From: Sutcliffiella horikoshii
Lineage (GTDB): Bacteria; Bacillota; Bacilli; Bacillales; Bacillaceae_I
Direction of reading: 5' to 3'
Assembly (NCBI RefSeq): GCF_019931755.1
Contig: NZ_CP082918.1
Location: 3,266,001 to 3,330,000, forward strand
Length of the DNA stretch: 64,000 nucleotides
Shown: piece by piece, positions 1 through 64,000 of the stretch
Layout of the letters: the number at the start of each line of letters is the position of its first letter
Position numbering within the stretch: position 1 is the stretch's first letter
Made by a program: the position numbers and the translations under genes
The notes under the pieces: model-generated
Told to the model about the DNA's origin: nothing
What the model saw: the letters and a program-made list of their open reading frames with translations, nothing else
Databases searched by the model: none

Positions 1-42
1 ACCAATACATAATAGCGATAATAAAAGTCTATTCTTCAACAC
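1..42 (-). CDS. Start of a secreted or membrane protein, cut by the window edge
   Basis: Only the first 14 codons lie in the window. On the minus strand an AAGGAG box is followed after 6 bases by GTG (40-42), or after 9 by TTG (37-39), opening a frame that reads MLKNRLLLSLLCIG. Two basic/polar residues followed by a leucine-rich run look like the start of a signal peptide, possibly with a lipobox cysteine. The product cannot be named. Confidence 0.45.
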   Translation of the reverse strand, partial: MLKNRLLLSLLCIG

Positions 43-93
43 ATGACACTCCTTTCAAACTCTATAGCTTGTATCATGTATATTCCGCACAAC

Positions 94-121
94 AAAAAAA
101 AGAAGCAAATCCGCTTCTTTT
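94..121 (-). terminator. Terminator of ytkL
   Basis: AAAAGAAGC and GCTTCTTTT form a 9-bp stem around a 6-base loop. On the minus strand it is followed by a T-rich run, just downstream of the ytkL stop. Confidence 0.75.
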
Positions 122-133
122 CTTTGCACAACT

Positions 134-817
134 CTATAAATCAATAACCTCTCCCACTTCCAGCACTTTCCCGACACCTTCAGGAAGTTTGGAAACGAAC
201 TCCTGTGGATTTTGTTCAATGACAGGGAACGTATTAAAGTGGATCGGCACCACAGTGCATGCATTTAACCATTTCGCAGCGAGAACCGCATCATCTGGCC
301 CCATTGTGAAATTATCCCCAATCGGCAGGAAGGCCACATCAATATCATTTAACTCGCCAATCATTTTCATATCAGAAAATAATGCTGTGTCTCCGGCATG
401 GAAAATTGTCTTCCCGTCGATAGTTAGCAAGATTCCACTAGGCATTCCTGTATAGACAATCGTTTTTGTTTCATAGTCCGTATAACTAGAGCCATGAAAA
501 GCTTGCGTCAATTTCACCTTGCCAAAATCAAATTCATGGGCTCCGCCGATATGCATTTCATGAACCTTCACACCTTGCCACCCTAAGTATTCAGCAAGCT
601 CAAATGGCGCAATAACTAATGCGTCATTTTTCAAAGCAAGGTCTACCGTATCCCCAACATGGTCATTGTGACCGTGCGTTAAAAGAATAACATCCACTTT
701 TACATCGTCTGCTTTTAAATCTGTTAAACCATTCCCCGTAATAAACGGATCAAAAAGAATGGTCTTTCCTTTAGCCTCAACTTTTACTACGGAATGTCCA
801 TGATAGGAAACTTTCAT
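134..817 (-). CDS. ytkL: YtkL-like metal-dependent hydrolase (UPF0173, metallo-beta-lactamase fold)
   Basis: 227-residue cytosolic protein of the metallo-beta-lactamase superfamily. The metal-binding motif HGHNDH is at residues 48-53 after a hydrophobic strand, and a second ligand motif FHAGDTALF follows around residue 145. Length and the opening MKVSYHGHS fit the UPF0173/YtkL family; the physiological substrate of the family is not settled. The ATG start has an AGGAGAGG box about 8 bases upstream. It is divergent from the M24 peptidase gene and ends at its own terminator, so it appears monocistronic. Confidence 0.9.
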
Positions 818-989
818 TTTAACAACCTCTCCTTCTCCAGCTCAAATTCTTCATACCCGTTAATCTTCTCTTTTTTAATCAAAAATCCTTCTAATAAAAT
901 TTACACAAGTATGATTCCCTGATACTCTTAATGTAAACGTATTAAACTTCGTAACTAGAAGTATTTTACCCAATAAAGGAGTGGCTGAT

Positions 990-2093
990 TTGAAAGAACA
1001 TCGTCTGCAACAACTAGTAGAATGGCTGAAACAGGAGGACTTGTCCGGTTGTTTCTTAACTTCTACCCCGAACGTTTTCTACATAAGCGGTTTTTACACA
1101 GATCCACACGAAAGACTACTAGGACTTCTCGCTTTTCCAAACAGCGAACCTGCGATTGTCTGCCCTAATATGGAAGTCGAACAGGTAAAGAAAACTGGCT
1201 GGGCTTACGGAATAGTCGGGTACAATGATACGGATGATCCTTGGCAAAAGGTTCAAGAGTATGTGAAATTACAGGGAATTAAAGTTGAAAAGCTAGCTGT
1301 TGAGAAAGAACATATGACTGTCGCTCGTTTACATAAGTTAGAGGAGATCTTCCCGGGCGTAAAACTTGCTGCTGCAGAAGATAAAATGTATCAACTGCGC
1401 TTGGTGAAAGATGAAGAGGAAGTTTCCATTTTGAGAGAAGCAGCCAAACTTGCCGATTTCGGAGTGGAAGTTGGGGTGCATCACCTGAAAAAAGGTGTGA
1501 CAGAGCAGGAGCTTGTTGCAACGATTGAGTATGAGCTTAAGAAGAAAGGCATCAGCCAAATGTCTTTTTCAACGATGGCGCTGACAGGATTAAAGACTGC
1601 CGCTCCTCATGGAAAGCCTGGCTTGGATCAAGTGAAAGAAGGCGACCTTGTGTTATTTGACCTTGGGGTTGTCTTGAATGGATACTGCTCAGATATCACA
1701 AGAACCGTTGCCTTTGGAAATGTGGATGAGCAGCAACAGGAAATCTATGAAACGGTATTGAAAGCGCAGCTTGCTGCTGTGGATATCTGTAAACCTGGTG
1801 TAGAAATCGGGCAGATTGATCGCACAGCCCGCTCGATCATAACAGAAAGTGGCTATGGAGAATTCTTTACACACCGCATCGGCCATGGCCTTGGCATTGA
1901 AGTGCACGAGTATCCATCCATGAATGAAACGAACACGATGAAACTGCAAAAAGGGATGGCATTTACGATTGAACCTGGAATCTACAAACCAGGAGTAGGC
2001 GGCGTACGTATCGAGGATGATATTTTGGTAACGGACAGCGGAATCGAATTGTTGACAAGCTACCCGAAAGATTTACAGATCATTAAGTCATAA
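990..2093 (+). CDS. M24B Xaa-Pro dipeptidase/aminopeptidase
   Basis: Pita-bread metallopeptidase expected to release N-terminal residues before proline in the cytosol. All five metal ligands are visible: two Asp in the segment VLFDLGVVLNGYCSDITRT, His in HRIGHGLGIEVHEYP, Glu in FTIEPGIY and Glu in GVRIEDDI. An N-terminal creatinase-like domain (about residues 1-125) precedes the catalytic domain. A GTG at 981 sits on the ribosome-binding site itself; the TTG at 990 has AAAGGAG 8 bases upstream and is the better start (367 residues). Similar to the B. subtilis YqhT/YkvY group. A cre-like sequence with two mismatches (932-945) lies upstream; I do not rely on it. Confidence 0.9.
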   Translation: MKEHRLQQLVEWLKQEDLSGCFLTSTPNVFYISGFYTDPHERLLGLLAFPNSEPAIVCPNMEVEQVKKTGWAYGIVGYNDTDDPWQKVQEYVKLQGIKVEKLAVEKEHMTVARLHKLEEIFPGVKLAAAEDKMYQLRLVKDEEEVSILREAAKLADFGVEVGVHHLKKGVTEQELVATIEYELKKKGISQMSFSTMALTGLKTAAPHGKPGLDQVKEGDLVLFDLGVVLNGYCSDITRTVAFGNVDEQQQEIYETVLKAQLAAVDICKPGVEIGQIDRTARSIITESGYGEFFTHRIGHGLGIEVHEYPSMNETNTMKLQKGMAFTIEPGIYKPGVGGVRIEDDILVTDSGIELLTSYPKDLQIIKS

Positions 2094-2094
2094 A

Positions 2095-2138
2095 TAAAAA
2101 ACAGGTATCCATGTCTCTCATGGGTACCTGTTTTTTTA
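2095..2138. terminator. Bidirectional terminator between the peptidase gene and ald
   Basis: ACAGGTATCCATG and CATGGGTACCTGT form a long stem flanked by A-run and T-run, serving the two convergent genes. Confidence 0.9.
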
Positions 2139-2148
2139 TAAAAGTCAA

Positions 2149-3270
2149 TTAGCTTTTTACTAAAAGATTGCTTGCACTCTCATACGCCAATCCGTGAGAC
2201 TCAGCTACTGCCGCATATGTTACATATCCGTCCAGCGTGTTGATTCCCTTTAGGATTGCTTCATTATCCAAGGAAGCTTGTTTGTAGCCTTTGTTGGCAA
2301 TTTGCACCGCATAAGGTACCGTTACATTCGTCAATGCGATTGTAGATGTACGTGGAACAGCACCCGGCATGTTTGCAACGGCATAGTGAACTACTTCATG
2401 CTTCACATAAGTAGGGTCATCATGCGTGGTGATGCGATCTGTTGTTTCAAAAATTCCACCCTGGTCAATTGCGATATCCACCACAACAGAACCTGCACCC
2501 ATGGATTGAATCATTTCCTCTGTTACAAGTTTTGGCGCTTTAGCACCTGGAATAAGAACCGCACCAATAACAAGGTCTGATTCTTTTACTGCGATTTCAA
2601 GGTTTAACGGGTTACTCATAAGTGTCTGGATGTCTTTTCCGAAAATATCATCCAGCTGACGAAGACGGTCCGGGTTCAAGTCAAGGATTGTCACGTCTGC
2701 GCCAAGTCCGATTGCCATCTTGGCAGCATTCGTACCAGCGACACCTCCACCGATTATCGTTACCTTCCCGCGGCGAACACCAGGAACACCTCCTAGAAGA
2801 ATCCCTTTACCGCCCTTGATTTTTTCAAGGAACTGAGCACCAATTTGCGTTGCCATACGTCCAGCTACTTCACTCATCGGCGTCAACAATGGCAGGGAAC
2901 CGTTTGGAAGTTGTACCGTTTCATAGGCAATACCCACCACTTTGTTATCAATCAAAGCCTTTGTTAATTCCGGTTCTGGAGCAAGGTGCAGATAAGTGAA
3001 AAGGATTAACCCCTCACGGAAATAGCTATATTCAGAAGGAAGCGGCTCTTTCACCTTCATGACCATATCCATGGACCATGCTTCTTCTGCTGTTTCCACC
3101 ATTTTCGCACCAGCTTGTACATATTGCTCATCCGTAAAGCCAGATCCGATACCAGCTTCTTTTTCTATGTATACTTCATGTCCGAAGCCAACAAGGTTCA
3201 CTACACCTGCAGGCGTCATCGCAACACGGTTTTCGTTGTTTTTTATCTCTCTAGGTACTCCAATTCTCAT
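2149..3270 (-). CDS. ald: Alanine dehydrogenase
   Basis: NAD-dependent oxidative deamination of L-alanine to pyruvate and ammonium; in Bacillus used for alanine catabolism and needed for normal sporulation. The 373 residues match the family. Visible marks are the N-terminal [20 protein letters not shown], substrate/catalytic elements MKVKEP and [13 protein letters not shown] (Lys and His), and the Rossmann segment [15 protein letters not shown] near residues 170-185. A strong GGGAGG box precedes the ATG. A cre-like site lies about 100 bp upstream (3366-3379), suggesting carbon-dependent control. Monocistronic, closed by a terminator shared with the convergent peptidase gene. Confidence 0.97.
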
Positions 3271-3365
3271 GGAACAAATACCTCCCTCTTCATAATCACA
3301 AAGCGTTAAGACGTAACTAATATAACATTAAACTAGAAAATGTAAAATAGTTTTTTATGCATTTT

Positions 3366-3379
3366 TGTAAGCGCTTTAA
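3366..3379. promoter_or_regulatory. Candidate CcpA site (cre) upstream of ald
   Basis: TGTAAGCGCTTTAA matches 13 of 14 positions of the cre consensus TGWAANCGNTNWCA. It lies 96-109 bp upstream of the ald start and beyond the ytkK stop's side of the gap. Confidence 0.55.
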
Positions 3380-3431
3380 AACAGGCGGAATTATCTATAT
3401 TATCTAAATTTAGAGGTAAAAATTCCTTGGG

Positions 3432-4196
3432 TTATCGGAAACGGTTGATAACCTCTACTCCCCCTGTTACTTCCAGCACTGCTCCTGTGATCATATCAGA
3501 GTTTTCTTCACATAAAAATTCAATGGCCCTTGCAATATCTTCACCTGTCCCAGATCGTCCGACCGGGGTATTCTTGGAGTCGTCCAAGCCTCTCGCATGT
3601 TCAATTGTCGACTCTTTCATCTCCCCCACAATATTACCAGGGCAGATCATATTGGCTGTGATTCCATGTTCGGCTTCTTCAATCGCGATGGACTTTGTCA
3701 ACGATACAAGTCCAACCTTCGCAGCTGCAAATGCAGATCGATATATCCAACCTGGAGACGATTCCGCTCCTTGAAAACCGTATGTGATAATGCGCCCGAA
3801 TCGCTGTTCTCTCATGAAAGGGATTGTTTTACGGAAAAGATGAAAAACGGCACTAAGATTGCCTTCTATCATTTCATACCACTCTTCATCTGAGTAGTCA
3901 GCTAATTTCTTTCGTTCAAAAATATAAGGTCCTGCGTTATTAATTAAATAATCAATCCTTCCGAAGCGTTCTACCACTTCGTCTATGAATTGTTGCATCT
4001 GTTCTTTTTTCGTTACGTCACCTTGAAAGAAGTGTAGTCTGCTTTCTCCAAAGTGATTCCATTCCTTTTTAAGTTTTTCGATTGTTTCCGTATCATTTCT
4101 ATAATTTATCGAAACGGAACATCCTTTGTTCAACAACTGTTCCGTCACTTTTTTTCCAAGTCCTTTGGAACCAGCTGTAATTACGGCATGTCTCAA
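3432..4196 (-). CDS. ytkK: YtkK-like short-chain dehydrogenase/reductase with atypical active site
   Basis: Rossmann-fold SDR protein of 254 residues, nearest in appearance to YtkK, which is annotated as a 3-oxoacyl-ACP reductase-like protein. The nucleotide motif AGSKGLG is at residues 8-14 and the NNAG motif (LINNAGPY) is present. The frame is open further upstream, but TTG at 4196 has AAGGGGGA 6-7 bases before it and puts the Rossmann fold at the N-terminus. The usual YxxxK reads FAAAK here (Phe156, Lys160), and the usual active-site Ser region reads RIITYGFQG without Ser. It may therefore be a non-catalytic or altered SDR. Confidence 0.85.
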   Translation of the reverse strand: MRHAVITAGSKGLGKKVTEQLLNKGCSVSINYRNDTETIEKLKKEWNHFGESRLHFFQGDVTKKEQMQQFIDEVVERFGRIDYLINNAGPYIFERKKLADYSDEEWYEMIEGNLSAVFHLFRKTIPFMREQRFGRIITYGFQGAESSPGWIYRSAFAAAKVGLVSLTKSIAIEEAEHGITANMICPGNIVGEMKESTIEHARGLDDSKNTPVGRSGTGEDIARAIEFLCEENSDMITGAVLEVTGGVEVINRFR

Positions 4197-4328
4197 ACTG
4201 GATTCCCCCTTAATAGAATTGCTTACCTCTATATTTTCTTGTAAATCGATAAAATTTACAACATATAACCCGTTAAGATACGATAAAATGATTGTTAGGT
4301 ACACGAAAGAAAGGAGTATGACCTTTTT

Positions 4329-5633
4329 ATGGCTAAAGCACAAACGGTGGCATTGCCTCCTCGAAGCCGGATAGAGCGGTTCGGTTTAGAAGCCGTTCCA
4401 CAAGAATTAAGAAAAACACGTTGGTATGAATATGTCATCATCCAGGTTGCATTTTCGGTGAATGCAGGGAACTTCCTTGTCCCGGCGCTTGCTGTCATTC
4501 AAGGGGGACTCAACTTTTACGCAGCCTTTCTCTCCACTATTTTTGGTGCAACACTCGCCTTTTTATTTGTTTCCTATTTATCATTACCTGGTGCCGAGCG
4601 GGGAATTCCCTCTCAATTTGCCATCCGGTCCATTATCGGCATAAAGGGATCAAGATACATTTCCTCCCCGATTCGTACCATTACATCCCTCTACTGGTTT
4701 TCTGTCCAGACCATAGGTGGTACGTTGGTGGTTCAATTTATTCTTGAAAGAGCCTTTCAGTTCTCTATGCCATTTTACATAATCGCGATGATTTTAGCAT
4801 TGATCATGAGCGGACTTGCACTTGTGGGATTTGTTGCGGTAAAAAGGGCGACCAAGTACTTTATGCCATGGCTGATTCTTGGACAGCTAGTGATGCTCTA
4901 TCTTTTACTCACTAAAGGAATGAGTATAGATCCTGCTGTAAAAATGGACGGTGGCTGGAACCTTCCCGTCATGGGCTTTTTTGCAAGTCTTGCTTTTGTT
5001 CAATATGTATCTGGTGTGTCCTCATCAGCAGATGTGACAAGGTACGCCGTTACTTCCAGACAAGGGTTCTGGGGGTTATTCAGCGGAAATGTTTTAGGCT
5101 TTATTCTTACTGCTTTTTTCGGAGCTTACACAGCCAGCCTGACAGGAAATCTGAATCCGTTTATTGCAACAAGCGAAATGACCAACTCCGGCCTATTTAC
5201 CGCGATCATTTTAGGTGCGGCCATCTTATCGATGGTTTCCATTAACTTGAGCAATGCCTATACCGGTGGATTTAGTCTGTTGAATTCTTTACCGCAACTT
5301 GGGAGGGTGAAAAGTTCCATGCTTTTCGGGGCTGCGGGAATACTATTATCCTTGTCACCTGCCTTAGTGGAGGAAGCAGAACGGTATATTTCCTTGATTG
5401 GAGCATTTGTCATACCTTTATCTGCTGTCATTATCACTGATTTTCTTTTTATAAAAAAGAGGCAGATTGAAGTTAGTGAGGGATTACCTTCTTATAATAA
5501 AATTGCGTTTGTTTGTATTGGGATTGGGATAGGCATTTATTTGCTCTTGCCGGAAGGCTTATCTCCTGGTTTCTTGGCTTTCCTTATCACAGGGGCCGTT
5601 TATTTCTTTTCTATAAAAAAATCACAAAAATAG
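4329..5633 (+). CDS. NCS1-family nucleobase permease (cytosine/purine/allantoin type)
   Basis: 434-residue integral membrane protein with about 12 hydrophobic segments and the N-terminal pattern of NCS1 carriers (an RIERFGLEAVPQELRKTRWYE stretch before the first helix). Such carriers import nucleobases or related compounds with H+ or Na+; the substrate cannot be read from sequence. AAAGGAG lies about 12 bases before the ATG, which is long spacing, but no better in-frame start exists. It is divergent from ytkK and has its own terminator immediately after the stop. Confidence 0.85.
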   Translation: MAKAQTVALPPRSRIERFGLEAVPQELRKTRWYEYVIIQVAFSVNAGNFLVPALAVIQGGLNFYAAFLSTIFGATLAFLFVSYLSLPGAERGIPSQFAIRSIIGIKGSRYISSPIRTITSLYWFSVQTIGGTLVVQFILERAFQFSMPFYIIAMILALIMSGLALVGFVAVKRATKYFMPWLILGQLVMLYLLLTKGMSIDPAVKMDGGWNLPVMGFFASLAFVQYVSGVSSSADVTRYAVTSRQGFWGLFSGNVLGFILTAFFGAYTASLTGNLNPFIATSEMTNSGLFTAIILGAAILSMVSINLSNAYTGGFSLLNSLPQLGRVKSSMLFGAAGILLSLSPALVEEAERYISLIGAFVIPLSAVIITDFLFIKKRQIEVSEGLPSYNKIAFVCIGIGIGIYLLLPEGLSPGFLAFLITGAVYFFSIKKSQK

Positions 5634-5658
5634 GTGCCTGTAGATGGCACCTGTTTTT
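5632..5658 (+). terminator. Terminator of the NCS1 permease gene
   Basis: AGGTGCC and GGCACCT form a 7-bp stem with a 7-base loop followed by GTTTTTG. It overlaps the stop codon. Confidence 0.85.
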
Positions 5659-5662
5659 GTGT

Positions 5663-5830
5663 TTATTCATGGGAAGTTTGTTCGCTCTCGCCTTCTACCG
5701 GTTGGTATGCATTGGAGCTGTATTGCTCGCCGACTACTCCGCTTGAGTATGCATCAGTAATTTGATTGTGAACCTCATTCACAGCATTATCATCATAAGA
5801 AAAAATTTCCTTTGGGTCTTTTTTCTTCAT
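5663..5830 (-). CDS. Small hydrophilic hypothetical protein (55 aa)
   Basis: Frame opening MKKKDPKEIFSYDDNAVNEV and ending EGESEQTSHE, 55 residues, ATG start with GGTGG box about 6 bases upstream. Acidic, no membrane segment, no cysteine. It resembles the small Bacillus proteins of the YozQ/DUF4025 kind in size and composition, but this is only an impression. It fills the gap between the permease terminator and the 104-residue protein gene on the opposite strand. Confidence 0.65.
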   Translation of the reverse strand: MKKKDPKEIFSYDDNAVNEVHNQITDAYSSGVVGEQYSSNAYQPVEGESEQTSHE

Positions 5831-5982
5831 AGTGGGTTCCACCTTTCAACTAAGTATCCATCCTAGTTTGTGTTGAGTGACACTCATTTAAAGGTGGTAA
5901 AAATTACAGGGTGAATGGATAGAATGTTTATCACAGTTGTTATACAATGAGTTAAAACAGGGAGCAAAGGAAGGAAGTAGCG

Positions 5983-6297
5983 ATGTTTTCTTTTGTAAAA
6001 GATCCAAGGCTTGGAATATCATTGCCGCGGTTGGATTTAGATTGGAATGAATACAACAAAGAAACACAGCAGGATATTTTATTGAAATGGGAAAAGATAC
6101 GCGGGAGCATTCCGGACCGTATTAAAGAGTTAGAAGAAGAGATTAATTTTAAGCAGGCTCAATTGAATGATGAAGCAGATTTTGAACGGTCTTGCGAGTT
6201 GAATTCCGAAATTGCAGATCATGCTAGCGTTATTAATGATTTATGGTTGTGGTATCGTATGAATCAACATGTATCATCATCTAAAGTACATTCATAA
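5983..6297 (+). CDS. Hypothetical protein with helical coiled-coil core (104 aa)
   Basis: Not recognised. The frame starts with ATG behind AAGGAAGGAAG, spacing about 6, and ends at a strong bidirectional terminator. Residues about 45-75 (DRIKELEEEINFKQAQLNDEA) are heptad-like and strongly helical; no signal peptide or membrane segment. A charged, cytosolic, single-gene transcript is the most that can be inferred. Confidence 0.8.
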   Translation: MFSFVKDPRLGISLPRLDLDWNEYNKETQQDILLKWEKIRGSIPDRIKELEEEINFKQAQLNDEADFERSCELNSEIADHASVINDLWLWYRMNQHVSSSKVHS

Positions 6298-6330
6298 AAG
6301 GCGAATATCCGTTGTGGATATTCGCCTTTT
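6296..6330. terminator. Bidirectional terminator
   Basis: AAAAGGCGAATATCC and GGATATTCGCCTTTT pair perfectly around GTTGT, between two convergent genes. Confidence 0.92.
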
Positions 6331-6332
6331 CC

Positions 6333-7193
6333 TTAAAACATTTCGCATTCTGATTCGTCTAGTTCTCCGTTTTCTACTAGGTGTCTCATCATGTAGTAGT
6401 AATGGGAGAATTCTGAGACTTCTTTGGTCCAGTAATAATTTGTTCCAGCAGCTGTTATCATGCCGAGAAGTGGGACGTTATTTACTTTTTGACGGCCAAT
6501 CACAGCGACAAATAGCAGCTTGATCAGGTGCATTAAAGGCTGTTGAAGCCAAACAGTCGGGTGATCTTTGTCTGTCAATACGTCAAAATAATGATCGATA
6601 TCCTGTCCAAGCTCACCTTTCAATGTTTCCCAACGTTCATGCTGATATTTTTTCGGTATGGTCGCACCATAAAATAATTGTAATGACTTTACCATTTCTA
6701 ACGGCGTACTTGCCCTGTAGCCGTAAGACATCGCAACAAGCTGCGTGGTCCGGATGTTTAGTGCTGCAAAAGCCGGGATGTCTATAGCAAGGGTGGATAG
6801 TTTCGCCGTCCCTGTCATTCCACCTTGGATCACCGAATAAAGCTTTTGTTTGGCAATCTGTTGTTCCGCGATGAATGCCTTTTGTGATAGAGGCAGTTCG
6901 CGTATATCTTCAATTTTTTCAATATCTTCCCTATAGCTTCTTGCCATATTGACAATCCGTTCTTCTGCTTGCTGTTGGAAGGAGGACTGCTGGATGATAC
7001 CGTGCAAATGAAATAACCATGTGTCAATTTGAGCAAAAAATAATTGCTTTTTATCGTCTGACAGCAGATCAAATGCCTTGTCCACCCAATGGTCCAATGT
7101 ATCTGAAAATTGGGTTGGTTCGTATGTATACAGTTTTTCTTCCCAATGTGAAAGTTTATGTTTCCATTGTTCTTCCCTACTTATATTGGACAC
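6333..7193 (-). CDS. EcsC-family protein
   Basis: 286 residues; the stretch from about residue 110 onward (VIQGGMTGTAKLSTLAIDIPAFAALN and following) is typical of the EcsC family, named after the third gene of the B. subtilis ecs ABC-transporter operon, whose own biochemical function is not established. No ecsAB partners are adjacent. Two GTG starts compete: 7208 has poor spacing, whereas 7193 has GAGGGG seven bases upstream and is chosen. Weakly hydrophobic patches around residues 115-140 suggest peripheral membrane contact. Confidence 0.8.
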   Translation of the reverse strand: MSNISREEQWKHKLSHWEEKLYTYEPTQFSDTLDHWVDKAFDLLSDDKKQLFFAQIDTWLFHLHGIIQQSSFQQQAEERIVNMARSYREDIEKIEDIRELPLSQKAFIAEQQIAKQKLYSVIQGGMTGTAKLSTLAIDIPAFAALNIRTTQLVAMSYGYRASTPLEMVKSLQLFYGATIPKKYQHERWETLKGELGQDIDHYFDVLTDKDHPTVWLQQPLMHLIKLLFVAVIGRQKVNNVPLLGMITAAGTNYYWTKEVSEFSHYYYMMRHLVENGELDESECEMF

Positions 7194-7253
7194 AGCTCTT
7201 CCCCTCACTTTTCCATCTGCTAGTTTTCTCCATTATACCATAGCGGTTCCGCA

Positions 7254-7303
7254 CAAAAAAACAGTCCCCAACCTGTTGTCGTATTAAACAGGTTGGGGAC
7301 TGT
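7254..7303 (-). terminator. Terminator of ackA
   Basis: ACAGTCCCCAACCTG and CAGGTTGGGGACTGT form a perfect 15-bp stem; on the minus strand seven T follow. Confidence 0.95.
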
Positions 7304-7306
7304 AGC

Positions 7307-8494
7307 TTATAATGCTATTTTCATTACGTCTCTAGCAATCATCACTTCTTCATTCGTAGGAATGATGATGACTTTTACTGGAGAGTGCGGGTAGTTAATA
7401 AATGCTTCTTTACCACGAACTTTGTTCAAAGCAGGATCCCAGTATACACCCATGAATTCAAGTCCTTGTAGAACTCTTGCACGGATTACATCACTGTTCT
7501 CACCAATACCTGCAGTAAAGATGATCGCATCCACTCCATACATTCTCGCAGCATAAGAGCCAATATATTTATGGATACGGCTTGCGAATACTTCTAGAGC
7601 AAGCTCTGCACGTTCGTTTCCTTCTTTGGCAGCAGATTCAATATCACGAAGGTCACTGGAGAAACCAGATACTCCAAGGATACCACTGCGCTTGTTCAAG
7701 ACTTCTAATACTTCGTCGGCTGTCTTGCCTGTTTTCTCCATGATAAATGGAATCAAAGCAGGGTCAATATTACCAGAGCGAGTTCCCATTGCTACACCCG
7801 CAAGTGGTGTGAAGCCCATGGAGGTATCGATGGATTTTCCGCCTTCGATTGCCGCAATACTTGCACCGTTTCCTAGGTGACAAGAGATCAGGCGAAGTTG
7901 TTCAACCGGTCTGCCAAGCAATTCTGCAGCACGCTCGGAAACGTACTTATGGGATGTACCATGGAAACCGTATTTACGGATGCCATAGTCCTCATAGTAC
8001 TCATAAGGCAAGCTGTAAAGGAAAGATTTTTCCGGCATCGATTGGTGAAATGCCGTATCAAAAACAGCGACAGCCGGTACACTTGGAAGAATTTCCTTGA
8101 ATGCTTTGATCCCAACGATGTTTGCCGGGTTATGAAGTGGAGCAAGCTCTGAAAGTTCTTCTAATTCGCCTAAGATTTCATCTGTAATCAGGACAGAATC
8201 ATTGAACTTTTCCCCACCATGAACAACACGGTGGCCGATTCCTGTGATTTCATCGAAGCTTTGAATGATGTCTAGATCGATCAGTTTTTTTAATAAGATT
8301 TTAACAGCTACTCCATGTTCTGGAATGTCTGTGATTTCTGTTACTTTTTCGCCGTTCACAGAGATGGTGAAAACTGCATCGTTTAATCCGATACGTTCCA
8401 CTAATCCTTTTGTAATAACATTTTCACTAGGCATTTCGAACAATTGGAATTTAAGAGAAGAGCTTCCTGCATTAATTGCAATAACTTTTGACAT
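7307..8494 (-). CDS. ackA: Acetate kinase
   Basis: Interconverts acetyl phosphate + ADP and acetate + ATP, the last step of overflow acetate excretion. 395 residues as usual. Family signatures are the N-terminal [18 protein letters not shown] and the internal [16 protein letters not shown]; the phosphate-binding [11 protein letters not shown] is also present. Start ATG with AGGAG about 9 bases upstream. Single gene with a strong terminator and a cre-like palindrome at 8645-8658 upstream; in B. subtilis ackA is activated by CcpA, whose gene lies at 46.2 kb in this window. AcsA/AcuABC, working in the reverse direction on acetate, is at 40-44 kb. Confidence 0.98.
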
Positions 8495-8644
8495 GACGAT
8501 ACGTACAACTCCTTTTATATGGTCACACTTGGATGGATGATTAAATGTTTTTACACTCTACCTATCTTGTGCAAAGTTCCGATATTATATATACCTTTTT
8601 CATTTAAACACCGTCATACTGCATTTGCAAGAGGCTTCCCTATA

Positions 8645-8658
8645 TGGTAACGCTTACC
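8645..8658. promoter_or_regulatory. Candidate cre site upstream of ackA
   Basis: TGGTAACGCTTACC is a near-perfect palindrome matching 12 of 14 cre positions on the minus strand. It lies about 150 bp upstream of the ackA start; CcpA activates ackA from upstream sites in B. subtilis. Confidence 0.6.
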
Positions 8659-8722
8659 TTATATATTCGTTATTTTCTGAAGAATAGCATAGTTATTATG
8701 GACTGTTAATTCTACACTTACG

Positions 8723-8908
8723 GTTGATCTTCGTTGCAGGAGCTTCGCTTTCCGCGGGCGGGTCCGGAAGCCTCCTCGGGCTACGCCCTGCGGGGTCTTC
8801 CCTGTCCCTTCCTCCCGCAGGACAAGGAAGGCTTCGGCAGCGATTCATCGCACGAAGAAAATGCGCTAGCATTTTTGAGGAGTCTCCGCTCCTTCCACTA
8901 CGATCAAC
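8723..8908 (+). repeat. Imperfect-palindrome repeat, copy A (subfamily I)
   Basis: 186-bp element with ends GTTGATC/GATCAAC. It carries the shared core GCTTCGCTTTCCGCGGG, the inner helix GGAAG/CTTCC (where other copies have TTGAG/CTCAA), the apical hairpin GGGC-TAC-GCCC, CTCCCGCAGGA, and GGAGTCT near the right end. It is longer than the other copies because of an extra segment (about 8820-8885). With cre it fills the 8495-8923 gap; no gene is seen there. Confidence 0.85.
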
Positions 8909-8923
8909 TAGGTTATCCTATTA

Positions 8924-9919
8924 CTATTTATTCTTTTTCTGCTCAGAAAACCAGTGGTTGATTTGGCCCATGATTTTTTCCATTGCCTGCATGTTGGAGA
9001 AGCTTGGCAGGTTTACTAATAGAGCTTCTTTGGGAGGTTCAACGCCTATTCCTTTTTTCTGCAGAACAAGGATGCTTTTTGCATGATTTTTGTTTTGGAA
9101 CATGGTTTCCGGAAGCTGAAGCATTCCTTGAATATACGCTTCATCCTTTATTAGAGCGTTGACTCTTTTTGCTTCCTCTTCTTCAAACATAGAGTTTGGA
9201 ACCAAGAATAACAGATGTCCTCCTGGTTTTGTGTAACGCAACCCTTGTTCGATGAAAAGATAATGTGCATAGGAATGTCCTTCTTCCGCTTTTAGCTTGA
9301 AGTTGGTTGCATTGTTGTCGTCAGGATAATAGCCAACCGGCAGATCACTCACTACCACATCGACTGGTTCTACAAATAGGTTGCTTAAGCCATCTTGGTT
9401 GAATAAACTGATTGCCTGCTCTTGCAGGTTGGCGTTATTATAAGCAAGTTTCACTAAAAGGTCATCCACATCCACACCAAACGCCTCCAGCTTTTTATTA
9501 GGCTGGTGGTTAAGGACAGCTGTAAGAAGGTTTCCAGTACCGATAGCAGGATCAAGCATAGTCAGCTGTTGCAGATGTGAGGTGTATTTTCCAACGAGGT
9601 ATCCCATAAACATGGCGATCGCATCTGGAGTCATTTGATGGTTGGCTTGAACTGCATCTTTCATTCCTTTTAAGATTGCAAGCTGAAATCCTTTTCTGAT
9701 TTCTTCTTTCTGTAGGGAAGAGATCGTTTGTTTGCTGTACTCTTTTTCAAGTCTTCGTTTAGTTACTTCAGACACTTCTTCTTGGATCACTGCTCCGTGG
9801 AAGAGATTTTCTGCGGTTTCTGCAAGTGCCTCTAAGTATGTACAGTCTAGTTCTTCTTGTAGGATTTGTGCTGTTGTATCAAATAAAGTAAATGTATTTT
9901 CTAATTTCGTAATGGACAT
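8924..9919 (-). CDS. ytxK: YtxK: class I SAM-dependent methyltransferase of the N6-DNA-methylase type
   Basis: 331 residues. The SAM-binding motif LDPAIGTGNLLTAVLNH is clear, and the region upstream (ANHQMTPDAIAMFMGYLVGKY) resembles HsdM/N6-adenine methylases. The motif IV position reads SDLPVGYYP instead of NPPY/F, which is characteristic of this ytxK branch and leaves the substrate open. No restriction gene is nearby. Start ATG behind AAAGGAGTGG. Sits between tpx and ackA as in B. subtilis; no separate terminator precedes repeat copy A downstream. Confidence 0.9.
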   Translation of the reverse strand: MSITKLENTFTLFDTTAQILQEELDCTYLEALAETAENLFHGAVIQEEVSEVTKRRLEKEYSKQTISSLQKEEIRKGFQLAILKGMKDAVQANHQMTPDAIAMFMGYLVGKYTSHLQQLTMLDPAIGTGNLLTAVLNHQPNKKLEAFGVDVDDLLVKLAYNNANLQEQAISLFNQDGLSNLFVEPVDVVVSDLPVGYYPDDNNATNFKLKAEEGHSYAHYLFIEQGLRYTKPGGHLLFLVPNSMFEEEEAKRVNALIKDEAYIQGMLQLPETMFQNKNHAKSILVLQKKGIGVEPPKEALLVNLPSFSNMQAMEKIMGQINHWFSEQKKNK

Positions 9920-9979
9920 TATGCCACTCCTTTTCTTTCTCCAATTTTCAGTATTCCTATTTTACATGGAGATGGGGCA

Positions 9980-10013
9980 AAAATAAAGCAGACTGCTATT
10001 ATCACAGTCTGCT
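9980..10013 (-). terminator. Terminator of tpx
   Basis: AGCAGACTG and CAGTCTGCT make a 9-bp stem; on the minus strand it is followed by TTATTTTT. Confidence 0.85.
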
Positions 10014-10043
10014 CGTCTTGGTGCAATGGGGTTGAGTAAGGTA

Positions 10044-10544
10044 TTATTCTGCAGATTTTACTGCTTCAATCGCCGCTTCATAGTTAGGGTGGTCAGTACC
10101 TTCCCCTACGTATTCTACGTATGTTACTTTGTCGTTGGAGTCCACAACAAACGTAGAGCGTGCTAGTAGACGCAGCTCTTGCATTAATACGCCATATGCT
10201 TCACCGAAAGAAGCATCACGGTGGTCAGATACTACCTCAACATTATCAAGTCCACTAGCTGCACACCAGCGTTTTTGAGCGAAAGGCAAGTCCATGCTTA
10301 CTGTAATAACTTTTACGTTATCAAGCTTCGCTGCCTCTTCGTTAAATTTGCGAGTTTGTTGATCGCATACTCCTGTATCAATGGAAGGAACTACGCTGAT
10401 TAGTTTCTTGAATCCTTTGTAGTTTTCCAATGTTACTGGAGATAGGTCATTTGCAAGAACAGAGAAGTTTGGAGCCTGGTCGCCCACTTTCACTTCGCTT
10501 CCGATTAGTGTCATTGGGTTGCCTTTAAATGTTACGTTTGCCAT
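10044..10544 (-). CDS. tpx: Thiol peroxidase Tpx
   Basis: Atypical 2-Cys peroxiredoxin reducing hydroperoxides with thioredoxin. 166 residues; peroxidatic Cys60 in VPSIDTGVC and resolving Cys94 in KRWCAASGL have the normal spacing. The frame extends 6 codons upstream, but ATG at 10544 has GGAGGGAAATT just before it and gives the usual [10 protein letters not shown] start. Single gene with terminator; a tandem array (10684-10848) lies upstream, beyond the likely promoter. Confidence 0.97.
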
Positions 10545-10683
10545 GTTAATTTCCCTCCTCAAATTGTATGTACACTTGTAATAATAGCTATGTTTTGGAA
10601 GTTTTGCAATTAATCAAACTTTGTTGTTATGGTGGGGGAAGTGGCGGCTTCCTTCCATGATCAAAGTTTGTCGAAGTGTGTAG

Positions 10684-10848
10684 ATTTCTTGATATATCTT
10701 CGTTTTTCTTGATATATTGCAAAATTTCTCGATATCCACTCGGAATTTCTTGATATATCGCAAAATTTATTGATATCCGCCCGAAATTCTTGATATCCCC
10801 GCAAAATTTCTTGGAATCCACCCGAATTTCATAGTTTCCACCTACCTC
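10684..10848. repeat. Degenerate tandem array of 20-21 bp units (array 1)
   Basis: About eight units starting TTTCTTGATAT. Two unit types alternate, one continuing ATCGCAAAA and one CCACCCGAA; the last units decay. The array lies in the 351-bp gap between tpx and ytfJ. Spurious reading frames cross it, but there is no ribosome-binding site. Confidence 0.9.
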
Positions 10849-10860
10849 CACCCCATGCCA

Positions 10861-10890
10861 AATAAAAAAGCCAACTGCAGTGCAGCCGGC
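10861..10890 (-). terminator. Terminator of ytfJ
   Basis: GCCAACTGCA and TGCAGCCGGC pair; on the minus strand six T follow. Confidence 0.85.
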
Positions 10891-10895
10891 GATTT

Positions 10896-11375
10896 TTAGA
10901 AGTCCAAATCCTGCTTATGGTCATTGTAGGAATGATCAGAGTGATTCGCTCTGTTATGCTTGTTGTTATTCAACATATGTTGCACTTTCTCGACCGCCTG
11001 TGGAGCCAAGTCCAGTAGTCTTTCATAGATACTTGTGCTTTCATCAAGATGTAGCATTTTCACTCCTTGTGAATTGACAATCAAGAAGGCGATTGGAGTG
11101 ATGGACACGCCACCTCCACTACCTCCACCAAACGGCAGCTTATGCCCTTGGCTTTGGTGATTGCCACCGCCATCGTGTTTCTCAGGTCCTGATGCACTCC
11201 CGCCTTGGAACTCACTTCCTCCTGCCGCAAACCCAAAGCCGACTTTAGAAACAGTCAAAATGACACTCCCATCCGGCGTTTCTACCGGATCACCAATGAT
11301 CGTGTTAACATCAATCATATCTTTTAGATTTTCCATAGCTGTTGTCATGAGACTCTTAATTGGATGTTCAGACAT
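10896..11375 (-). CDS. ytfJ: GerW/YtfJ sporulation protein
   Basis: 159 residues of the GerW (YtfJ) family, forespore-made in B. subtilis and needed for normal germination with some germinants. Family features: MSEHPIKSLMTTAMENLKDMIDVNTIIGDP at the N-terminus, the glycine-rich block VSKVGFGFAAGGSEF, and a second Gly-rich stretch (PFGGGSGGGVSITPIAFLIVN). No signal peptide. ATG behind AAGGAGGATC. It is 20 bp downstream of ytfI, so probably translated from the same message, and ends at its own terminator. Confidence 0.93.
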   Translation of the reverse strand: MSEHPIKSLMTTAMENLKDMIDVNTIIGDPVETPDGSVILTVSKVGFGFAAGGSEFQGGSASGPEKHDGGGNHQSQGHKLPFGGGSGGGVSITPIAFLIVNSQGVKMLHLDESTSIYERLLDLAPQAVEKVQHMLNNNKHNRANHSDHSYNDHKQDLDF

Positions 11376-11395
11376 ATTGATCCTCCTTATTGCTG

Positions 11396-12097
11396 TTACA
11401 TGGATTTGTGATTGTCCTCTTTGGACAACACGGATAAAGGACGGGTTTTAAACTTAGGTCTACCGCCCTTCCAATATTTAACGATTCTTATTCCTGCCAA
11501 CATAGCATGCCCGATTCGAAACCGAATAATACACTTAAACATTGTCTGAGAGACAGCTTGCTGGAAAAAAGGTGTGATGGAGAGTTCCGGCCGAGCTCGG
11601 AAATCTGTATAATTGCTTATAAACCCAACAATTCCCCCTTTAATAGACCAACCTGCCCCAACAAACATTCCAGTATGGGCTGCATCCCCAAGTCCTATGT
11701 TGCTATGCCATTCCAGGTGTTTCACTTCCATTCTCGAAAGCAATCTCCTAACTATCTCATGCATCCCCACAACATGACGCACCAGTTCATATGTATCTTC
11801 AAAACTCTGCCATATCTCTTTTGGAGAAAAATCTTTCTCTTTTTGTTTCCCTTTAGACGGATCTCCGCCTCCAACCTTGGTTTTTTCCTCGACATGAATG
11901 GATGCTGTGTCTGTGTCCACACTGATCAACGGGACATCGATGGTGTACCGCAACAACCCGTACCATGCACTAAGCTTCACTGTCATCTGATCATTATCTT
12001 GTTGATGATGGTAATAAAAATGGATGGTAATTCTAGTGACGAGAACCATGATTAAGAGAAGAATTATGATGGCAACGATAACGGCGGTCCAAATCAC
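11396..12097 (-). CDS. ytfI: YtfI: DUF2953 membrane-anchored protein
   Basis: 233 residues with one N-terminal hydrophobic segment (IWTAVIVAIIILLLIMVLVT) then a basic/hydrophilic domain matching DUF2953, including the near-C-terminal RIGHAMLAGIRIVKYW. Function unknown; it is paired with ytfJ in many endospore formers, so a sporulation role is inferred. The frame opens at GTG 12139, but that start lies inside the yteJ terminator; GTG at 12097, with AAAGGA nine bases upstream and the membrane segment directly after it, is preferred. Confidence 0.85.
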   Translation of the reverse strand: MIWTAVIVAIIILLLIMVLVTRITIHFYYHHQQDNDQMTVKLSAWYGLLRYTIDVPLISVDTDTASIHVEEKTKVGGGDPSKGKQKEKDFSPKEIWQSFEDTYELVRHVVGMHEIVRRLLSRMEVKHLEWHSNIGLGDAAHTGMFVGAGWSIKGGIVGFISNYTDFRARPELSITPFFQQAVSQTMFKCIIRFRIGHAMLAGIRIVKYWKGGRPKFKTRPLSVLSKEDNHKSM

Positions 12098-12140
12098 ACT
12101 TTCACATCCTTTCTTCCCCCTTCCATTATCTCCTAGCACA

Positions 12141-12178
12141 AAAAAAATAAACCTAAAGTCACGAAGGACTTCAGGTTT
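12141..12178 (-). terminator. Terminator of sppA-yteJ
   Basis: AAACCTAAAGTC and GACTTCAGGTTT pair; on the minus strand a run of T with one A follows. It separates yteJ from ytfI. Confidence 0.9.
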
Positions 12179-12183
12179 ACTAC

Positions 12184-12729
12184 TTATTTTTCATGAACCA
12201 CGGTTGTGTCTGCAATAAAGTCGTGCACGCCTTGCTTTTTGCTCGTGAAGGCCGCAACAAGAAATACGATATAAGTGATAGGAGCATAGACTAACGCAAT
12301 ATAACGCCCGACACCTTCTCTAAAGAGAATCGTTTTCCATGAAAGGTCATTAGCTTTAAGATCTACCACTCGCAAACCAAACACCATCTTACCCAATGTC
12401 TGTTTGAAATACTTCGTCATAAGAATGAAATACCCATATAGCACAATGGTTGTGGCAATGGTTGCAGGTGAGAACATGAAGCTTTGACTAGTGGATATCC
12501 CTAATAGTCTAAAAATCGGAAATATCACGATAGCTCCGATGCTCCAGATGATTAATAGATCCAATAAAAATGCCCAAAGTCTCATCCAAAACCCTGCATA
12601 GCGATATTCGGTGACCGCTACTTCCTTCGTAGAAAACATCATATCATTGCTTGTTCTGTCTTCCGCTACGTTCACGTCTTCATGTATTACGTTTTCGTTT
12701 GTATACTCATTATTCTGCTCATCTCTCAT
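12184..12729 (-). CDS. yteJ: YteJ: RDD-family membrane protein
   Basis: 181 residues with a charged N-terminal 45 residues and three hydrophobic segments (about 55-75, 85-105, 150-165). The RDD hallmark Arg-Asp-Asp positions correspond here to FWMRLWAFLLDLLIIW, with the second half KQTLGKMVFGLRVVD. Function unknown at molecular level; in B. subtilis the gene is paired with sppA and YteJ inhibits the SppA peptidase in lantibiotic resistance. The 12-bp gap to sppA and a shared terminator indicate one operon. Confidence 0.92.
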   Translation of the reverse strand: MRDEQNNEYTNENVIHEDVNVAEDRTSNDMMFSTKEVAVTEYRYAGFWMRLWAFLLDLLIIWSIGAIVIFPIFRLLGISTSQSFMFSPATIATTIVLYGYFILMTKYFKQTLGKMVFGLRVVDLKANDLSWKTILFREGVGRYIALVYAPITYIVFLVAAFTSKKQGVHDFIADTTVVHEK

Positions 12730-12741
12730 TTTATCTCCCTC

Positions 12742-13752
12742 CTACTCTGCATACAAGTACATTAGTCTTGGAGAATTAGGTTGATTGATAAGCTTTGCTA
12801 ACATCTGCATTTCAGATTCTGGCTTTAATAGGGATTGAACATTCATGCTGAATAAGGAACCCCAGCCCAGGTTTTCTGTGTATTGAACCACTTGGACGTT
12901 ACCCATATCATGGTCTTTCTTCATTGCCTCAATAACATCCTCAAAATACCCCAGCTCGTCGACTATGTTAATGTCCTTGGCTTGTTGGCCGTCATAGATT
13001 CTTCCGTCAGCAATTCTTCTGACTTCTGATTCACTCATGCCCCGGCCTTCCACAATAACTTCTACAAATTGATCATACATATTGTCTACCATTGATTGAA
13101 GTATTTGACGCTCTTCATCAGACATGTCTTTCGTTGGGGACATAATATCTTTATAAGGTCCACTCTTGATGGTATCGAATTTCACGCCATACTTTTCAGC
13201 AAGCTCACTGTAATTAATCCCCTGCATGATGACACCGATAGAACCAGTGATCGTCTCAGGTGCTGCGAAAATTTTGTTTGCAGGTGCTGCTATATAGTAT
13301 CCACCTGAAGCAGCCATCGTTCCCATGGAAATGTATATCGGTTTTTCTGTTTCTTCTTTAATTTCCACCAGTCTCTTATGTATCTCGGCACTTTCAGATA
13401 CACCGCCACCTGGTGTATTTACACGCACGATAATTCCTTGAACAGAATCATCCTCTTTTGCTTGATCAAGCATTCTTAAAAATTGTCGATGGTTATATCC
13501 GGGAGATTGGAATACAGATGTTACATCGCTTCCTGTGTCCTGAATAACACCGTTAACTTCTAGAACTAGAATCTTACGGTTTGGACTACCGTCTTCAATT
13601 ACTTCCTCAATAAACTCTTCTTCCCCGCCAAAAATATCTGAAAAAGAATCAGATGTGGAGCTTTCCGCAGGTTTTGTTGCCAGACTTGTAATAATCGACA
13701 CAAAAAATAATAATGCCGCAATGCCTAATGCGGCCCAACGCTTTCCACTCAT
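12742..13752 (-). CDS. sppA: Signal peptide peptidase SppA
   Basis: Membrane-anchored Ser/Lys protease that degrades cleaved signal peptides. 336 residues: one N-terminal transmembrane segment (WAALGIAALLFFVSIITSLA), then the S49 domain with GTMAASGGYYIAAPANKIFA (catalytic Ser in ASGGYY) and the Lys-bearing KFDTIKSGPYKDI. Length fits the single-domain Gram-positive SppA. ATG behind TAGGAGG. First gene of the sppA-yteJ operon, divergent from the NAD kinase gene. Confidence 0.96.
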   Translation of the reverse strand: MSGKRWAALGIAALLFFVSIITSLATKPAESSTSDSFSDIFGGEEEFIEEVIEDGSPNRKILVLEVNGVIQDTGSDVTSVFQSPGYNHRQFLRMLDQAKEDDSVQGIIVRVNTPGGGVSESAEIHKRLVEIKEETEKPIYISMGTMAASGGYYIAAPANKIFAAPETITGSIGVIMQGINYSELAEKYGVKFDTIKSGPYKDIMSPTKDMSDEERQILQSMVDNMYDQFVEVIVEGRGMSESEVRRIADGRIYDGQQAKDINIVDELGYFEDVIEAMKKDHDMGNVQVVQYTENLGWGSLFSMNVQSLLKPESEMQMLAKLINQPNSPRLMYLYAE

Positions 13753-13929
13753 ATCTAAACCTCCTAGTTGTTCGTACAGTACCTATACGTTAAATCGTTT
13801 CAAAAAGTTTCATCAAAATGGTAAACTTATCACAATATAGAATTGTACTAAAATTTTTTCCAAAAGGATAATGTTTTTGGATATTTTTTGTTTAAGTTCC
13901 ATTTTTTATTATAAAGAGGAGGAAAAACA

Positions 13930-14730
13930 ATGACAGAACGCCGTAAAATATTTTTCTTTTATAAAAGGGAAGAAGAGCTTGTTGCAAAGGTGGAAAAACT
14001 GGAACAATTAGCGGTACAAAATAATTTTGAAATATTAAGTGATCACCACAATGCCAATATTATCGTAGCAGTCGGAGGAGATGGCACATTCCTACAGGCT
14101 GTTCAGAAAACAGGTTTCAAGGATGATTGCCTTTATGCAGGGATCAATGCTGGAGAAACTTCTAGCTTTTATTGCGACTTTCATATCGATGATACAGAAA
14201 AAATGGTCGAAGCGATGACGTTTGAACAAATTGAGGTAAGAAAATATCCTACCATTGAAGTAACGATTGACGGCATTTCTTCTTTTCAATGTTTGAATGA
14301 GTGCTCCATCCGCTCTGCCATCATAAAAACCTTTGCGATAGATGTCTACATAGATGATCTGCACTTTGAAACATTCCGTGGGGATGGGATGATTGTATCC
14401 ACCCCGACTGGTAGCACTGCATACAATAAGTCAGTTCAGGGTGCTGTGGTAGATCCGATGCTTCCTTGCTTTCAGGTAAGTGAACTTGCTTCCATTAACA
14501 ATAACAGCTACCGTACCCTTGGTTCACCTTTTATTATGGCTGGTTCTAGGAAGCTGACTTTGAAAGTAATTCAGGATGGAAATGATTATCCAACGATTGG
14601 TATTGATAACGAGGCTCTTAGCATCAAGCATGTGGAGCGGTTGGATATTCAGCTGACAGATAAGAAAATTAAGACTGTGAAGTTGAAGGATAATTCGTTT
14701 TGGGAGAAGGTCAAACGGACATTTTTATAA
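13930..14730 (+). CDS. ppnKB: NAD kinase, second Bacillus type (PpnKB/NadF-like)
   Basis: ATP- or polyphosphate-dependent phosphorylation of NAD to NADP. 266 residues with the diacylglycerol/NAD-kinase motif VAVGGDGTFLQA near residue 42 and the second motif FRGDGMIVSTPTGSTAYNKS. Position between sppA and ytcJ agrees with the B. subtilis ytdI locus. AGAGGAGG lies about 8 bases before ATG. Single gene with a hairpin terminator 20 bp after its stop. Confidence 0.95.
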   Translation: MTERRKIFFFYKREEELVAKVEKLEQLAVQNNFEILSDHHNANIIVAVGGDGTFLQAVQKTGFKDDCLYAGINAGETSSFYCDFHIDDTEKMVEAMTFEQIEVRKYPTIEVTIDGISSFQCLNECSIRSAIIKTFAIDVYIDDLHFETFRGDGMIVSTPTGSTAYNKSVQGAVVDPMLPCFQVSELASINNNSYRTLGSPFIMAGSRKLTLKVIQDGNDYPTIGIDNEALSIKHVERLDIQLTDKKIKTVKLKDNSFWEKVKRTFL

Positions 14731-14749
14731 AGTCCCCACTTTCATAACT

Positions 14750-14781
14750 AAAGGACACCGCATGAACGCGGTGTCCTTTTT
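14750..14781 (+). terminator. Terminator of the NAD kinase gene
   Basis: AAAGGACACCGC and GCGGTGTCCTTT are a perfect 12-bp stem followed by TTGT. Repeat copy B starts 18 bp further on. Confidence 0.92.
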
Positions 14782-14798
14782 GTATTCTGTATAACTCC

Positions 14799-14926
14799 GC
14801 TGTTGATTTCCGCAAATGGCTTCGCTTTCCGCGGGGCGACCTTGAGCCTCCTCACTTCGTTGCGGGGTCTCAACAATGTCGCTACTTCCCCCGCTGGAGT
14901 CTACGCCATTTGCTCCAATCACCAGC
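14799..14926 (+). repeat. Imperfect-palindrome repeat, copy B (subfamily II)
   Basis: 128 bp. From outside inward the arms pair GCTGTTGATT/AATCACCAGC (one mismatch), GCAAATGGC/GCCATTTGC, GCGGG/CCCGC, GCGAC/GTCGC and TTGAG/CTCAA, separated by a TCC/TCC internal loop, the conserved loop TTCGCTTTCC/TGGAGTCTAC, and a 6-7 base bulge on the right arm. Lies between convergent nadK and ytcJ. Confidence 0.92.
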
Positions 14927-14953
14927 TATAAATCATCATTTACTGTGGCTTTC

Positions 14954-16546
14954 TTAATTTCTTTGATATACTATCGTACCGTCGACGATTGTCATTTGTA
15001 CGTTTGTTTCTAGGATAGCATCTTCGGTTGCTTTAAAAAGGTCGGTATCCAGCACTGTGAAGTCTGCGTAGTAGCCTGTATCGATGATTCCTTGTTTATG
15101 TTCTTCGGAGATAGCTTGGGCGCTGCCTTTGGTGAAGAGTCCGATTGCCTCATACATGGTAAGACGTTGTTCTGGTTGATAGACCGTTTTGTTTGTATCC
15201 CCAGGGGTTTGCCTAGTAACAGCAGCGTGAATGCCTAGCAGCGGGTCAACCGGCTCGATAGGAGCATCGGATCCGCCTGCACATATCAGTCCTTCATCCA
15301 TTAGCGTTTTCCAAGCATACGAATAGTTCAGCCTTTCTTCTCCAAGGCGTTCGATTATCCACGGAAAGTCGGTTGCCACAAATCGCGGTTGGATATCTAG
15401 TATAAGCGGCAGCTTTTTGGCGCGATCAATAAGATCCTTAGTTAATATTTGAGCATGGATGAGCCTGTCTCTTTCCCCTTTTGGAGCAGGATATTTTTCA
15501 AGGGCATCAATCATATACTCAAACGCAAGATCGCCAATTGTATGGACTGCAACCGTCATTCCGTATTCTCTTGCTTTTTTTACTAGGCCATCAAGCTGTT
15601 CTTGTGTATGAATGGCCACCCCGGATGTTTCAGGCGCATCATTATAAGGTCGACTTAAAAGAGCGGTCCTTCCACCGAGTGCTCCATCAGCAAAGATCTT
15701 CATGGCACCAAGGGTTATGAAGCCTGTTGTCTCCTTAAATGTATGTCCCTCTTCATGCATATCATCCACTACTTCATGATGAACAAGTAAATGGGCACGA
15801 TATTTTAAATGATCCCTTTCAATCACATTTTCAAATGCTCCAAATGTTTTCGTAAAACTGCCATAATAGCTCAGGTCTTCGCTATGACTCCCTACCAAAC
15901 CAAGGCTCAGGCAATCTTCAATAGAAGTTTTCAAAGCATGATACAAGTAGCTCTCACTCGCTTTTGGAATCTTCTTTTTTACTAATTCCTGTGCTTGGTC
16001 AAGTAAGTATCCAGTCGGTTCCCCATCGATATCTTTTATAATGACGCCTCCAGGAGGGTTTTCTGTTTCTTTTGTAATGCCGGCAAGCTCCAAAGCTTTA
16101 CTGTTGACTAGTACTGCATGGCGACAAACTCTTGACAGGATCATGGGGTGATTCGATGTAATTTCGTCGAGCTCTGTTCTGTGAAAAATTTTTCGGTCGA
16201 CAAAGTTATTCTCATTCCAGCCTTCCCCGAAAATCCATTCTCCTTCAGGGGTTTCTTTTACTTTTCTAATTAATGCATGTTTCACATCTTGGGGTGATGT
16301 GTAATTTGATAAATCCAGTCGCAGTAATTTTTCTCCGTGCCCAATCAGGTGCATATGACTGTCTGTAAAACCTGGGTACATGACTGCCCCTTGTAAATCT
16401 TGCTTTTGTGCATTCGGATATGTAGAGAAAAGGTTTTCTTGAGGGCCGATGTCTTTAATGATTCCATCTTCCGTATAAACAGCTTCGACTTTTTCCATTT
16501 CTGCTTTCATTGTATAGATTGTTCCGCCGTACCAAATTTCTCCCAT
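14954..16546 (-). CDS. ytcJ: YtcJ: amidohydrolase family protein
   Basis: 530-residue metal-dependent amidohydrolase (TIM-barrel plus small beta domain). The first metal motif reads FTDSHMHLIGHG near residue 62, then VAVHTIGDLAF and the late CAGGSDAPIEPVDPLLGI supply further ligands. This YtcJ/ExoI-like group hydrolyses amide or ring bonds of unknown substrates. No signal peptide, so cytosolic. ATG with GAAGGAGAAAG upstream. The gene stands alone; its 3' side faces repeat copy B and no U-tract hairpin of its own is obvious. Confidence 0.9.
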   Translation of the reverse strand: MGEIWYGGTIYTMKAEMEKVEAVYTEDGIIKDIGPQENLFSTYPNAQKQDLQGAVMYPGFTDSHMHLIGHGEKLLRLDLSNYTSPQDVKHALIRKVKETPEGEWIFGEGWNENNFVDRKIFHRTELDEITSNHPMILSRVCRHAVLVNSKALELAGITKETENPPGGVIIKDIDGEPTGYLLDQAQELVKKKIPKASESYLYHALKTSIEDCLSLGLVGSHSEDLSYYGSFTKTFGAFENVIERDHLKYRAHLLVHHEVVDDMHEEGHTFKETTGFITLGAMKIFADGALGGRTALLSRPYNDAPETSGVAIHTQEQLDGLVKKAREYGMTVAVHTIGDLAFEYMIDALEKYPAPKGERDRLIHAQILTKDLIDRAKKLPLILDIQPRFVATDFPWIIERLGEERLNYSYAWKTLMDEGLICAGGSDAPIEPVDPLLGIHAAVTRQTPGDTNKTVYQPEQRLTMYEAIGLFTKGSAQAISEEHKQGIIDTGYYADFTVLDTDLFKATEDAILETNVQMTIVDGTIVYQRN

Positions 16547-16619
16547 GGTGATCTTTCTCCTTCTTTTTGTAAAATTACATTTAGATTATCATTTGTGAAG
16601 GTCAGGCACAAAAAAATTG

Positions 16620-16681
16620 CATTAAAAAAGGCAGTATAGGTGGAGTCAAGGAATCTGATCCCCACCAGCCTGCCTTTCCTT
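16620..16681 (-). terminator. Probable terminator of ytcI
   Basis: AAAGGCAG and CTGCCTTT at the ends and GGTGG/CCACC inside form a long interrupted hairpin; on the minus strand TTTTTTAATG follows. Confidence 0.65.
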
Positions 16682-16694
16682 TGTAGTATCTTTA

Positions 16695-18287
16695 TCAGGA
16701 TTGTGCCGCTTGAGCCAATTCTTGCTGCCTTAGTTCTATTCTTCTTATTTTTCCAGAAGTAGTTTTCGGAAGTTCTGCAACGTATTCGATTTTCCGTGGA
16801 TACTTATATGGCGCCGTCAATTCCTTGACATGCTCTTGCAACATTTTAGTCACCTTATCTTCTTCCTGCTCTACTCCGTCCTGCAGCACAACAAAGGCTT
16901 TAACAATGTTCCCTCTTATTTCATCAGGACTCGCCACAACGGCGCATTCACGTACCATAGGGTGCTTTACCAATGCATCTTCCACTTCAAACGGTCCAAT
17001 CGTGTAGCCTGAACTGATAATAATGTCATCACTTCTGCCCTCAAACCAAAAATATCCGTCCTCGTCCTTTTTGGCTTTATCACCTGTAATATAGTAATCC
17101 CCTCTAAATTGTCTGGAAGTACGCTCAGGATCTTTGTAATAGTGCTTGAATAGGGCCGGCGTCTCTACATGTACTGCGATGTCCCCGACTTCCCCTACTG
17201 CACATTCTTCGGCATCCTCATTGATGATGGTTACCCTGTTGCCAGGTGTCGGTTTACCCATTGAACCAGATTTGATTTCCATTCCTTTTAATACGCCAAG
17301 TAACAGTGTATTCTCCGTTTGTCCATAGCCGTCTCGGACATCGACTTGGAAATGTTTTCGGAAGGTGTCAATCACTTCACGGTTTAACGGTTCCCCGGCT
17401 GATACTGCACTGTGAAGATGTGGCAGCTGATAAGCGTTTAAGTTATCCACTTTCGCCATCAGACGATACTCTGTCGGTGTGCAGCAAAGGACATTCACTT
17501 CATGTTTTTCCAAAAGCTTCAAGTATGTGTTAGGGTCGAACTTGCCATGATAGACAAATCCCGTTGCCCCAGAACCGAGTGTCGATAGGAATGGACTCCA
17601 TATCCACTTCTGCCAGCCAGGACTTGCAGTTGCCCAAACTACATCATTTTCTTCAATCCCAAGCCAGTTCTTGGAAGTCGTGCGTAGGTGCGCGTACGCC
17701 CATCCATGCGTGTGGACAACTCCCTTAGGATTACCTGTTGTTCCAGATGTGTAGGATAGAAATGCCATGTCATCTTTTGAAGTCGTGGCAAATTCAAGTT
17801 TGTCTGATTGTTTTTCCATCGCTTCATGCAGGTTTGTCCAGCCTTTTTCTGCTAGTCCACCAACACTGAATCTTACCAGGTTGCCCACTTCCTCTAATTT
17901 ATCTGCCTGTTCCACAAATGGTTGATATGTAATAATCCCTTTAACATCTCCGTGTTCAATTCGGTATGCAAGGTCTTTTTCCCTTAACATTTCAGAGCAA
18001 GGAATAACGACAATACCCGCTTTGAGTGCACCTAAATACACTTGATACGAGTCAATAAGCCTTGGCATCATGACAAGAACTACATCCCCTTTTTGCAGTC
18101 CTTCCGAAAGTAAAGCGTTTCCAATTTTATTTGCAGCTTTCATTAATTGTTGATATGTTACTTGTTCTTTCTCCCCTTGCTCGCTTTCCCAAATGAGTGC
18201 GAGCCTTTCGCTGTCTTGTTGTGAGTACTTTTCCACTTCTTCAACCAGATTGTACTTTTGCGGTGCTAAAAGTTCTTCTCTTTTCAT
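16695..18287 (-). CDS. ytcI: YtcI: acyl-CoA synthetase (AMP-forming)
   Basis: Adenylate-forming enzyme activating a carboxylic acid to its CoA ester; the MbcS-like medium/branched-acyl group is the closest I can name, with the substrate not provable. 530 residues. Motifs: P-loop-like LSYTSGTTGNPKGVVHTH, YGQTENTLL, the hinge YYITGDKAKKDEDGYFWFEGRSDD, and the C-terminal LPKTTSGKIRR whose Lys is the site acetylated in AcsA-type enzymes by AcuA (gene at 41.8 kb). ATG start with AAAGGGGATG upstream. Monocistronic. Confidence 0.93.
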   Translation of the reverse strand: MKREELLAPQKYNLVEEVEKYSQQDSERLALIWESEQGEKEQVTYQQLMKAANKIGNALLSEGLQKGDVVLVMMPRLIDSYQVYLGALKAGIVVIPCSEMLREKDLAYRIEHGDVKGIITYQPFVEQADKLEEVGNLVRFSVGGLAEKGWTNLHEAMEKQSDKLEFATTSKDDMAFLSYTSGTTGNPKGVVHTHGWAYAHLRTTSKNWLGIEENDVVWATASPGWQKWIWSPFLSTLGSGATGFVYHGKFDPNTYLKLLEKHEVNVLCCTPTEYRLMAKVDNLNAYQLPHLHSAVSAGEPLNREVIDTFRKHFQVDVRDGYGQTENTLLLGVLKGMEIKSGSMGKPTPGNRVTIINEDAEECAVGEVGDIAVHVETPALFKHYYKDPERTSRQFRGDYYITGDKAKKDEDGYFWFEGRSDDIIISSGYTIGPFEVEDALVKHPMVRECAVVASPDEIRGNIVKAFVVLQDGVEQEEDKVTKMLQEHVKELTAPYKYPRKIEYVAELPKTTSGKIRRIELRQQELAQAAQS

Positions 18288-18371
18288 ATGAAGTCATCCC
18301 CTTTGTAATAGTACTACCTCTATCTTACAAAATTTTTAAAATAATTTGAATTATTTTGCGGGATTTTATAT

Positions 18372-18402
18372 AAAATAAAAACACCTTCCCAAAAGAAGGT
18401 GC
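18372..18402 (-). terminator. Terminator after the 31-codon gene
   Basis: CACCTTC and GAAGGTG with a 6-base loop, followed on the minus strand by TTTTTATTTTA. Confidence 0.85.
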
Positions 18403-18413
18403 CCTAACATCAT

Positions 18414-18509
18414 TTATTGCTCATTCGATTTAACCGCATGTTTTGGCTCGTTGCGGCGTTTTCTTCCCTGTTTCTTCTGTTGTTTTTCCACTTGATTTTG
18501 CTCCTTCAT
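18414..18509 (-). CDS. Very small basic protein (31 aa) downstream of the SASP gene
   Basis: Frame MKEQNQVEKQQKKQGRKRRN... ending EPKHAVKSNEQ. The ribosome-binding site GGAGGTG is 7 bases from ATG, as strong as any in the window, and a clean terminator follows the stop. Extremely hydrophilic, rich in Lys, Arg, Gln; no hydrophobic core. I do not recognise it. The only sequence upstream is the SASP terminator, so it either has a promoter inside the 30-bp gap or depends on read-through from the sigma-G transcript, which would make it a spore protein. Confidence 0.7.
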   Translation of the reverse strand: MKEQNQVEKQQKKQGRKRRNEPKHAVKSNEQ

Positions 18510-18536
18510 AAAAAAGCACCTCCAAGATTAGAATAG

Positions 18537-18561
18537 AAGAAAGGTGGGGTTTCCCCCACCT
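18537..18561 (-). terminator. Terminator of the SASP gene
   Basis: AGGTGGGG and CCCCACCT pair around a short loop. On the minus strand TTTCTTC follows, a weak U-tract that could allow read-through. Confidence 0.8.
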
Positions 18562-18578
18562 CGTAGCCATTTTATATA

Positions 18579-18782
18579 TTATTTTTGGTAACCGCCACTG
18601 AAGCTTTGTTCAGCCATTTGAACTAAGCGTTTAGTGATTTCTCCACCAACGGAACCGTTAGCGCGAGCAGTTGCATCAGGACCAAGTTGAACTCCGAATT
18701 CAGAAGCGATTTCGTATTTCATTTGGTCAAGAGCTTGTTGTACACCAGGTACAACTAGTTGGTTTGAACTGTTGTTTGCCAT
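18579..18782 (-). CDS. sspA: Alpha/beta-type small acid-soluble spore protein
   Basis: 67 residues. Coats DNA in dormant spores, protecting it from UV and heat, and is degraded at germination by the GPR protease. Typical features: [28 protein letters not shown], with the GPR cleavage region around EIA, and the second conserved block [19 protein letters not shown] with AAGGAGGTG. A sigma-G-type promoter lies just upstream and a hairpin just downstream. Location between ytcI and thiI matches sspA. Confidence 0.96.
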
Positions 18783-18805
18783 GTGTTTTCACCTCCTTGT
18801 GAATA

Positions 18806-18836
18806 TAGAATGTGTAAAAACACATGGCATCATTCA
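18806..18836 (-). promoter_or_regulatory. Sigma-G-type promoter of the SASP gene
   Basis: On the minus strand TGAATG, 18 bases, CATTCTA, close to the forespore sigma-G consensus TGAATA and CATACTA, and 24 bp upstream of the SASP start. Confidence 0.75.
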
Positions 18837-18873
18837 TGTTTTAAATATGGTAATTCTTCACAATATCCAACAG

Positions 18874-20082
18874 TTAAAATAAATCGTTGATTACATTATC
18901 TTCTTCTTGCTTTTTCCCTGTTATTAATAGCTTTTCTGTCCGATCAACTGCATCGTTCACCATCTTATCTATATCAAAAAAGCTTTCGTAGAAATTGATT
19001 TTTTCCTTTTTCGGCTTTGTTTTAGGTGAAGAAGGGGTGAAAATGGTACAACAATCTTCATAAGGCCGGTTGGAAATTTCCAACGTGTCAATTTGTTTGG
19101 CAATATCCATAATTTCTATTTTGTCCATCGTAATGAGCGGACGAATGATCGGTGTGGAAGTTACCTCATTAATAGTGGACATGCTTTGTAAAGTCTGACT
19201 GGCCACCTGTCCCAAGCTTTCTCCAGTTATGATGGCAAGCCCTTGCTCTTTTTCACAAATTTTGTCGGCTATCTTTAACATAAATCTTCTGGTGGATGTC
19301 ATCGTATAGTTTTCCGGCACTTGCTTTTGTATCGCCACTTGGATATCTGTGAAGGGAACAATATGCAAATTAATGGAGTGTCCGAAATCTGTCAGTCTTT
19401 CTGTGAGTTCTACTACTTTCTGTTTCGCACGCTCGCTTGTATACGGTGGGCTGAAGAAGTGGACAACCTCTAATCTGATGCCACGTTTCATCGCCAAGTA
19501 ACCTGCTACTGGGCTGTCTATCCCGCCAGAAAGCATAAGCACACCTGTACCGCTTGTTCCAACCGGAAGACCTCCTGCTCCTGCAATATCCTTACAAGTA
19601 ATGTAGGTCGCGTCCTCTCTCACTTCAACCCTGACATTAATATCCGGTTGCTTAACATTCACCGTCAAATCTTCCGTATTACGCAAAAGATGGGATCCAA
19701 TAGCATGGTTCAATTCATTTGTATCAAGCTCAAAATTTTTGTAAGCTCGCTTGGCAGTCACTTTGAAAGTTTTTCCTTTATAAGGTAATGCTTCCAGCGC
19801 GAATAATGCCCCATTTTTTATTTCTTCTAATTCTGTTTTCGTTTTGACTGCAAGGCTAAAAGAGTGAATGCCAAAAATACTCTGCAGGCGATCTAGAATC
19901 TGTTCATGAGGCTCTCCATTTAATTTAATGAACATTCTATCTCTGCTTTTTTCGATCTTGACATTTGGAAAGTCTTTAATTTTCTCTAAAATATTGAAAC
20001 TAAGACGTTGGACAAACTGCTTTCTGTTTCTTCCTTTGGTAGACAGTTCTCCAAATCGTATTAATATGTGATCATAGTTCAT
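18874..20082 (-). CDS. thiI: ThiI: tRNA 4-thiouridine synthetase
   Basis: Adenylates U8 of tRNA and transfers sulfur to give s4U. 402 residues: N-terminal ferredoxin-like/THUMP region (about 1-165), then the PP-loop ATPase motif LSGGIDSPVAGYLAMKRG near residue 182. The C-terminal rhodanese domain of the E. coli enzyme is absent, as normal for Bacillus, where a dedicated cysteine desulfurase supplies persulfide directly. That desulfurase gene (nifZ) lies 5 bp upstream in the same operon. Confidence 0.96.
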   Translation of the reverse strand: MNYDHILIRFGELSTKGRNRKQFVQRLSFNILEKIKDFPNVKIEKSRDRMFIKLNGEPHEQILDRLQSIFGIHSFSLAVKTKTELEEIKNGALFALEALPYKGKTFKVTAKRAYKNFELDTNELNHAIGSHLLRNTEDLTVNVKQPDINVRVEVREDATYITCKDIAGAGGLPVGTSGTGVLMLSGGIDSPVAGYLAMKRGIRLEVVHFFSPPYTSERAKQKVVELTERLTDFGHSINLHIVPFTDIQVAIQKQVPENYTMTSTRRFMLKIADKICEKEQGLAIITGESLGQVASQTLQSMSTINEVTSTPIIRPLITMDKIEIMDIAKQIDTLEISNRPYEDCCTIFTPSSPKTKPKKEKINFYESFFDIDKMVNDAVDRTEKLLITGKKQEEDNVINDLF

Positions 20083-20087
20083 GGTTT

Positions 20088-21224
20088 TTACCTCGTTACT
20101 TCTTTTATTGTGGTGATGGCTTGGATAAGCTCTTGTAAAAATAAGCGTATTTCTTCTTTCGTAGTACTGTAGGTCATACTTATCCTGATAGCACTTTCCG
20201 CCTGTGCCCTTGTCACTCCCATTGCCGTTAAAGTCTTGCTAGGTGCTTTTCGCTTGGACGAACAGGCAGAGGTTGTGGAAACATAAATATCTTTTGTGCT
20301 TAATGCATGGACAAGAACTTCTGACTTTACGCCCGGAACGGAAAAATTGACAATATGCGGAGCGCTGTGACTTCTGGAAGTGTGGATATATACTCCATTT
20401 ATCTGCTCCAACTCATCAAAAAGATATTGTTTTAATGCAGATAAATTAGATAAGTAATTTTCACTTTTCTCCAAGGTCATTCGCAGCGCTTTCGTCATGG
20501 CAACAATCCCCGCCACATTCTCTGTTCCTGATCGTAACGTCCATTCCTGATCTCCTCCGCTGAGGATTGGGTGAAGCTTAACTCCATTTCTGGCAATCAG
20601 GATCCCGTTTCCTTTTAATCCGTGAAACTTATGAGCCGAAAGCGAGCAAAGGTCTATTGTGTCCATTCGTAATGGAACCTTGCCGATTCCTTGTATATGG
20701 TCAACATGAAAGCTTGCATTTGGGTGGTTCTTGAGAATGCAGCCGATCTCTTCTACAGGTTGGATTGCCCCAGTTTCATTATTTACATGAATGATGGAAA
20801 CCAACACCGTCTCTTTTCTCAACGCATCCTCTACTTGTGTTTTCGTGATTCTACCTTCCTTATTAACAGGAAGGACGGTCACTTCAAATCCCTCTTTTTC
20901 CAAATCATTTATCGCATTCGTTACGGAAGGATGCTCGATCGCGGTTGTGATGATATGTTTACCGATATTTCTTTTGCTTAAGGCACACCCTTTTACCGCC
21001 AAGTTGTTGCTTTCTGTTCCACCTGAAGTAAAAATGACTTCCTTATGATGTACATGCAGCAAAGATGAAATTGTCTCCCTTGAACGGTGCAGCAGCATTT
21101 CTGCTTCACCGCCAAGCGAATGAAGCGAGGATGGGTTTCCAAAATATTCTGTGGACACCTTAAGGAAAGAATCCAACACTTCTTTATATGGTTTAGTAGT
21201 GGCGCTGTTGTCTAAATAGATCAT
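20088..21224 (-). CDS. nifZ: NifZ: cysteine desulfurase dedicated to ThiI
   Basis: PLP enzyme moving sulfur from cysteine to ThiI for tRNA s4U. 378 residues. PLP lysine in CSLSAHKFHGLKGNG, active-site Cys in YVSTTSACSSKRK, and the N-terminal MIYLDNSATTKP are clear. Of two ATG codons, 21224 has GGAGG six bases away whereas 21230 abuts the box, so 21224 is used. Translationally close to thiI (5-bp gap); its promoter lies in the 312-bp gap before braB. Confidence 0.95.
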   Translation of the reverse strand: MIYLDNSATTKPYKEVLDSFLKVSTEYFGNPSSLHSLGGEAEMLLHRSRETISSLLHVHHKEVIFTSGGTESNNLAVKGCALSKRNIGKHIITTAIEHPSVTNAINDLEKEGFEVTVLPVNKEGRITKTQVEDALRKETVLVSIIHVNNETGAIQPVEEIGCILKNHPNASFHVDHIQGIGKVPLRMDTIDLCSLSAHKFHGLKGNGILIARNGVKLHPILSGGDQEWTLRSGTENVAGIVAMTKALRMTLEKSENYLSNLSALKQYLFDELEQINGVYIHTSRSHSAPHIVNFSVPGVKSEVLVHALSTKDIYVSTTSACSSKRKAPSKTLTAMGVTRAQAESAIRISMTYSTTKEEIRLFLQELIQAITTIKEVTR

Positions 21225-21396
21225 GGTCATCCTCCATAGTTCTGATGAGGAATTTGAATCATCAATTAATATAGATAATATTTTCTTCTAAGCGAATATT
21301 AATGTTAGCACATTTTATATCCGTGGAAAAGAAATGCCTTCCTATATATGACCACGAAAGAGGTATTTATTAGAAATATCACCTTTTCTCTTTCTA

Positions 21397-21414
21397 AACA
21401 TGTATAGACATGTT
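21397..21414. promoter_or_regulatory. Palindromic operator-like site in the nifZ/braB gap
   Basis: AACATGT-ATAG-ACATGTT is a perfect 7-bp inverted repeat with 4-base spacer. Its centre GTATAGAC fits the GTnTAnAC pattern bound by HutC-type GntR regulators. It lies 123 bp before braB. The remainder of the 21225-21536 gap is AT-rich promoter-like sequence without an evident gene or riboswitch. Confidence 0.45.
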
Positions 21415-21536
21415 AAACTAGTAATTGTTTTTCTAATATATTGAATTGTTGAACTTTTATGTTATTCGACAAATTTCATCAAAATTATGATAGGATGAAA
21501 ACGTATTCATTTCATTTTCTCATCAGGAGGATTTTC

Positions 21537-22871
21537 ATGCATAAAAACGTATATACAAATAAGGACATATTGGTATTGGGACTAATGCTGTTTGCCTTAT
21601 TTTTAGGTGCTGGGAATATGATTTTCCCTCCATTACTTGGGCAAGCAGCCGGTGATAATGTAGGGATATCTGTAATAGGCTTCTTGATTACAGGAGTTGG
21701 CCTGCCGCTCCTTGGAGTAATGGCCATTGCTTATACAGGTGGCGACCTTCAAACACTTGCTAATCGTGTACACCCAATTTTCGGAATTATTTTTACTATT
21801 ATTATGTACTTAGCGATTGGGCCATTCTTTGGAATACCGCGTACAGGTACTGTAGCCTTTGAAATTGGTGCAACACCTTTCTTGCCTGAATCGGTTAACC
21901 CACAAGGATGGGCACTCTTTCTGTTTACATTAGTATTCTTTGCTATTACGTATTATCTTGCTTTAAATCCAGCAAAACTTGTTGATCGAATCGGGAAAAT
22001 CTTGACCCCCATTTTGTTACTCGTTATCGGTATTCTTGTTGTGAAGAGTATCGTCACTCCGATGGGTTCTATTGGTGCTCCAACAGAGCCTTACCAAAAC
22101 TCACCTTTCTTTAAGGGCTTCCTTGAAGGCTATCTGACAATGGACACCATTGCCGCTTTAGTTTTCGGAATTGTTGTAATATCTGCTATAAAAGATAAAG
22201 GTGTAACAGATAAAAAAACGATTACTTCTCTTTGCTTAAAAGCAGGGTTTATTGCCGCGATAGGTCTTACCATCGTTTACGGCGGTTTATCCTATCTTGG
22301 GGCAACCAGTCTTGATGCAGTTGGAGCTGCAGGAAATGGTGGGCAAATATTATCTGGCGCTGCCAATTATCTGTTTGGTTCTATCGGAGCGGTTATTTTG
22401 GGGCTTGCCATTACGTTCGCTTGCTTGACAACATCTGTAGGACTTGTTTCTGCGACAAGTAAATTCTTTGCTAAGATTATGCCATCTGTATCTTATAAGG
22501 TATTTGTTGCAATCTTATCCATCTTTAGTTTGGTTGTGTCAAATGTCGGCCTTGAGCAATTGATTACGATTTCGTTGCCTGTATTGATTATGATATATCC
22601 ATTAGCAATTGTACTGATTCTCCTTTCGTTCTATCGTTGGAGAAATGAATCGTTTGTGTATGGGTTTGCCTTACTATTCACAGGTATTGTAAGTTTTGTG
22701 GATGGACTGGCTATGGCTGAGATTGATATCACATTTTTACAAGATATCTTCGGCATACTTCCTTTCTATAATGAAGGGGTAGGTTGGTTGGTACCGGCAG
22801 TGATTGGTGTGATTATCGGACTGGTCGTTGGGGCAGTCACCTCGAAGCAATCTAATGAGAGCATTGCTTAA
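21537..22871 (+). CDS. braB: BraB: branched-chain amino acid transporter
   Basis: Sodium-coupled importer of Leu/Ile/Val (LIVCS family). 444 residues with about 12 transmembrane helices; N-terminal ILVLGLMLFALFLGAGNMIFPP and GIPRTGTVAFEIG are family signatures. The frame is open 26 codons further upstream, but ATG at 21537 has CAGGAGG five bases away and begins at the usual place. Monocistronic with its own bidirectional terminator. Confidence 0.95.
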   Translation: MHKNVYTNKDILVLGLMLFALFLGAGNMIFPPLLGQAAGDNVGISVIGFLITGVGLPLLGVMAIAYTGGDLQTLANRVHPIFGIIFTIIMYLAIGPFFGIPRTGTVAFEIGATPFLPESVNPQGWALFLFTLVFFAITYYLALNPAKLVDRIGKILTPILLLVIGILVVKSIVTPMGSIGAPTEPYQNSPFFKGFLEGYLTMDTIAALVFGIVVISAIKDKGVTDKKTITSLCLKAGFIAAIGLTIVYGGLSYLGATSLDAVGAAGNGGQILSGAANYLFGSIGAVILGLAITFACLTTSVGLVSATSKFFAKIMPSVSYKVFVAILSIFSLVVSNVGLEQLITISLPVLIMIYPLAIVLILLSFYRWRNESFVYGFALLFTGIVSFVDGLAMAEIDITFLQDIFGILPFYNEGVGWLVPAVIGVIIGLVVGAVTSKQSNESIA

Positions 22872-22880
22872 TATCTATAA

Positions 22881-22916
22881 ACAAAAGGCTTGGATGTGAG
22901 TATCCAAGCCTTTTGT
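22881..22916. terminator. Bidirectional terminator braB / small membrane protein gene
   Basis: ACAAAAGGCTTGGAT and ATCCAAGCCTTTTGT form a perfect 15-bp stem. Confidence 0.93.
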
Positions 22917-23224
22917 TATGGTTTATTTTTTTCTAGAAGGGAAAGCAGTTGGTCGATACTGATTCGTTCATCCTCAATATTCCACTCTTTGACCATTTGT
23001 TGAGTGAGCCCATCTTGATGAATGTGTGGGATCGTAATTATCTCTTCCCTATCTTGGTCTACAGATGGAGGAGAGCCTGTTTCTTCTTCCTGGGAAGGGG
23101 AAGAGATTGCAGGTTGTTGTGCAGCCTCTTCTTTCTTTTCCTGAAAGGAAGCGTAAAAACTGTACCATATAAAGGTCCCACTGATGAGCAGGATGGCTAC
23201 AAGGACACTTTGCGCGTACTTCAC
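22916..23224 (-). CDS. Small membrane-anchored protein in operon with ezrA (102 aa)
   Basis: Not recognised. One N-terminal membrane segment (about residues 5-25), then a Glu/Gln-rich linker (KKEEAAQQPAISSPSQEEETGSPPS) and an extracytoplasmic C-terminal segment ITIPHIHQDGLTQQMVKEWNIEDERISIDQLLSLLEKNKP. GTG start with AAAGGAAAG seven bases upstream, lying inside the last codons of ezrA; start and ezrA stop are 3 bp apart, so the two are translated together. Confidence 0.8.
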   Translation of the reverse strand: MKYAQSVLVAILLISGTFIWYSFYASFQEKKEEAAQQPAISSPSQEEETGSPPSVDQDREEIITIPHIHQDGLTQQMVKEWNIEDERISIDQLLSLLEKNKP

Positions 23225-23227
23225 TTG

Positions 23228-24919
23228 TTAACTTTCCTTTTCAAGTACTTTTTCTATTTTCTTCAATACACCTGGTTCTACCTTTTCTAGCGAAGTAGCC
23301 GCTTCTTCCAAAGCATTCTTATATTCATAATTTCTGAATAACTGCTCTGCCTCTACCAAACTTTCATGAATGGAAGGATGTTTGCTTCGATATCGATTTC
23401 CATACTGTATGACACTTTCCGCCAAGTAGGCATGATCAAGGATTTCCAGTGCTTCTTCATGGCATTTTCCAACACTTGTCACAGCTTCATAAAGCACCGT
23501 ATTCACTTCCACGATATTTAACGGTTTTTCTTCCAATTTCCCCGTTACAGCCTTCAACTGATCATTGGCCAAAGATAGCTCTTGATATACGCTTTTTGGC
23601 AACCCAGGGATATTACTTTTCTCTATGGAACGTTTTACTTCAAACAACATTTTTCTTAAGGAGTTCAACTGCTCTCTTGCCGCCATTTCATCCTTACGCA
23701 ATGCCATCAAACTTTCTGTATATTGTTGATGGATTTCCTGAAGAGAGTTGATTTGCTCACAGATGTCCTCCAACTCTTCTTTCAATATGCTGAAGGCAAT
23801 GGTCTGATCAAGAAGGTGGCCACTGAGTTTCTCATAACGATCATTGAGTGCGAGCATGGATTCTTCTATTTTCTGTTGCGTTTGAATGTCTTCCTGTTGA
23901 AGCTGATAGCTTTCCTGCACCACATAGGTTTCTTGCTTTGTCTTTTCACTCGCAGATGATAAAGCGATTAGGATAGCTTCAACAGATGGAAGTTCTTTTA
24001 CGACATAGTGTTTTGCCAAGACTTCTTTTTCAATCTGATCATATAGCTCATCCATTTCCGCTTTAATAAGTTCAATTCCTTCTTTTGCCTCTAAAGCTTT
24101 AGTTTCCATGAGCAACTTCGTAGACTGCTTCAGTTTATCTTGGAGGCTAGCAATGCTTTTTTCCAGGTTTACATGATCAAGGATGTACCCTTCCGCAAGC
24201 ATTTCCTTATAGCCCGTTTCCACTTCGGCAAGCTGACTAGGAATGACAGACTGACATTCAATCAAGAGTCCTGGAATATTTTCTAGCTTTATTTCAAAAC
24301 CTTCTAATTCCTTTTCAATTCTCGCAATTAACTCTCTGGCAACTAAATAATCCCCGTTGGATATCGATTGATTAAATTCTGCGAAAAGCTGTTGAATCTG
24401 TTCCAGTTCTTTCTCCAATAAAGGGGTGGTGCTTCCATATTGATGGCGTTGATTCAGCAGCTGCTTTTTAAAATCAGAATATTTCCCTTCCAATTTTTCA
24501 TTTTCTTCAGCACTTTTTGCTTGGCTGCCGATCAGTTCATCCAACTCGTCATAAATAGCTTTAATTTTCAATTCAATATCTTGAAGTTTGCTGTCAGCAA
24601 TCGACAACACATCTTTTGCTTTTTTGAAACGATATTTATCTACGAAATCTTCTGCATCAAAGAGGTATTCTTCGATATTTACAAGTTCTGTCGATAAAAT
24701 ATTGTCCCATTGATAGCGCCAGTTCTCAAAAAGCTGTTCTGTCTGACCAGTCATGTTCAAATCTTTCACTTTGGAAAGTTCTTCTGATACTGGTTTGTTC
24801 ATGATCGATATTTTCCAGTTTTCTAAGCGGTCCACTTCTTGATAAATTTTCTTTCTCCTAACAAAACTGATGCTGATAAAAATAACTACTAGTGCTAAAA
24901 TCCCAATAATATATTCCAT
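23228..24919 (-). CDS. ezrA: EzrA: septation ring regulator
   Basis: Membrane-anchored negative regulator of FtsZ ring formation that also recruits PBP1. 563 residues: N-terminal helix MEYIIGILALVVIFISISFV and a long set of spectrin-like coiled coils, extracellular N-terminus and cytosolic remainder. The C-terminal QNR-patch region corresponds to ESVIQYGNRYRSKHPSI. The open frame continues 16 codons upstream, but ATG at 24919 with AAGGGGAC directly before it matches the family start. Sits between braB and hisJ as in B. subtilis. Confidence 0.96.
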   Translation of the reverse strand: MEYIIGILALVVIFISISFVRRKKIYQEVDRLENWKISIMNKPVSEELSKVKDLNMTGQTEQLFENWRYQWDNILSTELVNIEEYLFDAEDFVDKYRFKKAKDVLSIADSKLQDIELKIKAIYDELDELIGSQAKSAEENEKLEGKYSDFKKQLLNQRHQYGSTTPLLEKELEQIQQLFAEFNQSISNGDYLVARELIARIEKELEGFEIKLENIPGLLIECQSVIPSQLAEVETGYKEMLAEGYILDHVNLEKSIASLQDKLKQSTKLLMETKALEAKEGIELIKAEMDELYDQIEKEVLAKHYVVKELPSVEAILIALSSASEKTKQETYVVQESYQLQQEDIQTQQKIEESMLALNDRYEKLSGHLLDQTIAFSILKEELEDICEQINSLQEIHQQYTESLMALRKDEMAAREQLNSLRKMLFEVKRSIEKSNIPGLPKSVYQELSLANDQLKAVTGKLEEKPLNIVEVNTVLYEAVTSVGKCHEEALEILDHAYLAESVIQYGNRYRSKHPSIHESLVEAEQLFRNYEYKNALEEAATSLEKVEPGVLKKIEKVLEKES

Positions 24920-25139
24920 ACCTAGTCCCCTTCTACCCGGATGGTGGTTCCTGTCTTCTATGTACATTTTTCATCTTAATCCATGATTCATATATGTATA
25001 AAAAAGCTAAATGGGTCGATATATATTCCACGCCCATTTTATTTATATTTCAATGTTTTTATGATACCATGTAAACGACATTTTTTGACCAATATTTTTA
25101 ATTTTTTTACATATTTCTTCTAGTATCGGAGGGTTTTTC

Positions 25140-25943
25140 TTGATTATCGACAAACATGTCCATACCCCCTATTGTCCGCATGGTAGCACAGATACGATAG
25201 AAAAGTATATTAAACAAGCTTTACAACTAAAATACAAAGAAATTTCCTTTACAGAACATGCCCCACTACCGAAGTCTTTTATCGACCCAGCCCCTGACAG
25301 GGATAGTGCAATGGAGTGGGTAAGCATTCCTGCCTATATGGAAGAATTGAAGAAATTGAAATCCTATTACTCATCTGCCATAAAAATCAACATCGGACTG
25401 GAAGTTGACTATATTGATGGATATGAAAAAGAAACAAGTGAAATGTTAGGAGAACTGGGACCGCTTTTGGATGACAGCATATTGTCTGTTCACTTTCTGA
25501 AAAAAGAAGAGTCGTATTATTGCTTGGATTTCAGTGAAGATGAGTTTGAAAGAATTATCGGGGTTTTCGGAGGCCTTTCCGCTGTTTATGAATCTTATTT
25601 CTCTACTCTCTTAACATCTATTAACTGTGACCTAGGCCCATACAAACCGAAAAGAATCGGTCATATTACGCTGGTGGAAAAGTTCAAAAAACGCTTTCCT
25701 CACACGAAACCGATTCAGGAGTATACCGACCCTATCTTAGATGCCATCGCCCTAAAGGGGTACGAACTGGACTATAATGGAGCAGGATTTGTCAAACCTT
25801 TATGTGAAGATTCCTATCCCCCATTATCCATTGCAAAACAAGCCAAAAAAAGAAAAATCCCCCTCGTGTTCGGATCCGACGCACACACAGCAAAGGGATT
25901 GGGCCAAGGGTATGAATTCATTGATAAAGAGTTATTGACTTGA
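25140..25943 (+). CDS. hisJ: HisJ: histidinol-phosphatase (PHP family)
   Basis: Dephosphorylates histidinol phosphate in histidine synthesis. 267 residues; PHP metal motifs DKHVHTPYCPHG at residues 4-15, SFTEHAP near 40 and the closing VFGSDAHTAKGLG. TTG start with GGAGGG about 7 bases upstream. Single gene far from other his genes, as in B. subtilis. Its stop lies 13 bp before a composite repeat that fills the gap to refZ. Confidence 0.94.
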   Translation: MIIDKHVHTPYCPHGSTDTIEKYIKQALQLKYKEISFTEHAPLPKSFIDPAPDRDSAMEWVSIPAYMEELKKLKSYYSSAIKINIGLEVDYIDGYEKETSEMLGELGPLLDDSILSVHFLKKEESYYCLDFSEDEFERIIGVFGGLSAVYESYFSTLLTSINCDLGPYKPKRIGHITLVEKFKKRFPHTKPIQEYTDPILDAIALKGYELDYNGAGFVKPLCEDSYPPLSIAKQAKKRKIPLVFGSDAHTAKGLGQGYEFIDKELLT

Positions 25944-25955
25944 TTAAATAACCAT

Positions 25956-26190
25956 GTTGATCTGAGCGGAAGGCGCGAAGACTCCTTGAAAATGATGATT
26001 TCGAGCTGTGGATTGGAGCAAAAGGCGAAGACTCCAGCGGGGGAGTAGCGACAATGTTGAGACCCCGCAGGGCGTAGCCCGAGGAGGCTCAAGGTCGCCC
26101 CGCGGAAAGCGAAGCCATTTGCGGAAATCAACAGCGGTGTCTAAACGCTATCCGCCCGTGGAAAGCGAAGCGCCTGCAGCGAAGATCAAC
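25956..26190 (-). repeat. Subfamily I repeat interrupted by a subfamily II copy
   Basis: Outer ends GTTGATC (25956-25962) and GATCAAC (26184-26190) and adjoining segments GGAAGGCGCGAAGACTCCT and CCGTGGAAAGCGAAGCG match the minus-strand ends of copy A. The middle of that element is missing and replaced by complete copy C (26004-26135). The composite occupies the whole hisJ/refZ gap, 13 and 15 bp from the two stop codons. Confidence 0.8.
26004..26135 (-). repeat. Imperfect-palindrome repeat, copy C (subfamily II), nested
   Basis: 132 bp, same helix order as copy B: GCTGTTGATT/AATCCACAGC, GCAAATGGC/GCCTTTTGC, GCGGG/CCCGC, GCGAC/GTCGC, TTGAG/CTCAA, with apical hairpin GGGC-TAC-GCCC. Confidence 0.9.
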
Positions 26191-26204
26191 AGTCAGTGGG
26201 AATT

Positions 26205-26834
26205 TTATAATGCAATTTTCTCCAGCTGCTCCTGCTCCACAAAAACAGACTGCTCCAACCACTGAACAATCACCTTCTCATACTGATCCACAGCCGACGT
26301 CTCATACGGCATAATATGCCAAACCTCCGCCAAATACTGACACTGCAAAAAAGGCGTACTAATCATGCTCTTTAATTGCATCACAGACATCAAAACAGAA
26401 GGAACATGAAACTCCTTCTTTTTATGCCCTTTTTCCAATATCGCTTTAAAGTAATACTTCTCCTTCGTTAAATACGTAGACATGATTTCCCTGACAAGGG
26501 TAGTGTCAAATGTTAGTTCCCTATAAACGTATCTTGCCAATTGACGATTCTCTCGATGAAACTGCATGGATCTCTCCACACACTCCAACAGGCATTCCTT
26601 TGCAGTGTATGTGGACATTTTTTTGTAGACTTTTTCTAATATGGAAACGTACTGATCAAAGAAGCTGGATAAGAGATGTTCTTGCAGACCTGCTTTATTA
26701 TCAAAATAATAGGAGATGTGCCCCACGTTCACATTCGCTTTCTTAGCAAGTTCCCGTACAGAGGTTCCATCATACCCTTTTGTATTAAATAGAATGATTG
26801 CGGCATCAATGATTCTTTGCTTTGTCTTTTCCAT
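26205..26834 (-). CDS. refZ: RefZ (YttP): TetR-family regulator of FtsZ
   Basis: TetR-type DNA-binding protein that in B. subtilis binds motifs around the origin region and acts on FtsZ to help position the polar septum in sporulation. 209 residues; N-terminal helix-turn-helix TSVRELAKKANVNVGHISYYFDNKAGL, then an all-helical regulatory domain. A GTG three codons earlier abuts the AAAGG box; ATG 26834 is 9 bases away and preferred. Same place as yttP next to hisJ and ytsP. Confidence 0.88.
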   Translation of the reverse strand: MEKTKQRIIDAAIILFNTKGYDGTSVRELAKKANVNVGHISYYFDNKAGLQEHLLSSFFDQYVSILEKVYKKMSTYTAKECLLECVERSMQFHRENRQLARYVYRELTFDTTLVREIMSTYLTKEKYYFKAILEKGHKKKEFHVPSVLMSVMQLKSMISTPFLQCQYLAEVWHIMPYETSAVDQYEKVIVQWLEQSVFVEQEQLEKIAL

Positions 26835-26986
26835 CTTCTTCACCCTTTCTGGTGATTTCGATTCTTAATTATTGATTTCGTGAAGATGAACGTATATCCT
26901 TTTATTAAATGTCGACAACTTCATTAGGTATTCTACTTTTGTTGTTGTTTTTCCACAATTAGTCATGAAAATGCGAGGGGATTATG

Positions 26987-27475
26987 ATGTTTCAAGTCGA
27001 AAACTATAAAGGTACAAGGGAAGAAAATTACGAACTTGTGCTAAAACAATTGCAAGCTCTCATTGCCGATGAGCCTAATTTCATTGCCAACCTTTCCAAC
27101 GCGTCCGCTTTGTTAAATGTCTTTTTAACAGAAGTGAATTGGGTGGGCTTTTACTTAACAGATGAAACGAAACAAGACATGTTGGTATTAGGGCCGTTCC
27201 AAGGTCTACCTGCATGTGTAAGAATTCCATTTGGACGTGGTGTATGCGGAACAGCTGCATCATCCATGGAAACACAGCTTGTAGCAGATGTGCATGCTTT
27301 CCCGGGTCATATCGCTTGTGATGCAGCATCACAGTCTGAGATTGTTGTTCCTATGGTAGTAAATGGGAAGGTTATTGGGGTTCTTGATATTGACAGTCCG
27401 ATCAAGGATCGTTTTGATGAGCTGGATAAAGTATATTTAGAGAAGTTTGTTTCTATTTTGCTTGCTGATGCATGA
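26987..27475 (+). CDS. ytsP: YtsP: GAF-domain free methionine-(R)-sulfoxide reductase
   Basis: Reduces free Met-R-sulfoxide with thioredoxin. A single 162-residue GAF domain carrying Cys77, Cys87 and Cys111, spaced exactly like catalytic Cys84/94/118 of E. coli fRMsr, in the contexts LPACVRIPFGRGVCGTA and GHIACDAAS. Two consecutive ATG codons; the second (26987) is 6 bases from AGGGG. Divergent from refZ, convergent with megL over a shared terminator. Confidence 0.93.
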   Translation: MFQVENYKGTREENYELVLKQLQALIADEPNFIANLSNASALLNVFLTEVNWVGFYLTDETKQDMLVLGPFQGLPACVRIPFGRGVCGTAASSMETQLVADVHAFPGHIACDAASQSEIVVPMVVNGKVIGVLDIDSPIKDRFDELDKVYLEKFVSILLADA

Positions 27476-27476
27476 T

Positions 27477-27516
27477 AAAAAGCGTCTAACCTTTAACACA
27501 GGGTTAGACGCTTTTT
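27477..27516. terminator. Bidirectional terminator ytsP/megL
   Basis: AAAAAGCGTCTAACC and GGTTAGACGCTTTTT form a perfect 15-bp stem. Confidence 0.95.
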
Positions 27517-27525
27517 CTATGTTTC

Positions 27526-28713
27526 TTATAAACTATCTAATGCTTGTTTGAGATCTTGCCAGATGTCTTCTTTGCCTTCCAGGCCGACAGATAGGCGTAG
27601 TAGACTTTCTGTGATCCCCATCAGTTCTCGGTTTTCTTTTGGTACAACCGCATGGGTCATGGTAGCAGGGTGTTGAATCAATGTTTCGGCATCTCCTAAA
27701 CTTACTGCAATTTTAATCAGCTGCAATTCATTTAATAGCCTTTGTGCTTCTTCTTTTCCACCTTTAATGGTAAAAGAAATAAGCCCCCCGCCCTTTTTCA
27801 TCTGTTTTTGCATGATAGGGTATGCTTCACTCTTTTTATCACCGGGATAGTAAACCTTCTCTACCATTGGATGTGCCTCTAATTGTTCAAAAACATATTC
27901 GGCATTATCACAATGACGGTCCAAGCGGACATGCAATGTTTTCAGGCCGCGAATGAGCAGCCACGCATCAAATGGAGACATGACGCCACCAATATCTTTC
28001 AAAGTTGTCATGGAGATTTCAGAAATCATCTCTTTGGAACCTACAATCAGTCCAGCGATAACATCCCCATGACCGCCGATGTATTTCGTCGCACTGTGGA
28101 TAACAATATCACAACCAAGATCTAGTGGCTTCTGCAAATATGGAGAGCAGAATGTGTTATCAACAACTACCTTAATATTTTTCTCTTTAGCTATGGAAAC
28201 AATAAGTTCCAAATCTATTAATGCCATGGTTGGATTAATCGGTGTTTCCACATAGATGCAAGTCGTCTCCGGTTGGATGGCTTCTCTGATTTCAGATTCT
28301 GTCTGCATCGTACAAAAGCTATGTGACACATTATATTTATCTTTCAATAATTGTAATAAGCCAAAAGTACATCCATAAATTCCTTGTGAACAAAGAATAT
28401 GGTCGTTACTTTTCGTTAATGCAATCAATACAGCGGACACTGCTGCCATTCCCGATCCGAAGGCAAGGCCCGCTTCTCCGTTTTCAAGGGCCGCTATCCG
28501 CTCTTCCAGCATTTTTACCGTTGGATTTCCAAGTCTTGAATAAATGTAGCCTTCTTCTTCCCCTGCAAACCTGTTTTCCCCTTGTTGTGCCGTTTGAAAG
28601 GAAAAGGTAGAAGTTTGAAAGATTGGCGGTGCCAAGCTTCCCTGATAAATGGAACTATCATATCCATGATGTATAACTTCCGTCTCAAACTGCTGTTTAT
28701 TCTGCTTATCCAT
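27526..28713 (-). CDS. megL: Methionine gamma-lyase-type PLP enzyme
   Basis: Cys/Met-metabolism PLP family; 395 residues. PLP lysine in VIHSATKYIGGHGDVIAG, and GIYGCTFGLL carries the Cys of the YGCTF motif that distinguishes methionine gamma-lyases from cystathionine enzymes. Predicted reaction: methionine (or homocysteine/cysteine) to 2-oxobutyrate, methanethiol and ammonia. ATG at 28713 behind GGAAGGGAG is chosen over an upstream open start. Absent from this place in B. subtilis, so inserted here. A cre-like site stands 60 bp upstream. Confidence 0.88.
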   Translation of the reverse strand: MDKQNKQQFETEVIHHGYDSSIYQGSLAPPIFQTSTFSFQTAQQGENRFAGEEEGYIYSRLGNPTVKMLEERIAALENGEAGLAFGSGMAAVSAVLIALTKSNDHILCSQGIYGCTFGLLQLLKDKYNVSHSFCTMQTESEIREAIQPETTCIYVETPINPTMALIDLELIVSIAKEKNIKVVVDNTFCSPYLQKPLDLGCDIVIHSATKYIGGHGDVIAGLIVGSKEMISEISMTTLKDIGGVMSPFDAWLLIRGLKTLHVRLDRHCDNAEYVFEQLEAHPMVEKVYYPGDKKSEAYPIMQKQMKKGGGLISFTIKGGKEEAQRLLNELQLIKIAVSLGDAETLIQHPATMTHAVVPKENRELMGITESLLRLSVGLEGKEDIWQDLKQALDSL

Positions 28714-28772
28714 AAAAAATTCTCCCTTCCAATTTCCCATCCATTACTAGCATATGGCAAACAACAGAAAAA

Positions 28773-28786
28773 TGAAAGCGTTTTCT
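28773..28786. promoter_or_regulatory. Candidate cre site upstream of megL
   Basis: Minus strand AGAAAACGCTTTCA matches cre at 13 of 14 positions. It lies 60 bp before the megL start codon, compatible with repression by CcpA. Confidence 0.6.
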
Positions 28787-28811
28787 TTAAAGGGTAGTAA
28801 AATTAGTTATA

Positions 28812-28846
28812 GGATAAAGAACCCTTCATCTGTGACAGGTGAAGGG
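28812..28846 (-). terminator. Probable terminator of dgcP
   Basis: CCCTTCA and TGAAGGG pair around 11 bases, followed on the minus strand by TTCTTTAT. Confidence 0.7.
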
Positions 28847-28864
28847 CTTGGAAATAGATTAATA

Positions 28865-30670
28865 TCAGCTTTTGACTTTTTGACTTATTTCAGAAGAATC
28901 TTCTATACACAATTGATCTTTCCCTTGATCCTTCGCTTTATAAAGGGCATAATCTGCTCTGTGAAAAAGATCCCTCGGCGAATCCTGTGTATTCTTGCTC
29001 CAAAAGGAAATGCCGCAGGAAACCGTAACTCCTGGGTCAGTCTCTTCTCTAATCTTTTCTATGATTCTAACGACTATACTCTCCCCCAGATTTATATCTA
29101 CTTTCGGTAAATATATTGCGAGCTCTTCTCCACCCCATCTTGCTCCGATATCGGTCTCTCTGATATTTGCTTTAATAATATTGGCAACCTGAATGAGGAT
29201 TTTATCACCTATTTGATGACCATATGTATCGTTCACAATTTTAAAGTCATCGATATCCAAGAGGATGAATGTACCAAAGGAGTCATTTTTCATCGATTTC
29301 TTAATTTTATCATCCAAATATTTTCGGGAATAAAGTTTTGTCAGATAATCCGTTATCACGTATTTCTCCAACTCTTCTCGTAACATGGAGTTATTAAATG
29401 CCAAAGTCGAATGGTGAATAAGTGACTGCAACAGCTTAAATTGTTCAAAGCTGAAAAAATACGGCAAGGGATGTGTCACTACACAGGCTCCTTTGCCTCC
29501 ATTAGGTATGAGCATGGGGATCACCATACAAGAACAGAAAGGAAGGTCCGATAAACGTTTATGTACTCGAAGATCTCCGATAAAGAGCGGCTCCCCATCA
29601 GAATATAAAAACTCTTTCATATGTGTAAGATACTCTTTCATATCGCTTTGCTGAAAAAATTCTGTTGAACCTGGCAAAATCTCCATGCCTTTCTCTTGAT
29701 AAAAGACAAATGCTACTTCTTTTGCCTGAAAGGACTGGAGAATCTTTTTGACCATAAAAGAGGTCACTTCGGTCAGCCTTAAGTTCGTATTCAATTGGTG
29801 GGAGGTCTCGTTAATCAGTTGCAAATCGGTTATAACCTGCTTGGATTGCTCATAAAGTTGCGTATTCTCAAGCGCTGCTCCGGTCGCATCCGCTAGTAAT
29901 TTAATAAACTTTATTTCTGATTCAGGAAGTGTAGCAGCATCTAAAGAGATAATTTGCATGACACCATATACCCCTTGCCCACCTTTTATAGGGATATAGA
30001 TATTTGCTCTTCTATCTTTGATGCAGTTCTCATATTGAACCTCGCCTGTCACATAGGCATTCATCGCACACATATTGGTATCATCAAAATCCAATTTTTT
30101 TATGGGCAAGTGTTTTAAGTCATCATTATCTGAAGTTAACAAGAGGAGATAAGAAAAGTCCTCATACATTCTTTGCAACAGTTTAATCACTTCAGATAAG
30201 ATCGCGTCCACCTTCATCGCCGAATGAAACTTCGAAGTGATGGTATACAATTCCTCATATTGTTTTTCTTCGTATCTTTTGTGTATGTATTGATTATAAT
30301 GTTGAAATATAATTGAGAGTTCTTTTGACATTTGATTGAAGCTATCTAATGGAAGAGGTACAGGAGAAAGAAAATGCAGGTCGATTTTGCCGATTGCATA
30401 TTCCTCATCAAAAAGAGGAATGACCACATTTTCCATGTTACTACCTTCACTTGAAGAGATAGTATAGGAAACTGCCTGCTCACAAATAAGAGATTGCTTT
30501 TGTGAAAGAAGGTTTCCTTCCAACGTTACAATTGCCTGCTCTGCTTGAAGTTCTTCTTTCAATAACAGTTGTAACTGTGTGAGAAAGGTAGTTTGTGTAA
30601 GATTGGAAGACGAAAGGAAAAAATCAAATATTCTGCTCTTAATTTCTAGCATTTTGTTATTGGATTCCAT
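28865..30670 (-). CDS. dgcP: DgcP (YtrP): GAF-GGDEF diguanylate cyclase
   Basis: Synthesises cyclic di-GMP, which in B. subtilis inhibits motility through YpfA/DgrA. 601 residues; two GAF-like regions (about 120-270 and 280-425) and a C-terminal GGDEF domain from about 430. The active motif reads GGEEL near residue 511, preceded by RETD exactly five residues upstream, the RxxD inhibitory-site arrangement. No membrane segments. ATG 30670 lies 6 bases from AAAGGTG. Same position as ytrP, next to rpsD, with one extra gene between. Confidence 0.93.
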   Translation of the reverse strand: MESNNKMLEIKSRIFDFFLSSSNLTQTTFLTQLQLLLKEELQAEQAIVTLEGNLLSQKQSLICEQAVSYTISSSEGSNMENVVIPLFDEEYAIGKIDLHFLSPVPLPLDSFNQMSKELSIIFQHYNQYIHKRYEEKQYEELYTITSKFHSAMKVDAILSEVIKLLQRMYEDFSYLLLLTSDNDDLKHLPIKKLDFDDTNMCAMNAYVTGEVQYENCIKDRRANIYIPIKGGQGVYGVMQIISLDAATLPESEIKFIKLLADATGAALENTQLYEQSKQVITDLQLINETSHQLNTNLRLTEVTSFMVKKILQSFQAKEVAFVFYQEKGMEILPGSTEFFQQSDMKEYLTHMKEFLYSDGEPLFIGDLRVHKRLSDLPFCSCMVIPMLIPNGGKGACVVTHPLPYFFSFEQFKLLQSLIHHSTLAFNNSMLREELEKYVITDYLTKLYSRKYLDDKIKKSMKNDSFGTFILLDIDDFKIVNDTYGHQIGDKILIQVANIIKANIRETDIGARWGGEELAIYLPKVDINLGESIVVRIIEKIREETDPGVTVSCGISFWSKNTQDSPRDLFHRADYALYKAKDQGKDQLCIEDSSEISQKVKS

Positions 30671-30740
30671 TTTTTTCACCTTTTACATTACTTATTACCT
30701 ATATTATAACGGTAACAGGTAACAATTTCCTAGTATTATT

Positions 30741-31361
30741 TTACGGAACTAATAAAATCGTGTCTTTTTCAAACATAACAAACCAAAGATCTTTTTGTTC
30801 AGAAAGCCGAACAACGGATATGGGTTCTTCATTAAGTTCCTTTTTTAGCACTGTACCATCTTCATTATGAATCTGTAGTTCATACTGTTTTGAATCAACT
30901 TCATTTATATCTACTGAAAATGTTGGCTGTTCCTTGCTGATATTTTTTTCTTCCCGTTTTACTTGCTCTAGTTGTGAATCATAATAAGTCCAGCTGTTAT
31001 CTTCGGTCTTCAACCAAACTCCATCCGAGACTTCATCTCGCTTTATATCGGTTGGAGCATCTTCTAAATTCATGGCGAACTGGGTTTCAAAGCGATAGTT
31101 ACTCGCTACGTCTACTTCATATATAATCAGCATTGGTTGACTTTCATGTTCTTTCACCATGGCTAGCTTTGGTGCGTTATGTTGTTCATTGATTTCTTGG
31201 AGAACGACAGCCATCTGTTTCACCTGATTCTTTTCTGGTTGAACAATAGCCTGCTCGTCGGTTGGAGTATATTGACTTACAAATAGATAAAGCGTTACCG
31301 CGGCAATCGCTGAAATAATGCTGAATCGGATCATTTTTTCCTTGCCTGTTTCTTTATACAT
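30741..31361 (-). CDS. Unrecognised membrane-anchored protein (206 aa)
   Basis: N-terminal basic stretch and a transmembrane segment MIRFSIISAIAAVTLYLFVSQY (about 10-31), then about 170 residues predicted outside the membrane, rich in acidic residues and beta-prone strands; no cysteines and no motif I recognise. ATG 31361 is 7 bases from AAGGTGG. Lies between dgcP and rpsD; the former is 70 bp downstream on the same strand, so cotranscription is possible. Confidence 0.8.
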   Translation of the reverse strand: MYKETGKEKMIRFSIISAIAAVTLYLFVSQYTPTDEQAIVQPEKNQVKQMAVVLQEINEQHNAPKLAMVKEHESQPMLIIYEVDVASNYRFETQFAMNLEDAPTDIKRDEVSDGVWLKTEDNSWTYYDSQLEQVKREEKNISKEQPTFSVDINEVDSKQYELQIHNEDGTVLKKELNEEPISVVRLSEQKDLWFVMFEKDTILLVP

Positions 31362-31473
31362 CTTCATTCCACCTTGATATAATTCTGAAAAAATTATATC
31401 ATAAACATCTGCTACTTTATCCTATTTAATAGTCCGCAATTTTTTAAAGTCCCCAACCTTTTCTAAACTATCC

Positions 31474-31503
31474 TTGACTTCTTATCCATTTTTCCGATAT
31501 AAT
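31474..31503 (+). promoter_or_regulatory. Sigma-A promoter of rpsD
   Basis: TTGACT and TATAAT separated by 18 bases, the best vegetative promoter in the window. Confidence 0.85.
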
Positions 31504-31509
31504 AGCCTT

Positions 31510-31697
31510 TGTGTAAAATATTGCAGCCTATGTGGTATGCTATGTTGATTCATTCTGTTCCCCGTAACACGTTTACGGAGGTGTATCGTGTAACTCTTTG
31601 CTGCAGAGCGAGGATACATGAAAACAAAATGGTCAAGTAGATGAGTCGCATCTGTTATTATTTTACAACAAATAATAACACGAAGGAGGAGTCATTC
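31510..31697 (+). promoter_or_regulatory. rpsD leader, probable S4 autoregulatory RNA
   Basis: About 190 transcribed, untranslated bases between promoter and rpsD start, with paired segments such as CACGTTTACGGAGGTGTATCGTG. B. subtilis rpsD is known to be repressed by S4 binding to a structured leader of this size; homology is inferred from position and length, since I could not fold it against the model. Confidence 0.6.
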
Positions 31698-32300
31698 ATG
31701 GCTCGTTATACAGGTCCAAGTTGGAAACTCTCTCGCCGTCTAGGCATTTCATTAAGCGGTACAGGTAAAGAATTAGAAAAGCGTCCTTACGCACCAGGAC
31801 AACACGGTCCTAACCAACGTAAAAAGCTTTCTGAGTACGGCTTACAATTACAAGAAAAACAAAAATTACGTCACATGTACGGCGTAAATGAGCGTCAATT
31901 CCGTAGCATTTTCGATGCTGCTGGTAAAATGCAAGGTAAACACGGTGAAAACTTCATGATTCTTTTAGAATCTCGTTTAGACAACCTAGTTTACCGTTTA
32001 GGTCTTGCTCGCACTCGTCGTGGAGCTCGTCAATTAGTTAACCACGGTCACATCACGGTTGATGGATCTCGCGTAGACATCCCATCTTTCCGCGTTAAGC
32101 CTGGTCAAGTAATCGGAGTTCGCGAAAAGTCTCGCAACCTAAGCTCTGTTAAGGAATCTGTAGAAGTAAACAACTTCGTACCAGAATACCTAACTTTCAC
32201 TGCTGACGCTTTAGAAGGTACGTTCACTCGTTTACCTGAGCGCTCTGAATTAGCTGCTGAAATCAATGAAGCACTAATCGTTGAGTTCTACTCTCGTTAA
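31698..32300 (+). CDS. rpsD: Ribosomal protein S4
   Basis: Primary 16S rRNA-binding protein of the small subunit, and likely repressor of its own mRNA. 200 residues: [32 protein letters not shown]4 RNA-binding domain [34 protein letters not shown]. The frame is open 19 codons upstream, but ATG 31698 behind AAGGAGGAG is the start. Codon use is biased as in highly expressed genes (many CGT, GGT). Single gene with terminator. Confidence 0.99.
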
Positions 32301-32313
32301 TAGTGATGACCTA

Positions 32314-32347
32314 GAAAACAGGACGGAATTTTCCGTCCTGTTTTTTT
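32314..32347. terminator. Bidirectional terminator rpsD / acetyltransferase
   Basis: AAACAGGACGG and CCGTCCTGTTT pair around a short AATTTT loop, T-run following; it touches the stop codon of the convergent gene. Confidence 0.92.
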
Positions 32348-33011
32348 ATTGCCTAAAAGGGTTTTTCCATTCCATCAAGGTGGCATGGTTGCGTGAGTCT
32401 GCGTCTTCGAGATAGTTTTTGACCACTTTTACAGGGGTTCGTCCACAGTGTAAGAGGAATGTAATGACGGGATCTTTGATGTCGCCGTTAACCACTTTTT
32501 CCAGGTAGCCTTCTGCTGACATCTCATCCTCATATTTATGGTAGTGCGGCATTCTTCCTCCACCCAGTAAGCGGTCCATCTTATGCTGAATAACCACTTC
32601 AAACATAGATTGCATCAACCACTTCCCAAGTCCAAGCTTCCTGTAAGTTGGACTTACGCTAATATCCACCACATACAAAGTATTGCCATCGGGTACGTGG
32701 TTTCGGATGTAGCCGTTATCCGTAATTTGTTCCCAGCTATGGTCTGGTTCCCCTGGAGTGTAATTCACACGCAAACCTGTCATGGATCCAGCAATTTTCC
32801 CAGCAATTTCTACACACAGTGCCCCTTCCGGAAACAAATCCACATGATTCTTCAGCTGTTCCTCACTCCACCACAGCTCTGACGGAAATGGTGGTGGAAA
32901 ACATTCCTGCTGTACGCGGATCAGTTGTGCAAAGTCCTTTTCCTGATAATTTCGGATAACAGCTTTAACCGGCCTGTCTTGATCAAAAACATAAACTTCT
33001 TTTTGGAACAA
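32346..33011 (-). CDS. GNAT-family N-acetyltransferase
   Basis: 221 residues. Acetyl-CoA-binding motif A reads VVDISVSPTYRKLGLGKWLMQ near residue 120, with the R/Q-x-x-G-x-G/A element KLGLGK. Substrate unknown; the loop GGGRMPHYHKYEDEMSAEGYL resembles the acetyltransferases often fused or linked to carbon-nitrogen hydrolases. TTG start with GGAGGG eight bases upstream. Stands alone between rpsD and tandem array 2. Confidence 0.85.
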   Translation of the reverse strand: MFQKEVYVFDQDRPVKAVIRNYQEKDFAQLIRVQQECFPPPFPSELWWSEEQLKNHVDLFPEGALCVEIAGKIAGSMTGLRVNYTPGEPDHSWEQITDNGYIRNHVPDGNTLYVVDISVSPTYRKLGLGKWLMQSMFEVVIQHKMDRLLGGGRMPHYHKYEDEMSAEGYLEKVVNGDIKDPVITFLLHCGRTPVKVVKNYLEDADSRNHATLMEWKNPFRQ

Positions 33012-33088
33012 TACTAATCCCTCCTATCCACTATACAACTAAGTTTACCACCAATTTTTTCACGTTAGCTACCCCTGATGCCTTTAAT

Positions 33089-33288
33089 GAGGACTCCTTT
33101 CACTTCATTTCCACGTCACGGATGTCTTCATATCGTCCATGAGGACCTCTCTCACTCCATTTCCACTTCACAGAGGTCTTCATCCCGTCTATGATGACGT
33201 CTCTCACTCCATTTCCACTTCACAGAGGTCTTCATCCCGTCTATGAAGACCACTCTCATCCGTTTCCAACCTCAATAAGGTCTTTACC
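33089..33288. repeat. Tandem array of 52-bp units (array 2)
   Basis: Units start at 33089, 33141, 33193 and 33245, exactly 52 bp apart; the two middle units are almost identical and the outer two more diverged. Each holds GACCTC and, 28 bases later, GAGGTCTTCAT, a potential hairpin. Same family as the array at 53866-54125. Fills the 334-bp gap before tyrS. Confidence 0.92.
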
Positions 33289-33345
33289 TTGAAAGTTTGC
33301 ACATGTAAAAAAAAGACTGCCCAAACGGACAGTCCTCACAAAAGA

Positions 33346-34620
<1,275 letters not shown>

Positions 34621-34659
34621 TTATGGTTATTGATTAAATAAAATTAAATAGATTTCGCA

Positions 34660-34787
34660 GCTGATGCTCGGAGCAAACGGCGTAGACTCCAGCGGGAGAG
34701 TAGCGACAATGTTGAGACCCCGCAGGCTTGCCGAGGAGGCTCAAGGTCGCCCCGCGGAAAGCGAAGCCATTTGCGGAGAGCATCAGC
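34660..34787 (-). repeat. Imperfect-palindrome repeat, copy D (subfamily II) in the tyrS leader
   Basis: 128 bp. The outer helix GCTGATGCTC/GAGCATCAGC is perfect although its sequence differs from the GCTGTTGATT/AATCAACAGC of its relatives. GCAAATGGC pairs with GCCGTTTGC through one G-T. The apical hairpin is GGC-AA-GCC. It sits 55 bp before the tyrS start, in the sense orientation of the tyrS transcript. Confidence 0.92.
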
Positions 34788-34805
34788 GGTGTTAAGCAGT
34801 AACTA

Positions 34806-35060
34806 AACACAAAAAAACCCATCCCTCCTGTAAAAGAAGGGACGAGTTTATACGCGGTACCACCCTAATTGAAAAGCAACACAAAGCTGCTTTCCCACTC
34901 AAAAATGTAACGGTTCTCACCGTCTCCTGCTACTAAGCCCAAATGCGGCTGTTCCCAAAAGATGCTCGAGGAGGTAATTCATCCAAACAGGTGTACTGAT
35001 TCTCACCAACCATCAGCTCTCTTTAAGCATGCCTATTTGTACTACTTATTCCTGTCTTAG
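34806..35060 (-). promoter_or_regulatory. Tyr T-box riboswitch of tyrS
   Basis: The minus strand carries the T-box antiterminator sequence AGGGTGGTACCGCG (34853-34866), followed by a terminator hairpin (TCCCT/AGGGA with T-run near 34810). Upstream are stem I elements including AGAGAGCTGATGGTTGG and a UAC Tyr codon in the expected specifier region (GAGAATCAGTACACC). Uncharged tRNA-Tyr would favour antitermination. Confidence 0.92.
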
Positions 35061-35164
35061 CGCATTCTATAACTAATCAAAAATTTATATAAAGTCTTTT
35101 TACCATAAAAAAGAGTAACATGTCAACATAAACATGAAGAAAATTTTGGAAGAAAACAAAAAGT

Positions 35165-35195
35165 TTGTCGCTATAAAACCTCAATATGCTATAAT
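35165..35195 (+). promoter_or_regulatory. Candidate promoter of the PBP gene
   Basis: Extended -10 TGCTATAAT with TTGTCG 19 bases before TATAAT; 31 bp upstream of the PBP start. With the T-box and repeat D it accounts for the 34606-35225 gap. Confidence 0.45.
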
Positions 35196-35225
35196 TAGTA
35201 TGATTTGCCGGGGGGTAGATAAAAT

Positions 35226-38186
35226 ATGTCAAACTACGACAAGTTCAAAGAAAAATCACAGACCTTTTTTCAATTTTTCATAAATAATAAGACGAAAAAA
35301 GGCGCCAACATTACATATTTAGTAGTGTGGAATCTCATTCTTGTTTTTCTCGTTATCGGCGTGATCGGCGTATCATTCGCTGGCGGTGCAGGTGCAGGTT
35401 ATTTCGCAGCACTAGTCAAAGAAGAACCGGTTCGTTCTTACGAAGATTTGAGAAAAAACATTTACAACTACGAAGAATCTACAGAAATGTATTTTGCAAA
35501 CGACGTTTATTTAGGAAAATATCGTGCAGATCTACTTCGTGAAGAAGTGTCCCTGGATAACGTTTCTGAGCATTTAATTAACGCACTAGTTTCAACTGAA
35601 GATGAGTACTTCTATGAACATGAAGGAGTCGTTCCAAAAGCGATTGTCCGTGCCGTTGTTCAAGAAGTAACAAACTCCGCCAACCAAACGGGTGGTAGTA
35701 CGTTGACTCAACAGTTGATCAAGAATCAAATTTTAACAAATGATGTTTCTTTTGACCGAAAAGCAAAGGAAATTCTCCTTGCCCTACGATTAGAGAACTA
35801 TTTCTCTAAAGAAGAAATACTTGAAGCCTACCTAAATGTTTCTCCTTTTGGTAGAGATTCAAACGGCAGAAATATTGCCGGAGCTCAAACTGCAGCAGAA
35901 GGGATCTTCGGCGTGGATATCAGCGAATTGTCCATTCCACAAGCTGCCTTTATAGCCGGACTCCCACAAAGTCCTTTTGCCTATACTCCTTTTACTCGTG
36001 CAGCAGAAGTGAAAACTCCAGAAGGACTGGAACCAGGTCTGGATAGAATGCGATATGTACTTCACCGAATGCATGAAATGGGGCATATTGATGATAAACA
36101 GTATGAAGAAGCTCTTGCTTATGACATCACAAAAGATCTAGCAGAGCCTACCAGTAGTGCCATTGAAGAATACCCTTATGTTGCATTTGAAATTGAAGAA
36201 CGCGCACAAGAAATTATCGCAGAGCAACTGGCGCTTAACGACGGTTATGAGCAAGAAGAATTGGATAACAATGAAGAGTTGCTTAGAGAATATTTACAGT
36301 TGGCCGATACAACGCTTAGACAAAAAGGCTATGTTATTAAGACAACGATAGATAAAGAAATTTATTCAAAAATGAGACAGATTACTCAGGAGTTTCCTTA
36401 CTTCGACAGAACTCTTCAATATTCATATGAAGAAGAAATAGATCCAGATACCAATGAGTTAGTAAAAAGAAATGCTGAGCAAGTTGGTGCCTTATTAATG
36501 GATAACAAAACTGGTGCAATTATCAGTTTTGTTGGAGGACGAGACTTCACACTGAAGGATCTGAACTTTGCAACCAACACATGGCGTCATAACGGTTCTA
36601 CGATGAAGCCTTTACTTGGATATGCACCTGCATATGAAATGGGAACACTGCAACCGGGTAGTATACTTGCAGATACACCGTTAACTGTAAATATACCTGG
36701 TCAAAGACCGTGGTCACCGAACAACTGGAATAACACATTCAATGGACTTCAAACAGTTCGTGAATCTGTAGCATTATCACACAACTTAGCTGCAATACGA
36801 GGTTATATGGAAATACTTCCACAAAGACCGATGGAATATTTATACAAACAAAACTTTAAAAAACTGACACAAGGAGACGCTGAAAATATTTCAGCAGTTC
36901 TTGGTTCACCGTCTGTCGGTGTTAGTGTAGAAGAAAATACAGCAGGCTACGTAACATTCGCAAATGGTGGAAATTACGTTGAACCATATCTAATCGAGAG
37001 TATTAAAACGAAAGACGGCGAGGTCATCTATGAGCATAAAGTGGAACCTAAGGAAATTTATTCTCCACAAACAGCTTATTTAATGATTGATACTATGCGC
37101 GATACTTTTAGAAAAGGTACTGCTGGTCCAGCAAGAGACTACTTGCAATTCAGCTCAGACTGGGCAGGGAAAACTGGTACAACACAGGACACCCATGATA
37201 TTTGGATGATGGGATCTAACCCGAATATTACCTTTGGGCTATGGATGGGTTATGATGAACGAGTAGAATTAAGAACCCTTACTGATTATCGAACCCCTAC
37301 CAAGAGAAGTCAATTACTATGGGCACAGCTTCTAAACGGTGCCTATGATATCAACCCTGAATTAATTGGCCCTTCCGGACAGTTCCAAATGCCAGGCGGA
37401 ATCGTTCGCCGCAGCTATTGTAAGCTGTCAGGATTGCTACCATCCGCTCTTTGCCAAAAAGCAGGACTAGTTGGAGAAGATATTTTCAATGCAAAATATG
37501 CTCCAACGAAAACAGATGATAGCTTAACAACAGGTAAATATGTTCGAATTGGGGACGTTGCTTATGCACCTTTAAGTTCAACTCCATCCGAATTTGTTAA
37601 AGAAGGTCCGATGATTAAGCCGGATTTCTTGAAGAAACTTCAACTGGATAGTTTGGAAGAACTCGCTAAGTATATGAAAGATAAAAGCATCTTTGATGGA
37701 CTAACGGTGCTTTCAGACGATCCTCTTCCAGCTAACGGTTCGGCACCAAAACAAGTTGGTGGTGTCAACGTATCCGGTTCCACTTTAACGTGGTCCTCAA
37801 GCTCAGAAAGAGATGTGATTGGATATTACGTTTACTATAAAGCCAACAGCTCGAGTTCCGCTCGAAAAATTGCATCCGTGCAAGCTGGTGATAGCATGAG
37901 CACCAAGATCTCTCAAAAATCCGGTTTCTTCTATGTTACAGCCGTAAATGCTAGTGGAAAAGAATCATCTCCATCCAGCTCAGCTAAACTTGGAGATCCG
38001 GATAAAAAAGAAGAACCAAAACCTAAGCCAAAGCCAGACCCTAAGCCTAAGCCACCTTCCAATGGTGGGGGTAATGGAAACGGCAGTGGAAACGATGGTG
38101 GAGGTAATGACGACGGAGATGACGACGGCGACGATAACTCTACAGACCCACCACCAGATGATAGTGGAGACGACGGGGAAGATTGA
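35226..38186 (+). CDS. Class A penicillin-binding protein (PBP1A family) with FN3 domain and acidic tail
   Basis: Bifunctional cell-wall synthase: glycan polymerisation and peptide cross-linking outside the membrane. 986 residues. Membrane anchor about 28-55; GT51 glycosyltransferase with EDEYFYEHEG and GGSTLTQQLIKN (about residue 156); transpeptidase with catalytic STMK (about 458), SHN and KTGTTQD (about 648). Residues about 840-925 resemble a fibronectin type III domain, then a KPKPKPDPKPKP linker, a Gly/Asn stretch and a strongly acidic Asp-rich end. ATG behind GGGGGG. Absent here in B. subtilis. Ends at a terminator shared with an MFS gene. Confidence 0.93.
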   Translation: MSNYDKFKEKSQTFFQFFINNKTKKGANITYLVVWNLILVFLVIGVIGVSFAGGAGAGYFAALVKEEPVRSYEDLRKNIYNYEESTEMYFANDVYLGKYRADLLREEVSLDNVSEHLINALVSTEDEYFYEHEGVVPKAIVRAVVQEVTNSANQTGGSTLTQQLIKNQILTNDVSFDRKAKEILLALRLENYFSKEEILEAYLNVSPFGRDSNGRNIAGAQTAAEGIFGVDISELSIPQAAFIAGLPQSPFAYTPFTRAAEVKTPEGLEPGLDRMRYVLHRMHEMGHIDDKQYEEALAYDITKDLAEPTSSAIEEYPYVAFEIEERAQEIIAEQLALNDGYEQEELDNNEELLREYLQLADTTLRQKGYVIKTTIDKEIYSKMRQITQEFPYFDRTLQYSYEEEIDPDTNELVKRNAEQVGALLMDNKTGAIISFVGGRDFTLKDLNFATNTWRHNGSTMKPLLGYAPAYEMGTLQPGSILADTPLTVNIPGQRPWSPNNWNNTFNGLQTVRESVALSHNLAAIRGYMEILPQRPMEYLYKQNFKKLTQGDAENISAVLGSPSVGVSVEENTAGYVTFANGGNYVEPYLIESIKTKDGEVIYEHKVEPKEIYSPQTAYLMIDTMRDTFRKGTAGPARDYLQFSSDWAGKTGTTQDTHDIWMMGSNPNITFGLWMGYDERVELRTLTDYRTPTKRSQLLWAQLLNGAYDINPELIGPSGQFQMPGGIVRRSYCKLSGLLPSALCQKAGLVGEDIFNAKYAPTKTDDSLTTGKYVRIGDVAYAPLSSTPSEFVKEGPMIKPDFLKKLQLDSLEELAKYMKDKSIFDGLTVLSDDPLPANGSAPKQVGGVNVSGSTLTWSSSSERDVIGYYVYYKANSSSSARKIASVQAGDSMSTKISQKSGFFYVTAVNASGKESSPSSSAKLGDPDKKEEPKPKPKPDPKPKPPSNGGGNGNGSGNDGGGNDDGDDDGDDNSTDPPPDDSGDDGED

Positions 38187-38205
38187 TTTTCGCTCCTAAA
38201 CCACT

Positions 38206-38243
38206 TAAAAAGGCACTTGACCCTCGAAGGTCAAGTGCCTTTT
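38206..38243. terminator. Bidirectional terminator PBP/MFS
   Basis: AAAAGGCACTTGACC and GGTCAAGTGCCTTTT form a perfect 15-bp stem. Confidence 0.94.
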
Positions 38244-38247
38244 ACAT

Positions 38248-39471
38248 TTACATCAATGCTTCTGCCTGCTTCTTTTTACTACTCCATATGGTTGCCGCAA
38301 TAAGGACCGCAAGTGAAGTTGTGATAAGCGTTCCATGCAATATCCAAACCATTTGTGGCATAGTAAGAGCTTTTAACAGGATTGGTGCAACGATAAACCC
38401 AAGTGCAAAACCTAATGATTTCAGCAACATCCCTACCGCAAATACTCTTCCTCTTATGTAATTATCCGACTTCTGCAGTATGCTTGCATGTAAAGTGGTA
38501 AAACAAGCATCAAATATTCCTGTTAAAAAAGCAAAAAATAAAACAATGCTAACAAATGTATTTGATAAGAAGATTATAAAGCCAAGTGACATGAACATGG
38601 CCGATACGAAAAATACGGAATAGATTTTCTCACTTCTAATAATTTTTAGTTTAGGTATGGTGTACGTCGCAAGGACGGAACCGATTCCCCAAACTCCCCA
38701 AATCATTCCGTAATAGAAGCTTTGACGCTCCCCATCAATCTGTTCAGCCAATAAAGGAATCCCCAGATTATGCGAACTACCTGCAAAAGAACCAACCAGA
38801 AATACAACATTGATCGTGAGAAGCATTGGGGCTAACTTCAGGTAACGGTACACTTCTTTTGTATCCGTGAAAACAGACAAAATATTATTTCTAAACCCAC
38901 TGACTAGCTCCCTGCTTTTCTTAGCTGTTGTAGCATCCCACTTCATTCTCCAAAGCACAAAACCAGATAACAAATATGTACCCGCATCAATCATCAACGT
39001 ATACTTATATCCTAAAACTTCCGTAATAACCCCTGCACCAATAAAGCCAGTAACAAGGCTGATGGATGTCAATCTTGCAATAAGCGAGTTCGTTTCAATG
39101 ATTTTGTCCTGGCCGAATATTTGCGGAACCTCCGCACTAAAACTAACCATAAAAAAGCTATTAATAAAACCAATTAAAGCTGATACCACAAGGATCATCA
39201 TTGGATCTGGAAAAGGTATCAGTAACAGAATCAGCCCCGCCCTCAAGATATCCGTCACAAGCATGATGGTTTTTCTGTTCCACTTATCTGCCGCCACACC
39301 ACTCACTAAACTTGCCAGAACTCCTCCGATTGTTCTAGCTGCCATCGTTGCAGCCAACCAGACAGGGCTCCCCGTCGCTGCATAAACCACGACATTTAAT
39401 ACAATTAAGTCCATAAAAGAACCAAAGTCGGATAATGCTTTTGTGTATAAAAATAATTTATGTTTTCCCAT
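38248..39471 (-). CDS. Major facilitator superfamily transporter
   Basis: 407 residues with about 12 membrane segments. The loop between helices 2 and 3 reads SGVAADKWNRKTIML, matching the MFS A-like motif GxxxDrxxRr. Drug/compound efflux is the commonest role of this short 12-helix type; substrate unknown. ATG with GGGGAAACCAC upstream. Monocistronic, absent from this place in B. subtilis; tandem array 3 lies upstream. Confidence 0.85.
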   Translation of the reverse strand: MGKHKLFLYTKALSDFGSFMDLIVLNVVVYAATGSPVWLAATMAARTIGGVLASLVSGVAADKWNRKTIMLVTDILRAGLILLLIPFPDPMMILVVSALIGFINSFFMVSFSAEVPQIFGQDKIIETNSLIARLTSISLVTGFIGAGVITEVLGYKYTLMIDAGTYLLSGFVLWRMKWDATTAKKSRELVSGFRNNILSVFTDTKEVYRYLKLAPMLLTINVVFLVGSFAGSSHNLGIPLLAEQIDGERQSFYYGMIWGVWGIGSVLATYTIPKLKIIRSEKIYSVFFVSAMFMSLGFIIFLSNTFVSIVLFFAFLTGIFDACFTTLHASILQKSDNYIRGRVFAVGMLLKSLGFALGFIVAPILLKALTMPQMVWILHGTLITTSLAVLIAATIWSSKKKQAEALM

Positions 39472-39610
39472 TGTGGTTTCCCCTAATCTCTATGTTCTGT
39501 ATCTATAGTACTCTTGTTGGGGTTTATTTCGCAATACGAAATTTTAATAAGTCGGATATTTCTTTTATTTTTACCTTTCAACAGAAATGTTCGGTTTTTT
39601 ACAGGTAGAG

Positions 39611-39736
39611 CTTCTACCACTTTTGTGAGACCTTCTACCATTTTGAGATAACCTTCTACAGCTTTTACGCTAGCTTCTACCTTTTAGAGCTAACCTTCTA
39701 CCACTTTCACGAAATCTTCTACCTTTCAACAAAATT
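39611..39736. repeat. Tandem array of 21-bp units (array 3)
   Basis: Six units each starting CTTCTACC (one CTTCTACA), exactly 21 bp apart from 39611, with variable 13-base remainders of pattern TTTT-GAG-AAC. Fills the centre of the 387-bp gap between the MFS gene and acsA. Confidence 0.92.
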
Positions 39737-39800
39737 CGACACAATATGCCAACACACCAACATACCTGCCTCCCTCCCAATTTCCCAAAATCAAAATAAA

Positions 39801-39843
39801 AAACAACAACCCACCGCAAAACAAAACGGCAGGTTGCTGTTTA
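39801..39843 (-). terminator. Terminator of acsA
   Basis: On the minus strand ACAGCAACC, CCG and CGG, GGTTGTTGT form an interrupted stem followed by TTTTTTATTTT. Confidence 0.8.
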
Positions 39844-39858
39844 TCCAAACTAAGCTCA

Positions 39859-41577
39859 TTAATCTTCCATCGTCGACAAATCACCAGTAGGCAGGTCCAA
39901 CTCCCACGCTTTCAACACGCGACGCATGATCTTCCCACTACGAGTCTTCGGAAGCTTGTCACGGAATTCGATTTCACGAGGTGCTGCATGTGCTGCAAGC
40001 CCGCGTTTAACGAACTGACGAATCTCTTCTTTGAGCTCGTCACTTGCTGTATATCCATCACGAAGCGCAACAAAAGCTTTAATGATCTCCCCGCGCACCG
40101 GGTCCGGTTTCCCAATAACTCCGGCTTCTGCAACAGCAGGGTGTTCGACAAGTTTGCTTTCCACTTCGAATGGTCCGACACGTTCACCGGATGTCATGAT
40201 AACGTCATCGATGCGGCCTTGGAACCAGAAGTAGCCTTCTTCATCCATATAAGCTGAATCACCTGAAACATACCAATCTCCAGGCATAAAGTAGGACTCA
40301 TACTTCTCTTTGTTGTTCCAGATTGTGTGCATCATGGACGGCCAACCTTTTTTGATAGCAAGATTACCCATGCGGTATGGAGGAAGTTCGTTTCCTTGAT
40401 CGTCCACAATCGCCGCCTCTACTCCAGGAATAGGTTTGCCCATGGAGCCCGGCTTGATTTCCATTGCTGGATAGTTACAAATCAATTGTGCTCCTGTCTC
40501 GGTCATCCACCACGTATCATGGACACGCAAGTTGAACACTTTTACACCCCAACGGATTACTTCAGGATTTAATGGTTCGCCGACACTTAGAATATGACGA
40601 AGAGAAGATAGATCATACTTTTTCACTACTTCATCCCCTGCTCCCATCAACATACGAAATGCTGTTGGTGCACTGTACCATACAGATACGCCATAATCTT
40701 CAATGGTCTCATACCAAGCTTCTGGTCTGAAACGACCGCCAACGATAACATTGGATGCTCCTACAAGCCAAGGACCGAAGATACCGTATGCCGTTCCTGT
40801 TACCCAACCTGGGTCAGCGGTGCACCAGTACACATCTTCTTCTTTAAGGTCCAATACCCATTTAGCTGTTTGATAGTGCTGAACCATGGCATTATGGACA
40901 TGCAGCACTCCTTTTGGCTTGCCAGTGGATCCGCTTGTATAATGAAGCACCAAGCCATCCGTCTTTTCCACCCATTCCACTTGAAGCTTTCTGCTTGCTT
41001 CCTTCATACGGGAGTTGAAATCGATGAAAGGTCCTTCTTCTTTCACATTTTCCCCTACTAGTACCACATGCTTCAGTGCAGGCAGGTCATCAAGAGGGAT
41101 ACGGTTTAGCAGTTCTGGTGTGGTGATGATTACTTTTGCTTCACTGTCTTCTAGGCGGTCTTTTACAGCGCCTTCCATGAATGCCTCAAACAATGGTCCG
41201 ACAATCGCCCCAAGCTTGATCGCTCCAAGTGCTGCAAAATACAACTCAGGTGAACGCGGCATGAAAATAAAGACGCGGTCTCCCTTTTCCACATCGCAAG
41301 TCTGTTTCAAAATGTTACCTGCTTTGTTGGACATATCTTTCATTTCCTTGAACGTATATTTTTCATCACGTTCCGGATCACGGTAATATAGTGCTACTTT
41401 ATTTTTTCGTGCTGATTCTGCGTGACGATCGATGGCTTCATGAGCAACATTCACTCTCCCCGTTTCGGAAAAACTGAAGTTCTTTTCTACCTCTGACCAG
41501 TCAAAATTTCGGTAGGTTTGTTCATAGTCTTCTAGATTGTAGTTCCCCTTCGTTACTGGTAACGCTTCCACTTTCAT
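39859..41577 (-). CDS. acsA: Acetyl-CoA synthetase AcsA
   Basis: Activates acetate to acetyl-CoA via acetyl-AMP during growth on scavenged acetate. 572 residues, equal to B. subtilis AcsA. Motifs: LHYTSGSTGKPKGVLHVH, DTWWMTETGAQ, SGDSAYMDEEGYFWFQGR and the C-terminal LPKTRSGKIMRR whose Lys is acetylated by AcuA and deacetylated by AcuC. ATG 41577, nine bases after AAGGGG, preferred over an upstream TTG. Divergent from acuABC, with a cre-like site between. Confidence 0.97.
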   Translation of the reverse strand: MKVEALPVTKGNYNLEDYEQTYRNFDWSEVEKNFSFSETGRVNVAHEAIDRHAESARKNKVALYYRDPERDEKYTFKEMKDMSNKAGNILKQTCDVEKGDRVFIFMPRSPELYFAALGAIKLGAIVGPLFEAFMEGAVKDRLEDSEAKVIITTPELLNRIPLDDLPALKHVVLVGENVKEEGPFIDFNSRMKEASRKLQVEWVEKTDGLVLHYTSGSTGKPKGVLHVHNAMVQHYQTAKWVLDLKEEDVYWCTADPGWVTGTAYGIFGPWLVGASNVIVGGRFRPEAWYETIEDYGVSVWYSAPTAFRMLMGAGDEVVKKYDLSSLRHILSVGEPLNPEVIRWGVKVFNLRVHDTWWMTETGAQLICNYPAMEIKPGSMGKPIPGVEAAIVDDQGNELPPYRMGNLAIKKGWPSMMHTIWNNKEKYESYFMPGDWYVSGDSAYMDEEGYFWFQGRIDDVIMTSGERVGPFEVESKLVEHPAVAEAGVIGKPDPVRGEIIKAFVALRDGYTASDELKEEIRQFVKRGLAAHAAPREIEFRDKLPKTRSGKIMRRVLKAWELDLPTGDLSTMED

Positions 41578-41709
41578 CCACAAACACCCCTTATGTATAT
41601 TTCTACAGTTCTATTATAGTACAGATAGAATTTTTTCTCAATTTTTTAAAAATTAATAGTATTGCATGAATAATTTTGTTTTTTCTAGTAGACTAGAGGT
41701 AGAGTGAGA

Positions 41710-41723
41710 TGAAAGCGTTTTAA
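41710..41723. promoter_or_regulatory. Candidate cre site between acsA and acuA
   Basis: TGAAAGCGTTTTAA matches 13 of 14 cre positions. In B. subtilis both acsA and acuABC are repressed by CcpA through sites in the same divergent gap. Confidence 0.7.
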
Positions 41724-41808
41724 TTCACTTGTGTTTTTCTAGTTAAATGAGAAAATATAATTAGAAGATTACTAATATTCTTGTAGGTAAAAGTAGGTGG
41801 AGAGTTAG

Positions 41809-42441
41809 ATGGAACACAGAAAAACGTATAATGCAAAGGAAATTAGAACGAAAAATAGCCGCTTGATCATTGAAGGACCAGTAACACCAGAGAAGCTGGC
41901 AAGCTATGAGTTTCATAAAGACCTTGTTGCATTTAGACCTCCGGAACAACAGCGTAAGGCCTTGATTGAAATTGCGGGCCTTCCAGAGGGAAGAATCATC
42001 ATCGCAAGAACACACGATACAATTGTTGGCTATGTTACCTATCTCTATCCTGATCCGATGGAAAGATGGTCCGAGGGGAAAATGGAAAACCTTGTTGAAC
42101 TTGGCGCCATTGAAGTAGTACCGGAAGTTCGCGGTAGTTCGGTTGGCAAATCGTTGCTTCAAGTTTCCATGATGGATGACATGATGGAAAACTATATTGT
42201 CATAACAACAGAATATTATTGGCACTGGGACCTAAAGGGAACAGGACTTAATGTTTGGGAGTATAGAAAGATAATGGAGAAAATGATGAATGCCGGCGGT
42301 TTGGAATATTATGCAACTGATGATCCTGAAATCAGTTCCCATCCTGCCAACTGTCTGATGGCCAGAATCGGTAAAAACATTGACCAGGAATCTATCCAGA
42401 GATTTGATCAACTGCGCTTTCACAACCGCTTTATGTACTAG
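41809..42441 (+). CDS. acuA: AcuA: acetyltransferase that inactivates AcsA
   Basis: GNAT enzyme acetylating the catalytic-loop lysine of AcsA. 210 residues; acetyl-CoA-binding segment IEVVPEVRGSSVGKSLLQVSM near residue 105, and the AcuA-typical YYWHWDLKGTGLNVWEYRK block. ATG with TAGGTGG upstream. First gene of acuABC, with 45-bp gap to acuB. Confidence 0.96.
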   Translation: MEHRKTYNAKEIRTKNSRLIIEGPVTPEKLASYEFHKDLVAFRPPEQQRKALIEIAGLPEGRIIIARTHDTIVGYVTYLYPDPMERWSEGKMENLVELGAIEVVPEVRGSSVGKSLLQVSMMDDMMENYIVITTEYYWHWDLKGTGLNVWEYRKIMEKMMNAGGLEYYATDDPEISSHPANCLMARIGKNIDQESIQRFDQLRFHNRFMY

Positions 42442-42486
42442 CATATAATGTTTTAAACGGAACTTCTTTTACAAGGAGGAAAGACC

Positions 42487-43131
42487 ATGATTGTAGAAAG
42501 AATTATGAAGAAAAATGTCCATACATTACTTCCAACAGATACAGTGGAGCATGCCCTTCTTCTTATGGAAGAAAAGAACATCCGACATATCCCTATTGTA
42601 AATAGTAATCAACAGTTGGTTGGGATTATATCGGACAGAGATGTACGTAACGGATTGCAGGCAGCATTATATGAAAACAGTGCGCAAGAGGACTTGCAGC
42701 AGCCTCTTACCAAAGTAATGAAAACAAATCTATTAACAGGGCACCCCCTAGATTTCGTGGAGGAAGTTGCTGCAACTTTTTACGAATATAAGATTGGTTG
42801 CCTTCCGATCATACAGGACTCCAAACTCGTAGGAATTGTGACAGAGACGGACCTTCTCTATACATTCGTACAATTAACAGGAGCAAACCAGCCCGCATCA
42901 CAATTTGAAGTGAAAGTCGAAAATATTTCCGGCAAGCTTGCGGAAGTGACCTCCATATTAAAAAAACGCAAATTAAATATACTCAGTGTGCTTGTCTACC
43001 CTCATCAGGATGAGCAGTTTAAAATCCTTGTCTTCCGGGTTCAAACGATGAATCCCACAGGTGTCATCCATGACCTGCAGGAAGAAGGCTATGAAGTGTT
43101 ATGGCCGAATTTGCCGGGTGTGACCTCATGA
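42487..43131 (+). CDS. acuB: AcuB: CBS-ACT domain protein
   Basis: 214 residues: two CBS domains (about 7-60, HIPIVNSNQQLVGIISDRDVR; and about 77-133, CLPIIQDSKLVGIVTETDLL) and a C-terminal ACT-like domain (FEVKVENISGKLAEVTSILKKRKLNILSV). Probably senses adenylates or an amino acid to tune AcuA/AcuC; its precise role is not established. ATG behind AAGGAGG. Stop overlaps the acuC start (ATGA). Confidence 0.95.
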   Translation: MIVERIMKKNVHTLLPTDTVEHALLLMEEKNIRHIPIVNSNQQLVGIISDRDVRNGLQAALYENSAQEDLQQPLTKVMKTNLLTGHPLDFVEEVAATFYEYKIGCLPIIQDSKLVGIVTETDLLYTFVQLTGANQPASQFEVKVENISGKLAEVTSILKKRKLNILSVLVYPHQDEQFKILVFRVQTMNPTGVIHDLQEEGYEVLWPNLPGVTS

Positions 43132-44306
43132 AAAAAGCGGTCTTTGTGTATTCGGATGATTTTCAGACCTATAAGTTCAGTGAAAACCATCCATTCAATC
43201 AACTAAGAGTCAAGCTCACTTATGATTTGCTTCAAAAGAGCAATCTTCTTTCTGCTCAAGATATTGTTCCACCGAGAATGGCTACTGATGAGGAATTAGC
43301 GCTTATTCATGATCCGCGCTATATAGAGGCTGTTAAATTGGCGGGAAAAGGGGTATTACCAAAAGAGAAAGCAAACAACTATGGGCTTGGCACCGAAGAT
43401 ACGCCTATTTTTCCTAATATGCATGAGGCAAGTGCCCTGCTTGTTGGTGGAACATTAACAGCTGTTGACCAAGTAATGACAGGAAAATCCGAACATGCCC
43501 TAAATCTTGGTGGTGGCCTACATCATGGTTTCCGTGGGAAGGCATCTGGATTTTGTATTTATAATGACACTGCTGTGGCCATTAAGTATCTTCAAGAGAA
43601 GTATGGAGCCCGGGTTCTATATGTAGATACGGATGCCCATCATGGCGACGGTGTTCAGTGGGCTTTTTACGAGGATCCCAACGTCTGTACCCTTTCTATA
43701 CATGAAACAGGGCGGTATCTATTCCCTGGGACAGGCAATGTGAATGAACGAGGTCAAGGAGATGGATATGGGTATTCTTTCAATATTCCGATCGATGCCT
43801 TTACAGAAGATGAGTCCTTCTTGGAGGTTTATGAACAGTCACTTACAGAAGTGGCCAATTTCTTTAAACCGGATGTCATTTTGACGCAAAATGGTGCTGA
43901 CGCCCATTACTATGATCCTCTTACACATCTGTCCACTTCTATTAAAGTGTACCGAGAGATTCCGAAGCTTGCTCATAAAATTGCCCATCAATATTGTAAA
44001 GGGCGATGGATTGGTGTTGGAGGAGGAGGCTATGATATTTGGAGAGTCGTTCCACGGGCATGGTCTCATGTTTGGTTAGAGATGATGGAAACGAACAATG
44101 TGCACGGTTCATTGTCAGAAGATTGGATAAACGAATGGAAAGACAAGGCACCTGTAGAACTGCCTGCTGAGTGGGAAGACCAGGAAGATTTGTATAAACC
44201 GATTCCACGAAAACAGGAAATCACGGAGAAAAATAAACAGCTTCTCTCAAAAGCTTTATACCCTATAAGCCATCTGCGCACTGATAGTAATTCACAGATT
44301 GGCTAA
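43128..44306 (+). CDS. acuC: AcuC: protein lysine deacetylase
   Basis: Class I/II HDAC-like zinc enzyme that removes the AcuA acetyl group from AcsA. 392 residues; DTDAHHGDGVQWAFYEDPNV holds the Zn Asp/His ligands, LNLGGGLHHGFRGKASGFCIYND the catalytic His pair, and VILTQNGADAH the final Asp. A frame open 9 codons upstream is ignored in favour of ATG 43128, which overlaps the acuB stop by 4 bp for coupled translation. Confidence 0.96.
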   Translation: MKKAVFVYSDDFQTYKFSENHPFNQLRVKLTYDLLQKSNLLSAQDIVPPRMATDEELALIHDPRYIEAVKLAGKGVLPKEKANNYGLGTEDTPIFPNMHEASALLVGGTLTAVDQVMTGKSEHALNLGGGLHHGFRGKASGFCIYNDTAVAIKYLQEKYGARVLYVDTDAHHGDGVQWAFYEDPNVCTLSIHETGRYLFPGTGNVNERGQGDGYGYSFNIPIDAFTEDESFLEVYEQSLTEVANFFKPDVILTQNGADAHYYDPLTHLSTSIKVYREIPKLAHKIAHQYCKGRWIGVGGGGYDIWRVVPRAWSHVWLEMMETNNVHGSLSEDWINEWKDKAPVELPAEWEDQEDLYKPIPRKQEITEKNKQLLSKALYPISHLRTDSNSQIG

Positions 44307-44307
44307 A

Positions 44308-44350
44308 GAAAAACCAGCACTACGCCGTTTAGCGTGAAGAGCTGGTTTTT
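44308..44350. terminator. Bidirectional terminator acuC/motS
   Basis: GAAAAACCAGC and GCTGGTTTTTC enclose an inner ACGC-GCGT stem. Confidence 0.88.
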
Positions 44351-44356
44351 CGCATT

Positions 44357-45121
44357 TTAGTTCACTATTTCTTCTTTTTGAGGATCGGAAATGACTATTT
44401 CTACTCTTCTATTCTTTTGATAGTTTGCATTTGAAGTGTTCTCTACAATCGGTCTTGTATCGCCATAACCTACTGCAATAAATCGCTCAGGATCTAAGTC
44501 ATGGGAGTCAACCAGATATCGAATAACACTACTAGCCCGGGCTGCAGATAATTCCCAGTTGGAAGGGAACTTTTCTGTTGAGATCGGTCTGTTATCGGTA
44601 TGTCCTTCTACTTTGACCAGGTTCGGAATTTTCGTTAATAATGTTCCGACTTTATCGAGAAAAGGATGTGCAATTGGAAGGATTCTGGCTTCAGCCGTTT
44701 CATACAAAACCTTTTCTTCTAGCACGAGGACAATACCACGCTCTGTTCTGTTAGCAACCACAACATCCTCGAGGTCATTTTCGGCTAAAAACGTTTGTAC
44801 TTCCACAAGCAGCTCTTGCAAACTGTCCTCGTTCTCTTGCGTTTGTTCCTCGTTTTCTGCTACATCGTCTTGGTTATTGGTCGACTCCGTATTTACAGAG
44901 AAATCTGTCGGGTGCTCAAAAGGAACGGCAGATGGATTATAATCTAAAATATTCACTTGCTTGAACGACTCTGCTACAGCTTTAAATTTCACCAAGTCTA
45001 TTTGTGACATGGAGAATAATAATATGAAAAATACTAAGACAAGCATAAAGAGGTCGGAAAACGTGACCATCCACTTTGGTGCACCACTTTCAACAGACAC
45101 CTTCTTCTTACGGCGCTTCAT
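44357..45121 (-). CDS. motS: MotS: sodium-type flagellar stator subunit B
   Basis: 254 residues. Short cytosolic N-terminus, one membrane helix with the ion-carrying Asp23 in FSDLFMLVLVFF, a Glu/Gln-rich periplasm-side linker, and a C-terminal OmpA-like peptidoglycan-binding domain (VKVEGHTDNRPISTEKFPSNWELSAARA). In B. subtilis YtxE/MotS works with MotP as the Na+-driven stator supplementing MotAB. The start overlaps the motP stop (ATGA). Confidence 0.95.
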   Translation of the reverse strand: MKRRKKKVSVESGAPKWMVTFSDLFMLVLVFFILLFSMSQIDLVKFKAVAESFKQVNILDYNPSAVPFEHPTDFSVNTESTNNQDDVAENEEQTQENEDSLQELLVEVQTFLAENDLEDVVVANRTERGIVLVLEEKVLYETAEARILPIAHPFLDKVGTLLTKIPNLVKVEGHTDNRPISTEKFPSNWELSAARASSVIRYLVDSHDLDPERFIAVGYGDTRPIVENTSNANYQKNRRVEIVISDPQKEEIVN

Positions 45122-45933
45122 TGGAAGTTCTCCTCCAATGTTTCAGCTACCGCTTCATCTTTTCTTTCCCGATCTTGATTAGAAAGGAATGCAGATAGTT
45201 TTTCTTCCAAAATCTTTGGATTCTGACCTGACTGAACGCCGATTACACCTTCAATAATAATTTGTTTTAAAAATACTTCTTTTTCTGTTTTATTTGCAAG
45301 TTTACTAGCCATCGGGAGAAACACAAGGTTTGCTAAAAGGGTGCCATACAACGTTGTCAGAATAGCAATGGCCATATTTGGTCCGAGGGTAGTTGGATCG
45401 TTTAAGTTTTTCAACATCAGGACCAACCCGATCAGCGTACCGATCATCCCCCATGAAGGAGCGTAATCTCCTGCTTTTTCCAGAATGCTTCTTCCCTTCA
45501 TATGTCTTTCTTCCATTGCTGAAATTTCTGCATTCATGATGTCATGAATTACTTCCGGTTCCACACCATCCACCGCGAGCAGTACGCCTTTTTTAATAAA
45601 ATCATCCTCTACATCTTCTAATTCCGCTTCCAGAGCTAATAGCCCTTCTCTTCTGGCTCGGTCTGACAATCGGACAAATGTTTGGATTAAGTTGGGCAGT
45701 TCATTTTCTTGCCGGGAAAATGCCGCTTTTATTACAGTAGGCATTACTTTCATCTCTTTTAAGTTAAAGGTTATTAATAGCGCTCCCAGGGTTCCTCCGA
45801 TTACGATTAGAAAAGAAGGAAAATGCAAGAAGCTGCTTGCACCGCTTAATCCAGAGTTGTTGATGATGCCGAATAAAATCATTGCTAGACCGAGAATGAG
45901 ACCTATTGGTGTTAACATATCAAACTTTTTCAT
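45118..45933 (-). CDS. motP: MotP: sodium-type flagellar stator subunit A
   Basis: 271 residues, four membrane helices (about 5-22, 32-50, 145-165, 180-200), with the cytosolic loop carrying charges that contact FliG and the proline-bearing MIGTLIGLVLMLKNL/PNMAIAILTTLYGTLLANLVFLP segments typical of MotA/PomA/MotP. First gene of motPS, downstream of ccpA as in B. subtilis, but here a ccpA terminator and repeat copy E intervene. Confidence 0.95.
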   Translation of the reverse strand: MKKFDMLTPIGLILGLAMILFGIINNSGLSGASSFLHFPSFLIVIGGTLGALLITFNLKEMKVMPTVIKAAFSRQENELPNLIQTFVRLSDRARREGLLALEAELEDVEDDFIKKGVLLAVDGVEPEVIHDIMNAEISAMEERHMKGRSILEKAGDYAPSWGMIGTLIGLVLMLKNLNDPTTLGPNMAIAILTTLYGTLLANLVFLPMASKLANKTEKEVFLKQIIIEGVIGVQSGQNPKILEEKLSAFLSNQDRERKDEAVAETLEENFQ

Positions 45934-45993
45934 ACTTTCTCCCCTGACCTTAAACGCTCTTGTTTGTTTTTTAATTGACTTATTACACTAACT

Positions 45994-46126
45994 CCCAGTT
46001 TCCTTCCGTTTCAGGTGGTCGCTTTCCGCGGGACGGTGCTTGAGCCTCCTCGGCTTCGCCTGTGGGGTCTCAAGCTACCGTTACTCCCCCGCAGGAGTCT
46101 CCCACCTTACACGCCAGTCAACTGGG
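45994..46126 (+). repeat. Imperfect-palindrome repeat, copy E (subfamily III)
   Basis: 133 bp. Helices: CCCAGTT/AACTGGG, AGGTGG/CCACCT, GCGGG/CCCGC, ACGGT/ACCGT, GCTTGAG/CTCAAGC and apical GGC-TTC-GCC. The conserved internal loop TCGCTTTCC/AGGAGTCTC is 9/9. Between the ccpA terminator and motP. Confidence 0.92.
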
Positions 46127-46163
46127 GATAGTTGATTAATCAATTGATTGACATTTTTAGATA

Positions 46164-46205
46164 AAGAAAGAGGACAAACTTTTTGGTGGTTGTCCTCTTC
46201 TTTTA
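46164..46205 (-). terminator. Terminator of ccpA
   Basis: AAAGAGGACAA and TTGTCCTCTT pair; on the minus strand A/T-rich TTTATC follows, a weak U-tract compatible with some read-through into motPS. Confidence 0.75.
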
Positions 46206-46226
46206 CTATCTATATCGACAGTATTT

Positions 46227-47225
46227 TTATTTTGTTGAGCGTCTAAATTCAATTCTATGTGGAAGTACGACAGTTTGGTCTTCTACTTTCTCTTTGTTCA
46301 TGAATTTCGTTAATAGTCTCATGGCTACTGCTCCGATGTCATACATCGGTTGTACAACTGTGGAAAGCTGCGGACGGACCATTGTAGCCAGTCTAGTGTT
46401 ATCAAACCCGATTACTTCAATGTCTTCTGGGATGTTCAATCCGTTGTCCTGAGCACCATGAATGACTCCCAAAGCCATTTCATCCGTTCCAACAAAAATC
46501 GCTGTTGGACGGTCTTTCATTCCGATAAGTTTTTCCACAGCTTCGATACCGGAATCGTAAGAATAGTCACCTTCTATCACGATCTCCTCGTCATAAGAAA
46601 GACCTGCTTCTTCTAGTGCACGTTTATAGCCAGTCAGTTTTTTCTCACCGTTGATTGGTTCTTCAAAAAGACCTGACACATATCCAACTCGTTTATGCCC
46701 TTTTTCAATTAATGCCGTTACAGCGTCAAAAGAGGCCTGAACATAATCAATGGTTACGGATGGCACTTTATTGTCTTTTTCGATCGATGCAGCTAATACA
46801 ATAGGAACTGGGGATCTTTCAAATTCTGCAGCCAATTCTTCTGTAATATTACCACTCATGAAAACAATTCCATCTACTTGTTTGCCAAGCATCGTGTTTA
46901 ACAGGTGCAACTCCTTGTCCACATTTTGGTCGGAGTTGCTTAAGATGATATTGTATTTATACATCGTTGCAATATCTTCAATCCCGCGAGCAAGCTCTGC
47001 ATAGAAGATATTGGAGATATCAGGGATGATAACTCCTACCGTTGTTGTTTTTTTGCTTGCAAGTCCTCTAGCTACTGCATTAGGGCGATAACCAAGACGT
47101 TCAATTGCTTCCAATACTTTTTTTCTTGTGGTTGGTTTTACATTCGGGTTTCCATTTACTACACGGGAAACGGTTGCCATCGAAACATTCGCTTCTCTTG
47201 CAACATCATAAATCGTTACATTCAT
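46227..47225 (-). CDS. ccpA: CcpA: catabolite control protein
   Basis: LacI/GalR-family master regulator of carbon catabolite control; binds cre sites with HPr-Ser-P. 332 residues: N-terminal helix-turn-helix [29 protein letters not shown] and hinge helix [13 protein letters not shown], then the periplasmic-binding-protein-like core. ATG with AAGGAGAG upstream. Likely targets visible in this window are ackA, ald, megL and acsA/acuABC. Confidence 0.98.
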
Positions 47226-47404
47226 TCACACACACTCTCCTTCTATATACATGCATCTATGTAGGGCAATAATTAATAAGATAATTTTGGCAAAATAACG
47301 CATTTATCTAATAATCATACGTTATTCTAAGCAGACAAGCAATGAATTTACTATACTCCTGCTTATATCTTTTGCTAAATGTAAACTTTTTATGAAAACT
47401 TATG

Positions 47405-47443
47405 AAAACAGACAAAGACGAGCGTTCTGCCCGCTCGTCTTTG
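47405..47443 (-). terminator. Terminator of aroA
   Basis: AAAGACGAGCG and CGCTCGTCTTT are a perfect 11-bp stem, followed on the minus strand by GTCTGTTTTC. Confidence 0.85.
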
Positions 47444-47454
47444 GTGAAATCTTA

Positions 47455-48531
47455 TTATGATTTGTATGCGTAGTGACTGCGCAATTCAGTGATGAACTCA
47501 TTGAACTCTTCGATATCCATCTGCTGGGCCGCGTCAGAAAGTGCTACTGCCGGATCAGGATGAACTTCAGCCATCACTCCATCTGCACCGATTGCAAGGG
47601 CTGCTTTTGCAGTAGGCAATAGAAGATCTTTTCTGCCTGTGGAATGTGTTACATCCACAAATACAGGTAAATGAGTTTCTTTCTTTAAAATTGGTACAGC
47701 AGAGATATCTAATGTATTACGTGTAGCTTTCTCGTAAGTTCTGATTCCACGCTCACATAAAATGATTTGGTCATTACCTTGAGAGATAATGTACTCAGCT
47801 GCATTGATGAACTCATCAATCGTTGCTGCAAGTCCTCTTTTTAGAAGAACTGGCTTTTTCACTGCACCAGCAGCTTTCAGTAGTTCAAAGTTTTGCATGT
47901 TACGTGCACCGATTTGGATGACATCTACATAATCGCATGCGACTTCAATATCAGCAGGGTTGATGATTTCACTGATGATTGCCATATCAAACTCATCACC
48001 AACACGTTTTAATATCTTTAAACCTTCTAATCCAAGTCCTTGGAAGTCGTATGGAGATGTTCTTGGCTTGAATGCCCCACCACGCAGAAGTTTAATTCCT
48101 TGCGCTTTTGCTGCTTGGGCAACTTGGGCAACCTGTTCATAACTTTCAACTGCGCAAGGACCGACGATGAAGTTTTGAGATCCATCACCAATTTTTACTC
48201 CTTTTACTTCAACAACCGTATCTTCCGGTTTTTTCTTACGGGATACCAGCAAAGCTTTTCTATGATCATCTTTTTGCAGTTCAAGACCAGCTTTGAAAAT
48301 CTCTTTGAATAAATGCTGTAAAGTGGAAGTTTCGAAAGGTCCATCGTTATGTTCCGTGATCAGGTCCAACATTTTTCTCTCACGGACAGGGTCATATCGA
48401 TTTACACCTTGCGCCTCTTTAAGCTTTCCAATTTCTTGGACAAGCTCACCGCGCTTGTTGATAACCTCTAATAGTTGTAAGTTTAGTTCTTCGACTTGTT
48501 TTCGCAAGGCATCTAATTCGTTATGACTCAT
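47455..48531 (-). CDS. aroA: AroA(G): bifunctional chorismate mutase / DAHP synthase
   Basis: 358 residues: AroQ-type chorismate mutase at about 1-90 ([34 protein letters not shown]) fused to DAHP synthase at about 100-355 ([42 protein letters not shown]). First step of aromatic amino acid synthesis, feedback-inhibited through the mutase domain in B. subtilis. ATG behind AAAGGATG. Between ccpA and the stress genes, as in B. subtilis. Confidence 0.97.
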
Positions 48532-48700
48532 ATAATTTCATCCTTTCTGTATTTATAACAGTACCGAGTTGTGGTACATTTCTATTAATTAGTTATTATA
48601 AACGATGACTTTCTGATTGTCACGGATTTTTTCTTTATTAATTAAACGCTTTTAAGCGGTAAAGTATTATATGATGCTACATAGGGATGGTGAATCTTTT

Positions 48701-50863
48701 TTGATTTTCGCATTGGATATTGGAACAAGGTCAGTGGTAGGACTACTGTTAGAACAAGATAAGAGCAAGTTCCGCATCAAGGATATAGTAGTAAAAGAGC
48801 ACGAAGAACGCGCCATGTTGGATGGTCAAATTCATGATATTTTGGCAGTCTCCAAAGTAATTACATATGTAAAAGAGAAATTAGAAGAAAAACATGGACC
48901 ATTAAAGAAAGTATGCGTCGCTGCTGCAGGAAGGGCTTTAAAAACACAGACGGCCTATGCGATCCAAGATATTAAAGGGAAAGCTCTTTTTACCGAAGAC
49001 GATATATTTTTATTAGAACTTTCCGCTGTTCAAGAAGCGCAAAGGAAACTACTTCAAGAAAATGAAATTGATTCTGCTAATCAATATTTTTGTGTGGGAT
49101 ATTCCGTTCTAAGGTATTACTTAGATGAAGAAGAAATAGGCAGCCTGCTCGACCAAAGAGGAGAAAAAGCATCTGTTGAAATCATTTCAACCTTTTTACC
49201 AAAAATCGTAGTAGAATCATTGATTTCCGCCCTACAACGGTCCGATCTTCAACTTGAAGCCCTGACACTTGAACCGATTGCAGCTATAAATGCTCTCATA
49301 CCACCTTCTATGAGAAGATTGAATGTTGCCTTAGTAGATATCGGGGCTGGTACTTCTGACGTGGCAATCTCTATGGATGGGACTGTCACTGCATACGGAA
49401 TGGTCCCTGTTGCCGGAGATGAAATTACAGAAGGTTTGAGTGATGCTTTTCTACTTGACTTTCCACAGGCGGAACAGGCCAAACGAGACTTGCTCCATCA
49501 TGAGGAAATTACTTTTACAGATATTCTTGGCTTTGAACAAACTCTATCTAAACAAGAAATGGTAGATCAGATTTACTCCTCTATAGAGAAACTCGCCTCG
49601 TCTATCACAAAGGAGATTAAGAGGCAAAATAACCAGAAAGCACCCAAAGCTGTCATGCTGGTGGGAGGTGGAAGCCTTACCCCTTCTCTGCCCTTCCTCA
49701 TTGCAGAGCAACTAGGTTTATCTGAAAATCGTGTGGCAATTCGAGGAGTAGACGCGATTCAGCAATTGGATCAAACAGACCTTCCTGTAAAAGGACCTGA
49801 ATTTATCACGCCTATCGGAATTGCCATTGCTGCAAAGGAAAAACCAATTGAATACGTTTCTGTCACCGTTAATGAGCTTCCCGTTCGTTTATTTGATGTG
49901 AAAAAACTGACCATTGGAGACAGCCTTTTAGCTGCCGGGATTAGCATCAACAAATTGGTTGGAAAGCCAGGCCTGGCATTAATGGTAGAAGTGAATGGAA
50001 AAGGGATTACATGTCCAGGAAGTTTTGGAGAGGCACCGAAGATTTTAAAAAATGGACAGCCGGCTCAAAGTTTTGATCCTATTGAAAATGGCGATGTCAT
50101 TATGGTGGAAAAAGGCGTGGATGGGAAATCAGCCGCTATAACTGTCCGGGAGGTAGTAGGAACAGCGTTACCTGTCATTTCAGTTACTGTAAACGGCAAA
50201 GCTAAAGCTGTCAATCCAAGCTTACTCCTTAACGGTCATCCTGCCGCATTAGACCAACAACTCGCAGACCGTGATAAGGTTACTTTCACCTACCCGGAGA
50301 CCATAGGGGACCTCCTTGTGCAGAGCAGCGAAGTTGCAGGAAAGGATCTTGAGCCATTTCACTTATTTATAAACGATGAGAAAACAACCCTATCAGCCTT
50401 TTCTGTCCTAGTGAAGAAGAATGGAAAACAAGTCTCTTTACAAGACCATTTTTCCAATGAAGACAAGATTGTCTGGGAAAAGGGAAGCACACCTACAGTA
50501 AAAATGCTTTCTATCAATCAACAGTATGAAACAAAACAAGAAATAGCAGTAACTTATAAAGGAAAAAAAGTTGTTTTGAGCAAGGTCTTGCTTGAATTTT
50601 ACCGAAATGGGAAGTTGCTTGGAGATGAGGATGTCCTAAATAGAGATGACCATCTGCAAGTGATGGTCCGACGCAAGGAGCCATTCATTTTCCAAGATAT
50701 GTTCCGCTTCGTGGACATAGACAGACCACAAGGGGCCGGTTCCTTTATGTTAAAGAAAAATGGAATGGAAGCCTCTTTCTACGACTTTATCGATCATGGA
50801 GATGACTTAGACATAGAGTGGAAAAGTAAAGTCCTAGAAGCCAACTTGGAAGACAAGGCTTGA
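48701..50863 (+). CDS. FtsA-like actin-fold ATPase with repeated C-terminal domains
   Basis: About 720 residues. Residues 1-390 are an FtsA/PilM-type actin fold: phosphate-1 ALDIGTRSVVGLL, phosphate-2 ALVDIGAGTSDVAIS, adenosine motif AVMLVGGGSLTPSL. The remaining 330 residues contain about four copies of a pattern with strand V-T-V-N, then h-x-NG-x(4)-L-x-D, then D-K-h-x-h, resembling beta-grasp (TGS/ThiS/SLBB-like) units. FtsA itself is about 420 residues and ends in a membrane helix, which is absent here. The frame opens with ATG-ATG at 48671 without a good ribosome-binding site; TTG 48701, preceded by GGTGA, gives the expected start. Role not known; a division or envelope scaffold is inferred. 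Confidence 0.82.
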   Translation: MIFALDIGTRSVVGLLLEQDKSKFRIKDIVVKEHEERAMLDGQIHDILAVSKVITYVKEKLEEKHGPLKKVCVAAAGRALKTQTAYAIQDIKGKALFTEDDIFLLELSAVQEAQRKLLQENEIDSANQYFCVGYSVLRYYLDEEEIGSLLDQRGEKASVEIISTFLPKIVVESLISALQRSDLQLEALTLEPIAAINALIPPSMRRLNVALVDIGAGTSDVAISMDGTVTAYGMVPVAGDEITEGLSDAFLLDFPQAEQAKRDLLHHEEITFTDILGFEQTLSKQEMVDQIYSSIEKLASSITKEIKRQNNQKAPKAVMLVGGGSLTPSLPFLIAEQLGLSENRVAIRGVDAIQQLDQTDLPVKGPEFITPIGIAIAAKEKPIEYVSVTVNELPVRLFDVKKLTIGDSLLAAGISINKLVGKPGLALMVEVNGKGITCPGSFGEAPKILKNGQPAQSFDPIENGDVIMVEKGVDGKSAAITVREVVGTALPVISVTVNGKAKAVNPSLLLNGHPAALDQQLADRDKVTFTYPETIGDLLVQSSEVAGKDLEPFHLFINDEKTTLSAFSVLVKKNGKQVSLQDHFSNEDKIVWEKGSTPTVKMLSINQQYETKQEIAVTYKGKKVVLSKVLLEFYRNGKLLGDEDVLNRDDHLQVMVRRKEPFIFQDMFRFVDIDRPQGAGSFMLKKNGMEASFYDFIDHGDDLDIEWKSKVLEANLEDKA

Positions 50864-50866
50864 TCC

Positions 50867-50908
50867 AAAATAAAACGAACGTGCATAGTCGCACGTTCGT
50901 TTTATTTT
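50867..50908. terminator. Bidirectional terminator, FtsA-like gene / ytxJ
   Basis: AAAATAAAACGAACGTGC and GCACGTTCGTTTTATTTT are a perfect 18-bp stem; the ytxJ stop lies inside it. Confidence 0.95.
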
Positions 50909-51228
50909 ACGTTCTCTTGAAGAGAAGAATAGGTAATCTTCCAGTGGGTTGCACTCCAAGCAACTTTTCCGTCTTTAAATAATAACGCTTGTGGGGATTC
51001 ATGCTTTATATCAAATGTCTCCGCGATATGATTGGAGAGCGGTCTAGCTTCTTGGACATTTAGATAATAGCATGGAACCTGGTTTTGTTCTGCTACAAAG
51101 TTTTCGAATTCTTCAAATGCTGCATGGCTGATTGGACATGTTGTGCTGTTTTTGAAGAATAAAAAGGTCTCATTTTCTTGGACGATTTGATCGAACTCTT
51201 CTACAGATTGTACGTTGGTTTTGCTCAT
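50902..51228 (-). CDS. ytxJ: YtxJ: bacillithiol-system thioredoxin-like protein
   Basis: 108 residues, thioredoxin fold with a single active-site cysteine, TTCPIS (Cys31), and cis-Pro region ESPQALLFKDGK. Family proteins act as monothiol bacilliredoxins removing bacillithiol from proteins under oxidative stress. A spurious open frame extends 42 codons into repeat copy F; ATG 51228, behind AAAAGGGTG, is the real start. In B. subtilis it is cotranscribed with ytxGH under sigma-B/H; here a terminator and a repeat lie between. Confidence 0.94.
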   Translation of the reverse strand: MSKTNVQSVEEFDQIVQENETFLFFKNSTTCPISHAAFEEFENFVAEQNQVPCYYLNVQEARPLSNHIAETFDIKHESPQALLFKDGKVAWSATHWKITYSSLQENVK

Positions 51229-51276
51229 ATTTCTACACCCTTTTCTGCTTGTTATTAAGAATTGTCTGCTGACACC

Positions 51277-51402
51277 GCTATTGATTTCCGCAAATGGCTT
51301 CGCTTTCCGCGGGGCGACCTTGAGCCTCCTCACTTCGTTGCGGGGTCTCAACATTGCCGCTATCCCCCGCAGGAGTCTTCGCCTTTTGCTCCAATCAACA
51401 GC
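51277..51402 (+). repeat. Imperfect-palindrome repeat, copy F (subfamily II)
   Basis: 126 bp. GCTATTGATT/AATCAACAGC, GCAAATGGC/GCCTTTTGC, GCGGG/CCCGC, GCGAC/GCCGC, TTGAG/CTCAA, loop TTCGCTTTCC/AGGAGTCTTC. Lies between ytxH and ytxJ, 49 bp before the ytxJ start. Confidence 0.92.
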
Positions 51403-51419
51403 TATAAATCTCTCAGGAA

Positions 51420-51460
51420 ATTAAAAACGGCGAAGTTATCATACCACTTCGCCGTTTTAT
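51420..51460 (-). terminator. Terminator of ytxGH
   Basis: AAAACGGCGAAG and CTTCGCCGTTTT pair perfectly over 12 bp; on the minus strand TTTTTAATTTC follows. Confidence 0.9.
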
Positions 51461-51479
51461 TCTCAAGTTATGAGATTGT

Positions 51480-51992
51480 TTATTTTTCTTCTTTGTCTTC
51501 TTCGCTTGCAGATAGCTTTTTCTCTACGTCTTCTAACGCAGCTTTTGTATCTTCAAGGCGCTTTTTCACTTCATCTGTCATTTCATCAGATTCCGTTTCA
51601 ATTGCAGTAGCGGCTTCTGAAATGATATCTTGAACCTGCTCTTGCAGTTCCATGGATATATCGCCATTTTTTTCGCGCAATTGTTTTACTTTATCCATCA
51701 CTTGTTGTGTTTGATCCGTAATGGCTTTAGTCAATTGGTTTTTCTTATCTTTTGCAGTTTCAGCTAACTCAGTTGTATATTCAGTAGCTTGAACCTTCCA
51801 GTTATCCGTTCTTTCTTTTAATTGAGTCGCCTGGTCCGTGATATCTTCACGAAGCTCTCTACCGGATTTAGGAGCCAGGAACAATGCAGTTGTAGCTCCC
51901 ACAATTCCACCAATTAATGTACCGATTAAAAAGTCTTTCGTGTTAATACCGTCAGTGTTCGTGTTCATCTCTTTCTTGTTCTCTTCGCTCAT
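51480..51992 (-). CDS. ytxH: YtxH: general stress protein
   Basis: 170 residues. Acidic N-terminus, then the YtxH-domain membrane/glycine segment FLIGTLIGGIVGATTALFLAPKSGRELRED (about 19-48) and a long charged helical tail (about 60-165) likely to form coiled coil. ATG 51992 with GAGGAGGAATC upstream; a longer open frame overlaps ytxG and is not used. Cotranscribed with ytxG from a sigma-B-type promoter. Confidence 0.92.
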   Translation of the reverse strand: MSEENKKEMNTNTDGINTKDFLIGTLIGGIVGATTALFLAPKSGRELREDITDQATQLKERTDNWKVQATEYTTELAETAKDKKNQLTKAITDQTQQVMDKVKQLREKNGDISMELQEQVQDIISEAATAIETESDEMTDEVKKRLEDTKAALEDVEKKLSASEEDKEEK

Positions 51993-52005
51993 TTCCGATT
52001 CCTCC

Positions 52006-52440
52006 TCAAATTTTGTTGATTTTGTTTTTCTGTTTTCTCTCATTCCATTTGTCGACAATTTCCATGGCCACATTAGACCATTGAACAACTTGCGACACCT
52101 TATCCTGGTTTTGATCTAGTTGATGTGCAACATTATTAGATAAACGTGATACGGAATGATTAAATCCTTGAATGGAAGTTCCAACATCCTTTACAGCAGT
52201 TACAACCGTATTAAGTTGTTGCGACTTATCTTGAATGTCGTCCATTAATACATTGGTTTTATGTAGGATCTGCTCTGTCTCGGATGTGATCCCTTGCATC
52301 TGTTTTTCAATACCACCTAATGTACCGGCAACTTGATTTAAAGTGCCTTGCACGGAAAGAAGTGTTTTCGAAACAAATATAACCAATATTAAAAAAGCAA
52401 TAGCTACAATAATTGCGCTAATGTAAAGCAATTCACTCAA
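52006..52440 (-). CDS. ytxG: YtxG: DUF948 general stress protein
   Basis: 144 residues: N-terminal membrane helix (LLYISAIIVAIAFLILVIFV) and a helical domain of hydrophilic heptads (DUF948) to about residue 110. Function unknown, induced by stress and at the end of growth in B. subtilis. TTG start five bases after AGGAGGTG, supporting efficient translation despite the rare codon. First gene of ytxGH. Confidence 0.93.
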   Translation of the reverse strand: MSELLYISAIIVAIAFLILVIFVSKTLLSVQGTLNQVAGTLGGIEKQMQGITSETEQILHKTNVLMDDIQDKSQQLNTVVTAVKDVGTSIQGFNHSVSRLSNNVAHQLDQNQDKVSQVVQWSNVAMEIVDKWNERKQKNKINKI

Positions 52441-52478
52441 CGCGACACCTCCTGGCTGCTGACGTACATACTTACTAT

Positions 52479-52503
52479 TTACCCCACATACTACAGTTTA
52501 AAC
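52479..52503 (-). promoter_or_regulatory. Sigma-B-type promoter of ytxGH
   Basis: On the minus strand GTTTAA, 13 bases, GGGTAA, very close to the sigma-B consensus (GTTTAA, 12-14, GGGTAT) and about 40 bp upstream of the ytxG start. B. subtilis ytxGHJ is a known sigma-B and sigma-H operon. Confidence 0.8.
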
Positions 52504-52665
52504 ATTCTATACTCTGTTTTATTCTAGGACAAAAGGAAAATCCCTTCAAAAATTAAAAGAAATTTAAAAAATATTACTAATATTTTTAGACAAAAAATTC
52601 AACAAAATACGCGTAATCGGTTACAATAATGATGATACATAACCATTTTCATAGGGGGCAAAACA

Positions 52666-53781
52666 ATGAAGGATCCTCGGATTCAAACACTTGCAAAAAA
52701 TTTAATCAACTATTCTGTTCGTCTTCAAAAAGGCGAGAAGGTATTAATCGAAAACTTTGGACTGCAAAGAGAACTTGTAGTAGCACTTGTCGATGAAGCT
52801 TATAAAGCTGGCGGATATCCATTCGTTTCATTAAAAGATGTTCAGGTAGACCGCGCCCTTTTAATGGGAGCTCAAGAAGAACAATATAGCATGAAAGCAG
52901 ATTTTGAAGCAAATGTCATGAAAAACATGGATGCCTATATCGGACTTCGTTCTGGCGACAACATCGCTGAATTGTCCGATGTTCCTGATGACAAACAAAA
53001 AATCCAGGGCAGCACGGTTGGAAAGAAAGTTCACCGTGACATCCGTGTTCCAAAAACAAAATGGGTGGTTCTGCGCTATCCGAATGCCAGCATGGCACAG
53101 CTTGCAAAAATGAGCACGGAAGGTTTTGAGAACTTCTATTTCGATGTATGTAATCTTGATTATGGGAAAATGAGCAATGCGATGGATGCTCTTGTTGAGT
53201 TGATGAATAAAGCCGACAAGGTCAGAATCACAGGAGAAGGAACAGATCTAACATTCTCCATTAAAGATATTCCTGCCATTAAATGCGCAGGTGAAATGAA
53301 TATTCCTGACGGTGAGGTATACACTGCACCTGTTAAGGATTCTGTTAACGGTACAATTACTTACAATACACCATCTCCATACCAGGGCTTCACATATGAA
53401 AATGTAAAATTGACTTTCCGCGACGGAAAAATCGTGGAAGCAACAGCCAATGATTCCGACCGTATCAATAAAATTTTCGATACAGATGAAGGTGCACGTT
53501 TTATCGGAGAGTTTGCAATCGGTGTTAACCCTTATATTCAACATCCAATGCAGGATATCTTATTTGACGAAAAGATTGACGGAAGCTTCCATTTCACACC
53601 TGGTCAGGCATATGAGGATGCTTGGAACGGCAACAACTCTGATATTCATTGGGATATGGTAATGATTCAACGTCCTGAATATGGCGGAGGAGAAATCTAT
53701 TTTGATGATGTATTGATCAGAAAAGATGGGAAGTTTGTTGTTTCAGAGCTTGAGGGATTAAATCCGGAGAATTTGAAGTAA
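52666..53781 (+). CDS. ampS: AmpS/PepS-type M29 aminopeptidase
   Basis: 371 residues, cytosolic metal-dependent aminopeptidase of family M29. Visible: N-terminal KNLINYSVRLQKGEKVLIE, and C-terminal metal-ligand region IGEFAIGVNP through GSFHFTPGQAYEDAWNGNNSDIHWDMV. Broad-specificity peptide turnover is the known role. ATG with AGGGGGC upstream. The gene is elsewhere in B. subtilis, so inserted between ytxG and murC here. Followed by a hairpin and tandem array 4. Confidence 0.93.
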   Translation: MKDPRIQTLAKNLINYSVRLQKGEKVLIENFGLQRELVVALVDEAYKAGGYPFVSLKDVQVDRALLMGAQEEQYSMKADFEANVMKNMDAYIGLRSGDNIAELSDVPDDKQKIQGSTVGKKVHRDIRVPKTKWVVLRYPNASMAQLAKMSTEGFENFYFDVCNLDYGKMSNAMDALVELMNKADKVRITGEGTDLTFSIKDIPAIKCAGEMNIPDGEVYTAPVKDSVNGTITYNTPSPYQGFTYENVKLTFRDGKIVEATANDSDRINKIFDTDEGARFIGEFAIGVNPYIQHPMQDILFDEKIDGSFHFTPGQAYEDAWNGNNSDIHWDMVMIQRPEYGGGEIYFDDVLIRKDGKFVVSELEGLNPENLK

Positions 53782-53788
53782 GGTATAG

Positions 53789-53828
53789 TTTGAACCATCC
53801 GCAAGTGAATTGTGGGTGGTTTTTTAAT
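53789..53828 (+). terminator. Terminator of ampS
   Basis: AACCATCC and GGGTGGTT pair around 18 bases, followed by TTTTAATT. Confidence 0.75.
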
Positions 53829-53865
53829 TGTTGCGTTAGACATCTTTAATGCTTTGCACCCTATT

Positions 53866-54125
53866 CAAGACCTCTCTCTATCTATTTTTGCGCTACTGAA
53901 GTCTTCATAACTCTTCTCAAGACCTCTCTCTACCCGTTTTCACGCAACTGAAGTCTTCATACCTCTTCTCAAGACCTCTCACTATCCATTTTCACGTAAC
54001 TGAAGTCTTCATACCTCTTTTCAAGACCTCTCTCTACCCGTTTTCACGCTACTGAAGTCTTCATAACCCTTCTCAAGACCTCTCTCTACCCGTTTTCATG
54101 CTACTGAGGTCTTCATTTCCATTCG
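53866..54125. repeat. Tandem array of 52-bp units (array 4)
   Basis: Five units starting CAAGACCTCTC at 53866, 53918, 53970, 54022 and 54074, each exactly 52 bp. Each contains AAGACCTC and, at unit positions 33-40, GAAGTCTT, near-complementary arms. Consensus matches array 2 at about 34 of 52 positions without gaps. Fills the ampS/murC gap with the two terminators. Confidence 0.95.
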
Positions 54126-54129
54126 CCAA

Positions 54130-54172
54130 AATAAAAAACCGGCTTCCCCTCTACCTGAAGGAAAGCCGGTTC
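54130..54172 (-). terminator. Terminator of murC
   Basis: AACCGGCTTCC and GGAAAGCCGGTT pair; on the minus strand TTTTTTATTTT follows. Confidence 0.9.
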
Positions 54173-54184
54173 TTTTATACATTA

Positions 54185-55495
54185 CTATTCCACTTCGTGT
54201 TGAAGGGATTTCTCATATGCTTCTTGGAACTTGGTGACATCACCGGCTCCCATGAAAATAATGACGCTATTCTCATGCTTAGACAACAATGCAGTTCCTT
54301 CTTCTGTCAAAATTTCTGCACGGTCTATTTTCTCGAGCAGATCATTGATTGTGAGCTTCCCTTGATTCTCGCGGGCAGAACCGAAAATATCACATAGGTA
54401 AACATGATCCGCTCCGCTTAAGCTTTCCGCAAATTCATTTAAGAATGTTTGAGTTCTTGTAAAGGTATGCGGTTGAAATACAGCAATCACGTCGCGTTCA
54501 GGATATTTCTGGTTGGCTGCATCAATAGTTGCACGGATCTCCGTTGGGTGATGCGCATAATCATCAATCAATACTTGAGAGCCTATTACTTTTTCGGAAA
54601 ATCTACGTTTAACTCCTTCAAATGTAAGCAACTGGCTTTGAATCACTTCTACAGGTATTTCCTCGTAGTGACATAGCGCGATGACAGCCAAGGAGTTCAT
54701 GATGTTGTGGTCACCATACCCATTGATTTTAAATGTAGCATAATGGTTGTTTCGTACATATACATCAAATGTGGTACCTTCTGTCGACTTTTCCACGTGA
54801 CGTGCTTGAAAATCATTTTCTTCGCCAAAGCCGTAGTAAATCACGGGAACTTTTGCTTGGATTTTTTGCAGATATTCATCATCTCCACAAGCGATGATTC
54901 CCTTTTTCACTTGCATAGCCATCTCCTGGAATGCGGAGAATACATCATCGATACTGCCGAAATAATCCGGGTGATCGAAGTCGATGTTTGTCATGATCGT
55001 GTAATCAGGATAGTAAGACAAGAAGTGTCTCTTGTACTCACATGCTTCAAATACAAAATATTCACTATCTTCTACCCCACGGCCAGTGCCATCTCCAATA
55101 AGATATGAAGTAGGCTTTGCTCCTTGAATGACATGGGAGAGCAATCCAGTTGTAGAAGTCTTTCCGTGTGCTCCCGTAACGGCAATACTGGTGTACTTCT
55201 CCATAAACTGACCCAGGAATTGCGGATAGCGAATAACTGGTATGTTAAGTTCTTTTGCCGCTTCTATCTCCTCATGTGTGTCAGGAAATGCATTACCGGC
55301 AATAACCGTCATATCTTCCTTAATATTGTCCTTATCAAAAGGAAGGATGGCGATCCCTTTTTCTTCGAGACCCTTTTGTGTAAAGAACCTCTTTTCAATA
55401 TCTGAACCTTGTACTTGAAAGTGCATATCGTCCAATATTCCGGCAAGGGCACTCATTCCTGATCCTTTAATACCAACAAAATGATAAATGGTCAT
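54185..55495 (-). CDS. murC: UDP-N-acetylmuramate-L-alanine ligase MurC
   Basis: Adds L-Ala to UDP-MurNAc in the cytosol, the first amino-acid step of peptidoglycan precursor synthesis. 436 residues: UDP-binding [17 protein letters not shown]-loop [14 protein letters not shown] near residue 110, and the C-terminal ligase motifs [15 protein letters not shown] and [13 protein letters not shown] with GGAGGTTTTTTC upstream. In B. subtilis murC also adjoins sftA; here pncB lies between. Confidence 0.98.
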
Positions 55496-55819
55496 GAAAA
55501 AACCTCCAACATTTATCTATATATAATTCGCTTATCTTTCTGCAAACGAACTGAATAATAGTTTTTATTTTTGTACCAAACGTAGTTTTCTCCGCATAGA
55601 TAATCCATTATATGATTAGCGTCTAAAAATGCTAATTCCCTTATTCCCTTAAGTTTAAGGATTCAAACCATATGTAGAAAAGACTTTTCTTAACAACGAC
55701 CTATTATAGCACTAATTCGAAATTTCCTCTACCGTACCGTCATGAATCGGAAATTCATAGGAAAAAACTGATAGATCTTTCTCCTACCAGTTTCTCCATA
55801 AATCACTTACTGCTATACT
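55496..55819. other. Gap murC-pncB: no gene seen
   Basis: 324 bp, AT-rich. It holds the pncB terminator at its right end and presumably the murC promoter at its left (TATAATTCGC near 55524 on the plus strand is in the wrong orientation). The inverted segment CCTTAAGTTTAAGG near 55650 is short. I see no coding potential or riboswitch. Confidence 0.6.
55762..55793 (-). terminator. Probable terminator of pncB
   Basis: Minus strand AAACTGGTAG and CTATCAGTTT pair with one G-T and one mismatch, followed by TTTCCT. Confidence 0.65.
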
Positions 55820-56905
55820 CTAATCCACTTTTTCTAGTCGTTCATTGAAGCGGTATTTTCTTCCGGCTTTCGCTTGAGGTTCCCCGTTTAACACAACGTT
55901 ATCTCCAGTAAAGCCTATATGGATTTTCAGCAGGCTTCCACCCACACCATAAATATCGACCGGCACGTTCTGCTCTTCGAATTCCCTGATGCGTTGCTCA
56001 CTGAAACCACCGCTTACCACAATCTTCACATGTTGGAAACCTTCTTTATCCAATGCTTCACGCAGTGCGAAAACAAGCGGGGCATTTACCCCTCGTGGGT
56101 CAAAGGTTCCCAGTACATCCTGATGGCGGATGAAATGCTGATCGATCATCGTTCTGGATGTATCGACCCGTACTCCCTTCAGCTTATCACCGAATTCTCT
56201 TGCCACTCTCAATGCATCTGTAATGACATCATTGTTATAGTCTACAAGCACCAACAGTTCATCCTCGGGGAACTTCGAATGGTAAGCTTTAGAAGCCTCT
56301 ACAACATCCCCATTGAATAGCTGGATGAGGGCATGCGGCATGGTACCCATCCCTTTTTTCCCCCACCATTCATTCATTGCATGGGTTGCTTGCGCTGTGG
56401 AGCCTCCGATATGCGCGGCATATCCGTCTCCGGCTTGTTGCGTATAATGATCATCACGATCTCCCATGAAAATGACTGGCTTTTGCCCTGCAGCTTTCAC
56501 TACATTATAAACATTCGTAGACACCGACGTTCTTCTGGCCAGAATCCCATCAATTACTCCTTCTAAAAATCCAAAATTCTGATAAGGGCCTGTTATAGTC
56601 ATAACCGTTTCAAACGGCGCAATTTTGTCCCCATCCTTTAAGGAATAAATCTCAAGTGATTCCGGATCATCAGCGAAAGTCTTGATCAATGCAATGACTT
56701 CATCTGTACCGCATAGCACTGCATGATCTTTTTGAAAAAATTGCATCGTCACAATATTATCTGGTTTAAACTCTCTCACGATTTCTCGTGTTTTTAAAAA
56801 ATATACAGCTGAGAACCATCCTTCTTTTACACGCTCGTCAAATTTGAACGTGCGATTGGTCAGCCTTTTAATTTTTCCTTGCAGCTTCAACTCAATTTCT
56901 TTCAT
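55820..56905 (-). CDS. pncB: Nicotinate phosphoribosyltransferase (short form)
   Basis: NAD salvage: nicotinate + PRPP to nicotinate mononucleotide. 361 residues, the compact NAPRTase type rather than the 490-residue B. subtilis YueK type. Core elements include FLEGVIDGILARRTSVSTNVYNV, GDGYAAHIGGSTAQATHAMNEWW, GVRVDTSRTMIDQHF, and the phosphate-binding KIVVSGGFSEQRIREFE with the downstream IYGVGGSLL. ATG with TAAAAGAGG/AGGAG upstream. Inserted between murC and sftA relative to B. subtilis. Confidence 0.9.
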   Translation of the reverse strand: MKEIELKLQGKIKRLTNRTFKFDERVKEGWFSAVYFLKTREIVREFKPDNIVTMQFFQKDHAVLCGTDEVIALIKTFADDPESLEIYSLKDGDKIAPFETVMTITGPYQNFGFLEGVIDGILARRTSVSTNVYNVVKAAGQKPVIFMGDRDDHYTQQAGDGYAAHIGGSTAQATHAMNEWWGKKGMGTMPHALIQLFNGDVVEASKAYHSKFPEDELLVLVDYNNDVITDALRVAREFGDKLKGVRVDTSRTMIDQHFIRHQDVLGTFDPRGVNAPLVFALREALDKEGFQHVKIVVSGGFSEQRIREFEEQNVPVDIYGVGGSLLKIHIGFTGDNVVLNGEPQAKAGRKYRFNERLEKVD

Positions 56906-57034
56906 CCTCTTAAAAGCTCCTTAAGACCCTGTTTTCGGGTTACTGTCTTGCCGGATATGCCGACTCCTATTGTTTACTAGTATTAATAATAATAGAAGAT
57001 TGTATCCATTTACAACAACTTCAGTCAAGGAGCA

Positions 57035-59467
57035 TTAAAAGTCAGAATCTTGCATACTGACAAGCTCCTCCTCTGAAACAAGTACATCTCTTGGTTTACT
57101 ACCCTTTGGACCTGATATCACACCATGAGCCTGCATCATATCAATAAGGCGGGCGGCCCTGTTATAGCCGATACGGAATCTTCTTTGCAAACTGGAAGTG
57201 GATGCCCCATTTTGATCAATTACATATTGGCATGCTTCTATAAAGAGCTCATCTTCCTCTTGTATGGTGCTATCTTTTAGCAATTCGCTTTGTTCAAACA
57301 AATAATTGGGCTTTTGTTCTTTACGTACATGAGCAACCGCTCTCTCTATCTCCTCATCTGATACGAAGTTTCCTTGTACCCTAATCGGTTTCGGAGCGCC
57401 ATTTTCAAGAAGCAGCATATCACCTCGCCCAAGAAGACGCTCGGCCCCTCCGATATCTATGATAGTCCTGGAATCGACTTGAGATGAAACAGAGAAGGCA
57501 ATCCTTGTAGGAATATTAGCCTTAATCAGCCCTGTAATAACATCAACGGAAGGACGCTGAGTGGCAATCAGTAAATGCATCCCGCAGGCACGTGCTTTTT
57601 GGGCAATCCGACAGATTGCTTCCTCTACATCACTTGGAGCAACCATCATCAGGTCGGCCAATTCATCTATGATAATGACCATATATGGCAATGTTTCTTG
57701 GTTATGCTTTTTCGCCGTTTCATTGTATTTTGCAATGTCTCTAACGCCTGCATGAACAAACAACTCATAACGGCGCTCCATCTCTTCCACTGCCCATTTC
57801 AACGCAGCCGTTGCTGCCTTTACATCTGTGATAACCGGGCTTACGAGATGGGGAATATGGTTGTAAGGTGTAAGTTCCACCATTTTTGGATCAATCAATA
57901 AAAGTTTCACTTCATCTGGTGTACTTTTGTACAACAAACTCATAATGATAGAGTTCACACAAACACTTTTTCCGGATCCCGTAGCACCGGCAATCAATCC
58001 GTGCGGCATTTTCTGTAAGTCCAAGACAACAGGTTGACCTGAAATATCCAACCCTAAAGCTACAGTCAAGGGTGAAGTATTTTGTATAAAAGATGGATGT
58101 CGAATAATTTCTCTAATAAATACAGGCTTGCTTACACGATTCGGCACTTCTATTCCAATCGTGTTTTTCCCTGGAATAGGCGCCTCCATACGTATATCCC
58201 GTGCTGACAGACTCAATTTAATGTCATCACTTAAGTTGGTGATTTTGTTTACCTTTACTCCAGGCTCTGGCTGCACTTCAAATTGGGTAACAGATGGCCC
58301 TTGTGTTGCTTTTACCACTTTCGCACCGACCCTGAAATGATGTAAAGTTTCATCCAGCAATTGCTTTTGCGCTTCTACCCAGTCCTGGTCTCCTTGAGAA
58401 TGCTGTGGTGGGATGGCAAGCATTGTAATAGGCGGTTTTCTGTAATACGGTTGCGTCACTTCTTCTTTGGAAGATATTTGCTGTTTTCTTTCTAATGAAC
58501 GTTTATCCTGTTTAAGCATAATGACATTAAACGGTATGTTCTGTTTGGAGGAAGTCTCCTTAGTTCTGTTCACTTCCGTGTTTTGCTTTTCTTTCGGTTT
58601 CTCTATAGGCTCGCTGTACTCTAGAGTTGCTGCGGATTCCTGTTGATAAGCAGTAGCATCTTCTTCAACTTCGTTAACTTCCACAATTTCTTCTTTTTCC
58701 TCAAAAGCTTTTATATCTTCTATTTCTGTTATTTCTTCTATTTCTGTTATTTCTTCTTTTTCATCTTCTTTTACCAATTGTACTTCGTTAATAGCACTGT
58801 CTATCAATGAAGTTATTGGATTTTCGTCTTCCATGATGTCTCCTGAAGAATCATTTTCTTCTTCTATTAACTCATCACTAAAAGCCTGTACCTTTGATTC
58901 ATCTTTGTACGTAATTTCTTCAAAATTTGCACTAGAGTAGCCTTCAAGTGGACTCAGTTCAGCTATTTCATTTGAAATTGATTCTCTACTGAGCAGCTCG
59001 ATCTCAGGTATATATTCTTCTTTCTTTTCCGGAAATGGTCGTGATTTATATCCATAAATCGGGGACACCACTTCAGTAGGATGGAAAGGTTGTTTATTTT
59101 TATTTGTTACTTTTTCAAAGGCTCTAGGCGTGATTTTTTTCTTTGTCGGTTCTTGCTTTTTCACTGGCTCTTCAGTCGCTGCTTTTTCTTGTTCTACTTT
59201 TATAGATTCAGCCTTGGTTTTTTCTGCCGGTTTACTGGGTTGTTGAACTTTTGACTTTTTTCTTTTTTCCTGTCTTGGCTGTTGTTCTTTTTTACCTTCA
59301 TCTGGTATAAGAGGAAAGCGAAATTTCCCTGTAGGATACTGATAAGCGACTTTTGCTGTTAGTTGTTTTTGCTTATTTTCCGGTTTCTTAGCGTAATCTT
59401 GCTCAATGGTTCTTTCTTCCTCGTCACTTAGCTGAGCAAACAGCTTTTTAAACCAGTTCACATTCAT
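57035..59467 (-). CDS. sftA: SftA: septum-associated FtsK-like DNA translocase
   Basis: Moves chromosome DNA away from the closing septum. 810 residues: charged linker (about 30-390) full of Lys/Glu with a repeated [12 protein letters not shown] segment near 220-240; then the FtsK motor with Walker [13 protein letters not shown] (about residue 495), Walker B LLLIDPKM and [16 protein letters not shown]-terminal winged-helix gamma domain ([23 protein letters not shown]). No membrane helices at the N-terminus, which separates SftA (YtpS/YtpT) from SpoIIIE. The GTG at 59470 is followed by ATG 59467, taken as start. Confidence 0.95.
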
Positions 59468-59514
59468 CACACTCTTTCTTTGTTGTTCGTAACCTGCTTT
59501 TTAACAGGTTCAGT

Positions 59515-59545
59515 AGGCAAAAAACCACTAGAGAGCATCTAGTGG
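59515..59545 (-). terminator. Terminator of ytpR
   Basis: CCACTAGA and TCTAGTGG form a perfect 8-bp stem, followed on the minus strand by TTTTTTGCC. Separates ytpR from sftA. Confidence 0.88.
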
Positions 59546-59569
59546 TGAAAAATAAAAGGCATCTCGGAA

Positions 59570-60187
59570 TTAACTTAAAAACGGTTGTCCCGCTTCATAT
59601 TTTCCAGCTTCTAAAACAAGGATGCCTTTTTCAGCCGGTGCGTCGGGAAGATCGAGTTCTTTCGCCGAACAAATCATTCCTGAGGATGCAACGCCTCTCA
59701 GTTCTGCATCTTTAATGACAAGTCCGCTAGGCATCACTGCTCCGACCTTTGCCACTACGACATATTGCCCGCTATCCACATTGGGGGCACCACAAACAAT
59801 CTGAAGTACTTCTGTCCCTACATCCACTTTACATACGCTTAGTTTGTCTGCATTTGGGTGTTTCTCCTTTTCCGTCACATGTCCTACGACAAATTTGGGG
59901 CTGAGGTCGGGATTAAGTGTTTCCTTTACACCATTTTCGTTCAACGCTTTATTAAGTTCTGCAATCAGGTCTTCTGTCAGGTTAACTGGGCCTTTGAAGT
60001 CGTTGACTGCTACATATTTGGATGCATTGAAAAGGTTGTATCCTGCTATTTCTTTTGTTTCTTTATCTATAATCTTCGCAATGTCTCCGGTTTTTTCTAC
60101 CATTCGATTGTTTAAATTGATTTCTTTTATGTAGATTAGTAGTGTGTCGCCTATGCCTTCTTGGTTATAGTACACGTTAATGGTCAT
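59570..60187 (-). CDS. ytpR: YtpR: tRNA-binding-domain protein
   Basis: 205 residues: N-terminal DUF4479 domain (about 1-90) and C-terminal OB-fold tRNA-binding domain like that of PheT and MetRS ([26 protein letters not shown] through [30 protein letters not shown]). Binds tRNA or structured RNA; biological role unknown. ATG with AAGGAAGAAAAAC upstream. In B. subtilis it sits between ytpQ and sftA; here repeat copy G separates it from ytpQ. Confidence 0.93.
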
Positions 60188-60230
60188 GTTTTTCTTCCTT
60201 TCTTATATAAGATAAGAGTAGCTTTGACTT

Positions 60231-60359
60231 CCAGTTTCCTTGCGTTCCAGGTGTTCGCTTTCTGCGGGAAGGTGCTTGAGCCTCCTCACTTCGTTGCGGG
60301 GTCTCAACCAACCTTTTCTCCCCCGCTGGAGTCTCACACCTTGCACTTCAGTCAACTGG
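60231..60359 (+). repeat. Imperfect-palindrome repeat, copy G (subfamily III)
   Basis: 129 bp. CCAGTT/AACTGG, a 12/12 internal loop, AGGTGT/ACACCT, a 9/9 loop TCGCTTTCT/TGGAGTCTC, GCGGG/CCCGC, AAGGT/ACCTT, TTGAG/CTCAA. Lies between ytpR and ytpQ. Confidence 0.93.
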
Positions 60360-60377
60360 GGGTATATATTTACTTAC

Positions 60378-61187
60378 TTATTTATTTTTTTTGTTGTCTT
60401 TTCCCAGGATGAATATTGGTTCTAGTTCTCCTTCTTCATAAAGGAAGGACAGGGCGGTTATCGGGATTTTGCCGTTTACGAAAAAGCTCATGGTCAGTTC
60501 GGCAAGGATATCATAGCCTACTTCGTTTTGAATATCTGAAAGTATCAAAACATCCTGATGAGGAACAGATACAGTCATCGTTCCAGATACTTGCTTCTTA
60601 AAGGAATCTAAGAAAGAGTCGTTTAATATTCTGCTTGCATCGTATCCATCATTGGAACGAACAAAATAAAAGGTATTTCCTGCGACCACATCTTCTTTCA
60701 TATTTGTCGGAAGCGATCTAACATTAAACATGGCCATTTCTTTAATGGTGTTCTTGGTTAAATTCTCTCTTTGAAGAAGTTGCTCATCAATTAATTTATA
60801 GGACTTTCCCAAATCTACCGCATAGTAAATTCTAGTTTCCGCTGTATGGTCATCATAAACCAACGGAATGTCATTACTTGTCGTTGGAAATGAGGTAGAG
60901 CGGATAACAGGATAGATATGGCGTTCCGCACCATTCAATTGAACAGGCATCTTCATGCTTGTTAGAGCTTCTTTGACATAATACACATATTCTTCAATCG
61001 CATTTAAATCATTTGATTGTTCGTATTTTGATAGCACACCCTGCAGTGAGATAGAGATTCCCTTTTGCGTTTCCTTATCTTCAACCCGTAAGGATTCTTT
61101 TTCTCGATCATATGTAAATACCCAGTTTGGATGGGATAATTTCTCTTCCATTAATCTTTTAATTTTAAGTACTGTCATTTTTTCCAT
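60378..61187 (-). CDS. ytpQ: YtpQ: DUF1444 protein
   Basis: 269 residues of the DUF1444 family, function unknown, conserved beside ytpP/ytpR in Bacillus. Cytosolic, no membrane segment; recognisable blocks include IYPVIRSTSFP, YYAVDLGKSYKLIDEQLL and the C-terminal SFFVNGKIPITALSFLYEEGELEPIFILGKD. ATG 61187, nine bases from AAAGGA, chosen over an upstream TTG. Upstream (to the right) the B. subtilis order stops; ytpP is not present here. Confidence 0.92.
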   Translation of the reverse strand: MEKMTVLKIKRLMEEKLSHPNWVFTYDREKESLRVEDKETQKGISISLQGVLSKYEQSNDLNAIEEYVYYVKEALTSMKMPVQLNGAERHIYPVIRSTSFPTTSNDIPLVYDDHTAETRIYYAVDLGKSYKLIDEQLLQRENLTKNTIKEMAMFNVRSLPTNMKEDVVAGNTFYFVRSNDGYDASRILNDSFLDSFKKQVSGTMTVSVPHQDVLILSDIQNEVGYDILAELTMSFFVNGKIPITALSFLYEEGELEPIFILGKDNKKNK

Positions 61188-61846
61188 GAGAAACAATCCT
61201 TTCTCTCTATTGCTTACCCTTTATTGTACAACAAATCAATGAAAGAATGTAATTGTCGAAGTCTGTTTTATAAAAAGAAGTCTAACATGTCATGTTCCAT
61301 CTTCATTTTCTTTACTTATTGACTACATACCCCTTTCTACCTGTACTTCATCCTCCAAAAGGCCTTAAACACCTGTTGATTGTCTGAAACTTAGTGCTCA
61401 AATTGACATCCTTTATTCTTTTAGGAATAGAGAGGCTAGTAGATTTTGCTTGTTTTTCAGTAGAGTGTAAAATATTGGAGGCTTCTAGGACATTCCCACT
61501 ATTAACCATCCCTCTGTTAAATAATGACTATATATAACGTTAACCCTTATTACATAGAATTATTTTACAATTTTACTTCGTTTTGTCACTTTTTATCCAA
61601 CCTCTACCAATTCCCTATATTGAAAAACGTGTCTCTTACTAACGGACTATTTTTAGAATATTCTGATACTTTTCCTCTTATTTCGACACTATTCTTCTAC
61701 ACACTTTATTAATCTTTAATTGTCACCGAGATTACTCCTACATAGCGCAAGACTCTACCTTCTCAATTGGCAGGTAGACATTTTCTAAAGGAAAAGGGGG
61801 GAGATTCATCGGTTTTTTTGTATTTAATTTTAAAGGGGGATGTTGA
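61188..61846. other. Gap ytpQ-bpr: promoter region, no gene supported
   Basis: 659 bp, AT-rich, no hairpin terminator needed because the flanking genes diverge. Long plus-strand frames are crossed but lack ribosome-binding sites. The length suggests a regulated upstream region for the protease gene; I cannot define a -35/-10 pair with confidence. Confidence 0.6.
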
Positions 61847-64000
61847 ATGAGTAGGAAGAACAAACGTAATTTTGCTAGAGTATTCAGTATCATTATGTGT
61901 TTATTACTGATCGCCCCAAGCTTTATCCCTGGTACAGCTTCTGCACAAGGGACCAAAGCTTCCGTCTCTTTGGGTGAATCTAAAGAAGTGATGGCAAGTA
62001 AAATAACGGATCGCTTATCGACCCAGTTTTCCAAAGATGGGGAAAAGGTTACCTTCCTTATCAAATTTAAAGAACAGGTAGATACGCAGGCAGTAGCTGC
62101 TAAAGCTGTGGAAGCAGCAAAGGCACAAAAAGCTTCTGCTGGACAAGAAAAACTGATGAAACGTAATGCTGTTGTCTCTGAGTTAAGAGCAACATCAATC
62201 GAAACCCAAGCAAATGTAAAAGAGTATCTTGAAAAAGCGGTAGCAGATGGAAAAGCAAAGGACATCCAATCCTTCTATGTAGTAAACGGTATGGCCGTTA
62301 CTGCTACGAAAGAAGTAATGGAAGAGCTTGCTAGATTCCCAGAAATCGAAAAGCTTCTACCAAACGAAGTACGTCAGTTAGACCCAGCGGCAGAAGCAGC
62401 TGCTACAACTGAAATTGAAGTAGAAGAAAAGCCTGCTGCAGGCCTTGAGAACATTGAGTGGGGCGTTGCCCAAATCGGTGCTCCTCAAGCATGGGAAATG
62501 GGTGTTGACGGTCAAGGCACTGTAGTTGCAAGCATTGATACTGGTGTTCAGTGGGATCACCCGGCATTAATGGAAAAATATCGCGGCTACAATGGCGGTA
62601 GTGCAAACCATGAGTACAACTGGTTTGATGCTACTCCTGCAAACCAATCCACTCCTTACGATGATGACGGTCACGGTACGCACGTAACAGGTACGATGGT
62701 CGGTGCTGAGCCGAACGGATCCAACCAAGTTGGTGTTGCTCCTGGAGCAAAATGGATCGGCGTTAAAGCATTTACTCCATCCGGTGGTACGGACGTTGCC
62801 CTTCTTGCAGCTGGTGAATGGATTCTAGCTCCTAAAGATGCTAGCGGAACTCCAAACCCTGCAATGGCTCCGGACGTTGTTAACAACTCTTGGGGCGGCG
62901 GACCTGGTTTAGATGAGTGGTACCGTCCAATGGTTCAAGCATGGGTTGCAGCTGATATCTTCCCTGCATTCGCAGCTGGAAATACGCGTATCGGAAACCC
63001 TGGTGGTCCTGGATCTGTTTCCACACCTGGTAACTATCCAGAATCTTTTGCAACTGGTGCAACGGATGTAAACATGAACCTTGCTAGCTTCTCTTTACAA
63101 GGTCCATCTCCTTACGATGAAATCAAGCCTGAAGTATCCGCACCTGGAGTTGGAGTTCGTTCTTCCTTCCCTGGAAACGAGTATGGCGCTGCTAGTGGAA
63201 CTTCCATGGCAAGCCCGCACGTAGCTGGTGTGGTTGCATTACTAAAGCAAGTTAACTCTAACTTGACTGTGGCAGACATTGAGGAAATCTTAATGACTAC
63301 TGCAACGGAAAGAACAGATTCCAACTTCCCTGACTCTCCAAACAACGGATATGGCCATGGTATCATCAATGCATTTGATGCTGTATCTTCCATCATTTCC
63401 GGTCTTGGAAAAATCAAAGGGCAAGTTGCAAAGGATGGAGAAGATAGCGAAGCTCCAACTTTTGAACATACAGCACCTGCTGAAACTTATGCTGGCATGA
63501 ATTTGCCTCTAAGCATTCACGTTCAGGATAATGTAAGTATTTCTTCTGTAACACTGCAATATCAAAACACTGCTGGTGAGTGGGTTGACCTTGCTGCAGA
63601 GCGTGCATCTGGCTCTTACAATGACGCTACTTACACAGCATCCATTCCTGGTGATGACATTGATGAACCTTCCGTATCTTATCGTTGGCACATTGTTGAC
63701 TTCGGTGGCAATGAAGTAACATCTGATACGTACGAAGTAAGTGTTCAACCAGGTATTACACTAGGGTATTCTACTGATTTTGAATCAGATCCTGTAGGTT
63801 GGTATTCTTTCGGAGCTAATGACGTTTGGGAATGGGGTGTACCAACAAGTGGCCCTGAATCCGCAAACTCAGGCGAAAAAGTATTTGCTACAAATCTTGC
63901 GGATAACTATGGTAATAGCGCAAACATGACACTAGTAATGCCTCCTGTTGATCTTCCTGCTGACAGCCCGGCTTACTTGCAGTTCATGAATTGGCATAAC
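61847..64000 (+). CDS. bpr: Bacillopeptidase F-like subtilisin (S8), cut at the right edge
   Basis: Secreted serine protease; 718 residues lie in the window and no stop is reached. Signal peptide MSRKNKRNFARVFSIIMCLLLIAPSFIPGTASA, then an inhibitor-I9-like propeptide (to about 205), and the S8 domain: Asp about 230 (IASIDTGVQWDHP), His about 275 (DDDGHGTHVTGT), Ser about 454 (SGTSMASPHVAG), with AAGN for the oxyanion hole. After about 530 a beta-rich region with Ig/MAM-like features starts (LGYSTDFESDPVGWY). Order and sequence style fit Bpr. AAAGGGGG is 7 bases before ATG. In B. subtilis bpr is elsewhere. Confidence 0.93.
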   Translation, partial: MSRKNKRNFARVFSIIMCLLLIAPSFIPGTASAQGTKASVSLGESKEVMASKITDRLSTQFSKDGEKVTFLIKFKEQVDTQAVAAKAVEAAKAQKASAGQEKLMKRNAVVSELRATSIETQANVKEYLEKAVADGKAKDIQSFYVVNGMAVTATKEVMEELARFPEIEKLLPNEVRQLDPAAEAAATTEIEVEEKPAAGLENIEWGVAQIGAPQAWEMGVDGQGTVVASIDTGVQWDHPALMEKYRGYNGGSANHEYNWFDATPANQSTPYDDDGHGTHVTGTMVGAEPNGSNQVGVAPGAKWIGVKAFTPSGGTDVALLAAGEWILAPKDASGTPNPAMAPDVVNNSWGGGPGLDEWYRPMVQAWVAADIFPAFAAGNTRIGNPGGPGSVSTPGNYPESFATGATDVNMNLASFSLQGPSPYDEIKPEVSAPGVGVRSSFPGNEYGAASGTSMASPHVAGVVALLKQVNSNLTVADIEEILMTTATERTDSNFPDSPNNGYGHGIINAFDAVSSIISGLGKIKGQVAKDGEDSEAPTFEHTAPAETYAGMNLPLSIHVQDNVSISSVTLQYQNTAGEWVDLAAERASGSYNDATYTASIPGDDIDEPSVSYRWHIVDFGGNEVTSDTYEVSVQPGITLGYSTDFESDPVGWYSFGANDVWEWGVPTSGPESANSGEKVFATNLADNYGNSANMTLVMPPVDLPADSPAYLQFMNWHN

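Follow-up and report, generated by a model that had tools for sequence, protein, structure and literature searches.

What kind of element leaves seven related hairpins in the intergenic regions of one bacterial chromosome segment, and is it kept as RNA or as DNA? This question is raised by a 64,000-nt stretch of the Sutcliffiella horikoshii genome (contig NZ_CP082918.1, positions 3,266,001 to 3,330,000), hereafter called the window. A first-pass annotation had described seven copies, A to G, each folding as one long hairpin whose helices carry compensatory changes. It had proposed that selection acts on a folded single strand, either RNA or the single-stranded DNA substrate of a mobilizing enzyme.

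The hairpin copies in the window

All seven copies were found at the positions assigned to them (Table 1), and every one folds as a single long hairpin, at -46.8 to -84.5 kcal/mol in the orientation given. The opposite strand of these copies also folds (-51.5 to -82.2 kcal/mol). A profile built from the seven recovers them, which is partly circular, together with one extra half-copy adjoining copy C. Copy A owes its unusual length to an insert of 59 nt at GGA^GTC. In the region 34605-35067, copy D separates a T-box leader (34835-35067, minus strand) from the beginning of a 419-aa gene, presumably for tyrosyl-tRNA synthetase. Copy D sits 23 nt past a T-run and is thus within a transcribed leader. 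The T-box was the only family found by cmscan of the window. Separately, 52-bp tandem direct repeats occur at 53813-54124 and 33088-33243, and the two places resemble each other.

Table 1. Hairpin copies and adjoining features in the window
Feature	Position	Strand	Evidence
Copy A, T3-type hairpin, long form	8723..8908	+	Sequence, fold, profile
59-nt insert of copy A at GGA^GTC, its end a repeated AGGA	8823..8881	+	Sequence
Intrinsic terminator (stem + T5), 17 nt ahead of copy B	14751..14781	+	Seen in sequence
Copy B, T1 hairpin	14799..14926	+	Sequence, fold, profile
Left remnant of older A-like (T3) copy hosting C	25956..26003	-	Sequence; A-like copy here in G006, G008
Copy C, T1 hairpin, nested insertion	26004..26135	-	Sequence, fold, profile, congener comparison
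Right remnant of older A-like copy	26136..26190	-	Profile match 26150-26192; sequence
Copy D, T1 hairpin, between T-box leader and next gene's start	34660..34787	-	Sequence, profile
Copy E, T2 hairpin	45994..46126	+	Sequence, fold, profile
Copy F, T1 hairpin	51277..51402	+	Sequence, fold, profile
Copy G, T2 hairpin	60231..60359	+	Sequence, fold, profile

Size, types and distribution of the family

The core motif GAGCCTCCTCN{4,20}GGGGTCTC has 257 exact matches in the genome of S. horikoshii (142 + 115) and the reversed pattern has none, so that this is a repeat family and not a product of chance. Profile matches number 127 in a systematic sample of 1.624 Mb of this genome (the window plus 78 stretches), and adding the first 55 small loci from the same genome brought the collection to 162 distinct copies, each 90 nt or longer. 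Matches under 85-90 nt and copies at stretch ends were left out before counting. Types and composites were assigned by word rules, and genes by a simple longest-ORF caller. The copies are mostly intergenic, only five of the 122 in the genome sample being inside an open frame of at least 100 aa.

The element is an imperfect palindrome of about 125-135 bp. Its outer arms define the types T1 (copies B, C, D, and F), T1b, T2 (E and G), T3 (A), and T4. Outside single hairpins, sequence conservation falls off at about 8 nt. A T3 and a T1b hairpin facing each other form a composite of about 390 bp in total, with a spacer of mostly 83-94 nt and conserved outer flanks (four of the 57 composites were left out of this spacer and flank comparison). 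With one mismatch allowed, the T1b arm occurs at 60 places in the genome. By our reading, 7 of the 122 sampled copies are of the long form, interrupted by an insert at GGA^GTC. This form is also seen in 13 loci or copies of other genera, and the insert site recurs among other types of hairpin and in other genera. In many genera, as at 8823-8881 of the window, this insert of 55-59 nt contains a conserved small hairpin (GAAAATGCG..CATTTTC). The insert could apparently base-pair with the 5′ arm of its own element, and it may be an optional domain.

The first-pass annotation also mentioned similar words in other Bacillaceae. This is supported, since 93 of the 150 genomes examined from the order, S. 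horikoshii and five congeners included, contain the exact motif, and the reversed control gave zero in every row. A scan of GTDB species found at least 118 stretches with the motif; of the stretches listed, 114 of 118 also have profile matches, at least 148 in all. Among the matches listed, 76 of 80 titles bear, by our reading, Bacillales genus names, several of them sharing an organism. Records titled Spirochaetota, Gemmatimonadales, and Microbacterium (L190, L220, and L235) match the pattern but not the profile. A record titled Pseudomonas sp. ISL-84 (L267) does have a hairpin match; this is perhaps a mislabelled or mixed assembly, because the list also has ISL-55 and ISL-34, both under the name Bacillus. 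Plasmid matches were found in four records, of Priestia and Niallia, and phages gave no match at the sensitivity used.

Covariation on the folded strand

Compensatory change was confirmed at the scale of the family, in an alignment of 103 copies (64 from loci in named records and 39 from S. horikoshii; the row L126:845-973, a long-form copy cut at its insert, is retained). Columns 57:100 hold GC 49, UA 42, CG 5, and AU 1, and columns 60:99 hold UA 67, GC 27, and CG 4. At the same time, GGGGTCTC and GGAGTC are invariant or almost so, and the opposed bases 66:93 are T-G in 103 of 103. Significance was judged by our own script instead of R-scape, from 60 simulations in which substitutions were redistributed over the tree. 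Pairs 57:100 and 60:99 were unmatched in all 60, and 15:142 has an E of 0.017. These are the only three single pairs to pass E < 0.05, the next two having E values of 0.08 and 0.12. The antidiagonal of the hairpin holds 29 of the 40 strongest covarying pairs (null mean 1.7, maximum 5), the band 157-161 having been picked after the ranking was seen, and some of the 29, such as 16:141, are not Watson-Crick. Thus the signal exceeds the phylogenetic background, contrary to the outcome that the annotation had named as refuting, and there is strong support for the fold in its entirety but not for most single pairs. RNAalifold predicts 11 pairs only, a low number that probably reflects shifting of the outer arms between aligned copies. 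Gene conversion between the arms, which the annotation had named as an alternative cause of the paired variants, is unlikely to act alone, because the opposed unpaired words stay non-complementary and conserved while the helices on either side of them change.

Covarying helices with conserved loops, and the presence of copy D in a transcribed leader, are what would be expected of a structured RNA acting in the stability, processing, or regulation of neighboring mRNAs under host selection. We regard this reading as improbable. No Rfam family matched the hairpins at the gathering score, gain and loss are frequent between species, and copies are mostly antisense to genes (33 antisense against 15 sense in other genera; 13 against 1 for T2 in S. 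horikoshii). The orientation of the composite, furthermore, tracks replication and not genes, as set out below.

Insertion and loss between species

Five congeners (G006, G007, G008, G011, and G013), 87-95% identical over 5 kb, were compared at the sites of the window. The site of copy A is empty in G007 and G011 and filled in G013, G006, and G008. That of copy B is empty in G011, where the terminator stem is likewise present. Copy C is nested within a broken A-like copy, and an A-like copy is present at the same site in G006 and G008. Copy D is absent from its site in G013 and G007, reduced to a remnant in G011, and internally deleted in G008, and the site of copy F is empty in G007 and G008. 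Copy E is present in all five congeners, and copy G in all three with sequence there, being longer in two. From the empty sites, the nesting, and the deletion remnants, the copies can be taken as insertions.

At the cleanest site (G006:52516), AATAA flanks the insert on both sides and occurs once in two empty genomes. At one composite site, A5 stands at either edge of the insert, compared with a single A5 at the empty site, and the remaining sites have no clear pattern. The direct repeats at these two sites fit a double-strand transposase better. In G011, at about L187:7200-7360, a whole terminator stem-loop seems to be duplicated around a T3-like insertion.

Could the hairpins then be miniature inverted-repeat elements that depend on a DDE transposase, for instance that of IS1182? 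Besides the AATAA repeat, an IS1182 element carries a T1 hairpin, as do miniature versions with its ends. However, IS1182-type ends adjoin only one of the 122 sampled hairpins, and single hairpins have no flank conservation beyond about 8 nt. IS1182 was therefore rejected as the general mover, and a DDE origin of the family is judged unlikely. IS1182 elements do use the hairpins: in G013 (L021-L025), copies with a T1 hairpin upstream of the transposase gene are inserted in hairpin tips at all five places fetched, and mini-IS1182 versions were found in further tips. A carrier version of the element with its own gene was also sought inside interrupted hairpins; the 14 interrupted pairs (reach 4.5 kb) contain no gene beyond IS1182, and consist of five IS1182, six mini-IS (two of them nested in one hairpin), and three other short inserts.

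Terminators and replication forks

The composite has a defined position. In 50 of 57 composites, the 110 nt preceding the T3 end contain an intrinsic terminator, a stem followed by a T-run, that reads towards T3, against 3 with shuffled flanks (own scripts, blocks of two bases). The distance from the end of the T-run to the hairpin is 15-30 nt in 49 of 49 detected. Since the terminator stems vary from site to site, they look like targets and not like parts of the unit. Single hairpins have such a terminator less often: 15 of 44 for T1 (shuffled 2), 3 of 15 for T2 (1), and 5 of 16 for T3 (0). In named records, a terminator that reads towards the hairpin from its 3′ side was detected for 30 of 86 single copies (6 with shuffling). 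Placement behind terminators could be partly due to selection.

The composite also has a defined polarity. GC skew of the S. horikoshii genome switches sign near 2.06 Mb, and 52 of 57 composites are oriented with fork movement (P 6e-11). Agreement is 26/26 among co-directional leading-strand genes, 21/25 at convergent sites, 4/4 among co-directional lagging-strand genes, 0/1 at a divergent site, and 1/1 at a stretch end; at convergent, divergent, and lagging sites alone, it is 25/30 (P 3e-4). Genome-wide hand counts of arms gave 54 of 60 fork-agreeing places for T1b and 28 of 33 for T2. With the terminus assumed, agreement in G013 is 60/64 for T1b and 22/27 for T2, and in G015 it is 21/30 for T2 and 5/7 for T1b (the last a hand count).

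Single hairpins show the terminator and orientation pattern less or not at all. Single T1 hairpins are divided 19:9 overall (convergent 6:3, divergent 2:2) and single T3 hairpins 6:6. T2 is biased 14:2, yet almost always among leading-strand genes, so that gene direction may account for its bias. In other genera, after 19 paired copies were left out, single copies are divided 43:25 overall and 11:10 at convergent or divergent sites. Thus fork control of orientation is shown for the composite only. The first-pass interpretation stands in part: selection keeps the pairing of a folded strand across genera, and for the composite a DNA substrate is favored over RNA because orientation follows replication and not transcription, but no mobilizing enzyme could be tied to the family.

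Group IIC intron machinery might move the elements, as it likewise targets terminator stem-loops and uses lagging strands (PMC10190682 and PMC7923331). The S. horikoshii genome has nine maturase-domain matches (at 616093, 956803, 1577315, 2415514, 2922231, 3573610, and others); five with equal scores are on the plus strand before and the minus strand after about 2.06 Mb, as fork-oriented introns should be. However, such matches are absent from G006, G008, and G011, in whose stretches composite-like facing pairs occur, and the window contains no group II RNA above the Rfam threshold. The machinery was thus rejected as a necessary partner, and a role as mover is very improbable.

Facing pairs and lagging strands also recall REP/REPIN-like elements moved by a single-copy Y1 (RAYT-like) transposase, the composite then being a giant REPIN. 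One Y1 gene was found in S. horikoshii (77.5 bits against the NCBI REP-associated transposase model, whose cut-off is 80) and one or two in each of ten congeners, and Y1 enzymes work on the lagging-strand template (as stated in part of PMC6006769). Nevertheless, GTAG/GTGG occurs just 5′ of the hairpin foot in only 5 of 324 side tests on 162 copies (shuffled 2), and a hairpin lies near the gene at only 1 of 30 Y1 loci (about 1.5 kb each side where available). By tally, the motif is present in 11 of 25 genomes without any Y1 match, one of them with 104 copies, and in 82 of 125 with Y1. The direct repeats at two sites count against Y1 as well. The missing foot and the Y1-less genomes led to rejection of Y1 as a necessary partner, and the REPIN reading as a whole seems rather unlikely.

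A replication-coupled, structure-reading element?

None of the three kinds of protein weighed as mover, Y1 (RAYT-like), IS1182, and group II intron proteins, fits well. With moderate confidence, we read the family as non-autonomous mobile DNA elements whose folded strand is what the moving enzyme recognizes, and we place insertion of the composite at replication forks, just behind terminators. The enzyme, provided in trans, would rely on helix geometry and on the conserved unpaired words. The terminator hairpin, the T-run, and the fork polarity together suggest that the composite enters the single-stranded lagging-strand template, where the terminator stem-loop and T-run can fold; single hairpins may move likewise, showing it weakly. 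A wider and more doubtful extension is a replication-coupled class throughout Bacillales, in which the element is read as a folded hairpin, the composite targets a folded terminator with its T-run on the lagging-strand template, and the enzyme belongs to none of the IS types tested. Bacillales Y1 proteins would be one candidate enzyme: part of PMC6006769 describes subclass 2.1 Y1 look-alikes without a known repeat partner, the matching of the Bacillales proteins to these being our own.

The family makes the spread of enzyme-less palindromes a testable question. The fixed distance of the composite from the terminator and its fork-set orientation point to a mechanism, and the conserved unpaired words to what the enzyme reads, while the hairpins double as landing sites for IS1182 elements.

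Comparison with known systems

Searches of the open-access PMC literature with words from the family sequence and with topics found no description of the hairpin family, which is thus a very large Bacillaceae repeat family undescribed within the literature searched. Palindromic repeats of Bacillus include bcr1 of the Bacillus cereus group and Bhal-1 of B. halodurans (74 nt, 36 copies), according to sections of PMC2267715. Bhal-1 could be a piece of the present family. The joining of two hairpin types as a composite tied to terminators and replication is new here.

The annotation had likened the architecture to that of ERIC, enterobacterial intergenic palindromes of about 127 bp with one long stem (also from sections of PMC2267715). 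The likeness holds for intergenic position, the single long stem-loop, and similar length, but not for sequence, as copy B had no match in a distant blastn search of 20,395 E. coli records. The hairpin family differs from ERIC in its conserved unpaired words, in having several types of arm, and in the composites with their link to terminators and to replication. With REP, REPIN, and BIME elements and their RAYT, it shares many intergenic palindromes, facing pairs, and, perhaps, a single-copy Y1 gene in the genus; however, it is about five times longer, has no GTAG/GTGG foot, and occurs in Y1-less genomes. IS1182-family elements and their miniatures are linked to it through the T1 hairpin that some carry and the tips that they enter, and rarely as neighbors. 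Group IIC introns resemble the composite in way of working only, through the terminator stem-loop target and the lagging strand; unlike group II introns, the hairpins are short and have no reading frame. Integron attC sites are recombined as a folded strand with unpaired recognition bases, and the hairpin family, likewise in way of working only, combines a folded strand with conserved unpaired words.
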